From assembly GCF_000226095.1 (NCBI RefSeq), contig NC_016473.1, positions 3,100,001 to 3,164,000 on the forward strand: a DNA stretch of 64,000 nucleotides, in the 5' to 3' direction. Position 1 is the stretch's first letter, and each line of letters opens with the position of its first letter. Below are positions 1 to 64,000 of the stretch, in pieces. Source of the stretch: Thermothelomyces thermophilus ATCC 42464. Lineage: Eukaryota; Ascomycota; Sordariomycetes; Sordariales; Chaetomiaceae. Position numbers and translations under genes: made by a program. Under the pieces are notes generated by a model. That model did no database searches, was not told the DNA's origin, and saw only the letters and a program-made list of their open reading frames with translations.

Positions 1-84
1 CCGCCTCCCAATAGCTCCGGTAGTGAGTCTCGGGGCGCGCCTCAGGGTGGGCAGGGCCTGCGCGAAGAGTTTGGGTGCCGACAT
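1..84 (-). CDS. 5' end of a gene cut by the window edge; N-terminus looks like a mitochondrial presequence
   Basis: An ATG at 84-82 on the minus strand opens a frame with no stop to the window edge, giving 28 residues. The peptide starts MSAPKLFAQALPTLRR and is rich in Arg, Ala and Leu with no acidic residue, the composition expected of a mitochondrial targeting peptide. It is transcribed away from the UGO1-like gene, so 85-753 would be a shared divergent promoter. The product cannot be named from this piece and chance cannot be excluded in GC-rich DNA. Confidence 0.4.
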   Translation of the reverse strand, partial: MSAPKLFAQALPTLRRAPRLTTGAIGRR

Positions 85-556
85 CTCGACGGCTGTCGTC
101 TCTGGCGGGAGGCGATGACTAAAGCGGGCTGGAAATATATGGAGAGGGTGCAACAAGGGTAAACGCAAGAAGCTCCGGCTTAAAAAAAAAGATAGCAGGA
201 GCCCAAAAAGCAAACAACCTCCTTTGTGCTGCTGCTGCAAGAATGAGAGCCGGAGTTGAGCAATCACACCGCTCCTCGCTGCGCCTCTAGTTGTTCTGTT
301 GGCAATGCTGCAGGCGATAGATTTTCTCGTCAAATTGCGTTACATGCTGTTCTCCGTACTGCGTAGCCTGGAAATCCGATACTTCGGGAACCCTGGAATA
401 TCGGCCGAAGCGGTTGCTACATCCGATGTCTCCGCCTATGCGCATGGCCATCAGAACCCTCGCTTATGCAATATGCAGTGTGTGATGCATGGGCTGCCAA
501 GCACCGCTCCAAAGATTTCCAGCAGCTAATACTTCCTTATCGCCAAGCCAAGCAAA

Positions 557-662
557 GCCCATCTAAACTTCAAACTCGTCATGCACATGCAGCAGCTCGA
601 TAATCGCCGGCCCATCTAAACTTCAAACTCGTCATGCACATGCAGCAGCTCGATAATCGCCG
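557..662. repeat. Perfect 53-bp tandem duplication
   Basis: The 53 bases at 557-609 are repeated without a mismatch at 610-662. The pair lies 90-200 bp upstream of the UGO1-like start codon, inside the divergent promoter. I see nothing else in 85-753 apart from the TATA box at 709. Confidence 0.95.
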
Positions 663-708
663 CTGAGGTCAACCCAGAGCTGTCTGCCGGCCTCACGGAG
701 AGAAAACA

Positions 709-715
709 TATAAAA
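709..715 (+). promoter_or_regulatory. TATA box of the UGO1-like gene
   Basis: TATAAAA lies 39 bp before the ATG at 754. It is a perfect match at a plausible distance for a short 5' leader. Confidence 0.5.
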
Positions 716-753
716 CGGTCCGTCCGCCATTATACCATGGTACAAAGGACAGC

Positions 754-2484
754 ATGGCGAACCACAACGACGGGGTCAATCCCCTAAGACCATACTACAT
801 CCCGCCCTCCATCGGCGAACCACCCGAGGCTCTGCCCACTCCCGGTCCGCGCGCATTTTCCCAAGCCAGCTCGACGGGCAGGTATGCGTCCAAGGCGCGC
901 GACATCTTCTCCGACATCGATTACAAGGACTACATTGCCGAGCCGTCCCCCTCGGTAGTACAGACGGTCAAGGAGGTGCTGGACGAGTTGCTATGGAAGT
1001 ACACGTCGGTCCTGATGGCCCAGCCGTTCGAGGTCGCCAAAACAATCATGCAGGTCAGGGTTCAGGACGACCTCGGGGGGTTGGAGGCGGCGGCGGCAGC
1101 AGCAGCAGCAGCAGCAGCAGCGGACGACGCCAGGCAACGACAGGCCAGCCACCGAATCAACATGTATGACGAGGTAAGAGCGAGAGCACCGTCCAGGAAG
1201 CGCTCGGCAAATTGACTGATCCGTTCCAACTCTCGGCAGGCCACCCTCGGCGATTCGGATTCGGATATAGACGAATCCGCTTTCTTTAGCTCCCACCAAC
1301 CCCGAACACCATCTCCTACCCTCCCCCGCTCCAAGCGGGCGGGACATCCGGCGTCACCGTTACCATCATCACCCAAGACCGTACCCGCCCACCAGCTCGC
1401 CATCCGCACCCCCGACTCGGTCCTCGAGGTGATCGCCCAGCTCTGGCAAAAAGAAGGCGCCTGGGGCGTGTGGAAGGGATCCAACGCGACATTCCTCTAC
1501 TCCGTCCTGCAATCCCTGCTGGAGAACTGGTCGCGCAGCCTCCTGAGCGCGCTCTTCAACGTCCCCGACCTCGGGGTCCGGCAGGACATGGATCGACTCG
1601 TTGACATAGCCTCCCCTTACCCCTGGGCCTCGCTCTTCGTCGCCGCCACAGCCGCCGTCGTGACGGGTCTGATTCTCTCCCCTCTCGACCTGGTCCGCAC
1701 CCGGTAAGCCCCATTTTTTCCCCTCCCTTATATTCCTTTCTTCCTTACATTCTTCCTCCCCCCTTGACAGCCGCTAACGTTGGAACCACCCCTTTCCAGC
1801 CTAGTAATCACGTCCACGGCGTCCAAGCAGACCCGGCGCACCCTCTCCACCCTGCGCAGCCTGCCCTCCTACCTCTGCCCGTCCCCGCTCGTCCTGCCGA
1901 CCGTCCTGCACTCCCTCGTGCACCCGCTCCTGACCCTGTCGACCCCGCTGGTGCTGCGCACCCGCTTCATGATCGACCGCGAGCTGGCGCCCGCCACCTT
2001 CTCCGTCGCCAAGTTCTGCTCCTCCACCCTCGCGCTGCTGCTCAAGCTGCCCCTCGAGACGGTCTTGCGCCGCGGCCAGGTGGCCGTCCTGCGCTCCGAA
2101 GCCTACGTCCGCGCGCCGGAGGGGCGGCGGGGGGCGGCGGGGGGCGCGGCCGGCCCCGGGAGGAGGCTGGACGAGAAGCCGCCCGCGGCCGAGCTCGAGA
2201 CCATCGTGCCGGTGGGCGGCTTCAACGGCCTGTTTGGCACCATGTACTCGATCGTGAACGAGGAAGGGTCGCATGCGGTCGCCGTCTCCGGCGCCGGGAA
2301 GCCCGGGGCGAGGAAGGGCAGGGCCGGAAGCGCCAGCAACGGCAGCGCGAACGTGGCCGAGACGGTGTACCGGAGGGGCCAGGGCCTGGATGGGCTGTGG
2401 AGAGGGTGGAAGGTCAGCTGGTGGGGGCTGGTCGGGCTGTGGGCAGCCGGTGTGTTGGGCGGCGGCGGGGATGGAGAGTTCTAA
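754..2484 (+). CDS. ugo1: UGO1-like mitochondrial outer-membrane fusion/carrier protein
   Basis: Three exons (754-1173, 1240-1703, 1800-2484) encode 522 residues. Both introns are GT-AG: 66 nt, with a TGACTGAT branch site, and 96 nt, with a GCTAAC branch site. The first ends between codons and the second splits an Arg codon. Degenerate mitochondrial-carrier signatures appear three times: PFEVAK near residues 91-96, PLDLVRTR near 288-295 and PLETVLRR near 379-386. This fits Ugo1, a modified carrier of the outer membrane that links the fusion GTPases in yeast mitochondrial fusion. The N-terminal part is hydrophilic and the C-terminal part has hydrophobic stretches ending in a Trp-rich segment. 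Twelve consecutive Ala codons, mostly GCA/GCG, occur at 1087-1122 and look like a slippage-prone linker. The family call rests on these motifs and overall plan; a divergent inner-membrane carrier is the alternative. Confidence 0.8.
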
Positions 2485-2497
2485 ACAACCATTACTC

Positions 2498-2629
2498 TCC
2501 CTCCTCTCCTCTTTCCCTCCTCTCCTCTTTCCCTCCTCTCCTCTTTCCCTCCTCTCCTCTTTCCCTCCTCTCCTCTTTCCCTCCTCTCCTCTTTCCCTCC
2601 TCTCCTCTTTCCCTCCTCTCCTCTTTCCC
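2498..2629 (+). repeat. 16-bp pyrimidine minisatellite, about 8 copies
   Basis: The unit TCCCTCCTCTCCTCTT repeats at exact 16-bp steps from 2498 with eight full copies and a partial ninth. It starts 14 bp after the UGO1-like stop codon, so it lies in the 3' UTR. It is C/T only on the plus strand. Confidence 0.95.
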
Positions 2630-3349
2630 ACTTGGAGGAGTTGGCCCTCTGCCGTTATTCTCCTCACAATCTCTCCTTATCATGGAGGCTCAGTGGGATG
2701 GTTTGTACACCAAGAGGAAGTGTCGTGGTTAGATGAGGTGAGGCGAGGCTGCTCGCCTCTGTGTTCCTGACAAAAGAGAGGGGTCGAGTGGTTCCAGGCG
2801 TTTCCTATTAGGGCGGTGTGTCTTTTTTTGCGTTATCTCGGTCTTTATTAGTGATTCCCCGCTCACGATTTGTTATGGCATCCCGGCCTCGGGCTCGGGT
2901 TTGTAGCTCTAGTTTGGCGCCTATGTATGTACAAAAGTTGGGGTCGATAAACGGATAATACAAGTACGGCTTGGTTAGCGCTGGTACTTGGAAATGTTAT
3001 GCATTTAAATCCATGTTGATGTGAGCACCCGCCGTGGGAACTGCTTGGCGCCCGGGCGCAAGACTACATGCAGCTGCCCTCAAGCAAAGGCAGTCTGGCA
3101 AGGCGAATACAGCACCTAAACCGCAAAGGCGTATCGAGACATCTTATGAAGCGAAAAGGGCATCAGACCCAGCCAAGTGGTAGGCACCGGACAAGAATAA
3201 AGCTCCCGTATACACGATCATGCAAAAACTATGTACAATGAAGCTCCCAAACCTAAGATGTGTGTAGTGTAGCCACATCCCAATCTCGAACTACATCACA
3301 TCATCATCATCATCATCATGCATCCCTTTCTCGCCGGCAACGATCTCCC
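2630..3349. other. Convergent intergenic region without a gene
   Basis: This stretch holds the 3' ends of the convergent UGO1-like and AA9 genes. The only structured sequence is a CAT microsatellite at about 3297-3319, next to the AA9 stop codon. No frame here has coding character. Confidence 0.7.
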
Positions 3350-4378
3350 TTACAAACACTGGGAGTACCACTCGTTGAGGACGGAGCAGCTCGAGCCGGG
3401 GGCGCACACCGTCGGGCCCGTCCATCCGTTGCCACCACACTGGCCGTACTTGGTCTGCACATCGCCGGAGGGCGGGGCGGTAGTCTGCGCGGCCGAGGTA
3501 GTGGTCGTCCTCAGGGTGGTGCTCGGGGCGGCGGAGGTGGCGGCGGTGGTGGTGGCGGTAGGGTTGGCGCCGCCGCCGCCGGGAACGGTGGCCGTGCCGG
3601 TGGCAGTGGCGACCGACGTGCTCTGGGCGATCGAGCTGGCGGCGCCGGCAATGAGGGCCGGGCCGGGGACGGTGTAATCCGGGGAGGAGACGTAGGGGTT
3701 GAAGAGGATGCCCGGGTCGGTCGCCTTGTACAGCGAGGTGCCGGCGACGCCGCTGGGCAGGTTGCTGCCGCCGCCGGTGACGCGGAGGTTGATGCACTGC
3801 GGGTAGGCCTGGGCGCCGTTGGGGCTCTGAGCACCGTGGAGGGCGATGATCTCGTGGCGGAGGACGTAGTTGCCGGCCTTGAGATCCGACGGGATCTGGA
3901 CGAGCCAGCTGTTGCCGTTGGCGCGCAGAGCGTCGGCGGCCCAGCGGCCGGCGGCCTTGTCGTAGCCGGCGCCGTCAATCTTGAACCAGCGCAGCGACGA
4001 CTTGTCGACGGTCTCGCAGTCACCGTTGCAGGCGGCTAGGTAGTCAATGACGGGGCCGATGTGGGATTCGGGCCACTCGGGGGTCCAGACGATGTTGATC
4101 TTGTCTCCGGCAGCAACGGTAGCGTGGCCGCCGCCGGGGGTGGCGCTCTTGTGGCAGATGATATCTGGCGTGCCAAAGCTGTTGGGTTCAACGAAGCCAT
4201 TATCCTGATCGGCTGCCGTCCAGCCGATGACTGTTGGCGGGTTGGGCTGGTACCAGTCTGTCGTGGGGTCGTAGTTCCTGTAGTAGACGCCGTTGACGAC
4301 GATGTGGCTGACGTGGCCATGTGCAGCGACGAGGGCCGCGCCCGTCAGGCCAGCGAGGAGAGCAGAGGCCTTGGACAT
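3350..4378 (-). CDS. Secreted AA9 (formerly GH61) lytic polysaccharide monooxygenase with C-terminal CBM1
   Basis: An intronless gene of 342 residues. Residues 1-19 are a signal peptide ending in VAA, and cleavage exposes His20, the N-terminal copper ligand of the histidine brace. The second ligand is His106 in SHIGPV and the axial Tyr is Tyr192 in AQAYPQC; His175 and Gln190 fit the second-sphere positions. The AA9 domain runs to about residue 245. A Ser/Thr/Pro/Ala/Gly linker follows, and a CBM1 occupies roughly the last 36 residues with its four Cys and aromatic face (YGQCGG, EWYSQC). AA9 enzymes oxidatively cleave cellulose or related glucans outside the cell, usually with cellulases and an electron donor. 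The ATG at 4378 was chosen because it places the signal peptide exactly; the frame stays open further upstream but runs through the promoter. C1 or C4 regioselectivity cannot be read from the sequence. Confidence 0.95.
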
Positions 4379-4500
4379 GTCGATTACGTTTCTAGAACCA
4401 GTCAAGAGACGATGGTATGGCTTGGGACAGACACGGGCGTTGTGGGCTGACGGTCGACTGGTGAAGCTCCCGGGTCTTCGGCTGGGGTTCCAAGTGACCC

Positions 4501-4507
4501 TTTTATA
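4501..4507 (-). promoter_or_regulatory. TATA box of the AA9 gene
   Basis: TATAAAA on the minus strand lies about 125 bp before the AA9 start codon. Farther upstream are GGCTAA at 4813-4818 (Xyr1/Xlr1-like hexamer) and CTGGGG-type sites, for example at 4482-4487, matching the CRE1 consensus SYGGRG. These motifs are short and are only consistent with cellulose induction and carbon repression. Confidence 0.5.
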
Positions 4508-6019
4508 ACCAGACCAGGTGTGAGCCACTAAGATGCCTGCCAAGTCGCGGCACACTGCAGTGTCGTCAACCAGGGCCATGGCCGCCAACCGATGGAAACA
4601 GAGACGACCCGGGATATCGGAGCGGCAAAGGCGGGCCACGAGATGAGTAGGGCCGTCCGTCCGTCTCGGCATGCAGCCGCAGGGGTAACATGAGTGTCCC
4701 CGTGCTCGACATGGTGGAGGGCATGCTGCAAGGTGTGGAAACAAGGAAACCTGGGGATGTTTTCTGGCCTTCCAACGGGTTCCATGCCACGGTTCTGGGA
4801 GGGAGAGCGCGAGGCTAACGGTTGCAACGTCCAAGTCGACCGGGCATCTGTGGTTGCTTGATGGAAATTCTCCTTAGGGGCACGGGCTTCTACCCCCCGT
4901 CTCTTGGAGACCTGACCGTTGTCGAGGTTGGAATTCAGGGGATCTGTGAGGGCCCGGGGAGGAGCATCGACCAATCCATGTGGTCAATCATCGATCAGGA
5001 GGCAAGGCGGTTTCCCGGAAACCGGACCTCGCGCCATTCTGCTTTAGGTAATGCGGGAGTCTCTGTCCGATGCGGCGCAGAAAGCCCACTCGGGAAGCAA
5101 GGGTGGTTCTGGGGAAATGCAACCTTGTGTTCCAATCGCCCCGGTTTTGAGGTCCATATACCGCCATTAGTGAATTTAGGCAAGAGGACGTAGAAGCCAC
5201 CGTAACAGAAGTCAAGGGGCGGACGTCGAGGTCTTCATTTAACGATGACCCGAGCGACGGGAACCCGCAATATACTTGTATCTATTAAGTAGAGAAAACG
5301 GGTCGCCAAGGACGCAATACCGACTTGCAGCGGCTCGGTAGTGGTGAGAGATGAGGCGCTCGGTTGCTGAGCCGGTTGGTGGAAGAGTGGAAAATGCAAG
5401 AGCGGAAGAGGTTGGTTGATCGGGGCCGCCGCGGCGCGCCATCCCATTGCCAGTGCCAAGGCCCCCGCAAGTCCTGCCAGTGACTGCCTGGAGGGGGGTG
5501 CTCAGGACTTCCAGAAGGGGAAGGAACGGCCGGACCCGAGATCCATTGGTGGCATACCAATCCGCACGCTACTTCTTTACCAAGATTTTGCGCTCAGTCA
5601 CTGAGAACTGCGAATGCTAGCGTGGGAAAATGACCACTGGCGTCACCGGCTTCGCAGAACGAACGAGACTATTCTGCGGAAACTCGGGACGAACTCCAAC
5701 CGCCCCGAACGCCAACCTTTCGCTGACAAACATGTGACAAAGTCTTTGCGAGCAGCCCGTAGGTCGAGTCCATCAGTCAACGGATTTTTTTTCCTTGCTC
5801 GGCCATTGCGCAATCCAAGAAGTGCAAGAGCTCAACCGACCCTCGCAAGCGACGCGACGTGGCGTTGCAAAAGATGACCGCGACCTCACGAAGTGGACTC
5901 GATAACGAAGGTAGCCCGCGTCAGACATGCACACCTGTCAAGCAAGGAAACTCGCCCAGACAGGATACCGCTCGAGCGCCGTCATATCCTCCGTATTCAA
6001 TGCCAATACAACCTCAATG
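4508..6019. other. Intergenic region, no gene supported
   Basis: The AA9 promoter occupies the left part. Open frames here are short, overlap on both strands and show no motif or splice pattern I recognise. I see no tRNA and no repeat. Confidence 0.6.
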
Positions 6020-6744
6020 CCTTCTTCGGTGCCCTCGGCCCCTCCCTCGGCCTCCCTTCCCCATTCCTCTCCTCCCCCTCCTCCCCCTCCTCCGGGGCAA
6101 GACAATGGCGAACTCGGGGTGGCGCGCGAGGAGGTCGTCGTAGAGAATGGTGTGCGGTGTCCGTGCTGCCGGTTCTTGGGCTGCTGCCTGGTGGTGGTGA
6201 TGGTGGTGGTGTTGGTCCTCCGGCGTGACGCGGCCGGTCGCCAGGCGCAGCGACAGGGTTCGGTGGAGGGGTTCGTCCCGGGTCGGGGTGAGCGGCTGCT
6301 GTTGCGTCGTCCATGGGGTCGGACCGCGCGCAGGCGGCCCAGGACGGACGAGCTCGACCACGCCCGTGCCTCCGGCCTTCAGCTGGGCGAAGCTCATTCC
6401 GGCCAAGGGTCCCCCCTGAACAGGCATTTCTTGAAGGACGACGTCCTGGTCTGTTGGGGACCGTCGTAGTCCCACTCGGCCGCCATCCGTGGTGAAAACA
6501 CGGCCTCTGAGGTAAGGTAAGGAAGGCGGCGGTTAAGCTCTTGCAGGCCGGCTCTCAGCTTTTCAACCCCGTCCGGTGGGTTGGGTGTCTCGAAAATGAG
6601 AAACAAGCTTGTGTGGATCCCGGGCATATAATTATTGGTCAAGCGGCGACAGTATGACACGTCCGAGTCGGCGACGAGGCCATGGCGCTGGAGTTGTGGG
6701 CGCGGCCCCTTGTCATCAACCTGAAAGCTCAGTGAACGACCCTG
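6020..6744 (-). pseudogene. Frameshifted N-terminal relic of a fungal acyltransferase (trichothecene 3-O-acetyltransferase/BAHD-like family)
   Basis: On the minus strand a frame open from 6744 reads through about 6394. It contains MPGIHTSLFLIFETP and then a KLRAGLQELNRRLPYL segment, closely matching the start of fungal transferase-family proteins (PF02458-like). The family's next block, VVLQEMPVQGGPLAG followed by FAQLKAGG, is found in a second frame starting near 6475, so the frame changes at about 6450-6475. After about 6390 the resemblance fades into His-, Pro- and Arg-rich sequence. No start codon is visible before a TAG at 6747-6745, although a CTTTCAG acceptor-like site lies near 6730. 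The HxxxD active-site motif and the whole C-terminal half are missing. An unusual intron could mimic the frameshift, but the missing C-terminus makes a relic more likely. Confidence 0.55.
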
Positions 6745-7143
6745 CTAGAATTGGGGGTTTGGATGAATACCTAGGTAATTATGCTTGCTGCAAGGCAGTA
6801 AGACCGAGATAATGTGCATAAATATCTCCCTCTGACTCTACTATTATTTCAGGGCTCCCTTAGTATCTTAGGTGAGGAACAGACTACAGTAATACCACTA
6901 AGTGGTCGGTCCCCCCGTCAGCAGCCAATGATATCGTTAACGTCGACATGCAACCTGCCGATTGACTCATTGGCCGTGTAAATCATCTATAGTTGTTGTA
7001 TTTGAGGAGTGGAGAACCGTCCACAGTTAATTAGTTAATAATCACGACTTCGTGAGTATCATACATTCAGTGATTGAAGCTTTCGAACTTGAGACAAAAA
7101 AGTGCAACAACCAGCTTGCGAGATGGAAGGGCCAGCGTGGTTA
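6745..7143. other. Intergenic region, nothing recognised
   Basis: This is AT-richer spacer between the acyltransferase relic and the 3' end of the SDR gene. No coding frame, RNA gene or repeat is apparent. Confidence 0.6.
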
Positions 7144-8552
7144 TTAATACTGGAACTCCTGCCCGACCAGCTTCTCGCTCAGCTTCCATAGCCTCTCTGC
7201 TTCGACAGGGCTCGTGGCCCACGGCTTGACCGGGTCGACCCAGGGATCGGCAATATGGGAGTCGAGGAGGTAATCTCCGTTATGATCTGTTCCTCGATCA
7301 GGATCACCGCACGAGACACTCCCGAGGCAGAATCAAGTTGAGGGAAGAGGGAAGAGGGGAGAGGAACTCTCTGTTACCTTCCAGGCTGGGATGGAAAGCG
7401 GCAGAAACGTAGGTGGCTATGCCCTGGTCGATGTTCTTGAACTGAAAGCCAGTATGCCAGCCCTCTTCGTTCCCCAGGGCCCTGTCTAGCGCTTCTACGG
7501 AGGTCGTTAGAGACACAACTAAGTTTCAAATACGTATATATATATATATGCGTGCCGCGTCTGATAAAGGATGCGAGACAAAAGAAGGGAGAATAAAAAA
7601 AAAATAGGGGGGAAAGTGGGGGAGGTGGTAGGTCGGGGATTGTATAAAGAAAGAAAGAAAAATTGGACATACGAAAGCTGGCAAATTCACCCCCATCCCA
7701 GTCCAGGTGGGGGCCCAAGTTAGTCCCGCCGATGGCGCCGGGATGCACGCTGAAGGCGCGCAGGCCCTTGTGCCCGAGTTTCTCGGCCAGCGAGATGGCC
7801 AGCAGCATGTTGGCCGTCTTGGACTGGCCGTAGGCGTGCCACTTGTTGTAATTCTCTCCCCCCTGTTTTTTTTTTTTTTTGTTTTTTGTTAGATTATTCC
7901 AATAGTCAGTCAGCCTCTCTCTCTCGTCTCTTGTCGAAAACAGAGAGGAGGGAAAGAAAAAAAGAAGAAGAAGAGAGAGAGAGAAAAAAAAGGGAAGACG
8001 CACGTGGAAATCCAAGTCACCCCACCGGATCGAGCTCAGCCGGTGGCCCGCACTGCTGACGCTCACGACCCTGGGAGCGGGAGCGGCGAGGAGCTTGTCG
8101 ATGATGAGGTTGGTGAAGAGGAAGTGGCCGAGGTGGTTGGTGCCGAACTGGCGCTCGAAGCCGTCGGCGGTGGTCTCGTAGCGGTGGAGGGCCATGATGC
8201 CGGCGTTGTTGACGAGGACGTCGATGGCGGGCACGTCGGCCCAGGCGTTGAGCTCGGCGGCGGCGGCGCGCACGGCGGCCAGGGAGGCGAGGTCGAGCCG
8301 CAGCAGGCGCGTGCGCACGTCCGGGCGGGCGGCGGCGACGGCGTCGGCCGTCTGCCGGACCTTGGCGAGGTCGCGCCCGGCCAGGATCAGCAGCGCCGGC
8401 CCGGCCACGGCGATGGCGCGCACGAACTCGGCCCCGAGGCTGTTGGGCGACACGCCCGTCGTCAGGATGACCTTGCCGCGGATGTGCGGCGCCAGCTCCT
8501 GGACGAGCTGAGAGCCCGTCGTCTCGAAACCGTACTTGTTCTGCCCGGCCAT
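7144..8552 (-). CDS. Short-chain dehydrogenase/reductase (classical SDR, retinol-dehydrogenase/WW-oxidoreductase-like)
   Basis: Four exons on the minus strand (8552-8004, 7862-7673, 7494-7378, 7286-7144) encode 332 residues. Intron 1 is 141 nt, a multiple of three with no in-frame stop. Intron 2 (7672-7495) uses the acceptor 12 nt after a CTAAC branch site; a nearer acceptor at 7519 stays in frame but lacks a branch site. Intron 3 is 91 nt. Motifs are NNAG at 115-118, the N139 region, catalytic Ser in VSVSSAGH near 166-167 and YGQSK with Tyr194 and Lys198, followed by HPGAIGGTNL. These support an NAD(P)H-dependent oxidoreductase in a Rossmann fold. The cofactor loop reads TGVSPNSLG at 32-40, so the usual middle glycines of TGxxxGxG are replaced by Asn and Ser. 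There is no signal peptide and the substrate cannot be predicted. Confidence 0.85.
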
Positions 8553-8671
8553 GATGGAACTGGATCGTCTGAATCGCCAAGTACCAGGTACGTAACTAGG
8601 TAATAAGGATGTCGTTGAGTCGAGCGCAGATCAGGGCCGACCACGCAGCTTCGAGGTCAGGAAGGTAGGCC

Positions 8672-8678
8672 TTTTATA
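8672..8678 (-). promoter_or_regulatory. TATA box of the SDR gene
   Basis: TATAAAA on the minus strand lies about 120 bp before the SDR start codon at 8552. The spacing resembles that of the AA9 promoter. Confidence 0.4.
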
Positions 8679-9343
8679 TCTATCTGTTCTAATTCTAACA
8701 TCATCGGCAATGAGAAGGCCCTCCTGCCCTTGGACGCGTGGCACCGCCATAGAGTAGTGGCCTGCGCGCATGTTTCTTGCCGATGGTGCGTCAACCGATC
8801 TGCTGGTTTTTCGGCTTTATGAAGCATCTTGGGATCGGCGTTAGGTCATCAACGCCAGCTGTGGGGCCGGGGCTGAAGCTGCCTGCTCTTACGGAGTACA
8901 TACATAGTAGCAGTTCTTGCTGTTTCAGCTGGGGGTGGATTTCGTACCCAGAGTATCGAGGGTCCAGAGTGTATTCTTCCTTATTAGTCCAGGGTGCTGC
9001 TGGCTGCGCGGAAGATTCGGAGTTAATAGTGGAGTTATTCTTCCGGCCTTAATGGAGTTTAGACCTAGATTTGCGCATCCGCACGCCCGTAACATAGAAC
9101 CCGCCAGAAGGCCAACTGCAAGCGGTTTGTTCGCTTGTGTAACTAACATAGGTACATACCTAGGTAAGGTAGGCACTCCCTAGGTATCTACATATTACCA
9201 CCGAGAGAGAGAGAGGGAGGGAGGAATTATCGTTACAGCGATAGCTATCCGGACTTCCCGACGAAAGAAACGCATGACTATCGTCAGCCGTGTTTAATCA
9301 ATTTGGCCAATTCATTGTTACATTCTACGTCATCTAATACTTT
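8679..9343. other. Intergenic region left of the transposon island
   Basis: No gene is supported. A short GA-rich tract lies near 9203-9222. Base composition falls toward the island edge at 9344-9349. Confidence 0.6.
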
Positions 9344-9348
9344 GTAAG

Positions 9349-9564
9349 TGTCAGAAGCTATAGAGCTTCTAAGAGTATTAGCCACATACATACCACAGCT
9401 ATATAAGGCTATTCAACGCATTGGCCAGCTCCTTTATCTATCTATAAATATCAGTCGTTTTTGTCTCCTTTATAGATAGTTTAACAAGGCACTCTTTTCT
9501 TTCGTATAGCCACCTACTACAGACTGCTTTCAACGCTCCCGGAAGCTCATCACTATATTCGGCA
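9349..9564 (+). repeat. 5' LTR of copia element A
   Basis: 216 bp and about 90% alike to the copy at 61065-61276 by eye. Most differences are C/T or G/A transitions. Confidence 0.93.
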
Positions 9565-12500
9565 GTTATAAGCCCGGTGCCTTGACTACTCCTCTGCTGA
9601 CGTATCTTTAATATTAGTGGTAGCTTCTTCTATTACGAGCTTTCTTACCCTGCTTTAATACGCTTTTGACGACGTGTCTATTATATCTAAGATCCTAGTC
9701 GAGACTTCTATATGCCTTACTAGGCCTAGTTCCTAGAACTTATAGTATATTAAACTATAGTTATAGGCTAAATTTGCTAGTATATAGGGATTTGTCGACC
9801 TTAATGGTAACTACGAGCTAGATCTAGAAGTTCTATAGCGTTTAACCTATAAGTAAGCTAGAGATAACCTTATTTTAGCTTCTTAGGAGTAATTCCTAGA
9901 AGGATTGTTACCTTTAATGTCTATAGATTTAATATCTTCAAATATAGCTATTATAGCCGAATTTATATAACTATAAGACTCTTTTTATAAAGATATTATA
10001 TATACCATAGATATTAGGAAGTATATGGGATAGCTATAATATTAGCTAGTATATACTATAGATCTTAAACTTTATAAAGCTATAAAAGTATATAGGAGGA
10101 AGGATATTAACCTTATTAAAGAGATTATCTAGGCGCTTTACTTTATACTTATATTATCTATTATAACGCTTTATATAATAGTTACTATATAATATATAGC
10201 TAGTCTTAATATAGCTAAACGCTTAGGAGTTAACCTATAGTACTAGATTTATAACTTTAATATTGCCTTCTAATAAGCTATCTAATATAATATCCTAGAA
10301 GTATAGGGTATATAAGGACTTTATACCTTTCTTAACGTTATTACTATATATATCTTATTAACCTAGGTAGTAAATAAGAGAATAGAAATCGAGCTTACTA
10401 ATAGTATAGGATAGCTACTTCTAGAGCTTAGTACCCTTATTATAATAGCTAAGATCCTAATTAATAATGACGTGTAATCTAGAGTCTCTCGGAAGTATAG
10501 AATCTTCTCGATAACTTATATATTAACACTTCCTATAGCTTAGAAGAGTAGTAAGGAAAGAGGTGGAGACTTATATAGAGACTCTTATAGTAGTTAGTAA
10601 TATAATATAAGATATCCTTATAAGTATCTAAGATATCTATGGGATCTAATAGACTATTATATACTTAAGTAAGCTATCCATAATAACGAATAATGCTTAT
10701 ACCTTTCTAATAGGGAGTATAAGAGGATTTACTAGAAGTTTAATGAGCCAAAGTAGGCTAGATTAAAAAATTAACTTATTACTAAATAAGGGGAGCTATC
10801 TTATTCTAGGTAGTTAAGGGTAGGATACCCTAGTTCCCTTAATATATTAATTATTAACCTTTAACTACTTAGTAAGTTCTTAACTTACTATAGAATATTT
10901 AGTATAATTACTTTATAGCGTTATCCTCTTTTAGAAAGTACTTTATTAGACTTATATAGTATAACCTACTTAGTTAATAATAAGAAGTTCCTTTTACCTA
11001 GGACGTTTGTTAAGGTAGAAGATCCTAAGTTTATTAAAGTAGGTACGATAACCTTTCCTATTAGTAGGAAAGGTATTTAGGTAATCGAGAACGTTCTAGA
11101 TAGACTATATAGACTATATACTAAGAATCTAACGCTTAAGGATATTACTATCGTCAAAGGATTCTATATTAATATTATCTTAGAAGCTCTATTACTTAAG
11201 GCAGGCGTTTAATATTATAGCTTAGATTACTTACTATATTTCGGAATACTAGAAAATAACATTATACTTCGTAAGTTAGAACATAAGTATAATCTTACCT
11301 TCCTTAAATATAAGCCACTTTCCTACTACCTAAGCTTCCTAGATTATATCTTAATTAGTAAAGCAGGTATCGTAAATATTCGTATGTCTTTATAAAACGT
11401 GTTTGCTATATATAGTAGAAGGTCCTAGACGAGAGCGTTACTTACTATAAGAGAGGATACCAAGGATCTTTAGCACTTAAGAGCTAGCTACCTCAGACTA
11501 GAAGCGTTACAAGTGCTTATTAATAACGCTAGAAACGTCTATATTAAGGGGATAGTATATATTAAGTATAAGAGCTATACTTATACTTATATAAGTAAGG
11601 TTATCTCTAGGAAAATACTACCTAAGTAAAAGTCTATACGCCTGTTTTAATAAGTAGCCTAGGATCTGTTTGATTATCCTAAAGCGATTAATAGATTATA
11701 ATAGCTACTTATAATTATTAATAAGTATAGTAGGAAGTTTTTCCCTTTCTTCTTAATAACGAAGTTACTAGACTAGATTATAAGAATTATCTAGAATTTT
11801 AAGAACTAGGTAAGACACTAATATAGGCTTACTATCCATAAGATTAAGTAAGATAACGATATTATAACAATTAGTTTAATAGGGTATATACCGATATATT
11901 ACTAGACTTGGGCTATAGAAAGCGGTATTAATCTTAAACTCTTACCTTTATATATCCATAAGCCTAATAGACTAATAGAGTAAGTAGGGTAAGAACTAAT
12001 TTTACGCTTAATTAAGATGCTTAATAGCGCGAATCTCCTTATAAAGCTCTAGTTAGAAAGTATATAAGCGGTAGTATACTTATATATAATAAGCCTAAGC
12101 TATACTTATTTGTTTAGAACTTCTAATAAGATACTCTATAGCTAGTTTAAATAGTATTTTTACTAGTATAAACCTAGCTTAATAATTACGTTAACTAATA
12201 ACTTATACCTAGACTGAAATAATATCTTTATATATAGATGCTAGGTGTATATTCTCTATAAGGATAGGGAAGCTAAGCAACGTATAAAGGACTTTAAGGT
12301 ACTACTATATAGGCTAATAAGGTATCTTATAAGATATTATATATTTAATATCTATCGCGTTTAGATACCTAAGCTCGATAAGGTCATTATAACTTGTAAC
12401 ATTTACTTCGATAAGAAGACTTTCTATCGTCTAGGTAAAGAGCTACTAATAGAGTTATCGCTAGTGGTAATAAGCCAGGAAGTCAATCAATTTAATCTTA

Positions 12501-13638
12501 GCGAAGATTCCTAGGATACCGACTTTCCCTAGAAAGCGTTATAATAGACCTAGTAACTGGTGGAAGACTCTATTATAGTGGCTTGGCCACCTCTATCGTA
12601 AGAGAGTCCGGCGGTAGACTAACCTCTCTAATAAAGTCAAGACTTAGGGGTAAGGGAGCTCTCTAATATGTAGCCTATAAGTAAGTAATTAGTTCTAGAG
12701 ACTCTTATAATAGAGATATAAGTAATAGATAAACTTACTAAATAGATAAAGAGCTTTAGAGGACTCTTAACCCCTAAATATATACCTAAGCCCTTGGTAA
12801 CTTGCCCTATACTAGCTAGTAAAGGGGATATCTACTAGGAAGTAGGAGGGTTTGAATTAGGGCCTTTTTAGTCGTTAGCTAGCTAACTAGATGCTGGGGA
12901 GAGTAGGGGAGCTGTTAGATCTAACAGAGAAATACCTTCTATAGAAGAGTTAAGTATATATAGTATATTAATAAAAGAGCTAGAAGCTAGGGATAGTACT
13001 ACTAATATATTATACCTAGCTAGGCTAGAGGAGTAGAGCGTTAGGTAAAGTCTAGATTAGCTAATATATTTTCCAGAAGGTAGAAGCAAAGGAGAAGCTA
13101 TTTAGCAACTTTCTATAAGGAGAGGCAGAGGTAAGAGGAGGGCTTATATATTTAGGGACCCTATATAGTTAAGCAAACGGCTATAAAATAAAGAGAGGGT
13201 CAATTACTACTACTCCTTTATCTATATAACTAAGGAACTTTAGTAATAGTTCTATAAGACTTACCTACCTAATTAATAGGAAGCTTATCTAGAGGACTAG
13301 AGTATAAGAACGATATATATAGTATTTACTACTACTATATAATAGAAGGATACTATATCCCTTAGAGTAGCCCTAAATAAGCCGTATTAATATATCGATA
13401 ATCTTACTTATATTCCTAATAACTAGTAAGACCTATATAATTACCTATTAGGATAATAGTTTAAAGATATAGCTTATAAAGAGATATAAAATTCAGAAAG
13501 TAAGGGAATATAAAAGATCATATTATATAAGTAGGCAAAAGTATAACCTATCTCATTAAAATAAGTCTTTATATATAAGTTTAACAAGGACAGTTTCTTA
13601 AAGAAATATAAGGCAAGGATCTATATATAAGGAGATCT
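9565..13638 (+). pseudogene. Copia element A gag, protease/integrase and start of RT, RIP-inactivated
   Basis: The plus strand carries copia-type polyprotein remnants full of TAG and TAA. The integrase zinc-binding segment is seen around 11470-11600 (a HLRA-containing block, then Cys positions now read as Tyr) and the integrase core runs to about 12500. The RT begins near 13340-13638 with a KARI-type motif before a Gly-Asp-Leu, where element B is inserted. No stretch longer than a few dozen codons stays open. I cannot place the gag and protease borders exactly. Confidence 0.75.
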
Positions 13639-13971
13639 TATAATATACTAGCCTTATAACATCTATAGATAAGTGTACAATGTTTTATTTAACTACCTTA
13701 GGGAGGAAAAAGTAGAGGAATACAAGAGTTATATAGAAGGGTACCTTTTTAATATATACGTATATAATCTAAGTAAGGCCCGGTTAGGCTCCTAGTTAGG
13801 TCCTAAATAAGCCCTAACCATACGCCTTACAAACGACCTACAAACGTCTCGCGAACCAATCATACACGCTTAGGTAGGTCAAGTAGGTCCGGTCTGTTGC
13901 CAGGTAGGTCCGGTCCGTTACCAGGCAAAGCCTAGCATTATCTAGCCTAGGTAAAGCCTAGGCTCGTAATA
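13639..13971 (-). repeat. 3' LTR of gypsy element B
   Basis: 333 bp, the same length as the copy at 58231-58563. Its differences from that copy are mostly transitions, and this copy is more AT-rich. Confidence 0.93.
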
Positions 13972-14119
13972 TACCCCCCTCCTTCCTAGGTTAGTTGCTA
14001 GGTAGACCTGCCCTACGTTATTATAGTAATAAGACCTATACGTGCCGGTAAGTTACGTATAGGGCCTGGTCTTTGTTTTGAGTTCTACCTATGCCCTCCT
14101 AGCCCTACCTCCGAATAGG

Positions 14120-14127
14120 TATAAATA
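14120..14127 (+). promoter_or_regulatory. TATA box on the strand opposite element B gag-pol
   Basis: TATAAATA is followed by a C/T-rich run (14128-14170), the usual layout of a fungal core promoter. It faces the plus-strand frame that begins downstream near 14463. RIP increases TA content and could create such a box, so the pyrimidine run is the better evidence. Confidence 0.35.
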
Positions 14128-14764
14128 CCCCCTCTCTCCCCTTCCTCTTCCTACTTCTTCCTTCTTTTTAACCGACGTTCCCTCTACCTACTTCCTATCT
14201 ACCCTCCCTCTATATTATATTTTTCTTACTACCTATACCTATATCACGCCTATAAGACTTTTTTTTTCTTTTATATTTATTTAAGATATTAACTATAGTT
14301 AGCTTGCTTAGTAATAGGGATAATAGTTGTTACCTTAGTAGTAATAAGAATAAAGATTATTATATAAGTTTTTTCCTTTTACCATTTTCATTATAGTTAC
14401 CTTATATTTATATAAGACCTTAACTAGTCTCTTACTTATAGTATAAGAACTAGAATACTTCTCTCAATAGGTTTACTGTTAAGGGTAACTCCTCTAATAA
14501 GGAGTTTAAGTTACTACTTAAAAAGGAGTAATATTACCTTAACTATATCTACCACTTCCTATATAGTAACTAAGTTATATATATTCCTAGTTATAGTACT
14601 TCCTATATAACCTACTATACTACCTATAACTCTTATATTCAAGATCTATAGCTCTAGGCTAATAACCCTTACCTATATATAAGCATTAGAAAAATTATAT
14701 ATTACTATAATACTAATACTACCCTTACCTCCCCTACCTAGTATAAGATTATTACCTAAGGTAC

Positions 14765-15192
14765 TATCACGGAAATATATATATAGGACGCCGCCTAAGC
14801 CGCCTCCCTAACAGGCCAATAGGATAGTAAGAATAATGGGCCAATTAGGACAGGATTATACTTAGCAAGAAATGATCCCAGCAAAGGATCACTAGCTCAC
14901 GATATAAGCCAGGTAAGCCAGTACAGAGAATCACTACAAGTATTAGTAATCCTAGGATTATATATATATATAGATAGTCACTCGTTATAATAGACTCTAG
15001 GAGTTCACCAGTAATAGTAACCTATAATCATAGTACTTATACCAAGCATCGCTAACTACTATAAGAGATAACTCTAGTGTTATTATAAACCCTTTAACTT
15101 CACCAAATCCCTCAGACGACCTATACGCTTATCCCGCTTAATTCACCTCCGTCTAAACCCTTTTAGAAGAAGTCTAAGTTAGGTTTGTTATA
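14765..15192 (+). repeat. 5' LTR of gypsy element C
   Basis: 428 bp. The ancestral TGTCAC start now reads TATCAC. The R-U5 half matches the LTRs of D, E, F and G, while the U3 half matches only G. Confidence 0.93.
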
Positions 15193-15258
15193 CGTTACTA
15201 TTACTCCCTTTGTTCTATTATAGCTCAGAACAGAGGTGATTTCAACCTTGACATCGAC

Positions 15259-18200
15259 ATGGTTACTAACGTTACGGCCGAATAGCTACTTACCTAGCTT
15301 AGTCAACTCTAGCAACGGATCTAGGAGTTAGACTAGAGAGATAAGGTTGCTTAAGCTTAGATTAAGGAACTCGAGAACGGCGAAAAGCACTTACAGAAGC
15401 TGATTAACGAGGCCTATACCAAAATCAAGGCACTCGAGGGCGCTAAAGCGAGCCGTATCAAGATCGAACTACCTAGCAAATATAGAGGAACTAAGGAGGA
15501 TCTTATAAGATTCCTGACGAACCTCTGATCTTACTTCTAGCTTAATAACGATAAGTTTCTAGACGACAAAGCTAAAGTTCTCTATATAGCTATAAGACTA
15601 GAGGGCAAGGTATTTAGATAGTTTAAGCCTATATAGAACGACTATCTTACTAAAGAAGATAAAGACAACCGAGATATATTTATATAGGTAGTCTTTCGAT
15701 CCTATAACTAGTTTAAAGAAGAGCTTTAGAAGGTTTTTAATGATAAAGATAAGAAGATTTATATATAAGAAAGACTTGCTAATCTCTAATAGACTAAGTT
15801 AGTAGCCTCCTATGCTATATAGTTTAGATAGGATATACTTAAGTCTTAGCTTAACGATAAGGCATTAATATAACTATTCTATAATAGTTTAAAGGAAAAG
15901 GTTAAAGACAAGCTATATAAGTATAACTAGCCTAAGACTCTAGATAAATATATTATATAGGCTATTAGAATTAATAATCGACTCTATATACAAGAGTAGT
16001 AGAAACGAGGTTAGATAAACAGAACTATAGTTAAGGCTAACGATAAGAAAAAACGAGTATACGTTAGCACCTTATATAGGACATATCCTAAAGCTATAGA
16101 TATAGATATAGTATAGAAGTAAGACTAAAAGAAGATAACTAAAGACAAGTCTAATATTACCTATTATAACTATAGAAAGAAAGGGCACTATAAGTAAGAA
16201 TGTCAAAGCCCAAAGAAAGACTAGAAACTAGTCCCTAGAAAGGAAATTATAGCTATTAATAAAACCGCTAAGGATGTTATCAAAGTAGCGACTACAAGCT
16301 ATAAAAATAGGGATAACGATATAGATAGTCTTAGACATAATAGTAATGGTAAAGACAAACAAGCACCGTACTCTAAACTAGTTACTATAGACCTAGAAAC
16401 AGGTCTTACTAAATAGGATATAGTAAGAGAATATATACCACTAATTTCGATTCTCCTAGCCTTAAGGTAGTAGGGTTTTATAGTTACCTAGAGGCAGGAT
16501 AGATTGTAGACGACCGACACCTAAGGAATCGAAAGACCTAGACCTAATATTCTATTCCTCTAGGAACAAATCGAATAGTACTATAACGAAGTTTTCCGGC
16601 TCAATACAGAACTACACGAATGGGATAGACACTTGATTTGACTTGCCTAGTAGAGCAATAAGATAAGGGACGAGATAAGGGAACTCCGACATATCGTAGA
16701 AACCATTAAAAGGGAATAGCCTATGATATACGATAGGCCTAATAGCTATGCCAAGCATTTTGACGATTAGTAACTTAGCCACGACGTATAGAACCTAGAG
16801 TACTAGTTTATATATACAAACTATAGAAAAGACGAACGTATATAGGAAAACTACTAGAAGAAATACTCCTACCTTAGCATTAAAGTACCTATAGTCTATA
16901 TATAGTAGGAAGGATTTAGAAAAGAATTCTAATACCTTCTAGGTAACGCTATATAACTATACCTATAACACGAAGTATATATATAAGTGCCCTAGTTCTA
17001 GTATATATTATACAAATGCCAATACCACTTTCGCGACAAATTCGAAAATAATCACTAGCTAACCTGACAAGGAAATAAGAATAGAAGCCTCTACCCTATA
17101 GAATAGGTCTATAATACAGGAAACAGAGCAGCCAAATTGCTCTAGAAGATCGAAGCCTACAATCTAGAAGGCATTACAGTAGTTCTAAAACAAGCCTAGC
17201 CTAGGTACTACAGAACAGGACGAGACATATAGGACTCGTATAGGAGTAACGATTGCCTCTATCATATAGATAAAAAGAAATCGCAAATTCGGGAACTTCA
17301 GATAAAGCTATAATACGTATGACAAAAAGTAGAACAGACCTAATAGTAGGAAGCTATAAGCACTTAATGGCTTACGGAAATGAGCACGATCGACGAAGCT
17401 ACTATTAGCCAAACGACCAAAGAGGTTAGCACTGACCTGGGAAACGGGTTAGGGCCCTTCGAGGGGCCTAAAAACTATTAACGCCCGTATAGCAGCAAGT
17501 GGTAGCGTAGTATAGGAGGAACTAGCGTAAGAGACTACTATATCGAGACCTCCTGGCAGAAATATAGGAAATCGCTATAATCTTTAGACGATGGCGGTAA
17601 GATAAGCGACTATAGATAACAGCATAATAGAGACAGCACGAAATGCTTGTACTAGTAGATAATGGAGTAGAGATAAACCTAATTTCGCTAACGCTTATAA
17701 ATTAGCTATAGATACCCTAGAGAATGAAGTAAAAGTATAGTATAATCAAAGGGCTATTTCTAATATAATAGGTATATAGGGAGACTAAACTAATTAATAT
17801 TACTATAGTAAGGAAGACTATAGTAGTTATATTTAGTATCGTGGATATAGGTAATAATAAAGATATAATATTAGGGTTACTATAATATAAAGATTATAAC
17901 CTAGACATTAGCTAAAAGAATAGTAGCTACCTACGACCCTAAATAGAGTCATATTCGACTAGCAAGATGAGAAGTATACAAGGATCATAAGCGGATAATA
18001 CTTAGGGGAAGGTATATCCTATAGATTTACTACAAGAGATAGACAGTAGTAGGCAGACTACTATAGACTCTAGAAGAAGCGATATAATGACACTAACGTT
18101 ATAATAGGAGGAACAAGCTAAACCGCTAATAGCTATTCTCTCCATTAACGAATGTGGAGCACTATAACTAGAGTGGTAGGTTAAGATAGGAGAAATCGCC

Positions 18201-21150
18201 AGCATCGCTATAGACGGAACCAAGTTTATATACTATTAGAAAGCCAAGAGATAAAACAAGACTAAAGAAGTATTAAAGGAATATAAAGGATACCTAGCAT
18301 TCGAACCAAAGTATCTAGAAGGATTACTAGAATACGGCCTATAGGATTACGAGATTAAGCTTAAGGAAGGAGTATGACTAAAGTTCTTTAAGATTTACTA
18401 TACGAGCCAGATATAGAATGAAGAACTTAAGCGATATTTAAAAGAGAACCTTTAAAGAGAATATATCCGCCTATCGACATTGCTAGCAGGCTACCTAATC
18501 TTGTTTATACCTAAGAAAGATAGAAAGCTACAGTTATATATTAACTATTGGCAACTTAATAAACAGATTATAAAAAACTAATACCTATTACTACTAATCT
18601 TATAGCTCCGAGATCAGTTAGTAGGAGCCTAATATTTTATATATCTTAACTTACCATTAGCCTATAACTATATATAGATCAAAGAAGGCGATAAGTAAAA
18701 AACGGCCTTTAGAATACCCTATAGTCATTATAAGTACCTCGTTATACTATTCGGACTTACAAACGCGCTAGTAACGTTCTAAGCCCTAATTAATCAAGCT
18801 ATCTAACCCTTTCTTGACAAATTTATAGTATATTATCTCGACAATATACTTATCTTCCCTAAGACAATAGACGAACACCGGAAGTACATAAGAGTAGTAC
18901 TAGACACGTTATACATATATAAGCTATTAGTTAATAAGGAAAAGAGCGAATTCTATATTAGGAAGATAGTATTTTTAGGATATAAGATATCCCTAGGACA
19001 AATCTAGATAGAACCTTTAAAGGTTAAAGCTATTAAGGATTAGCTACGACTAACATCAGTTATAGAAGTACGAAGTTTCATCAGGTTTATAAACTTCTAC
19101 CGGATATTCATTAGGAACTTTAGAGCGATCGTACGACCTTTATACGAATTTACTAAGAAGAACGCTAAATTCCAATAGGAAGAGCAATACAAGCAAGCAT
19201 TTATATAGATCTACGATGTCATTACTAAAGATCTAGTACTAGTGCTACTAGACCCTAAGAAGCCATTTGAGGTAGAAATAGACGCTTTAGACTACGCCAT
19301 TAGAGGATAATTAGGATAATAAGACAAACAAAGGAAGCTATATCCTATAGCCTTCTTTTTAAAGAAGCTCGATAGACTACGTCTTAATTATCCAATCTAT
19401 AACAAGGAACAACTTGCGATTATTAAAACTTTTAAGGAATGGCAACTATACCTTAGTAGTATAATCAAACTAGTATAAGTATATATAGATTATAAGAATT
19501 TACGATACTTTATAATGACAAAGGAGCTTAACAGACGATAAATATAATAGGCAGAATTCCTTATAGAATTTAATTTTAAGATCTGCTATAAGAAGGGTAA
19601 AGAAAACGTACGAACAGACGCCTTAAGCTAACAAACGGATCATATAGAAGGACGAACAGAAACAATGCTACCATTATTTAAGGAACGAATAGACAAAACG
19701 CTACATTATAAAACGTAGATACCTATAGAAGATAATTTACTCGACTCGTTCCTAGAATATTATATAATCTTTCAAGAAGAAAGGATTAACGAGGCATAGT
19801 ATCAAGTAACACCTAGACTAATAGTACCTAATAGAGTAGAAGAAAAAGATAGGAAACTCTAGTACCGAGGCAAAGCGTATATCTACGACAAAGATTAATA
19901 GCTGCGAATGATTTAAGACCTCTACGAGTTAAAACTTGGAGGATATAAAGGAGTTACGAAGACTGTTACATAAGTCAAGAAACACTATAACTTTCTATAG
20001 TTAATAGTATAAATTAAGAAAGTTATATGGAACTATAATATCTATAATCGAGGCAAAATAACACGATATAAGCCGTATAGGCTACTTTAGCCACTGCCAA
20101 TAGCTAACAAACTATAGAGTTTAGTTATAATAAACTTTATTACAAAACTACTAGAATCTAAGGACATAGCTATAGGGGTAATCTACGATAGTATTCTTAC
20201 TATAGTAGACTGCCTAACTAAATGGGTATACTTCTTTCCCTATAAGGAGTCCTAGACAATAGAATAGTTAGTAGACGTAATCTATCGGCAAGTCGTATTA
20301 GTATACGCTTAGCTATAGAAATAGATTACTAACAGAGACACCAAGTTTGTATCAAAGTTCTAGCAAGCGTTAATATAACGATTAGGCGTTAATAGCAAGC
20401 TATTAATAGCATATCACCTACAGACTGACGGACAAACGGAGTGACTAAACCAAGTTATTAAGTAGTACCTCTATTCTTACGTTAACTATTAGCAACTAGG
20501 TTATACTATTGCTAATGGCATAACTTGCTTATAATATAACGCTAACAGAAATAACTAAAGTTATACCGTTCTTCGTAAACTATAGATATAAAGTAGACCT
20601 TAGGTAAAGACTAGAGGTTATAGTGCTAAGAGCAGTAGTCAAAGTAAAACAAATATATATACTATATAAGAAGCTTAAAAAGGAACTTAAGTTTGTCAAA
20701 ACCAGAATAAAGAACTATTATAACAAATATAGGCTCGAGGGACCTTACCTAGAGAGGGGAGACAAAGTCTATCTAATTATATAAAACCTATAAACCAAAC
20801 GACTAAGTATAAAGCTAGACTTCAAAAAGGTTAGACCCTTCGTTATCAAAGAACGAATCTCGACATCTAACTATCGACTATCATTACTATTATCTATACG
20901 ACTATAGATAGACGTTTTTCATATTTCACTTCTCAAACTAGCACCGAAGAACGCCAAAATCGCTATAAACATTAAAGCAGAGGACAAAGAGGAAGAATAA
21001 GATATCGAAGAAATTCTAGATTTATATATTATTAATAAGGAACTATAGTATCTAGTTAAATAGCTCGATTTTAGATTAAAGGATAACTTATAGGAACTAG
21101 TTAAGAATTTAAACTGCCCTAAGAAACTAGAATAGTTCTACCGCCAGAAC
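15259..21150 (+). pseudogene. Element C gag-pol, RIP-inactivated
   Basis: Gag keeps its ATG at 15259. The CCHC zinc knuckle at 16161-16205 has lost Cys to Tyr (YNY..GH...EC). The protease active site DSG reads DNG near 17650-17670. The RT catalytic YLDD reads YLDN at 18828-18845. RNase H follows, then an integrase core near 20200-20450 and a chromodomain near 21000-21130 (VEEIL-type start; the block ends in PKKLEQFYRQN). Nearly all in-frame stops are TAG or TAA where Gln or Trp is expected. The domain order PR-RT-RH-IN-chromodomain marks a chromovirus, a clade whose chromodomain can guide insertion into heterochromatin. Confidence 0.85.
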
Positions 21151-21179
21151 CTAGATCGACTGTAGGCACTGGCTTGGAC

Positions 21180-21775
21180 AAAATGGCTAAGTCGGCCTCC
21201 GACAAATCTAGGCCTAAAGAGGACTAATTAAACGGGACGTTAGCACCCTAGGACTATACGTCACTAACAACGTGTACCTTGGAATCCTACACCCTCTGTT
21301 CTTCTGCCTTTATTTCCTCTACAGACTATATGCCTCGACGAAATAGCTCGGAACCCTGCTCCTTTAAGAAATGTTTCTGGTGACAAAGACAAGCCAATCG
21401 ACTAATAGCTATCTAAAGTTAAGTCTAAAGAACGAAAAGGGCCTCTTTAGCATCGGCCTCTTCTTATTCTATACGTTTCTATTTAGATATGATCTTTGTC
21501 ACTATAAAAGATTAGCTATAAACATTAAGGTAACAAACAAGGCTACAAACAAGTAGACACCACGTTAGAACTATTACAAGAACAACCCTAATATATATAC
21601 TTGCTATAGCAAGAAGAGCCTGATGCTATACGACAAGCTAAGTTCTGCTTAAAATACTACGAACATGGTATAACGTCTACGCTAGAAGAATCAATAAAAG
21701 AAGCAAGCGCGGCGCGCTATTAGGATGTCGAAGATCGATGCTTAGAGATATAATCTACTATCTTGTTAGTCACTA
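21180..21775 (-). pseudogene. Antisense accessory ORF of element C with a six-cysteine zinc-cluster pattern
   Basis: Opposite to gag-pol and just inside the 3' LTR, the minus strand holds a frame whose codons at 21665-21576 give C-x2-C-x6-C-x8-C-x2-C-x6-C. Three positions now read Tyr (TAT/TAC), which TGT/TGC gives after a G-to-A RIP change. The same spacing over the same 90 nt occurs in element G at 51265-51354, and the sequence just 5' of the frame also matches G. This is the spacing of fungal Zn(II)2Cys6 DNA-binding domains. The start codon is not identifiable and the end is approximate. A plus-strand frame in the same place also reads for about 90 codons, but lacks this support. Confidence 0.5.
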
Positions 21776-22243
21776 GCAGTATGGAAAAAGGGAAAAATTA
21801 CGAGGCATATATAGAGAAGGACATTAGCGCTATTTGAAACGGCCTAAGATAGGCTTTTAGGTCGAAAGCCTTAAAGGAGGGGCATCGTATTACGGAAATA
21901 TATATATAAGACGCTGCCTAAGCCGCCTCTCTAATAGACTAATAGGATAGCAGGAATGATAGGCTAATTAGGATAAGATCATACTTAGCAAGAAATGATC
22001 CTAGTAGAGGATTACTAGCTCACGATATAAGCTAGGTAAGCTAGTATAGAGGATCACTACGACTATTAATAATTCTAGGATTATATATATATATAGATAG
22101 TCACTCGTTATAGTAGACTCTAGGAGTTTACTAGTAATAGTAACCTATAATTATAGTACTTATACCAAGCATCGCTAATTACTATAAGAGACAACTCTAG
22201 TGTTATTATAAACCCTTTGGCTTTACCGAATCCCTTAGACGAC

Positions 22244-22697
22244 TGTGACCAACCTAACTTAGACTTCTTCTAAAAGGGTCTAGACGAAGGTGAATTAAGC
22301 AGGACGAGCGTATAGGTCGTCTAAGGGATTTGGTAAAGCTAAAGGGTTTATAATAACACTAGAGTTATCTCTTATAGTAGTTAGCGATGCTTAGTATAAG
22401 TACTATGATTATAGGTTGCTATTACTAATGAACTCCTAGAGTCTATTATAGCGAGTGATTATTTATATATATATATACTCCTATTAGTCGCTTATAGTCC
22501 TCTTTTAGTCTACCCTAGGATCGCCTTTGGTAGCTAGCTATCCTCTGCTATCTTTCCCTTTTTTAGCAATTGTTCGCCTATAGTAGCCCGTGCTCCCTAG
22601 CGATCCCGTATTAGCCTCGCTCTATACCTTTCTTGATTAGTAGCTCGTTTAGCCTACTATACCCCACCGGGTCGCGGTATATGGTTAGCTCGTGATA
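22244..22697 (-). repeat. 3' LTR of gypsy element D
   Basis: 454 bp, the same length as the 5' copy. It is more AT-rich than that copy, with mostly transition differences. Confidence 0.93.
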
Positions 22698-22787
22698 CGA
22701 TGCCCCCTCTTTAGGGCTTTCGACCTAAAAGCTTCTTATAACTTGTTTCAAATGCTACTAATACCCCCTTTTTTTTTTCTATAGGTA

Positions 22788-23495
22788 ATGTCTTTCTTCC
22801 GCTAGCTTCCTTCTGCTATAGCTAATTATATTCCTAGGAACTGTCGCGATCTTAAGCACGAGCGACATGCTATTACGATTAAGATTAAGCAAGAGGGTTA
22901 CAAGGTTACTATACCTTATAAGCGTTATTAGAATACGAAGCCACGAAAGCATTATATAATAATAGAGGGTTTAAACAAGTGTTAGAACTATATTTACATA
23001 GGCAAGAAGTATAATAGCCCGAACGTTACAGATGCCTATAGGTTCTTTGTTATTTTCCTTTATAGTCCTAGGTTACTAATTGTCTTAGTCCTTTCGAATT
23101 TGTCGGAGTAGGAGAAGGTTTCGAAAGAGATTACTAAGACTAAGGCACTTCTTGCTTAGACGCTAAGCCGTTTAAGTCAATTACGTCGTTTGTAGTAATC
23201 CTTATACGATTATAGTACCGAAGTTTTTCGTCGTGATATAGCTTGTCTAGAGGAAGAGGAAGAACTAGATACTCCTCTACCGATATTAGAGACGTAGACC
23301 CTTATAGGTTAGGCTTAGGCGTTAGGTGCTTTTGATATACTCGATTAGGAGTTAATTAGGTTAGGTCCTAGTCCTAATTCTAGCGGGTTCTCTTCTTTTT
23401 CTATCGGGGAATAGGCTTTAGAATCGGTTTTTATAGCTAGTTAGGATTCTACTAGTAGAATTACTCTAGTTTCTTAGGGTAACTTAGGTTCTTAA
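22788..23495 (+). pseudogene. Antisense accessory ORF of element D, 235 codons
   Basis: The frame starts with ATG at 22788 on the strand opposite gag-pol and runs 235 codons to TAA at 23493. Elements E and F hold the same frame with identical length. In-frame stops are TAG/TAA at positions read as Gln in a sibling copy or consistent with Gln. Codons at 22980-23012 give C-x2-Y-x6-Y, a C-x2-C-x6-C half cluster after Cys-to-Tyr changes. A charged helical region and a run of Glu (LEEEEELDTPLP) follow. It converges on the chromodomain end of pol. The function is unknown. Confidence 0.6.
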
Positions 23496-23499
23496 CTAG

Positions 23500-26400
23500 T
23501 TCCTATAAGTTATCTTCTAGTCTAAAATCAAGCTATTTAACTAGGTACTATAGTTTTCTATTAATAATATATAAATCTAGGATTTCTTTAACGTCTTATT
23601 CTTCCTCTTCGTCCTCTGCTTTGATGTACGTAGCAACCTTAGCGTTCTTTGACGCTAGTTTAAGAAGTGAAATATAAAAAATATCTGTCTATAGTCATAT
23701 AGATAACAATAACGATAGTCGGTAGTTAGATGTCGAGATTCGTTCTTTAATAACGAAGGGTCTAACCTTCTTAAAGTCTAGCTTTGTGCTTAGTCGTTTG
23801 GTTTGTAGGTTTTGTACAATTAGATAGACTTTGTCTCCCCTCTCTAGGCAAGGTCCTTTAAGCCTATATTTGTTATAGTAGTTCTTTATTCTGGTTCTAA
23901 CAAACTCGAGTTCCTTTTTAAGCTTCTTATATAGTATATATATTTGTTCTACTTTGACTACTACTCTTAGCACTATAACCTCTAGTCCTTGCCTAAGGTT
24001 TGCTTTATATCTATAGTTTGTAAAGAACGATATAACTTTAGTCATTTCTATTAGTGTTGTATTATAAGCGAGTTATACTATTGGTAATAGTATGACCTAG
24101 TCGTCTTGCTAGTAGTTGACATAAGAACGGAGGTATTGCTCGATAACTTGGTTTAGTCGCTCCGTTTGTCCGTCAGTTTATAGGTAGTATGCTGTTAATA
24201 GCTTACTATTAACGTTTAATCGTTATATTAACGTTTACTAGAACTTTAATACGAACTTAGTATCTCTGTCGGTGATCTATTCCTATAGCTAAGCGTATAC
24301 TAATACGACTTGCTAATAGATTACGTCTGCTAACTGTTCCGCTATCTAGGACTCCTTGTAGGGAAAGAAGTATGCCTATTTAGTTAGGCGGTCTACTATA
24401 GTGAGAATACTATTGTAGATTACCCCTGTAGCCGTATCTTTAGATTCTAGCAGTTTCGTAATAAAGTCTATCGTAACTAAACTCTATAGTTTGTTAGCTA
24501 TTAGCAGTAGCTAAAGTAGCCTATATAGCTTATATCGTACCATTTTGCTTCGATTACAGATATTATAGTTCTATATGACTTCTTTAACTCGTGCCATTAA
24601 CTGTGGGAAGTCGTAGTGTTTCTTGACTTATACGATAGTCTTTATAGCTCCTTTATATCCTCCGAGTTTCGACTTATAGAGGTCTTAAATCATTTATAGC
24701 TATTGATCTTTGTCGTAGATATACGCTTTACCTCGGTACCAGAGTTTCCTATCTTTTTCTTCCACTCCGTTAGGTATTACTAGTCTAAGTATTGCTTAAT
24801 ACTATACCTTGTTAATCCTTTCTTCTTGAAAGATTATATAATATTCTAGGAACGAGTCGAGTAGATCGTCTTCTATAGGTATCTATATTTTATAATATAG
24901 CGTTTCGTCTATTCGTTCCTTAAATAACGGTGGCGTTATTTCCGTTTATCCTTCTATATGATCTATTTATCGGCTTAAGGTGTCCGCTTGTACGTTCTCT
25001 TTACCCTTCTTATAGCGGATCTCAAAATTAAATTCCGTAAGGAATTCTACCTATTATATTTGTTATCCGTTAAGCTCCTTTATCATTATAAAATATCGTA
25101 AATTCTCATAATCTAAATATACTTATACTAGTTAGATTATATTACTAAGGTATAGTTGCTATTCCTTAAAAGCTTTAACAATTACAAGTAGTTCCTTATT
25201 ATAGATTAGATAATTAAGATATAGTCTATCGAGCTTCTTTAAAAAGAAGGCTATAGGATATAGCTTTCCTTATTCGTTTCGTTATTCTAGCTGTCCTCCG
25301 ATAGCGTAGTCTAAAGCGTCCGTTTCCACCTCAAATGGCTTCTTAGAGTCTAGTAACACTAGTACTAGATCTTTAGTAATAGCGTCACGGATCTACGTAA
25401 ATGCTTACTCGTGTTGCTCTTCCTATTAGAATTTAGCGTTCTTCTTAGTAAGTTCGTATAAAGGTCGTATAATTACTCTAAAGTTCCTAATAAATATCTA
25501 GTAGAAGTTTATAAACCTAATAAAACTTTGTACTTCCGTAACTAATGTCGGTTATAGCTAATTCTTAATAGCTTTAACCTTTAAAGGTTCCATCTAAATT
25601 TGTCCTAGGGATATCTTATATCCTAAAAACACTGTCTTCCTAACGTGGAATTCGCTCTTTTCCTTGTTAACTAATAGCTTATATATATATAATATGTCTA
25701 GTACTACTCTTACGTACTTCCGGTGTTTGTCTATCGTTTTAGAGAAGATAAGTATATTGTCAAGATAATATATTATAAATTTGTCAAGAAAGGGTCGGAT
25801 AGCTTGATCGATTAGGGCTTAGAACGTTACTAGCGCGTTTATAAGTCCAAATGGTATGACGAGGTACTTATGATAGCTATAGGGTATCCTAAAGGCTATT
25901 TTCTACTTGTTATCTTCTTTGATCTATAGGTAGTTATAGGCTAATGGTAAGTTAAGATATATGAAATATTAGGCTCCTACTAACTAATCTTAGAACTATG
26001 AGATTAGTAGTAATAGGTATTAGTTTTTCATAGTCTATTTATTAAGTTACTAATAGTCAATATATAATTATAGCTTTCTATCTTTCTTAGGTATAAATAG
26101 AATTAGGTAGCCTACTAGCAATATTAATAGGCAAATATATTCTCTTTAAAGATTTTCTTCTAAATATCGCTTAAGTTCTTTGTTCTATATCTAGCTCATA
26201 TAGTAAATCTTAAAGAACTTTAGTTATACTCCTTCCTTAAGCTTGATCTTGTAATCCTATAGGCCGTATTCTAGTAATTCTTCTAGATACTTCGGCTTAA
26301 ATGCTAGGTGTCCTTTATATTCCTTCGGTACTTCCCTAGTCTTATCTTGTCTCTCGGCTTTCTGATAGTATACGAACTTGGTTCCGTCTATAGCGATGCT

Positions 26401-29279
26401 AGCGATTTTTTCTATCTTAACCTACTACTCTAGTTATAATGCTCCGCATTCGTCAATAGAGAGAATAGCTATCGGCGGTTTAGCTCGTTCCTCCTGTCGT
26501 AACGTTACTATTATTATGCCACTTCTTCTAGAGTCTGTAGTAGTCTGCCTGCTACTGTCTGTCTCTTATAGTGGATCTGTAGGATATGCCTTCCTCTAAG
26601 CATCGTCTACTTACGATCCTTGCGTACTCCCTATCTTGCTAGTCAAATATAACTCTGTTTAGGGTTGTAGGTAGCTACTATTCTTCTAGCTAATATCTAG
26701 GTTATAATCTTTAGACTATAGTAATCCTAATATTATATCTTTATCATTACCTATATTTATAATACTAAATATAACTACTGTGGTTTTCCCTGCTATAGTG
26801 ATATCGATTAGTTCAGTCTCTCTATATACCTATTATATCGGAAATGGCCCTTTGACTATGCTATATTTCTACTTCATTCTCTAGGGTATCTATAGCTAAT
26901 TTATAAGTGTTAGCGAAATCAGGTTTATCTCTACTCTACTATCTATTAGCATAAGTATTTCGTGTTATTTCCATTATGCTATTATCTATAATTACTTATC
27001 TTACTACCGTCGCCTAAAGATTATAGCGATTTCCTATGTTTCTGCCGGGAGGTCTTAATATAGTGGTCTCTTACACTAGTTCCTCCTATACTACGTTACT
27101 ACTTGCTGCTATACGGGCGTTAATAGTTTTTGGGCCCCTTAGAGGGCCCTGACCCGTTTCCCAGGTTAGTGCTAACCTCTTCGGTTGTTCGGCTAATAGT
27201 AGCTTCGTCAATTGTACTTATTTCTATAAGCCATTAAGTACTAGTAGCTTCCTACCATTAGGTCCGTTTTACTTTCTATTATACGTACTATAGCTTTATC
27301 TAAAGCTCCTAGATCCGCGATTTCTTTTCATCTATATAGTAGAGGTAGTCGTTACTCTAGCACGAGTCTTATATGTCTCGTCCTATTCTATAGTACCTAG
27401 GCTAGGCTTGTTTTAGTACTACTATAATGCCTTTTAGATCGCAGGTTTCGATCTTCTAAAGCAATTCGGCTGCTCTATTTCCTATATTATAGACCTATTC
27501 CATAGGGTAGAGGCTTCTGTCTTTATTTCCTTGTCAGGTCAGCTAGTAATTATTTTCGAATTTATTATAAAAGTGGTATTAGCATTCGTGTAATATATAC
27601 TAGAACTAGGGCACTTATACATGTGCCTTGTGTCGTAAGTATAGTCGTATAGCGTCGCCTAGAAGATATTAGAATTCTTTTCCAAATCCTTCCTACTATA
27701 TATAGACTATAGGTACTTTAATGCTAAGGTAGGAGTGTTTCTTCTAGTAGTTTTCCTATATATGTTCGTCTTTTCTACGGTTTATATATATAAACTAGTA
27801 CTTTAGGTTCTATATGTCGTAGCTAAGTTACTAATTATTAAAATACTTGGCGTAGCTATTAAGCCTATTATATATTATAGGCTATTCTCCTTTAATGATT
27901 TCTATAATATATTAGAGTTCCCTTATCTTGTCCCTTATCTTATTACTCTACTAGGCAAGTTAAATTAAGCGTCTATTCCATTCGTATAGTTCTATATTAA
28001 GCCGGAAAACTTCGTTACGGTACTATTCGATTTATTCCTAGAGGAATAGAATATTAGGTCCAGGTCTTTTAATTCCTTAGGTATTAGTCGTCTATAATCT
28101 ATCCTACCTCTAGGTAACTATAAAACCTTACTGCCTTAAGGCTAGGAGAATCGAAATTGGTAGTATATATTCTCTTACCATGTCCTATTTGGCAGGACCT
28201 ATCTCTAGGTCCATAGTAACCAGTTCGGAGTACGGTGCTTGTTCGTCTTTACCGTTGCCGTCGTGTCTAAGACTGTCCATATTACTATCCCTATTTTTAT
28301 AGCTTGTAGCTACTACTTCGATAACATCCTTAGCGGTTTCGTTAATAGCTATAATTTTCTTTCTAGGGACTAGTTTCTAGTCTTTCTTTAGGCTTTAATA
28401 TTTTTGTTTGTAGTGTTCTTTCTTTCTATAGTTATAGTAAGTAACGTTAGACTTATCTTTGGTTATCTTCTTCTTATCTTACTTCTATATTATATCTATA
28501 TCTATAGCTCTAGGATATGTCCTATATAAGGTACTAACGTATACTTGTTTATTCTTATTATTAGCCTTGACTACGGTTCTATTTATCTGACCTTGTTTCT
28601 ACTACTCTCGTATATAGAGTCGATTATCAATCCTAATAGCCTATATAATATATTTATCTAGGGTTTTAGGCTAGTTATACTTATATAGCTTATCTTTAAC
28701 CTTTTCCTTTAAGCTATTATAGAATAGTTATATTAACGCTTTATCGTTAAGCTAAGACTTAAGTATGTCCTATCTAAACTATATAGTATAGGAGGTTGCT
28801 AACTTGGTCTATTAGAGATTAGTAAGTCTTTCTTATATATAAATCTTCTTGTCTTTATCGCTAAAAACCTTCCGAAGCTCTTCTTCAAACTAGTCATAGG
28901 ATCGAAAGACTGCCTATATAAACACGTCTTAGTCGTCTTCGTCTTCCTTAGTAAGATAGTCATTCTATATAGGCTTAAACTATCTAAGTGCCTTACCCTC
29001 TAGTCTTGTAGCTATATAGAAGACTTTAGCTTTATCGTTTAGAAACTTGTCGTCATTAAGCTAGAAGTAGGATTAGAGGTTTATTAGGAATCCTGTAAGA
29101 TCTTCCTTGGTTCCTCTATATTTGCTAGGTAGTTCGATCTTAATATAGCTCGCTTTAGCGCCTTCAAGTGCCTTGATCCGAGCTTAAGTAGCCTTATCTC
29201 TCTAGTCTAACTCCTAGATCTGCTAATAGAGTTGACCAAGCTAGGCAAGCAGCTATTCGGCTATAACGTTAGTAGTTAT
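23500..29279 (-). pseudogene. Element D gag-pol, RIP-inactivated
   Basis: The gag start codon at 29279-29277 is changed to ATA. Domains are in the same order as in element C. The RT YLDD equivalent lies near 25755-25770 and the chromodomain near 23518-23600. The integrase C-terminal tail is the longest open remnant, 116 codons at 24045-23695, and includes a GPF/Y-like segment (RPFVIKERIS). Stops are almost all TAG and TAA. Confidence 0.83.
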
Positions 29280-29345
29280 ATTAATATTAAGGTCGAAATC
29301 ACCTTTGTCCTAAACTATAATAGAACAAAGGGAGTGATAGCAATA

Positions 29346-29799
29346 TATGACGAACCTAACTTAGACTTCTTCTAAAAGGGTCTAGACAAAGGTAAATTGA
29401 GCGGGACGAGCGTATAGGTCGTCTAAGGGATTCGGTAAAGCCAAAGGGTTTACAATAATACTAGAGTTATCTCTTATAGTAGTTAGTAATACTTGGTATA
29501 AGTATTGTAATTATAGGTTACTATTATTAGTAAACTTCTGAAGTCTACTATAGCAAGTGATTATTTATATATATATATACTCTTATTGGTCGCTTATAGT
29601 CCCTTTCTAGTCTGCCCTAGGATCGCCTTTAGTAGCTAGCTATCCTCCGCTATCTTTCCCTTTTTTGGCAATTGTTCGCCTGTAGTAGCCCGCGCTCCCT
29701 AGCGATCCCGTATTAGCCTCGCTCCGTGCCCTTCTTGATTGGTGGCTCGTTTAGCCTGTTGCGCCCTACCGGGTCGCGGTATATGGTTGGCTCGTGATA
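29346..29799 (-). repeat. 5' LTR of gypsy element D
   Basis: 454 bp. It directly follows gag-pol in minus orientation and abuts the second ACGAC duplication. Confidence 0.93.
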
Positions 29800-30739
29800 A
29801 CGACCTATACACTTGTCCCGCTTAATTCACCTCTGTCTAAACCCTTTTAGAAGAAGTCTGAGTTAAGTTTATTATAGGTACCTATAAAGCTATCTTAATA
29901 CCTAAGTTCTCTATACTAGTATATTTATTTACTATAATCTTAAAGGCTATATAGGCTAACTATTCCCCTAGCTATATTACCTTTTCCCCTGCCTAGGCTA
30001 TAAGTTCCTACTACTCTATTAATAACCTAGGCCTAATCGCTACCCCTTATACCCTTACCTACCGTAGTAACATTATCTAGGCCGCCGTTACCCCTACTCC
30101 TACCCTATATACTATTAGGCAGCTTATTTATCATACTATAGCATAGAATAATAACATACTATACCAGATATAATATACAAATAAGAACATATTAACTTTA
30201 GTTAATACTAATGCTACCCTCGTCGCCTATATCTTAGGCACGCCATCGCCTGCCTCCTACGCCTGCTTACGCGCCTCTGTACGCCCTACACCCGTGCTAA
30301 TTGACTTTGGCCGCCCTTGTACCTACTACTCTTCTTCGCCTACCGACCGTATAGCACGCCCGATCCGTAACTATAAGGAGCCTACTAACGTCTTAAAGGA
30401 AGAGGAGGAGGAGGAGGAGTTTAAGGAAGAGCTTATAGAGTAAGCGTATAGTATACGCTGATTATTATATTTATATTTTATAATTAGTAGGTTAGCGCGT
30501 TTGTAACGCGTCTATATATGTCTGTTATCTATTTACCCTAGGTTTGCCTATATATATAAAAATTTTAAATCGTTTGCTTTTATACCCTTCCTTACCTCCT
30601 ATTTATAAGTAGTCTATTATTATAATATATATCTCCTTACTCTTACTTAAACGTGTTAAGTACTTTAGTATTTTCTAGATTTTCTAATAGCTTTCAAGTT
30701 AGGGCATTATATATCTTCTATTTTATACATATATTATAT

Positions 30740-31197
30740 TGTCACAAGCTAACCATATACCACGACCTGGCAGGGCATAGGAGGCTAAATAAGCCACCAA
30801 TCAAGAAGGGCACGAAGCAAGGCTAACATAGGATCGCTAGGGAGCGCAGGCTACCACAGGCGAACGATTGCCAAAAAGGGAAAGATAGCAGAGGATAGCT
30901 AGCTATCAAAGGCAATCTAAAGACAGGATAAAAGGGGACTATAAGCGATCGGCAGAAGTATATATATATATAAATAGCCACTCGTTATAGTGGACTCTAG
31001 GAGTTTACTAGTAATAGCAACCTAACCTACAATTATAGTACTTATACCAAGCATTACTAACTATTGTAGAAGACAACTCTAGTATTGTTATAAACCCTTT
31101 AGCTTTACTAAATCTCTTAGACAACCTATACGCTTGTCCCGCTTAATTTACCTCTATCTGAACCCTTTTAGAGGAAGTCTAAGTTAGGTTTATTACA
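30740..31197 (+). repeat. 5' LTR of gypsy element E
   Basis: 458 bp, starting TGTCAC and ending TTACA. The 3' copy has the same length. Confidence 0.93.
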
Positions 31198-34100
31198 CGT
31201 TGCTATTACTCCCTTTGTTCTATTATAGCTTAGAACAAAGGTAATTTCGACCTTGATATCGATATAGCTACTAACGTTACAGCCAAATAGCTGCTCGCCT
31301 AGCTTGGTTAACTCTAGTAGTAGATCTAGGAGTTAGACTAGAGAGACAAGGTTACTTAAGCTCGGATCAAGGAACTCGAAAATGGCGAAAAGCACTTATA
31401 GAAGCTAGTTAACAAGGCCTATACTAAAATCAAGGCACTTAAGGGCACTAAAGCAAGCTATATTAAGATCGAACTACCTAGCAAATATAGAGGAACCAAG
31501 GAAGATCTTATAGGATTCCTAACGAACCTCTGATCCTACTTCCGGCTTAATAATAATAAATTTCTAGATGACAAAGCTAAAGTCCTCTATGTAGCTATAA
31601 GATTAGAGGGTAAGGTACTTAGATAGTTTAAGCTTATGTAGAACGACTATCTTACTAAGGAAGACGAAGACAACCAAGACGCGTTTATATAGGTAGTCTT
31701 TTGATCCTATGACTAGTTTAAAGAAGAGCTTTAGAAGGTTTTTAGCGACAAAGACAAGAAGATTTATATATAAGAAAGACTTACTAATCTCTAATGAACT
31801 AAGTTAGTAGCCTCTTATACTATATAGTTTAGACAGGACATGCTTAAGTCTTAGCTTAATAATAAGGCGTTAATATAACTATTCTATAATAGCTTAAAGG
31901 AAAAGGTCAAAGACAAACTATATAAATATAACTAGCCTAAGACTCTAGACAAATATATTATATAGGCTATTAGAATCGATGATTAACTCTATATACAAGA
32001 GTAGTAGAAACAAGGTCAGATGAATGGAACCGCGGTCAAGGCTAATAATAAGAAAAAACGAGCATATATTAGCATATCGCATAGGACATATCCTAGAGCT
32101 ATAGATATAGACGTAATATAGAAGTAAGATAAGAAAAAGACAGCCAAAGATAAGTCTAATGTCACTTACTATAATTATAAAAAGAAAGAATACTATAAAC
32201 GAGAATGTTAAAGCCTAAAGAAAGACTAAAAACTAATTCCTAGAAAGGAAATTACGGCTATTAATGAAACTACTAAGGATGTTATCGAAGTAGTAGCTAC
32301 GAGCTACGAAAACAAGGATAGCGACACAGACAGTCTTAGACGCGACGGCAATAGTAAAGACAAATAAGCATTATACTCCGAACTGGTTACTATAGACCTA
32401 GAAATAGGTCCTGCCGAATAGGATACGGTAGGAAAATATATATTACTAATTTCGATTCTCCTAGCCTTAAGGCAATAGGGTTTTATAGTTACCTAGAGGC
32501 AGGATAGATTGTAGATAACTAATAACTAAGGAATCGAAAGACCTGGACCTAATGTTCTATTCCTCTAGGAACGAATCGAATGGTACCGTAACGAAGTTTT
32601 CTGGCTTAATATAGAACTATACGAACAGGACGGACGCTTGATTTGACTTACCTAGTAGAGCGATGAAATAAGGGACGAGATAAGGGAACTCCGATGTATC
32701 GTAGAAACTATTAAAGGGGAATAGCCTATAATATACGATAGGCCTGATAGCTATACCAAGTATTTTGACGATTAGTAACTTAGCTATAATATATAGAACT
32801 TAGAGTACTAGTTTATATATACGAACCATAAAACGAACAAACGTATATAGGAAAACTACTAGAAGAAATATTCTTACCTTAGCATTAGAGTACCTATAGT
32901 CTATATATAGTAGGAAGGATTTAGAAAAGAATTCTAATACCTTCTAGGCAACACTATATAACTATACCTACAATACAAGGCATATATATAAGTGCCCTGG
33001 TTCTAGTATATATTATACGAATGCTAATACCACTTTTACGACAAATTTGAAAATAATCATTAGCTGACCTGATAAGGAAATATGGACAGAAGCCTCTACC
33101 CTATGGAATAGGTCTATAATATAGGAAATAGAGCGGCTGAATTGCTCTGGAAAATCGAAGCCCGCGATCTAGAAGGTATTACGGTAGTACTAAAACAAGC
33201 CTAGCCTAGGTACTGCAGAACAGGACGAGACATATAGGACTCGTACTAAAGTAACGACTGCCTTTACTACGTAGACAAAAAGAAATCGCGGATCTAGGAG
33301 CTTTAGATGAAGCTATAGTACGTACGACGGAAAGCAGAACGGACCTAATAGTAGGAAGCTGCTAGCACTTAATAGCTTATGGAAATAAGTATAATTGACG
33401 AAGCCGCTATTAGCCGAATAACTAAAGAGGTTAGCACTAACCTAGGAAACGGGTTAGGGCCCTTCGAGGGGCCCGAAAACTATTAATGCCTATATAGCGG
33501 CAAGTAGTAGTATAGTACAGGAGGAACTAGCGTAAGAGACTACTATATTGAGACCTCCCGGTAGAAATATAGGAAATCGCCGCAATCTTTAGACGATGGC
33601 GGCAAGACAAGCGATTATAGACAATAGTATAATGGAAATAGTACGAAATGCTTATACTAGTAGATAGTAGAGCAAAGATAAACCTAATTTCGCCAATACT
33701 TGTAAATTAGCTATAGATACCCTAGAGAATAAAGCAGAAGTATAATATAGTTAAAGGGCTATTTCTAATATAATAGGTATATAGGGAGACTAAACCAATT
33801 AATATTACTATAGCAGGGAAAACTATAGTAGTTATATTTAATATTATAGATATAGGTAACGACAAAGATATAATATTAGGATTACTATAGTATAAAGATT
33901 ATAACTTAGATATTAGCTAGAAGAATAGTAGCTACCTACGACCCCAAATAAAGTCGTATTCGACTAGCAAGATAAGGAGTATACAAGGATCGCAAGCAGA
34001 CAATACTTAGGGGAAGGCATGTCCTATAGATTTACCGTAAGAGATAGATAGTGGCAAGCAGACTACTATAGACTCTAGAAGAAGCGGTATAACGACACCG

Positions 34101-36142
34101 ACGTTACAATAGGAGGAACAAGCTAAACCACCGATAGCTATTCTCTCTATTAACAAATACAGAGTATTGTAACTAGAGTAGTAGGTTAAGATGGGAGAAA
34201 TCGCTAGCATCGCTATAGACGGAACTAAGTTCGTATACTATTAGAAAGCCGAGAGATAAGACAAGACTAGGGAAGTACCAAAGGAATACGAAGGATACCT
34301 AGCATTCGAACCGAAGCATCTAGAAGGATTACCAGAACATGGCCTATAGGATTACGAGATCAAGCTTAAGGAAGGAGTATGACTAAAGTTCTTTAAGATT
34401 TACTATATAAGCTAGATATAGAACGAAGAACTTAAGCGATACTTAGAGGAGAATCTTTAAAGAGAATATATCTACCTATCGATATCATTAGTAGGCTACC
34501 TAATCCTATTTATGCCTAAGAAAGATAGAAAGCTATAGTTATATGTTAACTATTAGTAACTTAACGAATAGACCGTAAAAAACCGATACCTATTACCGCT
34601 AATCTTACAGCTCTAAGATTAGTTAGCAAGAGCCTAATATTTTACATGTCTTAACTTGCCATTAGCCTATAACTATATATAGATCAAAGAAGGCGACGAG
34701 TGGAAAACGGCCTTTAGGATACCCTATAGCTACTACAAGTACCTTGTCATACTATTTAGACTTATAAATATGCTAGTAACGTTCTAAGCTTTAATTGATC
34801 AAGCTATCTAATCCTTTCTCGACAAATTTACGGTATATTATCTCGACAATATACTTATCTTCTCTAAAACGATAGACAAATACCAGAAGTATATAAGAGT
34901 AATACTAGATATGTTATATATATACAAGCTATTAGTTAACAAGGAAAAGAGCGAATTCTACGTTAGGAAGACGGTGTTTTTAGGATATAAGATATCCCTA
35001 GGACAAATCCGGATAGAACCTTTAAAGGTCAAAGCTATTAAGGATTAGCTACGATTAACGTTAGCTATAGAAGTACAAAGTTTCATTAGGTTTATAAACT
35101 TCTACCGGATGTTTATTGGAAACTTTAGAGCGATTATATGACCTTTATACGAACTTACTAAGAAGAATATAGAATTCCAATAGGAAGAATAATACGAGCA
35201 AGCATTTATATAGATCTATAATACCATTACTAAAGATCTAGTACTAGTGTTACTAGACCCTAAGAAGCTATTTAAGGTAGAAATAGACACTTTAAACTAT
35301 GCCATTAGAGGATAGTTAGAATAACAAGACAAACAAGGGAAGCTATATCCTATAGCCTTTTTTTTAAAGAAGCTCGATAGACTATATCTTAATTATCTAA
35401 TCTATAATAAGGAACTACTTACGATTGTCAAAGCTTTTAAGGAATAGTAACTATACCTTAGTAGTACGATCGAACTAGTATAAGTATATATAGATTATAA
35501 AAATTTGCGATACTTTATAATAATAAAGGAGCTTAACAGACGACAAATATAATAGGTAGAATTCCTTATAGAATTTAATTTTAAGATCCGCTATAAAAAG
35601 GGCAAAGAGAACATATAAACAGACGCCTTAAGCCGACAAACGGATTATATAAAAGGACAAACAGAAATAACGCCACCGTTATTTAAGGAACGAATGGACA
35701 GAACACTATATTACGAAATGTAGATACCTGTAGAAGATGATCTACTCGACTCGTTCCTAGAATATTATATAATCTTTCGAGAAGAAAGGATCAACGAGAC
35801 ATAGTATCAAGTAACACCCGGACTAGTGGTACCTAATAGAGTAAAAGAAAAAGATAGGAAACTCTAGTACCAAGGCAAAGCGTATATCTATGATAAAGAT
35901 TAATAGCTATAAATAATTTAAGGACTCTATAAGTTAAAACTTAGAGGATACAAAGGAGTTATAAAGACTATCGTATAAGTTAAGAAATACTATGACTTTT
36001 TATAGTTAACGATACGAGTTAAGGAAGTCGTACAGAACTACGATATTTATAATCAAAGCAAAACGGCACGATATAAGCTATATAGGCTACTTTAGCCACT
36101 ACTAATAGCCGACGAACTATAGAGTTTAGTTACGATAGACTT

Positions 36143-36593
36143 TTGTGACGAACCTAACTCAGACTTCTTCTAAAAGGGTCCAGACAGAGGTAGGTGAAGC
36201 GGGACAAGCAGGCAGGTCGTCTGAGGGATTCGGTAAAGCCAAAGGGTTTACAACAACACTTAGAGTTGTCTCTCACAGTAATTAGCAATGCTTGGTATAA
36301 GTACTATGATTGTGATTGTTACCACTGGTGAACTCTAGAGTCCACCGTAACGAGTGACTATCTACATGTATATATACTCCTTCTGATCGCTTATGGCCTT
36401 CTTCGATCCTGTCCTTGGGTTGCCTTTGGTAGCTAGCTATCCTCTGCTATCTTTCCCTTTTGGCAATTATTCGCCTGTGGTAGCCTACGCTCCCTGGCGA
36501 TCTGTGTTAGCCTCGCTTTGTGCCCTTCTTGATTGGTGGCTTATCTAGCCCTCTACGCCTTACCGGGTCGCGGTATATGGTTGGCTCGTGACA
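36143..36593 (-). repeat. 3' LTR of gypsy element F
   Basis: 451 bp, beginning TGTGACGAAC on the plus strand and ending GTGACA. Both ends are intact. Confidence 0.93.
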
Positions 36594-36680
36594 TGATGCC
36601 CCCTCTTCAGGGCTTTTGACCCGAAAGCTTCTTATAACTTGTTTCAAATACTACTAACTCCCCCTTCTTCTTAATAGGTA

Positions 36681-37388
36681 ATGTCCTTCTTCTGCTAACT
36701 TCCTTTCGCTATAGCTAATCGTATTCCTAGGAATTGTCGTAATCTTAAACGCGAACAACACGCTATTACAATTAAGATTAAGCAAGAGGATTACAAAGTC
36801 ACCATGCCTTACGAGCGTTATTAGAATACAAAGCCGCAGAAGCGTTATATAATGATAGAGGGTTTAAACAAGTGTTAAAATTATATTTGTATAGGCAAGA
36901 AGTGTAGTAGTCTAAACATCGCAGATGCCTATAGGTTCTTTGTTATTTTCCATTATAGTCTTAGGTCACTGACTATCTTAGTCCTTTCGAATTTGTTAGA
37001 GCAGGAGAAGGTTTCGAAAGAGATTGCTAAGACCAAGGCGCTACTTGCTTAGATGCTAAGCCGTTTAAGTCGATTGTGTCGTTTACAGCAATCCCTACGC
37101 GATCGTGGTGCCGAAGTTTTTCGTCGTGGCGTAGCTCGTCTAGAGGAAGAGGAAGAACCAGATACTCCTCTGCCGATGTCGGAAACGCAGACCCTTACAG
37201 GTCAGGCTTAGGCGTTAGGTACTTTTGACGTGCTTGATTAGGAGTCGATCAGGTTAGATCCTAGTCCTAATTCTGGCAGGTTCCCTTCTTTTTCTATTAG
37301 GGAATGGGCTTTGGAGCCGGTTCTTATAGCCGGTTAGGATTCCGCCGGTAGAACTGCTCTAGCTTCTTAGGGCAATTTAGGTTCTTAA
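36681..37388 (+). pseudogene. Antisense accessory ORF of element F, best preserved copy (235 codons)
   Basis: ATG at 36681 opens a frame of 235 codons to TAA at 37386, opposite to gag-pol. Length is identical in D and E. The half cluster at 36873-36905 reads C-x2-Y-x6-C. It is preceded by a basic region (IKIKQEDYKV) and followed by a leucine- and charge-rich helix (EKVSKEIAKTKALL) and an acidic run (LEEEEEPDTPLP). Fewer stops occur than in D and E, and each is TAG or TAA where Gln is plausible. The layout of basic region, Cys cluster, helix and acidic tail suggests a nucleic-acid or chromatin factor, which is inference only. Confidence 0.62.
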
Positions 37389-37399
37389 CTGGTTCCTAT

Positions 37400-40300
37400 G
37401 AGTTGTCTTCTAGTCTAAAATTAAGCTATTTGACTAGGTACTATAGTTCTCTATTAATAATATATAAATCTAGAATTTCTTTGATATCTTATTCTTCTTC
37501 TTCGTCTTTTACTTTAATATATATAGCAACCTTAGCGTTTTTCGGTGCTAGTTCGAGAAGCAAAATATAGAAAACATCTATCTATAGTTATATAGATAAC
37601 GGTAACGATAGTCAGTAGTTAGATGTCGAAATTCGTTCTTTGATAATGAAGGGTCCGACCTTCTTAAAGTCTAGCTTCGTGCTTAGTCGTTTGGTTTGTA
37701 AGTTTCGTACGATTAGGTAGACTTTGTCTCCCCTCTCTAGGCAAGGTCCCTCGAGCCTATATTTGTTGTAGTAGTTCTTCATTCTGGTCTTGATAAACTC
37801 GAGCTCCTTTTTAAGCTTTTTATATAGTGCGTACATCTGTTCTACTTTGACTGCTGCTCTTGGCACTATGACCTCTAGTCCTTGCCTAAGGTCTGCTTTA
37901 TATCTATAGTTCGCGAAAAACGGTATGACTTTAGTCGTTTCTGTTAGCGTTATATTATAAGCGAGTTATACTATTAGCAATAATATGACCTAGTCGCCTT
38001 ACTAGTAGTTAACGTAAGAACAGAGATACTGCTTAATAACTTAGTTTAGTTGCTCTATTTGTCTGTCAGTCTATAGGTGATATGCTATTAACAGCTTGCT
38101 ATTAATGCCTAATCGTTATATTAATGCTTGCTAGAACTTCGACACGAACTTGGTGTCTCTATCGGTGATCTATTTTTACGGCTAAGCATGTACTAATGTA
38201 ACTTACCGATAGATTACGTCTGCTAACTATTCTGCTATCTAGGACTCCTTATAGGGAAAGAAGTATGCTTACTTAGTTAGGCGATCTACTATAGTAAGAA
38301 TACTATTATAGGTCACTCCTATAACTATATCCTTAGATTCTAGTAGCTTCGTAATAAAGTCCATTATAACTAAACTCTATAGTTTATTAGCTATTAGTAA
38401 TGGCTAAAGTAGCCTATATGGCTTGTATCGTACCGTTTTGCTCCGATTGTAGATATCGTAATTCCATACGACTTCCTTAACTCGTGCCGTTAACTATAGA
38501 AAGTCGTAATGTTTCTTGACTTGTGCGACAGTCTTCGTAACTCCTTTATATCCTCCGAGTTTCGACTCGTGGAGTTCTCGAATTATCCGTAGCTGTTAAT
38601 CTTTGTCGTAGATATACGCTTTGCCTTGGTACTAGAGTTTCCTATCTTCTTCTTCTACTCTATCAGGTACTACTAGTCCGGGTGCTACTTGATACTATGC
38701 CTTGTTAATCCTTTCTTCTTGAAAGATTATATAGCATTCTAGGAACGAGTTAAGTAGATCATCTTCTATAGGTGTCTGTATTTCGTGATATAGTATTCTG
38801 TCTGTCTGTTCCTTGAATAACGGTGGTGTCGTTCCTGTTTGTCCTTCTATATGATCTGTTTGTCGGCTTAAGATGTCTGCTCGTACGTTCTCTTTGCCCT
38901 TTTTATAGCAGATCTCAAAGTTGAATTCTACGAGGAATTCTGCCTATTGTATTTGTCGTCCGTTAAGCTCCTTCGTCGTCGTGAAGTATCGTAAATTCTT
39001 GTAATCCGTATATACTTATACCAGTTTAATTATACTGCTAAGGTATAGTCGCTATTCCTTAAAAGCTTTAATAATTATAAGTAGTTCCTTATTGTAGATC
39101 GGATAATTGAGACGTAGTCTATCGAGCTTCTTTAAAAAGAAGGCTATAGGATGTAGCTTTCCTTATTTATCTCGTTGTCCTAATTGTCCTCTGATGGTGT
39201 AGTCTGAAGCGTCTGTTTCTACCTCGAATAGCTTCTTAGGGTCTAGTAGTACTAGTACTAGATCTTTAGTAATGGCGTTACAGATCTACGTAAATGCTTG
39301 CTCGTATTACTCTTCCTATTAGAATTTAGCGTTCTTCCTAGTAAGTTTGTATAAAGGTCGTATGATCGCTCTAAAGTTCCTAATAAACATCCGGTAGAAG
39401 TTTGTAAATCCGATGAAGCTTCGTACTTCCGTGACTAACATTAGTTATAGCCAATTTTTGATAGCTTTAACCTTTAAAGGTTCTATCTGGATTTGTCCTA
39501 AGGATATTTCGTATCCTAAAAAGATTATCTTCCTAATATAGAATTTGCTCTTTTCCTTATTGACTAATAACTTGTATATATATAGCGTGTCTAGTACTAC
39601 TTTTATATACTTCCGGTGTTTATCTATCGTCTTAGAGAAGATAAGTATATTGTCGAGATAATATATTGTAAATTTGTCGAGAAAGGGTCGGATAGCTTGA
39701 TTAATTAGGGCTTAGAACGTTGCTAGCACGTTCGTAAGTCCGAATGGCATGACAAGGTACTTATAGTAGCTATAGGGCGTCCTAAAGGCCGTTTTCTACT
39801 CGTTACCTTCTTTAATCTATATATAGTTATAGGCTAATGGCAAGTCAAGACGTGTGAAATATTAGGCTCCTGCTAACTGATCTCGGAGCCGTAAGATTAG
39901 CGGTAACAGGTATCGGTTTTTCACAGTCTATTTGTTAAGTTGCCAATAGTCGACATATAACCGTAGCTTTCCGTCTTTCTTAGGCACAAATAGGATTAGG
40001 TAGCCTACTAGCGATGTCGACAGGTAGATATATCCTCTTCGAAGGTTCTCCTCTAAATATCGCTTAAGTTCTTCGTTCTATGTCTAGCTTATATAGTAAA
40101 TCTTAAAGAACTTTAATCGTGCTCCTTCCTTAAGCTTGATCTCGTGATCCTATGGGCCGTATTCTAGTAGTCCTTTTAAATGTTTCGGTTCGAATGCTAG
40201 GTATCCTTTGTATTCCTTTGGTACTTCCCTAGTCTTGTCTCGTCTCTTGGTTTTCTAGTAGTACGCGAACTTGGTTCTATCTATAGTGATGCTAGCGATT

Positions 40301-43235
40301 TCTCCTATCTTAACCTACTACTCCTATTATAGTGCTCTGCATTTGTTAACGGAGAGAATAGCTATCGGCGATTTAGCTCGTTCCTCCTGTCGTAATATCG
40401 ATGTCGTTATGCCGCCTCTTCTAGAGTCCGTAGTGGTCTGCCTACTACTATCCGTCTCTTACGGTAGATCTGTAGGATATGCCTTCCCCTAAGCATCGTC
40501 TGCTTGCGATCCTTGTGTGCTCCCTATCTTACTAGTTAAATACGACTCCATTCGGGGTCATAGGTAGCTACTATTCTTCTAGCTAATGTCTAGGTTATAA
40601 TCTTTATACTATAGTAACCCTAATATTATATCTTTATCATTGCCTATGTCTATAATGCTAAATATAACTACTATAGTCTTCCCTACTATAGTGATGTCGA
40701 TCGGTTCGGTCTCCTTATATACCTATTATATTGGAAATGGCCCTTTGACTATGCTATACTTCTGCTTCATTCTCTAAGGTATCTGTAGCTAATTTACAAG
40801 TATTAGCGAAATCAGGTTTATCTCAGCTCCACTGTCCACTAGTATAAGCATTTTATGCTGTTTCCACTATACTATTATCTATAATCGTTTGTCTTACCGC
40901 CGTCGTCCAAAGATTGCGGCGATTTCCTATATTTCTACTAGGAGGTCTCGATATAGTGGTCTCTTACGCTAGTCCCTCCTATACTATGCTATCACTCGCC
41001 ACTACGCGGGCGTTAATAGTTTCTAGGCCCCTCGAAGGGCCCTAACCCGTTTCCTAGGTTAGTACTAACCTCTTTAGTTATTTAGCTAATAGCGGCTTTG
41101 TTAATTATACTCATTTCCGTAAGCCATTGAGTGCTTGCGGCTTCCTACTACTAGGTCCGTTCTACTTTCCGTCGTACGTGCCATAGCTTTATCTGAAGCT
41201 CCTAAATTCGTAATTTCTTTTTATCTATATAATAGAGGTAATCGTTGCTCTAGCACAAGTCCTATATGTCTCGTCCGGTTCCGTAGTACCTAGGCTAGGC
41301 TTGTCTTAGAACTATCGTAATGCTTTCTAGATCATAGGCTTTGATCTTCTAGAGCAATTCGGCCGCTCTGTTTCCTACATTATAAACCCATTCTACAGGG
41401 TATAAACTTCTGTCCTCATTTCCTTGCCAGGTTAGCCAGTGATTATTTTCGAATTTGTCGCGGAAGTGGTATCGGCATTCATATGCCATATACTAGAACC
41501 AGGGCACTTGTATATATGCCTTGTATCAAGGGTACAATCGCATGGCATTACCTAGGAGGTATTGGAATTCTTTCCCAAATCCTTCCTATTATACATAGAC
41601 TATAAATACTCTAGTGCTAACATAGGAGTATTTCTTCTAGTAGCTTTCCTATATATGCTTGTCTTTTCTACGGTTCGCTTGTATAAACTAGTATTCTAGG
41701 TTCTATATGTCGTTACTAAGTTGCTAGCCGTCAAGATACTCGGCATAGCTATCAGGCCTATTGTATGTCACAGGCTATTCTCCTTTGATGGTTTCTATAA
41801 TACGTTAGAGTTCCCTTATCTTATCCCTTATTCCGTCGCTTTACTAGGCAAGTTAAATTAAGCGTTTATCCCATTCGCCTAGTTCTATGTTAAGCCGAAA
41901 AACTTCATTACAATACTATTTGATTCGCTCCTAGAGGAATAGAATATTAGGTCCGGGTCTTTCGATTCCTTAGGTATCGGTTATCCACGATCCATCCTGC
42001 CTCTATATAACCGTAAAGCCCCACTGCCTCAAGGCTAGGAGAATCGAAACTGGCGGTGCATATTCTCCTGCCATGTCCTATTTGGCAAGACCTATCTCTA
42101 GGTCTATAGTGACTAGTTCGGAGTGTAGTGCTTGTTTGTCTTTGCTGTCGCTATTGTGTCTAAGACTATCTATATCACTGCCCTTATCTTTGTAGCTTGT
42201 AGCTGCTACTTTGATGACGTCCTTGGTAGTTTCATCGATAGTTGTAATTTCCTTTCTAGGGGTTGGTTTCTATTCTTTCTTCGGGCTCTAGCATTCTTAC
42301 TTATAGTGTTCTTTCTTTCTATAGTTATAGTAGGTAATATTAGACTTATCTTTGGTTGTCTTCTTCTGGTCTTGCTTTTACGTTACGTCTATATCTATAG
42401 CTCCGAGATACGTCCTATATAAGGTACTGACGTATGCTCGCTTTTTCTTGTCGTTAGCCTTAACTATAGTTCTATTTATTTGACCTCGTTTCTACTACTC
42501 TCGTATATAGAGTCGATCATCGATTCTAATGGCCTATATAATATATTCGTCTAGGGTCTTAGGCCGATCATACTTATATAGCTTGTCCTTAACCTTTTCC
42601 TTCAAGCCGTTATAAAATAGTTATATTAATGCCTTGTCATTAAGCTAAGACTTGAGTATGTCCTATCTAAACTATATGGCATAAGAGGCTACTAACTTGG
42701 TCTGTTAAAGATTAGCGAGTCTTTCTTGCATATAAATCTTCTTATCTTTATTGCTAAAAACCTTCTAAAGCTCTTCTTCGAAACGGTCGTAAGATCGGAA
42801 GACTGCCTGTATAAACGCGTCTCGGTCGTCTTCGTCTTCCTTAGTAAGGTAGTCGTTCTATATAGGCTCAAACCATCTAAGTGCCTTACCCTCTAGTCTT
42901 ATAGCTATATAGAGGACTTTAGCTTTATCGTCTAGAAACTTATCGTCGTTAAGCCGGAAGTAGGATTAGAGGTTTATTAGGAATCCTACGAGATCCTCCT
43001 TGGTTCCTCCATATTTACTAGGTAGTTTAATCTTGATACGGCTCGCTTTGGCGGTCTCAAGCGTCTCGATTTTGGCATAGGCCTTGTTAACTAACTTCTA
43101 TAAGTACTTTTCACGGTTCTCGAGTTCCTTGATTCGAGCTTAAGCAGCCTTATCTCTCTAGTCTAATTCCTAGATTTGCTACTAGAGTTAACCAAGCTAA
43201 GTAAGCAGCTATTCGGCCGTAACATTAATAGCCAT
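37400..43235 (-). pseudogene. Element F gag-pol, RIP-inactivated
   Basis: The gag ATG at 43235-43233 is intact. The RT active-site equivalent lies near 39645-39665 and the chromodomain near 37400-37490. An open integrase-tail remnant at 37866-37612 (84 codons) includes KVGPFIIKERIS, the GPF/Y module seen in chromovirus integrases. Damage is lighter than in D but still total. Confidence 0.84.
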
Positions 43236-43301
43236 ATCGATATCGAGGTCAAAGTCACCTCTGTTCTAAACTATGACAGAACAAAGGGAGTAGTAATAAC
43301 G

Positions 43302-43751
43302 TGTAACGAACCTAACTTAGACTTCTTCTAAAAGGGTCCAGACGGAGGTAGGTGAAGCAGGATAAGTAGGCAGGTCGTCTAAGGGATTTGGTGAAGCCAA
43401 AGGGTTTATAACAACACTTAGAGTTGTCTCTTACAGTAATTAGCAATGCTTGGTATAAGTACTGTGATTGTAATTGTTACTACTGGTGAACTCCAGAGTC
43501 TACTGTAACGAGTGACTATCTACATGTATATATACTCCTTCTGATCGCTTATGGCCTTCTTTGATCCTGTCCTTGGGTCGCCTTTGGTAGCTAGCTATCC
43601 TCTGCTATCTTTCCCTTTTGGCAATTGTTTGCCTGTGGTAGCCTGCGCTCCCTGGCGATCCGTGTTAGCCTCGCTTTGTGCCCTTCTTGATTGGTGGCTC
43701 ATCCAGCCCTCTACGCCCCACCGGGTCGCGGTATATGGTTGGCTCATGACA
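43302..43751 (-). repeat. 5' LTR of gypsy element F
   Basis: 450 bp, one base shorter than the 3' copy. It abuts the second ACTTT duplication. Confidence 0.93.
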
Positions 43752-44723
43752 ACTTTATTACGAAACTACTAGAATCTAAGGATATAGCTATAGGGGTAAT
43801 CTACGATAGTATTCTTACTATAGTAGACTGCCTAACTAAATAGGCATACTTCTTTCCCTATAAGGAGTCCTAGATAGTAGAACAGTTAGCAGATATAATC
43901 TACTAGCAAGTTATATTAGTATATGCTTAGCTATAGGAATGGATTACTAATAGAGATACCAAGTTCATATCAAAGTTCTAGCAAGCGTTAATATAATGAT
44001 TAGGCGTTAATAGCAAGCTATTAACGGTATACTACCTATAGACTAATAGACAAACGGAACGACTAAACTAAGTTATCAAGTAGTATCTCTGTTCTTACGT
44101 TAACTACTAGTAGGATGACTAGGTTATACTATTACTAATAGTATAACTCGCTTATAATATAACGCTAATGGAAACGACCAAAGTTATACCATTCTTTATA
44201 AACTATAGATATAAAGCAGACCTTAGGCAAGGACTAGAGGTTATAGTGCCAAGAGTAGTAATCAAAGTAAAACAAATATATATACTATATAAGAAGCTTA
44301 AAAAAGAACTCGAGTTTGTTAGAACTAAAATAAAGAACTACTACAATAAATATAGGCTCAAGGGACCTTACCTAGAGAGGGGAGACAAAGTCTACCTAGT
44401 TATATAAAACCTACGAACCAAACGACCAAGTATAAAGCTAGACTTTAAAAAGGTCAGACCCTTCGTTATTAAAGAACAAATCTCGACATCTAACTACTAA
44501 CTATCGTTACCATCATCTATACGACTATAGATAGATGTTTTTCATATTTCACTTCTCGAACTAGCGCTAAAGAACGCTAAGGTTACTATATATATTAAAG
44601 CAAAGAATAAAGAGAAAGAATAAGACGTCGAAGAAATCCTAGATTTATATATTATTAATAGAGAACTATAGTACCTAGTTAAATAGCTTAATTTTAGACT
44701 AAAAGATAACTCATAGGAACTAG

Positions 44724-45431
44724 TTAAGAACCTAAGTTACCCTAAGAAACTAAAGTAGTTTTACTAGTAGAATCCTAACCAGCTATAAGAACCGGCTCTA
44801 AAGCCTATTCCCTAATAGAAAAAGAGGGGAACCTGCCAGAATTAGGACTAGGATCTAACCCGATCGACTCCTAATCGAGCATATCAAAAGTACCTAATGC
44901 CTAAGCCTGACCCGCGAGGGTCTGCGTCTCCGACATTAGCAGAGGAGTATCTAGTTCTTCCTCCTCTTCCAGACGAGCTATGCTACGATAAAAAACCTTG
45001 GTACTACGATTGTACAGGGATTACTACAAACGACATAATCGACTTAAATAGCTTAGTATCTAAGTAAGAAGTGCCTCGGTCTTAGTAATCTCTTTTAAAA
45101 CCTTCTCCTACTCTAATAAATTTAAAAGGACTAAGATAGTTAGTAACCTAAGACTACGAAGGAAAATAACAAGGAACCTATAGGCATCTATAACATTTAG
45201 GCTACTATACTTCTTACCTATATAAATATAGTTCTAACACTTATTTAAACCCTCTATTATTATATAACGCTTTTGCGGCTTTGTATTCTAATAATGCTCG
45301 TAAGGTATAGCGACTTCGTAACCTTCTCGCTTAATCTTAATTATAATAGTATATCGTTTACGCTTAAGATTGCAACGGTTCCTAGAAATATAATTAGCTA
45401 TAACAAAAAGAAGCTAGTAAAAGAAGGACAT
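44724..45431 (-). pseudogene. Antisense accessory ORF of element E, 235 codons
   Basis: ATG at 45431-45429 opens a minus-strand frame to TAA at 44726-44724, exactly 235 codons as in D and F. The half cluster at 45239-45207 reads C-x2-Y-x6-Y. An acidic run follows. Stops are more frequent than in F and are TAG/TAA. The absence of any indel relative to D and F supports former coding function. Confidence 0.6.
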
Positions 45432-45521
45432 TACCTATAGGGAAAGAAAAGAGGGTATTAATAGTATTTAAAACAAGTTATAAGAAGCTTTCGGGTCGAA
45501 AGCCCTAAAGAGAGGGCATCG

Positions 45522-45979
45522 TGTCACGAGCTAACTATATACCGCAACCCGGCAGGGCATAGGAGGCTAAATAAGCTACTAATCAAGAAGGGCACGAAGC
45601 GAGGCTGACATAGGATCGCTAGGGAGCGTAGGCTACTACGGGCAAACGATTGCCAAAAAGGGAAAGATAGCAGAGGATAGCTAGCTACCAAAGGCGATCC
45701 AAGGACAGGATAGAAGGGGACTATAAGCAATCGGCAGAAGTATATATACATATAAATAGCCACTCGTTATAGTAGACTCTGGGAGTTCACTAGTAATAGC
45801 AACCTAACCTATAATCATAGTACTTATACCAAGCATTACCGACTATTGTGGGAGACAACTCTAGTGTTATTGTGAACCCTTTGGCTTTACCGAATCCCTT
45901 AGACAACCTATACGCTTGTCCTGCTTAATTCACCTCCGTCTAAACCCTTTCAGAGGAAGTCTGAGTTGGGTTCGTCACA
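45522..45979 (+). repeat. 3' LTR of gypsy element E
   Basis: 458 bp, beginning TGTCACGAGC and ending GTCACA, both intact. Confidence 0.93.
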
Positions 45980-45984
45980 TATAT

Positions 45985-48900
45985 CGATTTCCTTTCCCTT
46001 TTATATTCCTAGTTATAAGAATCGCTTTTACTTTATATTCTTTCTATAGTAGTCTTTCCTAGGAAAGTTCTAATACCAGGTCTGGTTAGAAATCTAATAT
46101 ATATTATAAAGGTAGTAGGTTAGATATAGTATATTTAATAAGGTTAATATAGAAGATAAGGTAAAGGCCTTAAGGAACATTTAAAGTTATTATTAGTAAT
46201 ATTAGTATTATAATTACTTTATATTTAGTATTAACCTAATTAAGTTTATAGCTAGGGCAGTTAATCTTAATATTATATAAGGATAGCTATACTTTATCCC
46301 TTACCTTAAATCTTTTAGCTAGGTATCGAGAACGATTAACGTTTTCTTACTAACGCTACTATATATATATAATAGCGGCCTAGGTCTATTTTATACCTTC
46401 TCTTAGGTAATGTAAGAAGTTAGTAGCTCTCCCTTATAAGGTTAAAGTAAAAGCGTCTAATAGGTTAGTAAACTATATTAGGCTAATATTATAATTATAG
46501 AAGAGGTAACTTATACTTATCCTAGTCATCATTAAATCATAGTTATTAATTATGAGCTAATATATAGGTAGATATTTAGGCTAGTTATACTAAGTAAAGG
46601 AAACTATAGTCTATAGAATAGTCTATATCTCTTAATTCATATATTTTGTACCTCTATCCATCTATGGATAATAGGCTATTAATAATAGCTATTTAATTCT
46701 AATAGTCTTATAGAGAGTAATCTAAAACCAGCTAAGCTAGTCTAAACCGTAATCAGTGATAATTTGTATTAGAAATCTATAAAACTACTACTATACGTCC
46801 TAGAACTAGAGCATATACGCCTTAGCTCCTATTAAGGATATAGCTTCGAGTTAGACGTACTTTGACAGCCGGTCGGTGATCATTATAAGGTACTAAGGTA
46901 AGTTCTCGTCTTATATAGGGAGATTAACTATAAAATTGATAGAAATCTGTTTCTAGAAGCGGTTGGTAATAGGTAGGGGCTAGAGGAGTCCTTATTATAG
47001 TTATCGTAAAACCTTAGCCCTTTAATATATATAATAGTTCCTTATAAATCTCTTTATATCTAGGGATATAAAGTCCTAATAATAGTCCTATTAGAGTATT
47101 TTAAATAACCTGTTCTTCCTTAAGTAGCCTAATATAGGGGAGTTATAGATATATTAAAGAATAGTAGTTATAAGTAGCTCCTATATAGAAAGCTAAAGTC
47201 TACCCTAGAACTAAAGGGCACTTTATATATTAAAGGAGTAATCTATAATCTAGGTCTACACTATATTTGCCTCCTTTAGAAATTTTCAGGCCTTATCTTA
47301 GATAGCCTAGAGCTAGTATATATAATGTTCGTCCTTAGTAACTCCCTTGTCCTATAAGGCTATAAGTTATATATCTATAAAAATAGTACTCCCCTTTAAT
47401 AGGTAGTATATTTAAGGTAATAACGAGGTATTAGTTATATTTATCTAAATGGTAGGGAGGAGTTATACTATATGCTATATATCCTTAGGGTAATCTCATT
47501 TATAGTAGGATAAGGCATTAGGATAGGAAGCTTATAATCCTAGTTAGTAATAAAGTTCAAAGTTAAAGAAGGAAAGTATTTTAGCCTATCGAGCTTGCTA
47601 TTCGTTAATTAAACAAGGCTAAGAGAAGTATTTAAGGTTTTTATAGTTAGTTAGGATCTAAAAGGGGGCAGTAATACTACAAAGCTTAGCCAACTAGGCC
47701 TTTAGATATAAGATAATTGTAAGTAGTTCCTTGTTATAGATCGTATAGTTCCGTTTAACTAGAGATAGTTTCATAGAATAGTAGGCCATAGGATATAGGA
47801 CCTTGTCTTCTCCCTATTAGGATAAGTACCCTCCTAATGCCGTCCTAGAGTAGTCTACCTTAAGTACTATCTCTTGTTTAGGATCCTATTATACTAGGAT
47901 AGGTTCCGACGTAAAAGCTATCTTAAGAGCTTTAAAGGCCTCTTATTCCTTAGTCCCTTACCGAAATAGGGTGTTCTTACAAGTTAACTATATCAAGGGT
48001 ATAGTTAACTTAGAGAAGTTAGGGGTAAAATCTTAGTAGAAGTTTACAAACCCTAGGAAACTCTATACTCCCTAGACCTTATATAGTACCTCTTACTTAT
48101 GGATAATAGCTAGCTTTTCAGGATCCAGGTAAACCTAAGCCCCTACCTCTATAATATAGCTAAGGTATTTAACTTCTTTTATAGTAAATATATACTTCTT
48201 AAGATCTAATATAAGTCTTACTTTCTATAGCCTTTAGAGTATATCCCTTACCTACCTTATATAATCTTTCTTACTACTTAATATATAGACTAAGATATTA
48301 TTGAAATATACTATTATAAAGTCTCTAAGTATTAGGCTAAGAGTATTATTAATATATCATTAGAAAGTTATAGGTATACCTATAAGTCTAAAGGGGTAGA
48401 TAAGCTACTTAAAAAGGCTAAACCAGGTCTAAAATACTATCAAATACTTATAGCCCTTTATAATCTAGATATAGTAGAAGGCTGCCTAGATATTAAGCTT
48501 CGTAAACTACTTAGCTCTAGCTAAAGAGCAAAGCGTCTCTTTAATAAGCGGAAGGGGGTACTGATCTTGGTTTATAATCTTATTTAGCGCCTAATAGTCA
48601 ATATAGAACCTCTATCCTCTATCTACCTTCTTTACTAAGAGGATAGGGGTAGCGGCCGAGGAGGAGCTAGCTTAGATCTATCCCTTATCTAGCAAGTTAA
48701 CGATTTGCTTTCGGACTTCTAATAAATGATCTTATAGTATATTATAGAGAGGCCTCTAAGGGAGTTTAGAAACCTTTCCGTCTAGGCCTTCCTTTAATTT
48801 GATATAATAATTGGCTATATCATAATATAGGGGGAGTCTATTAGCTTTTTCCTTATTAAAGAGGTTAGTAAAGTTACGAAGTTTGTCTAATAAGGTAATC

Positions 48901-50560
48901 TCTAACTTTATACTAGGCTTAGGTTAGGTGCCCCCTTTGCCTAGGCTATCTCTATTAAATTAGTATCTTAATTCTAGGATAGTTATTATCTCTTAGATAC
49001 TAGTAACTAGGAAGGTATTAGAAGTCTTCTTTTTCCATACCTTCTATATTATATTTATAAAGACTATACCTATTATTTAGGAGATTCTTATTTATCTAGG
49101 CTATAAAGAGATCTTATAGATAAGTAATCCTAGTTATATTCTAATTATAAGAATACCTATATATATATCTAATGTAACTTCCTAGTATTTTATCTATAGG
49201 AGGTCTAGTATAACATCATATATAAGTCCTAAGATTATATAGAATATAGCCTAGCTCTTCTAGCTATTAATATCTATTATAATATAGGCTATCTAAGTAA
49301 TCTTCCGGTCTAGTTATAGCCTAGTTACAGTCTTAAGGGTATATATAATAGGTAAACTAATCTACTTAATTCTAAGCTTCTAATATATTCTCTTACTAAT
49401 AGCGCTATAGCTAGAACATTTACTATCTACTTAAGCGCTTATAAAGCTAATAGAGTTAAGGAAGATTAGAATAAGAAAAGGAGGTCTATCTATTCTTTTA
49501 CTAATTTCCATAAACTTGTCTTCTAGGTAGTTATAGTTTTCTAGCCCCCTTATAAGACTTTGCTTAGGGGCTACTCTTTTTTCTACTCCCTATCTTCTTT
49601 ATTAAATAGGTCGTCATCTTCCTTCTAATCCTTAGCCTCTAAGGCATTAATGTCAGTTCTCGATTAGTTCTACCATACTAGCCTTAAAGCAGGGGTAAAG
49701 TTATATTTAGTAATAAAGTAACCTTTCTACCTATACTAGATATATACTCTAGTTACCTATTAGGCTATATATACTTCTAGACTAATCTATTTTGCCCATA
49801 AGGCGTTACCTTTACGTTTTTCTACCCTATCCTTATTAGGTCCTTTCCTCTATAGGTTAGTATATAATAAATTAATTCTAGTTATTAGTATATCTCTATC
49901 TATATCCTTCTCTCTCCACGGTTTAGGTACTACCTACTACCCTTATATCTACTAATACTTATTACTAAGTTAAAGAGCCTTAAGATCTATAGTAATCTTA
50001 TAGTATTTCTTAACTACTATTATATAGTTATCTTAAGGAATTCCTTATCTAACTACTATATATTTAAGTTTTAGAGAGAGGTATTATTATAATTTAATTA
50101 GGTATAGCTTGTTACTCTAAAGAAGACTACCTACCCTTAATAGCTTAGCCTTAAACCGAATAATGAAGGTAATAAACAGTTTATTATCTCTCTATTATAA
50201 GAATTCTAGTTCTAACAAGGCTACTATCTTCCTATAAGGGTTAGAAAAGATGCTCTCGAGATATTAAAGGAACTAAGTCAGGTCGTACCTAACTTTTAGG
50301 CCTATAGATTTATAGTAAGCCATAACTTAGGTCTATACCTAGTATATAAGGTTTCCCTAGATAAAGACCTATTAATTATAATTAGAGCTAATGAAATCTC
50401 TATTAGCTATAAGGACATGTTCTATTATACTTTTCCATATTACAAAGAGTTCCTTTTTGCCGTCAAAAGGTTGTCCGGTTAGGAGACGCTTCCACTACAG
50501 CCGTTAAGCTTTAAGAGGTACCTTAGCCGACTTAGAGGTTAGGACAGGTTAGGTTTAGGA
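45985..50560 (-). pseudogene. Element B gag-pol, RIP-inactivated
   Basis: On the minus strand, gag occupies about 50560-49850. A retropepsin-like VDSKCSSYSAIS segment is near 49450-49400. The RT active site reads YFNN (ancestral YFDD) near 48325-48287, and the integrase lies toward 46000. The DSGCS protease type differs from the DSGAE-like site of elements C-G, so B is a separate gypsy lineage. It is among the most AT-rich parts of the island. Exact domain borders cannot be set. Confidence 0.75.
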
Positions 50561-50625
50561 TGCCTAGAGAGTATCGATTATAGTATTTTGCTATTCTACT
50601 ACTGCTTAAAGGGAGTAGATAAGCT

Positions 50626-51045
50626 TATGACGAACCTAACTTAGACTTCTTCTAAAAGGGTCTAGATGGAGGTAGATTAGGCAAGACAGGCATATAGGTC
50701 ATCTGAGGGATTCGGTAAAGCCAAAGGGTTTACAATAACACTTTAGAGTTGTCTCTCATAGTAATCAGCAATGCTTAGTATAAGTACTGTGATTGTAATT
50801 GTTACCACTGGTGAACTCCTAGAGTCTACTATAACAAGTGACTATCTATATGTATATATAATCCTAGTGATCATTCCTAATCACGGTGATCGTAAGTGAT
50901 CGCATGGTAGTGATTACCCTGATTACTAGTAAGCGTAATGATTACTATGCTTCCTATGCTGTAATTGGTCCTTTCGTTCCTTTGACTTGATTGGCCCATT
51001 TGTGCCAGTGGCTTAGGCGGCATCTGTATGTATATTTCTATAATA
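50626..51045 (-). repeat. 3' LTR of gypsy element G
   Basis: 420 bp. The U3 part at about 50870-50950 has several TGATCA-like repeats. The distal end GTGACA is changed to ATAATA. Confidence 0.93.
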
Positions 51046-51174
51046 CGATGCCCTCCCTCCGAGGCTTTCGACCCGAAAGCCCTCTTTAGGCCGTCTCAAA
51101 TAGCGCTAACATCCCTTATATTCCTTGTACGTGTTTTTCTCCTTAGCCTCTTATTGCCCTTTATACTATTAGTT

Positions 51175-51785
51175 ATGCCGTCTGACGTATATAGATCCCT
51201 AGCATCTATTCGTTATAAGCGTTTAGCTTAGTTTATTTCCAATTACAGATTCGTAGTGATGGCGTGTTCTCATTGTATAGAGTATAACCAAGTATGTAAA
51301 ATGATTAAAAAATCTCGTCGCTACAAGGCTTACGTGTATTAGAATCGTGCTTACAATGGTTCTAGCGTTCTAGTTTCTTCTTATAAGTTTCCGTTTCCTT
51401 ACGAGAGTATATCTCTGATTGTAACGTAGTAGATCGTATTATATACAAGCAACGTCGTTTGAAGGCTAAAGAGAAAGAGGCCAAAGCCTTGCTACAAGAA
51501 TATTAATGCAAAGCTTCTGAGGCGTTAGCCTGTCTGACTTGGGTCTGTAAATAACGAGAGTTCCTAGTGGAGAAGGGGGCAGATATAGTTATACGGGGTT
51601 TGTCGAATCTAGATAAATTGGAGGCGGTAGAACAATAGGAATTAGGGGCCGTTATATAGCTTAACGGTGGCGTTAACGTTGTTAACTAGGGCGCTGTTTT
51701 CGGTTCTGTCCTAGATTTGCTTTTAGCTAATCCGGGTTCTACTAATAGAACTGTTCTAGTTTCTTAGGGCAGTTTAAATTCTTGA
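51175..51785 (+). pseudogene. Antisense accessory ORF of element G with a six-cysteine zinc-cluster pattern
   Basis: ATG at 51175 starts a frame opposite to gag-pol. Codons at 51265-51354 give C-x2-C-x6-C-x8-C-x2-C-x6-C, with the last three Cys now Tyr (TAC). The first half reads CSHCIEYNQVC. A charged, probably coiled-coil part follows (KAKEKEAKALLQEY). At least one frame change is needed to reach the final TGA at 51783, so a small indel is likely. The tail near the end resembles that of the D/E/F antisense ORFs (SQGSLNS versus SQGNLGS if TAG was CAG). The six-Cys spacing equals that of fungal Zn(II)2Cys6 regulators. DNA binding is inferred, not shown. Confidence 0.58.
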
Positions 51786-51794
51786 CGGGTTCCT

Positions 51795-54700
51795 ATAAGT
51801 TGTCTTCTAGTTCGAAATTAAGCTATTTAACCAGGTACTATAGTTCTCTATTAATAATACGTAAATTTAGAATTTCTTTGACGTCCTATTCTTCCTCTTT
51901 ATCCTTTGCTTTAATATATATAGTAACCTTAACGTTCTTTAGTACTAGTTTGAGAAGTGAAATATGAAAAACATCTATTTATAGTTATATAGATAATAGT
52001 AACGATAGTTAGTAGTTAGATGTCGAAATTCGTTCTTTGATAACGAAGGGTCCGACCTTCTTAAAGTCTAGCTTTATGCTTAGTCGTTTAGTTTATAAGT
52101 TTCGTACGATCAGGTAGACTTTATCTCCCCTCTCTAGGCAAGGTCCCTTGAGCCTGTGTTTATCGTAGTAGTTCTTCATTCTGGTCTTGACAAACTCGAG
52201 TTCCTTTTTAAGCTTTTCATATAGTGTATATATTTGTTCTGCTTTGACTGCTGCTCTTAGCACTATAACCTCTAGTCCTTGCCTAAGGTCTGCTTTATAT
52301 CTGTAGTTCGCGAAGAACGGTGTGACTTTGGTCGTTTCCGTTAGTGTTATATTATAAGTAAGTTATACTATTAGTAATAGTATGACCTAGTCGTTTTGTT
52401 GGTAGTTAACGTAAGAGTGGAGGTACTGCTTGACAACTTAGTTTAGTCGCTCTGTTTGTCTGTTAGTCTGTGGGTGATATGCCGTTGATAGCTTGCTATT
52501 AACGCCTAATCGTTGCATTAACGCTTGCTAGAACTTCGACGTGAACTTGGTGTCTCTGTCGGTGATCCATTCTTGCGGCCAAGCATACACTGATATAACT
52601 TGCTAATAGATTACATCTACTAGTTGTTCGGCTATCTAGGACTCCTTATAGGGAAAGAAGTATACCTATTTAGTCAGGCGATCTACTATAGTAAGAATAC
52701 TATTATAGATTACTCCTATAGCCGTGTCCTTAGATTCTAGTAGCTTTGTAATGAAGTCTATTGTAACTAAACTCTATGGTTTGTTAGCTGTTAGCAGTGG
52801 CTAAAGTAGCCTATATGGCTTATATCGTGCCGTTTTACTTCGATTATGGATGTTATAGCTCTATATAACTTCCTTAACTCGTGCCGTTAACTATAGAAAG
52901 TCATAGTGTTTCTTAACTTATACGACAGTCTTCGTGACTCCTTTATATCCTCCGAGTTTCGACTTGTAGAGTTCTCGAATTATCCGCAGCTATTGATCTT
53001 TATCGTAGATATATACTTTGCCTCGGTACCAGAGTTTTCTATCTTTTTCTTCCACTCCGTCAGGTACTACTAGTCCAGGTGCTACTTGATACTATACCTC
53101 GTTAATCCTTTCTTCTTGAAAGATTATATAACATTCTAGGAACGAGTCAAGTAGATTATCTTCTATAGGTGTCTATATTTCGTAATATAGCGTTCTGTCT
53201 ATCCGTTCCTTGAACAACGGTAGTGTTGTTTCCGTTCGTCCTTTCGTATAATCCGTTCGTCGGCTTAAGATGTCTGCTTATACGTTCTCTTTGCCCTTCT
53301 TATAGCAGATCTCAAAGTTGAATTCTATAAGGAATTTTGCCTATTATATTTGTCGTCTATTAAGCTCCTTCGTCGTTGTAAAGTATCGTAAATTCTTGTG
53401 ATCTATATACACTTGTACCGGTTTAATCGTGCTACTAAGGTATAGTCGCTATTCCTTAAAAGCTTTGACAATCGTAAGTAGTTCCTTGTCGTAGATCGGA
53501 TAATTAAGATATAGTCTATCGAGTTCCTTTAAAAAGAAGGCTATAAGATATAGCTTTCCTTGTCTATCTTGTTATCCTAATTATCCTCTGATGGTATAGT
53601 CTAAAGCGTCCATTTCTACCTCGAATGGCTTCTTAGGGTCTAGTAATACTAGTACTAGATCTTTAGTAATAGCGTTATAAATTTATATAAATGCTTACTT
53701 ATGTTGTTTTTCCCATTGGAATTTAGCATTTTTCTTAGTAAGTTTATATAAAGGTCGTATAATTGCTCTAAAGTTCCTAATGAACATTTAGTAGAAGTTT
53801 ACAAATCTGATGAAACTTCGTACTTCTATAACTAACGTCGGTTGTAGCTAATTCTTGATAGCTTTAACCTTTAAAGGTTCTATCTAGATTTGTCCTAGGG
53901 ATATTTTGTATCCTAAAAAGACTATCTTCCTAACATAGAATTTGCTCTTTTCCTTGTTAGCTAATAGCTTATATATATATAGCGTGTCTAGTACTACTTT
54001 TACGTGCTTCTAGTGTTTGTCTATCGTCTTAGAGAAGATAAGTATATTGTCAAGATAATATACCGTAAATTTGTCGAGAAAGGGTCGGATAGCTTAATTA
54101 ATTAGGGCTTAGAACGTTGCCGGCACGTTTGTAAGTCTAAATAGCATGACGAGGTACTCGTAATAGCTATAGGGTGTCCTAAAGGCCGTTTTCTACTCGT
54201 TGCCCTCTTTGATCTATATATGGTTATAGGCCAATAGCAAGTCAAGACACGTAAAATATTAGGCTCCTACTAACTGATCTTGGAGCCGTGAGATTAGCGG
54301 TAACAGGTATCGGTTTTTCACGGTCTGTTTGTTAAGTTGCTAATAGTTGATATATAACTATAGCTTTCCGTCTTTCTTAGGCATAAACAGGATTAGGTAG
54401 CCTACTAGCGATATCGACAGGCAGATATATCCTCTTCGAAGGTTCTCTTCTAAATATCGTTTAAGTTCTTCGTTCTATGTCTAGCTTATATAGTAAATCT
54501 TAAAGAACTTTAGTTATACTCCTTCCTTAAGCTTGATCTTGTAATCCTATAGGCTATATTCTAGTAGTCCTTCTAGATATTTCAGTTCGAATGCTAGGTA
54601 TCCTTTGTATTCCTTCGGTACTTCCCTAGTCTTATCTCGTCTTTTAGTTTTCTAGTAGTATATAAACTTGATTCCGTCTATAGCGATGCTAGCGATTTCT

Positions 54701-57632
54701 CCTATCTCAACCTATTACTCTAATTGTAATGCTCCGTATTCGTTAACGGAGAGAATAGCTATCGGTGGTTTAGCTCGTTCCTCCTGTCGCGATATCGATG
54801 TTGTTATACTGCCTCTTCTAGAGTCTGTAGTGGTCTGCCTACTACTATCTGTCTCTTGTAGTAGATCCGTAGGATATGCCTTTCCTTAAGCATCGTCCGC
54901 TCGTAATCCTTATATACTCCCTATCTTGCTAGTCGAATATAACTCTATTTAGGGTTATAGGTAGCTACTATTCTTCTAGCTAATGTCTAGGTTATAATCT
55001 TTATACTATAGTAACTCTAATATCATGTCTTTGTCATTGCCTATGTCTACGATGCTAAATATAACTGCTATAGTCTTCCCTGCTATAGTAATATCGATCG
55101 GTTTAGTCTCCTTACGTACCTATTACGTTAGAAATAGCCCTTTGACTATGCTATACTTCTACTTTATTCTCTAGGGTATCCGTAGCTAATTTACAAGTGT
55201 CGGCGAAATCAGGTTTATCTCTACCCTACTATCTACTAGTATAAGCATTTTGTACTATTTCTACTATGCTATTATCTATAATTGCTTATCTTGCTACCGT
55301 CGTCTAAAGATTATAGCGATTTCCTATGTTTCTGCTAGGAGGTCTTAATATAGTAGTCTCTTACGCTAGTTCCTCCTATACTATACTATTACTTGCCGCT
55401 ATATAGGCGTTAATGGTTTCTAGGCCCCTTAAAGGGCCCTAACCCGTTTCCTAGGTTAGTACTAACCTCTTTAGTTATTTGGCTAATGGCGGCTTCGTCG
55501 ATCGTGCTTATTTCTATAAGCTATTAAGTGCTTACGGCTTCCTACTATTAGGTCCGTTCTACTTTCCGTCGTACGTGCTATAGCTTCGTCTGAAGCTCCC
55601 GAATTCGTAATTTCTTTTTATCCGTATAATAGAGGCAATCGTTGCTCTAGCACAAGTCCTATATATCTTGTCCCGTTCCGTAGTGCCTAGGCTAGGCTCG
55701 TCTTAGAACTATTATAATGCCTTCTAGATCGCGGGCTTCGATCTTCTAGAGCAATTTGGCCGCTCTGTTTCCTATATCGTAGACCTATTCTATAGGGCGT
55801 AAGCTTCCGTCCTTATTTCCTTGTCGGGTCGGCTAGTGATTGTTTTCGAATTTATTGCGGAAGTAATATCGGCATTCGTGTGCCATACATTAGAACTAGG
55901 GCACTTGCGTATGTGCCTTGTGTCGAGGGTATAGTCGCGTAGCGTTGCCTAGGAGGTATTAGAATTCTTTCCCGAATCCTTCCTATTATATATAGACTAT
56001 AGGTACTTTAGTACTAATATAGGAGTGTTTCTTCTAATAGCTTTCCTATATACGCTTGTCTTTTCTACGGTTCGTTCGTATAAACTAGTATTCTAGGTTC
56101 TATATATTATTACTAAGTTATTAGCCGTTAAGATACTTAGTATAGCTATTAGGCCTATTATATATTATAGGCTATTCTCCTTTAATAGTTTCTATAATAT
56201 ATTAGAGTTCCCTTATTTCGTCCTTCATTCTATCGCTCTAGTAGGTAAGTCAAATCAAGCATCTATCTTATTTATATAGTTCCGTATTAAGCCAAAAAAC
56301 TTCGTTATAATATTATTCGATTCGTTCCTAGAGGAATAAAACATTAGGTCCGGGTCTTTCAATTCCTTAGGTATCAGTTGTCTACAATCTATCCTGCCTC
56401 TATATGACTATAAAACCCCACTGCCTCAAGGCTAGGAGAATCGAAACTAGCGGTATATATTCTCCTGCCATGTCCTATTCGGCAAGACCTATCTCTAGGT
56501 CCATAGTGACCAGTTCGGAGTACGGTGCTTGTTTATCTTTACCATTGTCGTTATATCCGAGATTGTCCGTGTCACTGCCCCTATCTTTGTAGCTTGTAGC
56601 TACTATTTTGATGACGTCCTTAGTAGTTTCGTCGATAGCCGTAATTTCCTTTCTAGGGACTATCTTTTACTCTTTCTTTAGGCTTTAATATTCTTATTTA
56701 TAGTGCCCTTTCTTTCTATAGTTATAGTAGGTAATATTAGACTTGTCTTTGGTCATCTTCTTCTAGTCCTGCTTCTATGCTATATCTATATCTATAGCTC
56801 TAGGGTACGTCCTATATAAGGTACTAACGTATACTTACTTTTTCTTGTCGTTAGCTTTAACTATAGTTCTATTCATTCGACCTCGTTTCTGCTACTTTTG
56901 TACGTAGAGTCGATCATCGATTCTAATAGCCTATACGATATATTCATCTAGGGTCTCAGGCTAATTGTACTTATATAGCTTGTCTTTAATCTTTTCCTTT
57001 AAGCCGTTATAGAATAGTTACATTAATGCCTTGTCATTAAGCTAAGACTTAAGTATGTCCTATCTAAATTATATAGTATAGGAGGCTATTAACTTGGTCT
57101 ATTAGAGATTGGCAAGTCTTTCTTACGTATAAATCTTCTCGTCTTTGTCGCTAAAAACTTTCCGAAGCTCTTCTTCGAAACGGTTGTAAGATCGGAAGAC
57201 TACCTATATAAATGTATCTTAGTCGTCTTTGTCTTCCTTAATAAGATAGTCGTTCTACGTAGGCTTAAACTATCTAAGTGTCTTGCCCTCTAGTCTTATA
57301 GCTATATAGAGGACTTTGGCCTTGTTATTTAGAAACTTGTCGTTATTAAGCCAGAAGTAGGATCAGAGGTTTATTAGGAATCCTATAAGATCCTCCTTAG
57401 TTCCTCTATATTTGCCAGGTAGTTCGATCTTAATATAGCTCGCTTTAGTAGTCTCGAGCGTCTCGATTTTGGCATAGGCCTCGTTAACTAACTTCTACGA
57501 GTACTTTTCGCGGTTCTCGAGTTCCTTAATTCGAGCTTAAGCAGCCTTGTCTCTCTAGTCTAACTCCTAGATCTGCTATTAGAGTTGACCAAGCTAAGCA
57601 AGTAGCTATTTGGCTATAACGTTAGTAGCTAT
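51795..57632 (-). pseudogene. Element G gag-pol, RIP-inactivated
   Basis: The gag start at 57632-57630 reads ATA. The RT YLDD equivalent lies near 54050-54065 and the chromodomain near 51800-51880. Sequence is collinear with C, D, E and F throughout, with scattered transitions and TAG/TAA stops. Confidence 0.83.
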
Positions 57633-57698
57633 ATCGATATTAAGGTCAAAGTCACCTCTATTCTAAACTATAATAGAACAAAGGGAGTGGTAACAACG

Positions 57699-58118
57699 TA
57701 TAATAAACCTAACTTAGACTTTTTCTAAAAGGGTCTAGACGGAGGTAGATTGGGCGAGATAGGCATATAGGTTATCTAAGGGATTCGGTAAAGCTAAAGG
57801 GTTTATAACAACACTTTAGAGTTGTCTCTCACAGTAATCAGCAATGCTTAGTATAAGTACTGTGATTATGATTGTTACCACTGGTGAACTCTTAGAGTCC
57901 ACTATAACGAGTGACTATCTACATGTATATATAATCCTAGTGATCATTCCTGATCACGGTGATCGTAAGTGATCGTATGGTAGTGATTACCCTGATCACT
58001 GGTGAGTGTAGTGATCACTATGCTTCCTATGCTGTAATTGGTCCTTTCGTTCCTTTGACTTGATTGGCCCATTCGTGCCAGTGGCTTAGGCGGTATCTGC
58101 ATGTATATTTCCGTGACA
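57699..58118 (-). repeat. 5' LTR of gypsy element G
   Basis: 420 bp, equal in length to the 3' copy. TGATCA-like motifs at about 57931-58015 are better preserved here. Confidence 0.93.
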
Positions 58119-58230
58119 AAGCTCCTATAATTCTACTAAGCCTAAGGGCCTGTATACTCCTAAATCTGTCATGACTATGTTATTAATAACTCCTTTAAAG
58201 AGTTACTATTAATATAAAAGGTAGTTAAAA

Positions 58231-58563
58231 TGTGATATACTAGCCTTATAGTATCTATAGATAAGTATATAATGTTTTATTTAACTACCTTAGGGAGGAA
58301 AAAGAGGAGGAATATAAGAGTTATACGGAGGGGTGCCTTTTTAGTATATACGTATATGGCCTAGGTAGGGCCTGGTTAGGCTCCTAGTTAGGTCCTAAGC
58401 AGGCCCTGACCACACGCCCTACAAATGACCTACGAACGTCTTACGAATTAATCATATACGCTTAGGTAGGTCGAGTAGGTCTGGTCTGTTGCTAGGTAGG
58501 TCTGGTCTGTTACTAGGTAAAGCCTGGCATTGTCTAGCCTGGGTAAAGCCTAGGCTTGTAATA
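58231..58563 (-). repeat. 5' LTR of gypsy element B
   Basis: 333 bp. It keeps TGTGAT at its outer plus-strand end, where the left copy reads TATAAT. A short B leader (58124-58230) separates it from element G. Confidence 0.93.
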
Positions 58564-58568
58564 AATCT

Positions 58569-59930
58569 ATAAGATATTAGCTTAGTAGAAAGTATGTATA
58601 TAGCTACTCTAGTGGTATAATTATTCTATATAATGATAGCGATTGCTACATACTTTAACTTAGAAGTCAAGTAGTTTAATATAGTATAAGTGTTCCTTAA
58701 CGCTAAACGACTAGAAGACGATCCTATAATTTATAAATTACTAGAAGGATTTAGGTAGCTAGGGAAATATATAGAGTTATAAAAAGCTCTATATAGCTTG
58801 AGAGACTTGCTACTTTTATAGTATAAGGAGTTCTATAAAACGCTATCAGATCTAGGTATAGAACTATTAGGCAAAGAGAAGTACCTCTTCCTAAGCTATA
58901 ATAAACGAGTTATCCTAATCTTCTATATTAACGACTTCTTAGTCTTCTTTTATAAAAGTAACATTATAGCGGCCGAGTACGTAATAGAAGGAATCAAAGC
59001 TCGATATAACGTCCATAAGTAGGGTAATATCGGTCGGTTCCTTAGTATTAAGGTAATTTAAGACTAACCTATATATGAGATATAGTTAGTTTATAACTAA
59101 TATATTAGAAAGGTAGTAAGAAAATATAAGCTAGACGTACTTAGTACATATAAGCTAACTCCCTTAAGCTATAAAGAACTTAAAAAGTTTAAAGGGAGCG
59201 CTACTAATATATAGATTAAGGAGTATTAGGAGCTTATTAGATTAATCCTATACTATATAGTTATACTATGTCTAGACATTATATATACCTATTTAGTACT
59301 CTCTCGATACTTGACTAACCTAGGACTAGACTATTCATTAGAGGCGTAGCAAGTAGTAAGATATCCATTTAGGAGCTCTTGCCTATCAATCTAGTATAGA
59401 GGCAAGTAAGCGCTAGAAAGTCCGACGCTTATAATTACTAGGGATGCTTTATATATAGATGATCTAAATATATAGTATTCGTTATAAGGATATATCTTCT
59501 TCCCATTCGGAGGTCCTATTATATAGAAGGCATTATACCAAGATATCATTATAACGTCAAGCACTAAAGTAGAACTTCTAACGCTCTCCTTTATAATAAG
59601 AGAGGCTATAGCGCTTAAAAGGCTATTTATAGATATCTATCTTAAGCTTAGAGAACCTTAGAACATCTATTATAATAATTAGCAAATAATAAGACTAATA
59701 ATGGCTAAGAACGAATATATTAATACTTACCTATAGTATATAGATATCTATAATATATAGTTATACTAGGAAATAGTAAAAGGAACGTTTAAAGCTATAT
59801 ATCTACTAATTAGTTAGATATTAATAGATAGGCTTACTAAATGACTTAGCTAATAAGCCTTCGAGCATTAGAGGGCTTTCTTTAATCTTTAAGATATTAG
59901 TTATAGGCTTATATAACTAGGGGGTAGAAA
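58569..59930 (+). pseudogene. Copia element A, rest of RT and RNase H, RIP-inactivated
   Basis: The RT resumes after element B with a segment reading ATYFNLEVKQFN, typical of copia RT. The catalytic YVDD equivalent reads YIND at 58924-58944. The RNase H-like region continues to about 59900. All frames carry stops. Confidence 0.75.
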
Positions 59931-61064
59931 ATAAGTCAAATTTACTAAACAAAATACTACCTAATACTCTCTATCTACTACTATTAACTATTGCTAGGAT
60001 TAATAGCCTTACCTTTGCCTTTATCCTAGCTAGGCGACGATATAATACCTAACGTATTATTAGACGCGCTAACACGAGTATTATAAGCCTCCTTAATCTT
60101 ACTTAACTAGTAGAAGATGTTATATATAGAGCAGGTAATCTTTATAAAATATACGAGTTTAGCCTTATTAAGCTTGTACTCCTCTATATTATCTATACTA
60201 GTATGTTTAAGGTTATTCTAAAGAACTATATATAACTTCTTAAGATCTTATATATAACTATTAGTAATTTGCCTATATATTAAGGGTAGAGGTTTAGGAT
60301 CCAAGGACTTATAAAAGCCTTAGCTTTATCTAATAAAGCCTTTATTAAATCCTTTACTAACCTAATATAAGAAGTAGGACTATTATTATAGTTAGTATAA
60401 GCATTATAAGAGCTATTAGATATATAAGTAATTAGTATATATATCCTTATACTTATAGTAACTATAGGTATAACGGTAATAGTAAGAGCTAGTACCAGAA
60501 TAATTATAACATTTCCTAAAAGAACGTCTTATTAGAGCTAACTATATATACATTCTATAAGGTACCTTATAAAGCTTACTAGTTTTAATATTACTATATT
60601 TAGTTAGCTTAAACGATCTTAATGTAATTAGTAAAGTGCTAGAAAACTATAAAACTAGTAATAAAATCAATTAAATAGAGATAATAGGAATACTTATAGT
60701 TTAGAAGCTTTAGTACACTTACACTTTTAAGGCATTATAGGAGTAAGAGTTAACCTACTAGTAGTTATAATATTTGTAACAGGCGTACCTAACAAGTTAT
60801 CTATTAATTCGAGCATAAGAGGCGTTATCCTATTGTTACTATAATTAAAACTAGTAATACTATTACTACTATAATTATAATAGCTATATTTAATCTATAG
60901 CTTCAAAGGAATCGCTCTACTATACTTAACTCTTTTAGACTTCTAAATACAGAAGGCAGGCCCCCTAAAGGAGCTATCGAGGTAAGAGTAACAAAGGATA
61001 TAACACTGGGAATAGTATTACTACAAAGTGTAGTTAAACGACTATCGCCTTTAACTAGGGGGTA
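59931..61064. other. 3' region of copia element A, content unresolved
   Basis: About 1.1 kb of very AT-rich sequence lies between the RNase H and the 3' LTR. Neither strand gives a convincing frame. A minus-strand reading near 60560-60470 has a cluster of Tyr codons next to Cys (KCYNYSGTSSYYYR) that could be an eroded Cys-rich segment. Confidence 0.4.
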
Positions 61065-61276
61065 TGTCAGAAGCTATAGAGCTTCTAAGAGTATTAGCCA
61101 TATATATACCACAGCTATATAAGGCTGTTTAACGCATTGGCCAGCTCCTTTGTCTATAAATATCAGTCGTTTTTGTCTCCTTTGTAGATAGTTTAACAAG
61201 GTACTCTTTTCTTTTGTACAGCCACCTACTGCAGACTGCTTTCAACGCTCCCGGAAGCTCATCACTGCGTTCGGCA
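61065..61276 (+). repeat. 3' LTR of copia element A
   Basis: 212 bp, four bases shorter than the 5' copy because of a short indel in a CTATCTAT stretch. It is less AT-rich than the 5' copy. Confidence 0.93.
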
Positions 61277-61441
61277 GTGAGTGAGGACTAATTCTAACTT
61301 ATCTTGGGTTGGTATGGTAATTAATTAGGTAGACAGGTCGCTCAATGATTCTCAGCAAGGCCCGACTCGGTTTGCCTTCCTACACTATTTTTGATTAATT
61401 ACACGTTCCCTCCTCCCCTTTGACTGATAATTACCCCCAGC

Positions 61442-62989
61442 TCAGAGTCCCTCGACCACCTTGGGCAGCAGCACCTTGTTGAACTCCCACAGGACGGTGG
61501 AGAAGCCGGCGGAGAAGGCGGCGCCGGTGTAGAAGGTGTTGCGGCGGCCCTGGAGGGAGTAGAGCTGCTGGATGAAGCCGGCGCGGAGCTCGGCGGCCGA
61601 GACGCGGGCGTGCATGGGGCCGTGGTCGGCAAAGATGGCGTAGTCGACGCTGCTGCCGCCGGGCGCGGCCGGGAGGGTGCCGGCGGCGATCATGGCGTCG
61701 ATGGACCCGGACAGGAGCGCCTGCATGATCTTGGACGTGTCGGCGGCGGTGCCGACGGCGGTGAACTGGAACAGGTCCTGGGTGTCGCCGACGTAGTCGA
61801 TGCGGCCGACCTGGGGCGCCACGGGGAAGGCGGTGTAGTTGAGCGAGGCCGGGCCGGTGGTGCGGCCGGTGTAGGCGTTGAGCGTCTGCAGCGACGGGTG
61901 CCGGAGAATGCCGGCGTAGACGGTGGTGTATTGGAACTTGGACAGGATCGTCAGCTCCGACCGGTCGAGGTCGAAGGGGGCCATGTTGGCCAACGTCGGT
62001 TCGATCGAGACCAGCAGCCGCTTGGCCTCGACGCAGGTGAGCTTGCCGCCGGGGCCCCTCACGGTCAGCGAGACGCCCTTCTTGGGGTTGCGGGTGGCGT
62101 CGTAGCGGGTGGAGGAGACGACGGTGCTCGAGTAGAGGACGTCGTCGCCGAGGAAGTCGGCGATGCTCTCAAACAGGTCGTACAGCCGGCCCGAGGCGGG
62201 AACGGCGGCGGCGGCCTGGCCCAGCAGGGCGCGGACCATGGGGACGCCCGAGGCCTGGATGACCCAGAGGGTCGGCACGTTCATGGTGTCGCCGAGGCCC
62301 TGGGCGGTCGAGTCCCAGATCTGGGGGACGGCAGCCTCGAGGTTGTACTTGGCTACGAACTCGCCGAACGGCATGAGCAGGTCCTCGGGGATGGCGCCCG
62401 GCTCGGGGAAGTTGAAGAAGCCCGGCAGCACCATGTCCTCGTACTTCTCGAGCACGTCGAGGTACCTCTGCAGGGCCGCGTACATCTCCTCGGTCGCGGG
62501 CGCCTTGTAGCCCGCAACGGGCAGCCCCGTCGTGAAGTCGATGTACTGGGCCGTGTTGGGCGTGAAGGACATGGACCCGCTAGTCGACACGTTCATGCGC
62601 TTGGGGAACTCGAAGCTGTCCTTGTACTCCATCCAGGCCTGCACCCCGACATTGATCTCTTTGCCCGTGACCGGGTCCCTGTAGAAGTTGGTGTGGCCGC
62701 CCTGGGGGAATGATCAGCAGAGAGCACTAATTATAATTACAGACAACATCCGAGGGAAGGGAACAACAAGGGAACTCACCAGTTGGTCGGCCTTCTCGAC
62801 GACCACAACGCTGTAACCATTGTCGCGCAGCCAGACTGCAGCGTGGGCACCGGAGGCACCGCCACCGATGACGGCAACGTCGCGCACAATGGTGTTGGTG
62901 CACTTGCCGCCGATCGTAGCGGCCGCCGCTGTCGCCGCTGTCGCCGCAAGGAAGCCGAGGCTGACCCCGACACGCACGATATGCTGCAT
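61442..62989 (-). CDS. Secreted or luminal FAD-dependent oxidoreductase (flavin amine oxidase / beta-cyclopiazonate dehydrogenase-like)
   Basis: Two exons (62989-62780 and 62701-61442) flank a 78-nt GT-AG intron and encode 489 residues. Residues 1 to about 24 form a hydrophobic signal peptide. The dinucleotide-binding GxGxxG is IGGGASG at 41-47, with Glu65 ending the second strand to bind the ribose. GGHT follows at 71-74, restored exactly by splicing. The C-terminus has TGAAFSAGFSTVLWEFN, the FAD-contacting block of this family. The protein probably binds FAD and oxidises a small substrate in the secretory pathway or outside the cell; the substrate cannot be named. ATG at 62989 was chosen because it opens the signal peptide; the frame continues upstream without support. 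The stop lies 165 bp from the transposon island, yet the gene shows no RIP-type damage. Confidence 0.83.
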
Positions 62990-64000
62990 CTTTCTCTCCT
63001 GTCTATCACTTCTGTTTCTCACTCTTCTCTCTCTCTCTCTCTTCAACAGAGCGTTGTGCTGTTGGAGGTGTGCTGGACTAAACGAGTGACTGATAAATGA
63101 GCGGACGGGACTGCGGGTGAGCAAGAAGATCCCGGACAAGAACGGTTGCAGTGCAGCGCACAGAGTCGCGCGGAGGAACGAACACCTAACCGTTAGGCCT
63201 TCTAATATAAGAGGAGGAGGGAGGAGAGAAGAGAGGAAGAGAGGGTCACGCGGTAAACCTCTCCCTTCCCCTTTTGTTGTTTTCCACCCACCGGGTCCAG
63301 ATTAGCCGGTGTCAGGCTCACACCCGTTACACGCCGGTCTTGGAAACAGAAATGACCTTCTACATACTCCGTAGTACTAGTACGTACCTAGTTACATACA
63401 GAGGGCCAGCTTACATCCAATACGTCCGTACACTACCGAGTAATCGATAGGTAGGCAGTTGGACTTGGGCCAGGGGCTGCTTATCTTCAGCCACTTGCAC
63501 AGCCAGCGCCCCTAATAGATATAATTAATAGATAACCAACTAATAACCGAAGCAGGCAGAGAACCCGGGGCACGGTGTAAACAGATATTGTCGCATACGG
63601 CTAGGGGAGGGCAGAATCGCAACACCAGCGTGCCAGGAATTGTGTCCGAGGAGGGGGACCGGAGATTGCAAGCAACGCGGCGGGAATCCCCAGCGCCGGG
63701 TTCGAATGCTGAAAGCAGGTGCAATGCTACCTCGTGGCTCACCGCCCCCCCACTCCAAAACGCTAGTTAGTGAGAGCGCTACGCCGTGAGCGGAGTGGCG
63801 CCAAGGATTTAGCGTACGGAGGATTTCTACACTAGTGTACGGAAGGAGAGCAAGCGAGCTGGGCTCATTCGAGAACCCCGCAGCGGCTCAACAAACCGAA
63901 GCCAAGGGAATCCCCCGATCTTCGATCTTGGTCTTCGATCGCTCAACGATCCGATCGGCGGCGGCGGCGGCAGCGGCAGCGGCAACATCAACGGCGCTGA
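62990..64000. other. Promoter side of the oxidoreductase gene and right window edge, no further gene supported
   Basis: A CT microsatellite at about 63026-63042 lies in the probable 5' leader of the oxidoreductase. GGTTCGAAT at about 63699-63707 resembles a tRNA B box but has no partner. The last 60 bases are GGC/GCA-rich and could be the start of another gene, but no frame can be judged. Confidence 0.5.

What the first reader, a model, noticed from the sequence alone, without database searches (positions are those of the whole stretch)
21576..51354. Antisense gene with exact Zn(II)2Cys6 spacing inside chromoviruses C and G
On the strand opposite gag-pol, just inside the 3' LTR, C (21665-21576, minus) and G (51265-51354, plus) both give C-x2-C-x6-C-x8-C-x2-C-x6-C over 90 nt. 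Different Cys positions have become Tyr in the two copies, each explained by one G-to-A change. Flanking leader sequence is also shared. Zn(II)2Cys6 is the hallmark of fungal transcription factors; finding it antisense in a retroelement suggests a self-encoded regulator. I do not know a described system of this kind.
Basis: partly seen in the sequence, partly recalled or inferred. Interest (0 to 1): 0.9.

Follow-up and report, generated by a model that had tools for sequence, protein, structure and literature searches.

The report
Swappable antisense gene in fungal retrotransposon
A fungal jumping gene carries, on its backward strand, a small split gene that looks like a DNA-binding switch, and copies that are otherwise the same carry at least five very different versions of that gene, usually with a matching promoter, as if the element keeps swapping its own control unit.

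Summary
The motif is real but overstated at the given coordinates: Cys 4 and 5 are Tyr in both copies. In 63 of 63 compared copies (three types, 21 rows each) all six columns are only TGY or TAY, as RIP would leave them. The same genome (Thermothelomyces thermophilus) holds at least 18 un-RIPed copies of a fourth version. There the gene is intact: two exons, a 66-80-nt intron, 196 aa, six Cys, then a coiled coil, antisense between pol and the 3' LTR of a chromovirus. LTRs are 99.8-100% identical in 6 of 6 whole elements read.

New here: leaving out transitions, gag-pol and R-U5 of window elements C, D, F, G and the intact element are nearly one sequence (11-27 transversions in about 5,900 nt). 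The block antisense gene + U3 is replaced. At least five versions ride on one backbone; some are closer to other species' versions than to each other.

Best reading: a self-encoded zinc-cluster regulator in an exchangeable control cassette. Regulation is inferred. Antisense genes at this place are known (plant aORF-3R, Boty brtn).

The parts
21576..21665 (-). six-Cys columns of the antisense gene in element C (C-x2-Y-x6-C-x8-Y-x2-Y-x6-C as it stands)
51265..51354 (+). six-Cys columns of the antisense gene in element G (C-x2-C-x6-C-x8-Y-x2-Y-x6-Y as it stands)
51175..51382 (+). G antisense gene, exon 1 (leader and zinc cluster)
   Evidence: 208 nt, the same length as in the intact version
51383..51429 (+). 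G antisense gene, intron of 47 nt: 5' site RTAAGT in 21 of 21 rows, CTRAY branch-like site in 20 of 21, 3' YAG in 20 of 21
51430..51785 (+). G antisense gene, exon 2 (coiled coil and tail), up to the stop homologous to the intact version
21551..21755 (-). C antisense gene, exon 1 (5' end approximate, set by homology; no ATG stands there)
21502..21550 (-). C antisense gene, intron of 49 nt (predicted from splice-like sites and the change of frame; CTAAY in 21 of 21 rows, 3' AG in 18 of 21)
21101..21501 (-). C antisense gene, exon 2 (coiled coil and tail; 3' end approximate)
22917..23012 (+). F-type six-Cys columns in element D (spacing x2-x8-x8-x2-x6)
36810..36905 (+). F-type six-Cys columns in element F
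45207..45302 (-). F-type six-Cys columns in element E
21150..22085 (.). exchangeable block in element C: pol tail, antisense gene, polypurine region, U3 (ends approximate)
50858..51745 (.). exchangeable block in element G (ends approximate)
22478..23430 (.). exchangeable block in element D (ends approximate)
36377..37320 (.). exchangeable block in element F (ends approximate)
14765..22243 (+). element C, chromovirus relic; its 3' LTR is cut short where D begins (ends approximate)
22246..29665 (-). element D, chromovirus relic (ends approximate)
30740..45980 (+). element E, chromovirus relic, interrupted by element F (ends approximate)
36144..43660 (-). element F, chromovirus relic nested in E (ends approximate)
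50608..58111 (-). element G, chromovirus relic; LTRs 50608-51038 and 57680-58111, 91% identical

Best explanation
One very abundant Ty3/gypsy chromovirus of Thermothelomyces thermophilus carries, antisense between pol and the 3' LTR, a two-exon gene for a protein of about 196 aa: leader, Zn(II)2Cys6-spaced cluster, long coiled coil, acidic tail with a V-D-W motif in most intact relatives. SHOWN: the gene, its intron signals, intact copies in recent elements, the replacement of the block antisense gene + U3 between copies whose backbone is otherwise the same apart from RIP-type transitions, and at least five versions of that block. INFERRED: the gene is transcribed from the 3' LTR side and spliced; the protein dimerises by the coiled coil, binds DNA in U3 of its own family and adjusts transcription of the genomic RNA. 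Because gene and U3 sit side by side at the 3' end of the RNA, one template switch near the end of pol during reverse transcription would exchange regulator and target together, and both new LTRs would carry the new U3. Diverse cassettes would persist because a newcomer escapes control by resident copies, as heteroimmune phages do.
Against: No transcript, splicing or binding data were seen. PF00172 cut-off not met in any member scanned. CGG triplets, the usual zinc-cluster half-site (recalled), are not enriched in the LTRs. Version J has its own antisense gene but a U3 about 95% alike version C at purine/pyrimidine level, which goes against a strict regulator-target pairing; C and G U3s also align, at about 73%. 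H and G share the enriched pentamer and much of the second half of the cluster, so different versions need not differ in DNA target. The codon-position test is significant for G-H only (C-H P 0.082, C-G P 0.08). The pentamer was picked after looking at H, and C3, D and F LTRs do not show it. The 20 anchor loci are those nearest to element C's pol end, not a random draw.
Confidence: 0.55

Rival explanations
1. The protein is an accessory factor of the replication cycle (nuclear entry, integration-site choice or nucleic-acid chaperone) rather than a transcription regulator; the block varies because it tracks host factors.
For: Chromovirus with chromodomain; a review proposes such accessory roles for plant antisense ORFs (PMC7264820, section 7 read).
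Against: U3, a promoter region, differs together with the gene in four of the five versions, which an accessory factor would not need.
Confidence: 0.2
2. The function lies in the antisense RNA (double strand, small RNA), and the frame is incidental.
For: Antisense transcripts of retroelements can act this way (PMC7264820, section 8 read). Frame length alone is not unusual: base shuffles of the same DNA gave longest antisense frames of mean 89 and up to 197 codons.
Against: Six Cys columns kept over divergent versions, an intron that joins the frames, protein-level relatives in other species, third-position excess for G-H.
Confidence: 0.08
3. A host zinc-cluster gene was captured, and the elements only carry it as cargo; block versions differ because different captures happened.
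For: Two-exon structure, architecture typical of fungal regulators.
Against: All five versions have a six-column cluster (one gap x8 for x6 in F), a following coil in exon 2, and a change of frame or an intron at the matching place (resolved in four). Gene models in Corynascus similis and Chaetomium globosum run on into the antisense of pol. A capture through the genomic RNA would be in sense and without intron. I made no separate search for a host gene of the family outside elements.
Confidence: 0.1
4. The block is merely a tolerant region that exchanges freely by template switching; no selection for difference, and the protein regulates weakly or not at all.
For: The replication cycle alone would swap everything from the crossover to R as a unit. 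Recombination within LTR-retrotransposon families is reported as frequent (PMC5668417, search listing only).
Against: Every version keeps a zinc-cluster plus coil gene. Versions H, F and G are not one clade among relatives from other species (p-AU 1.6e-8), so old lineages coexist on one young backbone.
Confidence: 0.3

Closest known systems
Boty-like elements of Botrytis cinerea with antisense gene brtn (Zhao et al. 2011, not held; known here through passages of PMC7264820, PMC8365987, PMC4227169)
   Same: Fungal Ty3/gypsy element with chromodomain and an additional antisense gene between pol and 3' LTR.
Plant antisense aORF-3R (Grande gene23, RIRE2, Retand TRP28; PMC7264820 abstract and sections 5-8, PMC11963269 passages)
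   Same: Same place and orientation, kept in most copies; proposed nuclear or DNA-binding role; Grande has its own antisense promoter.
   Different: No zinc cluster is reported in what was read; no versions swapped on a constant backbone reported in what was read.
HTLV-1 HBZ (mostly recalled; mentioned in PMC11963269 passages, HTLV antisense promoter in PMC7264820)
   Same: Antisense gene with its promoter in the 3' LTR, nuclear product; spliced and a coiled-coil dimeriser (recalled).
   Different: bZIP (recalled), not zinc cluster; retrovirus; no sequence relation tested.
Gal4/Hap1/Put3 Zn(II)2Cys6 proteins (PF00172)
   Same: Cys spacing, cluster followed by coiled coil, weak fold matches only to this family.
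   Different: Below PF00172 cut-off; in the intact version the basic run lies in the second half of the cluster; only about 196 aa.
Ty1 copy-number control (PMC7055915, abstract)
   Same: Self-encoded control whose specificity depends on the subfamily and which moved by horizontal transfer and recombination.
   Different: Acts through a Gag-derived factor on particles; not a DNA-binding protein.
Lambdoid phage immunity regions (recalled)
   Same: Repressor gene and its target sites exchanged as one block between otherwise like genomes.
   Different: Here regulation is not shown; exchange would go through reverse transcription.

Membership tests
Chromovirus (Ty3/gypsy with chromodomain) | gag, PR, RT, RNase H, integrase and C-terminal chromodomain between LTRs | tested here: met
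   for intact L079 only (rve core 30.4 bits, just under its 32.6 cut-off; integrase H2C2 and Chromo above theirs); backbone of window elements C, D, F, G is the same
PF00172 Zn_clus | profile score at or above curated cut-off (21 bits) | tested here: not met
   listed scores 8.7 (P0001), 8.4 (P0016), 13.3 (P0021), 12.1 (P0027); not listed for the other ten members scanned, P0013 and P0007 included
PF00172 Zn_clus | C-x2-C-x6-C-x(5-12)-C-x2-C-x(6-8)-C (pattern recalled) | tested here: met
   18 of 18 intact copies; 6 of 8 proteins spanning the cluster have all six Cys, P0019 has Tyr at two and P0023 at one (F-type P0001 and T. thermophilus fragments left out); F type has x8 between Cys2 and Cys3
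PF00172 Zn_clus | basic residues between Cys2 and Cys3 (recalled) | tested here: inconclusive
   absent in P0013, P0007, P0016 (basic run is between Cys5 and Cys6 there), present in P0021 and in F-type P0001
PF00172 Zn_clus | zinc-cluster fold | tested here: inconclusive
PF12511 DUF3716 | profile score at or above 22 bits | tested here: not met
   15.7 bits for P0001; not listed for the other 13 proteins scanned
[quoted passage not shown]
   20 of 20 sampled loci carry one of five versions, most of them RIP-broken
brtn of Boty | sequence homology to BRTN | not testable with these tools
   paper not held; no sequence available
Phage-type immunity region | product acts specifically on the neighbouring control sites | not testable with these tools
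   needs binding or reporter data

The most novel reading that the evidence does not exclude
A retrotransposon immunity cassette: a spliced antisense zinc-cluster regulator and its U3 target travel as one exchangeable block on a single chromovirus backbone, with several old, trans-specific versions kept because each escapes control by the others.
Probability: 0.3. Interest if true: 0.95.

Novelty: new variant of a known kind. Interest (0 to 1): 0.82.

Why it matters
Antisense genes next to the 3' LTR recur in plant and fungal elements, and PMC7264820 states that their function is not known. Here a young family with intact copies makes the question testable: the protein has a recognisable DNA-binding architecture, its likely target lies next to it, and nature supplies at least five versions on one backbone. 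An antisense gene can keep an intron through retrotransposition, because the packaged RNA is the other strand; that is seen here in 18 of 18 recent copies. If gene and U3 prove to be a matched pair, LTR retrotransposons would have a counterpart of phage immunity regions, with consequences for how element families coexist and escape control. RIP-insensitive (purine/pyrimidine) comparison also proved a useful way to see recombination through heavy RIP.

Tried and rejected
Chance pattern: rejected. Long antisense frames as evidence by themselves: rejected, shuffles do as well. Known domain by Pfam: nothing above cut-off; most rows were coiled-coil noise. Solved-structure sequence search with P0013: mostly coiled-coil matches, best E 0.033. 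IMG/VR scans with P0013 and an RT piece: no relatives. CGG sites in LTRs: not enriched. J-version intron: frames differ but no convincing splice pair found. A first codon-position run misplaced a gap and was redone. A first tree had version C in the wrong frame and was redone without J and one metagenome row. Papers on a zinc cluster antisense in an LTR retrotransposon: none recognised among the titles and abstract starts listed (20 of 129; 15 of 387; 10 of 14; 15 of 21; 12 of 12); DUF3716 gave no paper. A swapped regulator-promoter block: none recognised in the lists (15 of 41; 10 of 86). Library coverage is partial, so this is not proof of absence.
Full report
1. What is at the coordinates. 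The window is a stack of nested, AT-rich (mostly 27-41% GC) LTR elements between gene-like DNA of mostly 50-65% GC. The two 90-nt stretches translate to C-x2-Y-x6-C-x8-Y-x2-Y-x6-C (C, minus) and C-x2-C-x6-C-x8-Y-x2-Y-x6-Y (G, plus), with stops. So the finding's text overstates: Cys 4 and 5 are Tyr in both. The window lies at G000:C2:3100001-3164000. Two proteins found later are named Thermothelomyces thermophilus ATCC 42464 and sit on contigs of the same lengths as two of G000's, so the host is that fungus.

2. Not chance. From the own genome I took 20 further copies of each of the C, G and F types, the first 20 non-window places listed. With the window copy, 21 of 21 rows of each type have only TGY or TAY at all six columns. 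Cys 4 is never intact in C or G rows, nor Cys 3 in F rows. No other placement of the spacing over the aligned region does as well. TGY to TAY is C-to-T in a CpA on the other strand, the usual RIP change (established knowledge). In the F type the spacing is x2-x8-x8-x2-x6, and elements D, E and F of the window carry it.

3. A two-exon gene. In C and G the cluster and a following heptad-like stretch lie in different frames in all rows. A short intron explains it: G 51383-51429 (5' RTAAGT in 21 of 21; branch-like CTRAY in 20 of 21; 3' YAG in 20 of 21), C 21550-21502 (CTAAY in 21 of 21, 3' AG in 18 of 21, a looser 5' site), F type 51 nt with GTAGGT and TCTTAG in the two weakly RIPed loci L085 and L086. 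The J version has a like change of frame, but I could not name its splice sites.

4. Intact copies. Protein searches gave P0013 (196 aa), which has the exact six-Cys spacing and joins the two frames as predicted. Its DNA is in the same genome: 18 copies without stops among 150 scored of 985 first-look candidates, so at least 18. I read those 18: exon 1 identical in 18, exon 2 in 17, intron 66-80 nt, spliced frame open in all, six Cys in all. The introns are identical but for one T-run of 19-33. Read through, 14 of 18 introns hold in-frame stops and the other 4 shift the frame, so none could give the protein unspliced. Six of the 18 were fetched whole: LTRs of 448-451 nt, 100% identical in five and 99.8% in one, gag 767 aa and pol 1264 aa open in all six. 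Pfam gives gag, zinc knuckle, protease, RT, RNase H, integrase and chromodomain; I scanned only L079. The antisense gene starts about 130 nt inside the 3' LTR and its end overlaps the end of pol by about 120 nt. Twenty RIP-degraded copies of the same version, picked, show 0-5 purine/pyrimidine changes over 155 codons but many Cys-to-Tyr codons, which shows directly how C and G came to look as they do.

5. Relatives. The family occurs in Chaetomium globosum (CHGG_04275), Canariomyces notabilis, Corynascus similis, Apiosordaria backusii, Parathielavia appendiculata and unnamed metagenomes. Of eight proteins that span the cluster (P0013 included; F-type P0001 and other T. thermophilus fragments left out), six have all six Cys; P0019 has Tyr at two places and P0023 at one. 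The C-terminal ends of one Corynascus and one C. globosum model match the antisense of the pol end (E 1.6e-12 and 7.9e-5, without composition correction), so the same arrangement holds there. The third search scored only the 8000 best candidates of its first step, so the range is a lower bound.

7. The unexpected part. RIP makes only transitions, so I counted transversions. Against the intact element, C, D, F and G have 21, 27, 11 and 13 transversions in 5,868-5,931 aligned nt from gag to the end of pol, and 3, 5, 1 and 3 in R-U5. Transitions number 1,023-1,329, mostly in the RIP direction. These are one backbone. From the end of pol to the U3/R border they have 110-118 transversions in 769-785 aligned nt, and 90-106 of the 875 positions stay unaligned. 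The rate, 14-15%, is near what the same aligner gives for reversed sequence (14-18%), though the alignment scores are about twice as high (438-607 against 197-244), so the versions are distant relatives. Outside this block and the U3 copy in the 5' LTR no 200-nt window exceeds 3 transversions, except the clipped end of C's 3' LTR; D lacks 63 nt in gag. The weakly RIPed F-type loci L085 and L086 share the pol backbone at least from 4,070 to 6,070 of the element. E matches F from the pol end through the LTR part compared.

8. How many versions. A pol-end anchor gave 864 first-look candidates. All 20 have the backbone anchor at 99.5-100% purine/pyrimidine identity. Versions: H 9, C 5, G 2, F 1, and 3 of a fifth version, J, whose antisense frame in L138 again shows the spacing as C-x2-C-x6-Y-x8-Y-x2-C-x6-Y. 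Antisense type and U3 type agree in 17 of 17 loci of H, C, G and F. J is the exception: new gene, U3 about 95% like C's. First-look counts per version are H 220, F 201, G 179, C 175, J 60, sum 835. These counts are unscored candidates and only roughly comparable with 864.

9. Age of the versions. In a tree of 21 exon-2 proteins F goes with Parathielavia (99/91) and a metagenome sequence, H with Canariomyces (81/90, open); one clade of H, F and G is rejected (p-AU 1.6e-8; the group was named after a first tree). G and C rows are RIP-damaged, long and unlike in composition, so the firm part is H against F. Old, trans-specific versions thus sit on one young backbone, which needs recombination rather than mutation.

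10. Selection and target. Purine/pyrimidine differences G-H by antisense codon position are 32, 20, 50 (P 0.00075); C-H 44, 34, 51 (P 0.082); C-G 36, 33, 46 (P 0.08). This supports protein-level constraint for G-H and is inconclusive for C. LTR comparison: R-U5 aligns across all types; H's U3 aligns with none of the others, C and G U3s align at about 73%, D and F align with each other. The pentamer ATCAC/GTGAT ranks 2 of 512 in the H LTR (7 seen, 1.4 expected), 1 or 2 in G LTRs, 6 in C5, 64 and 113 in D3 and F5; C3 has one copy; it is not enriched in H gag-pol (11 against 13.1). It was chosen after looking at H, so only G and C count as tests. CGG is not enriched.

11. Mechanism. Likely steps: antisense transcript from the 3' LTR side (inferred); splicing (supported by sequence and frame, not by RNA); zinc-cluster dimer (inferred from model and architecture); binding to U3 and control of the genomic RNA (inferred); exchange by a template switch near the pol end, after which both LTRs carry the new U3 (inferred from the known replication cycle, and fitting both block borders). 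Why versions differ is open: escape from control by residents is my preferred reading; free exchange without selection is the main rival.

12. Known or new. [quoted passage not shown] PMC11963269, PMC8365987 and PMC4227169 passages read; Zhao et al. 2011 not held). Self-encoded control with subfamily specificity and exchange is known for Ty1 (PMC7055915, abstract). I recognised no paper on a zinc cluster in such a gene or on a swapped regulator-promoter block (searches; listed titles and abstract starts only; the library is partial). I file it as a new variant of a known kind; the immunity-like reading would be categorically new if shown.

Noticed in passing
window 9441-9566 and 61153-61278: A 94% identical direct repeat of at least 126 nt lies at both edges of the AT-rich block, 51.7 kb apart, possibly the ends of the outermost insertion.
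   Followed up: partly
T. thermophilus gene models P0017, P0022, P0024-P0026, P0030, P0034, P0038, P0039: Several annotated MYCTH proteins look like fragments of this antisense gene, some apparently joined by modelled introns around RIP-made stops; probably annotation artefacts (by eye).
   Followed up: no
protein P0005: A metagenome relative of this fungal antisense protein is named Tfp pilus assembly protein PilO by its source, probably because of the coiled coil.
   Followed up: no
intron of the antisense gene in L079-L084, L087-L098: The intron's T-run differs between copies (19-33 T) while the rest of the intron is identical in 18 of 18, so it could help tag single recent insertions.
   Followed up: yes
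L079 736-742 and 8337-8345: The intact element is flanked by what looks like a 4-bp target duplication (TAGA).
   Followed up: no
window 1-64000: ARAGORN, run with the bacterial code, found no tRNA gene in the window.
   Followed up: yes
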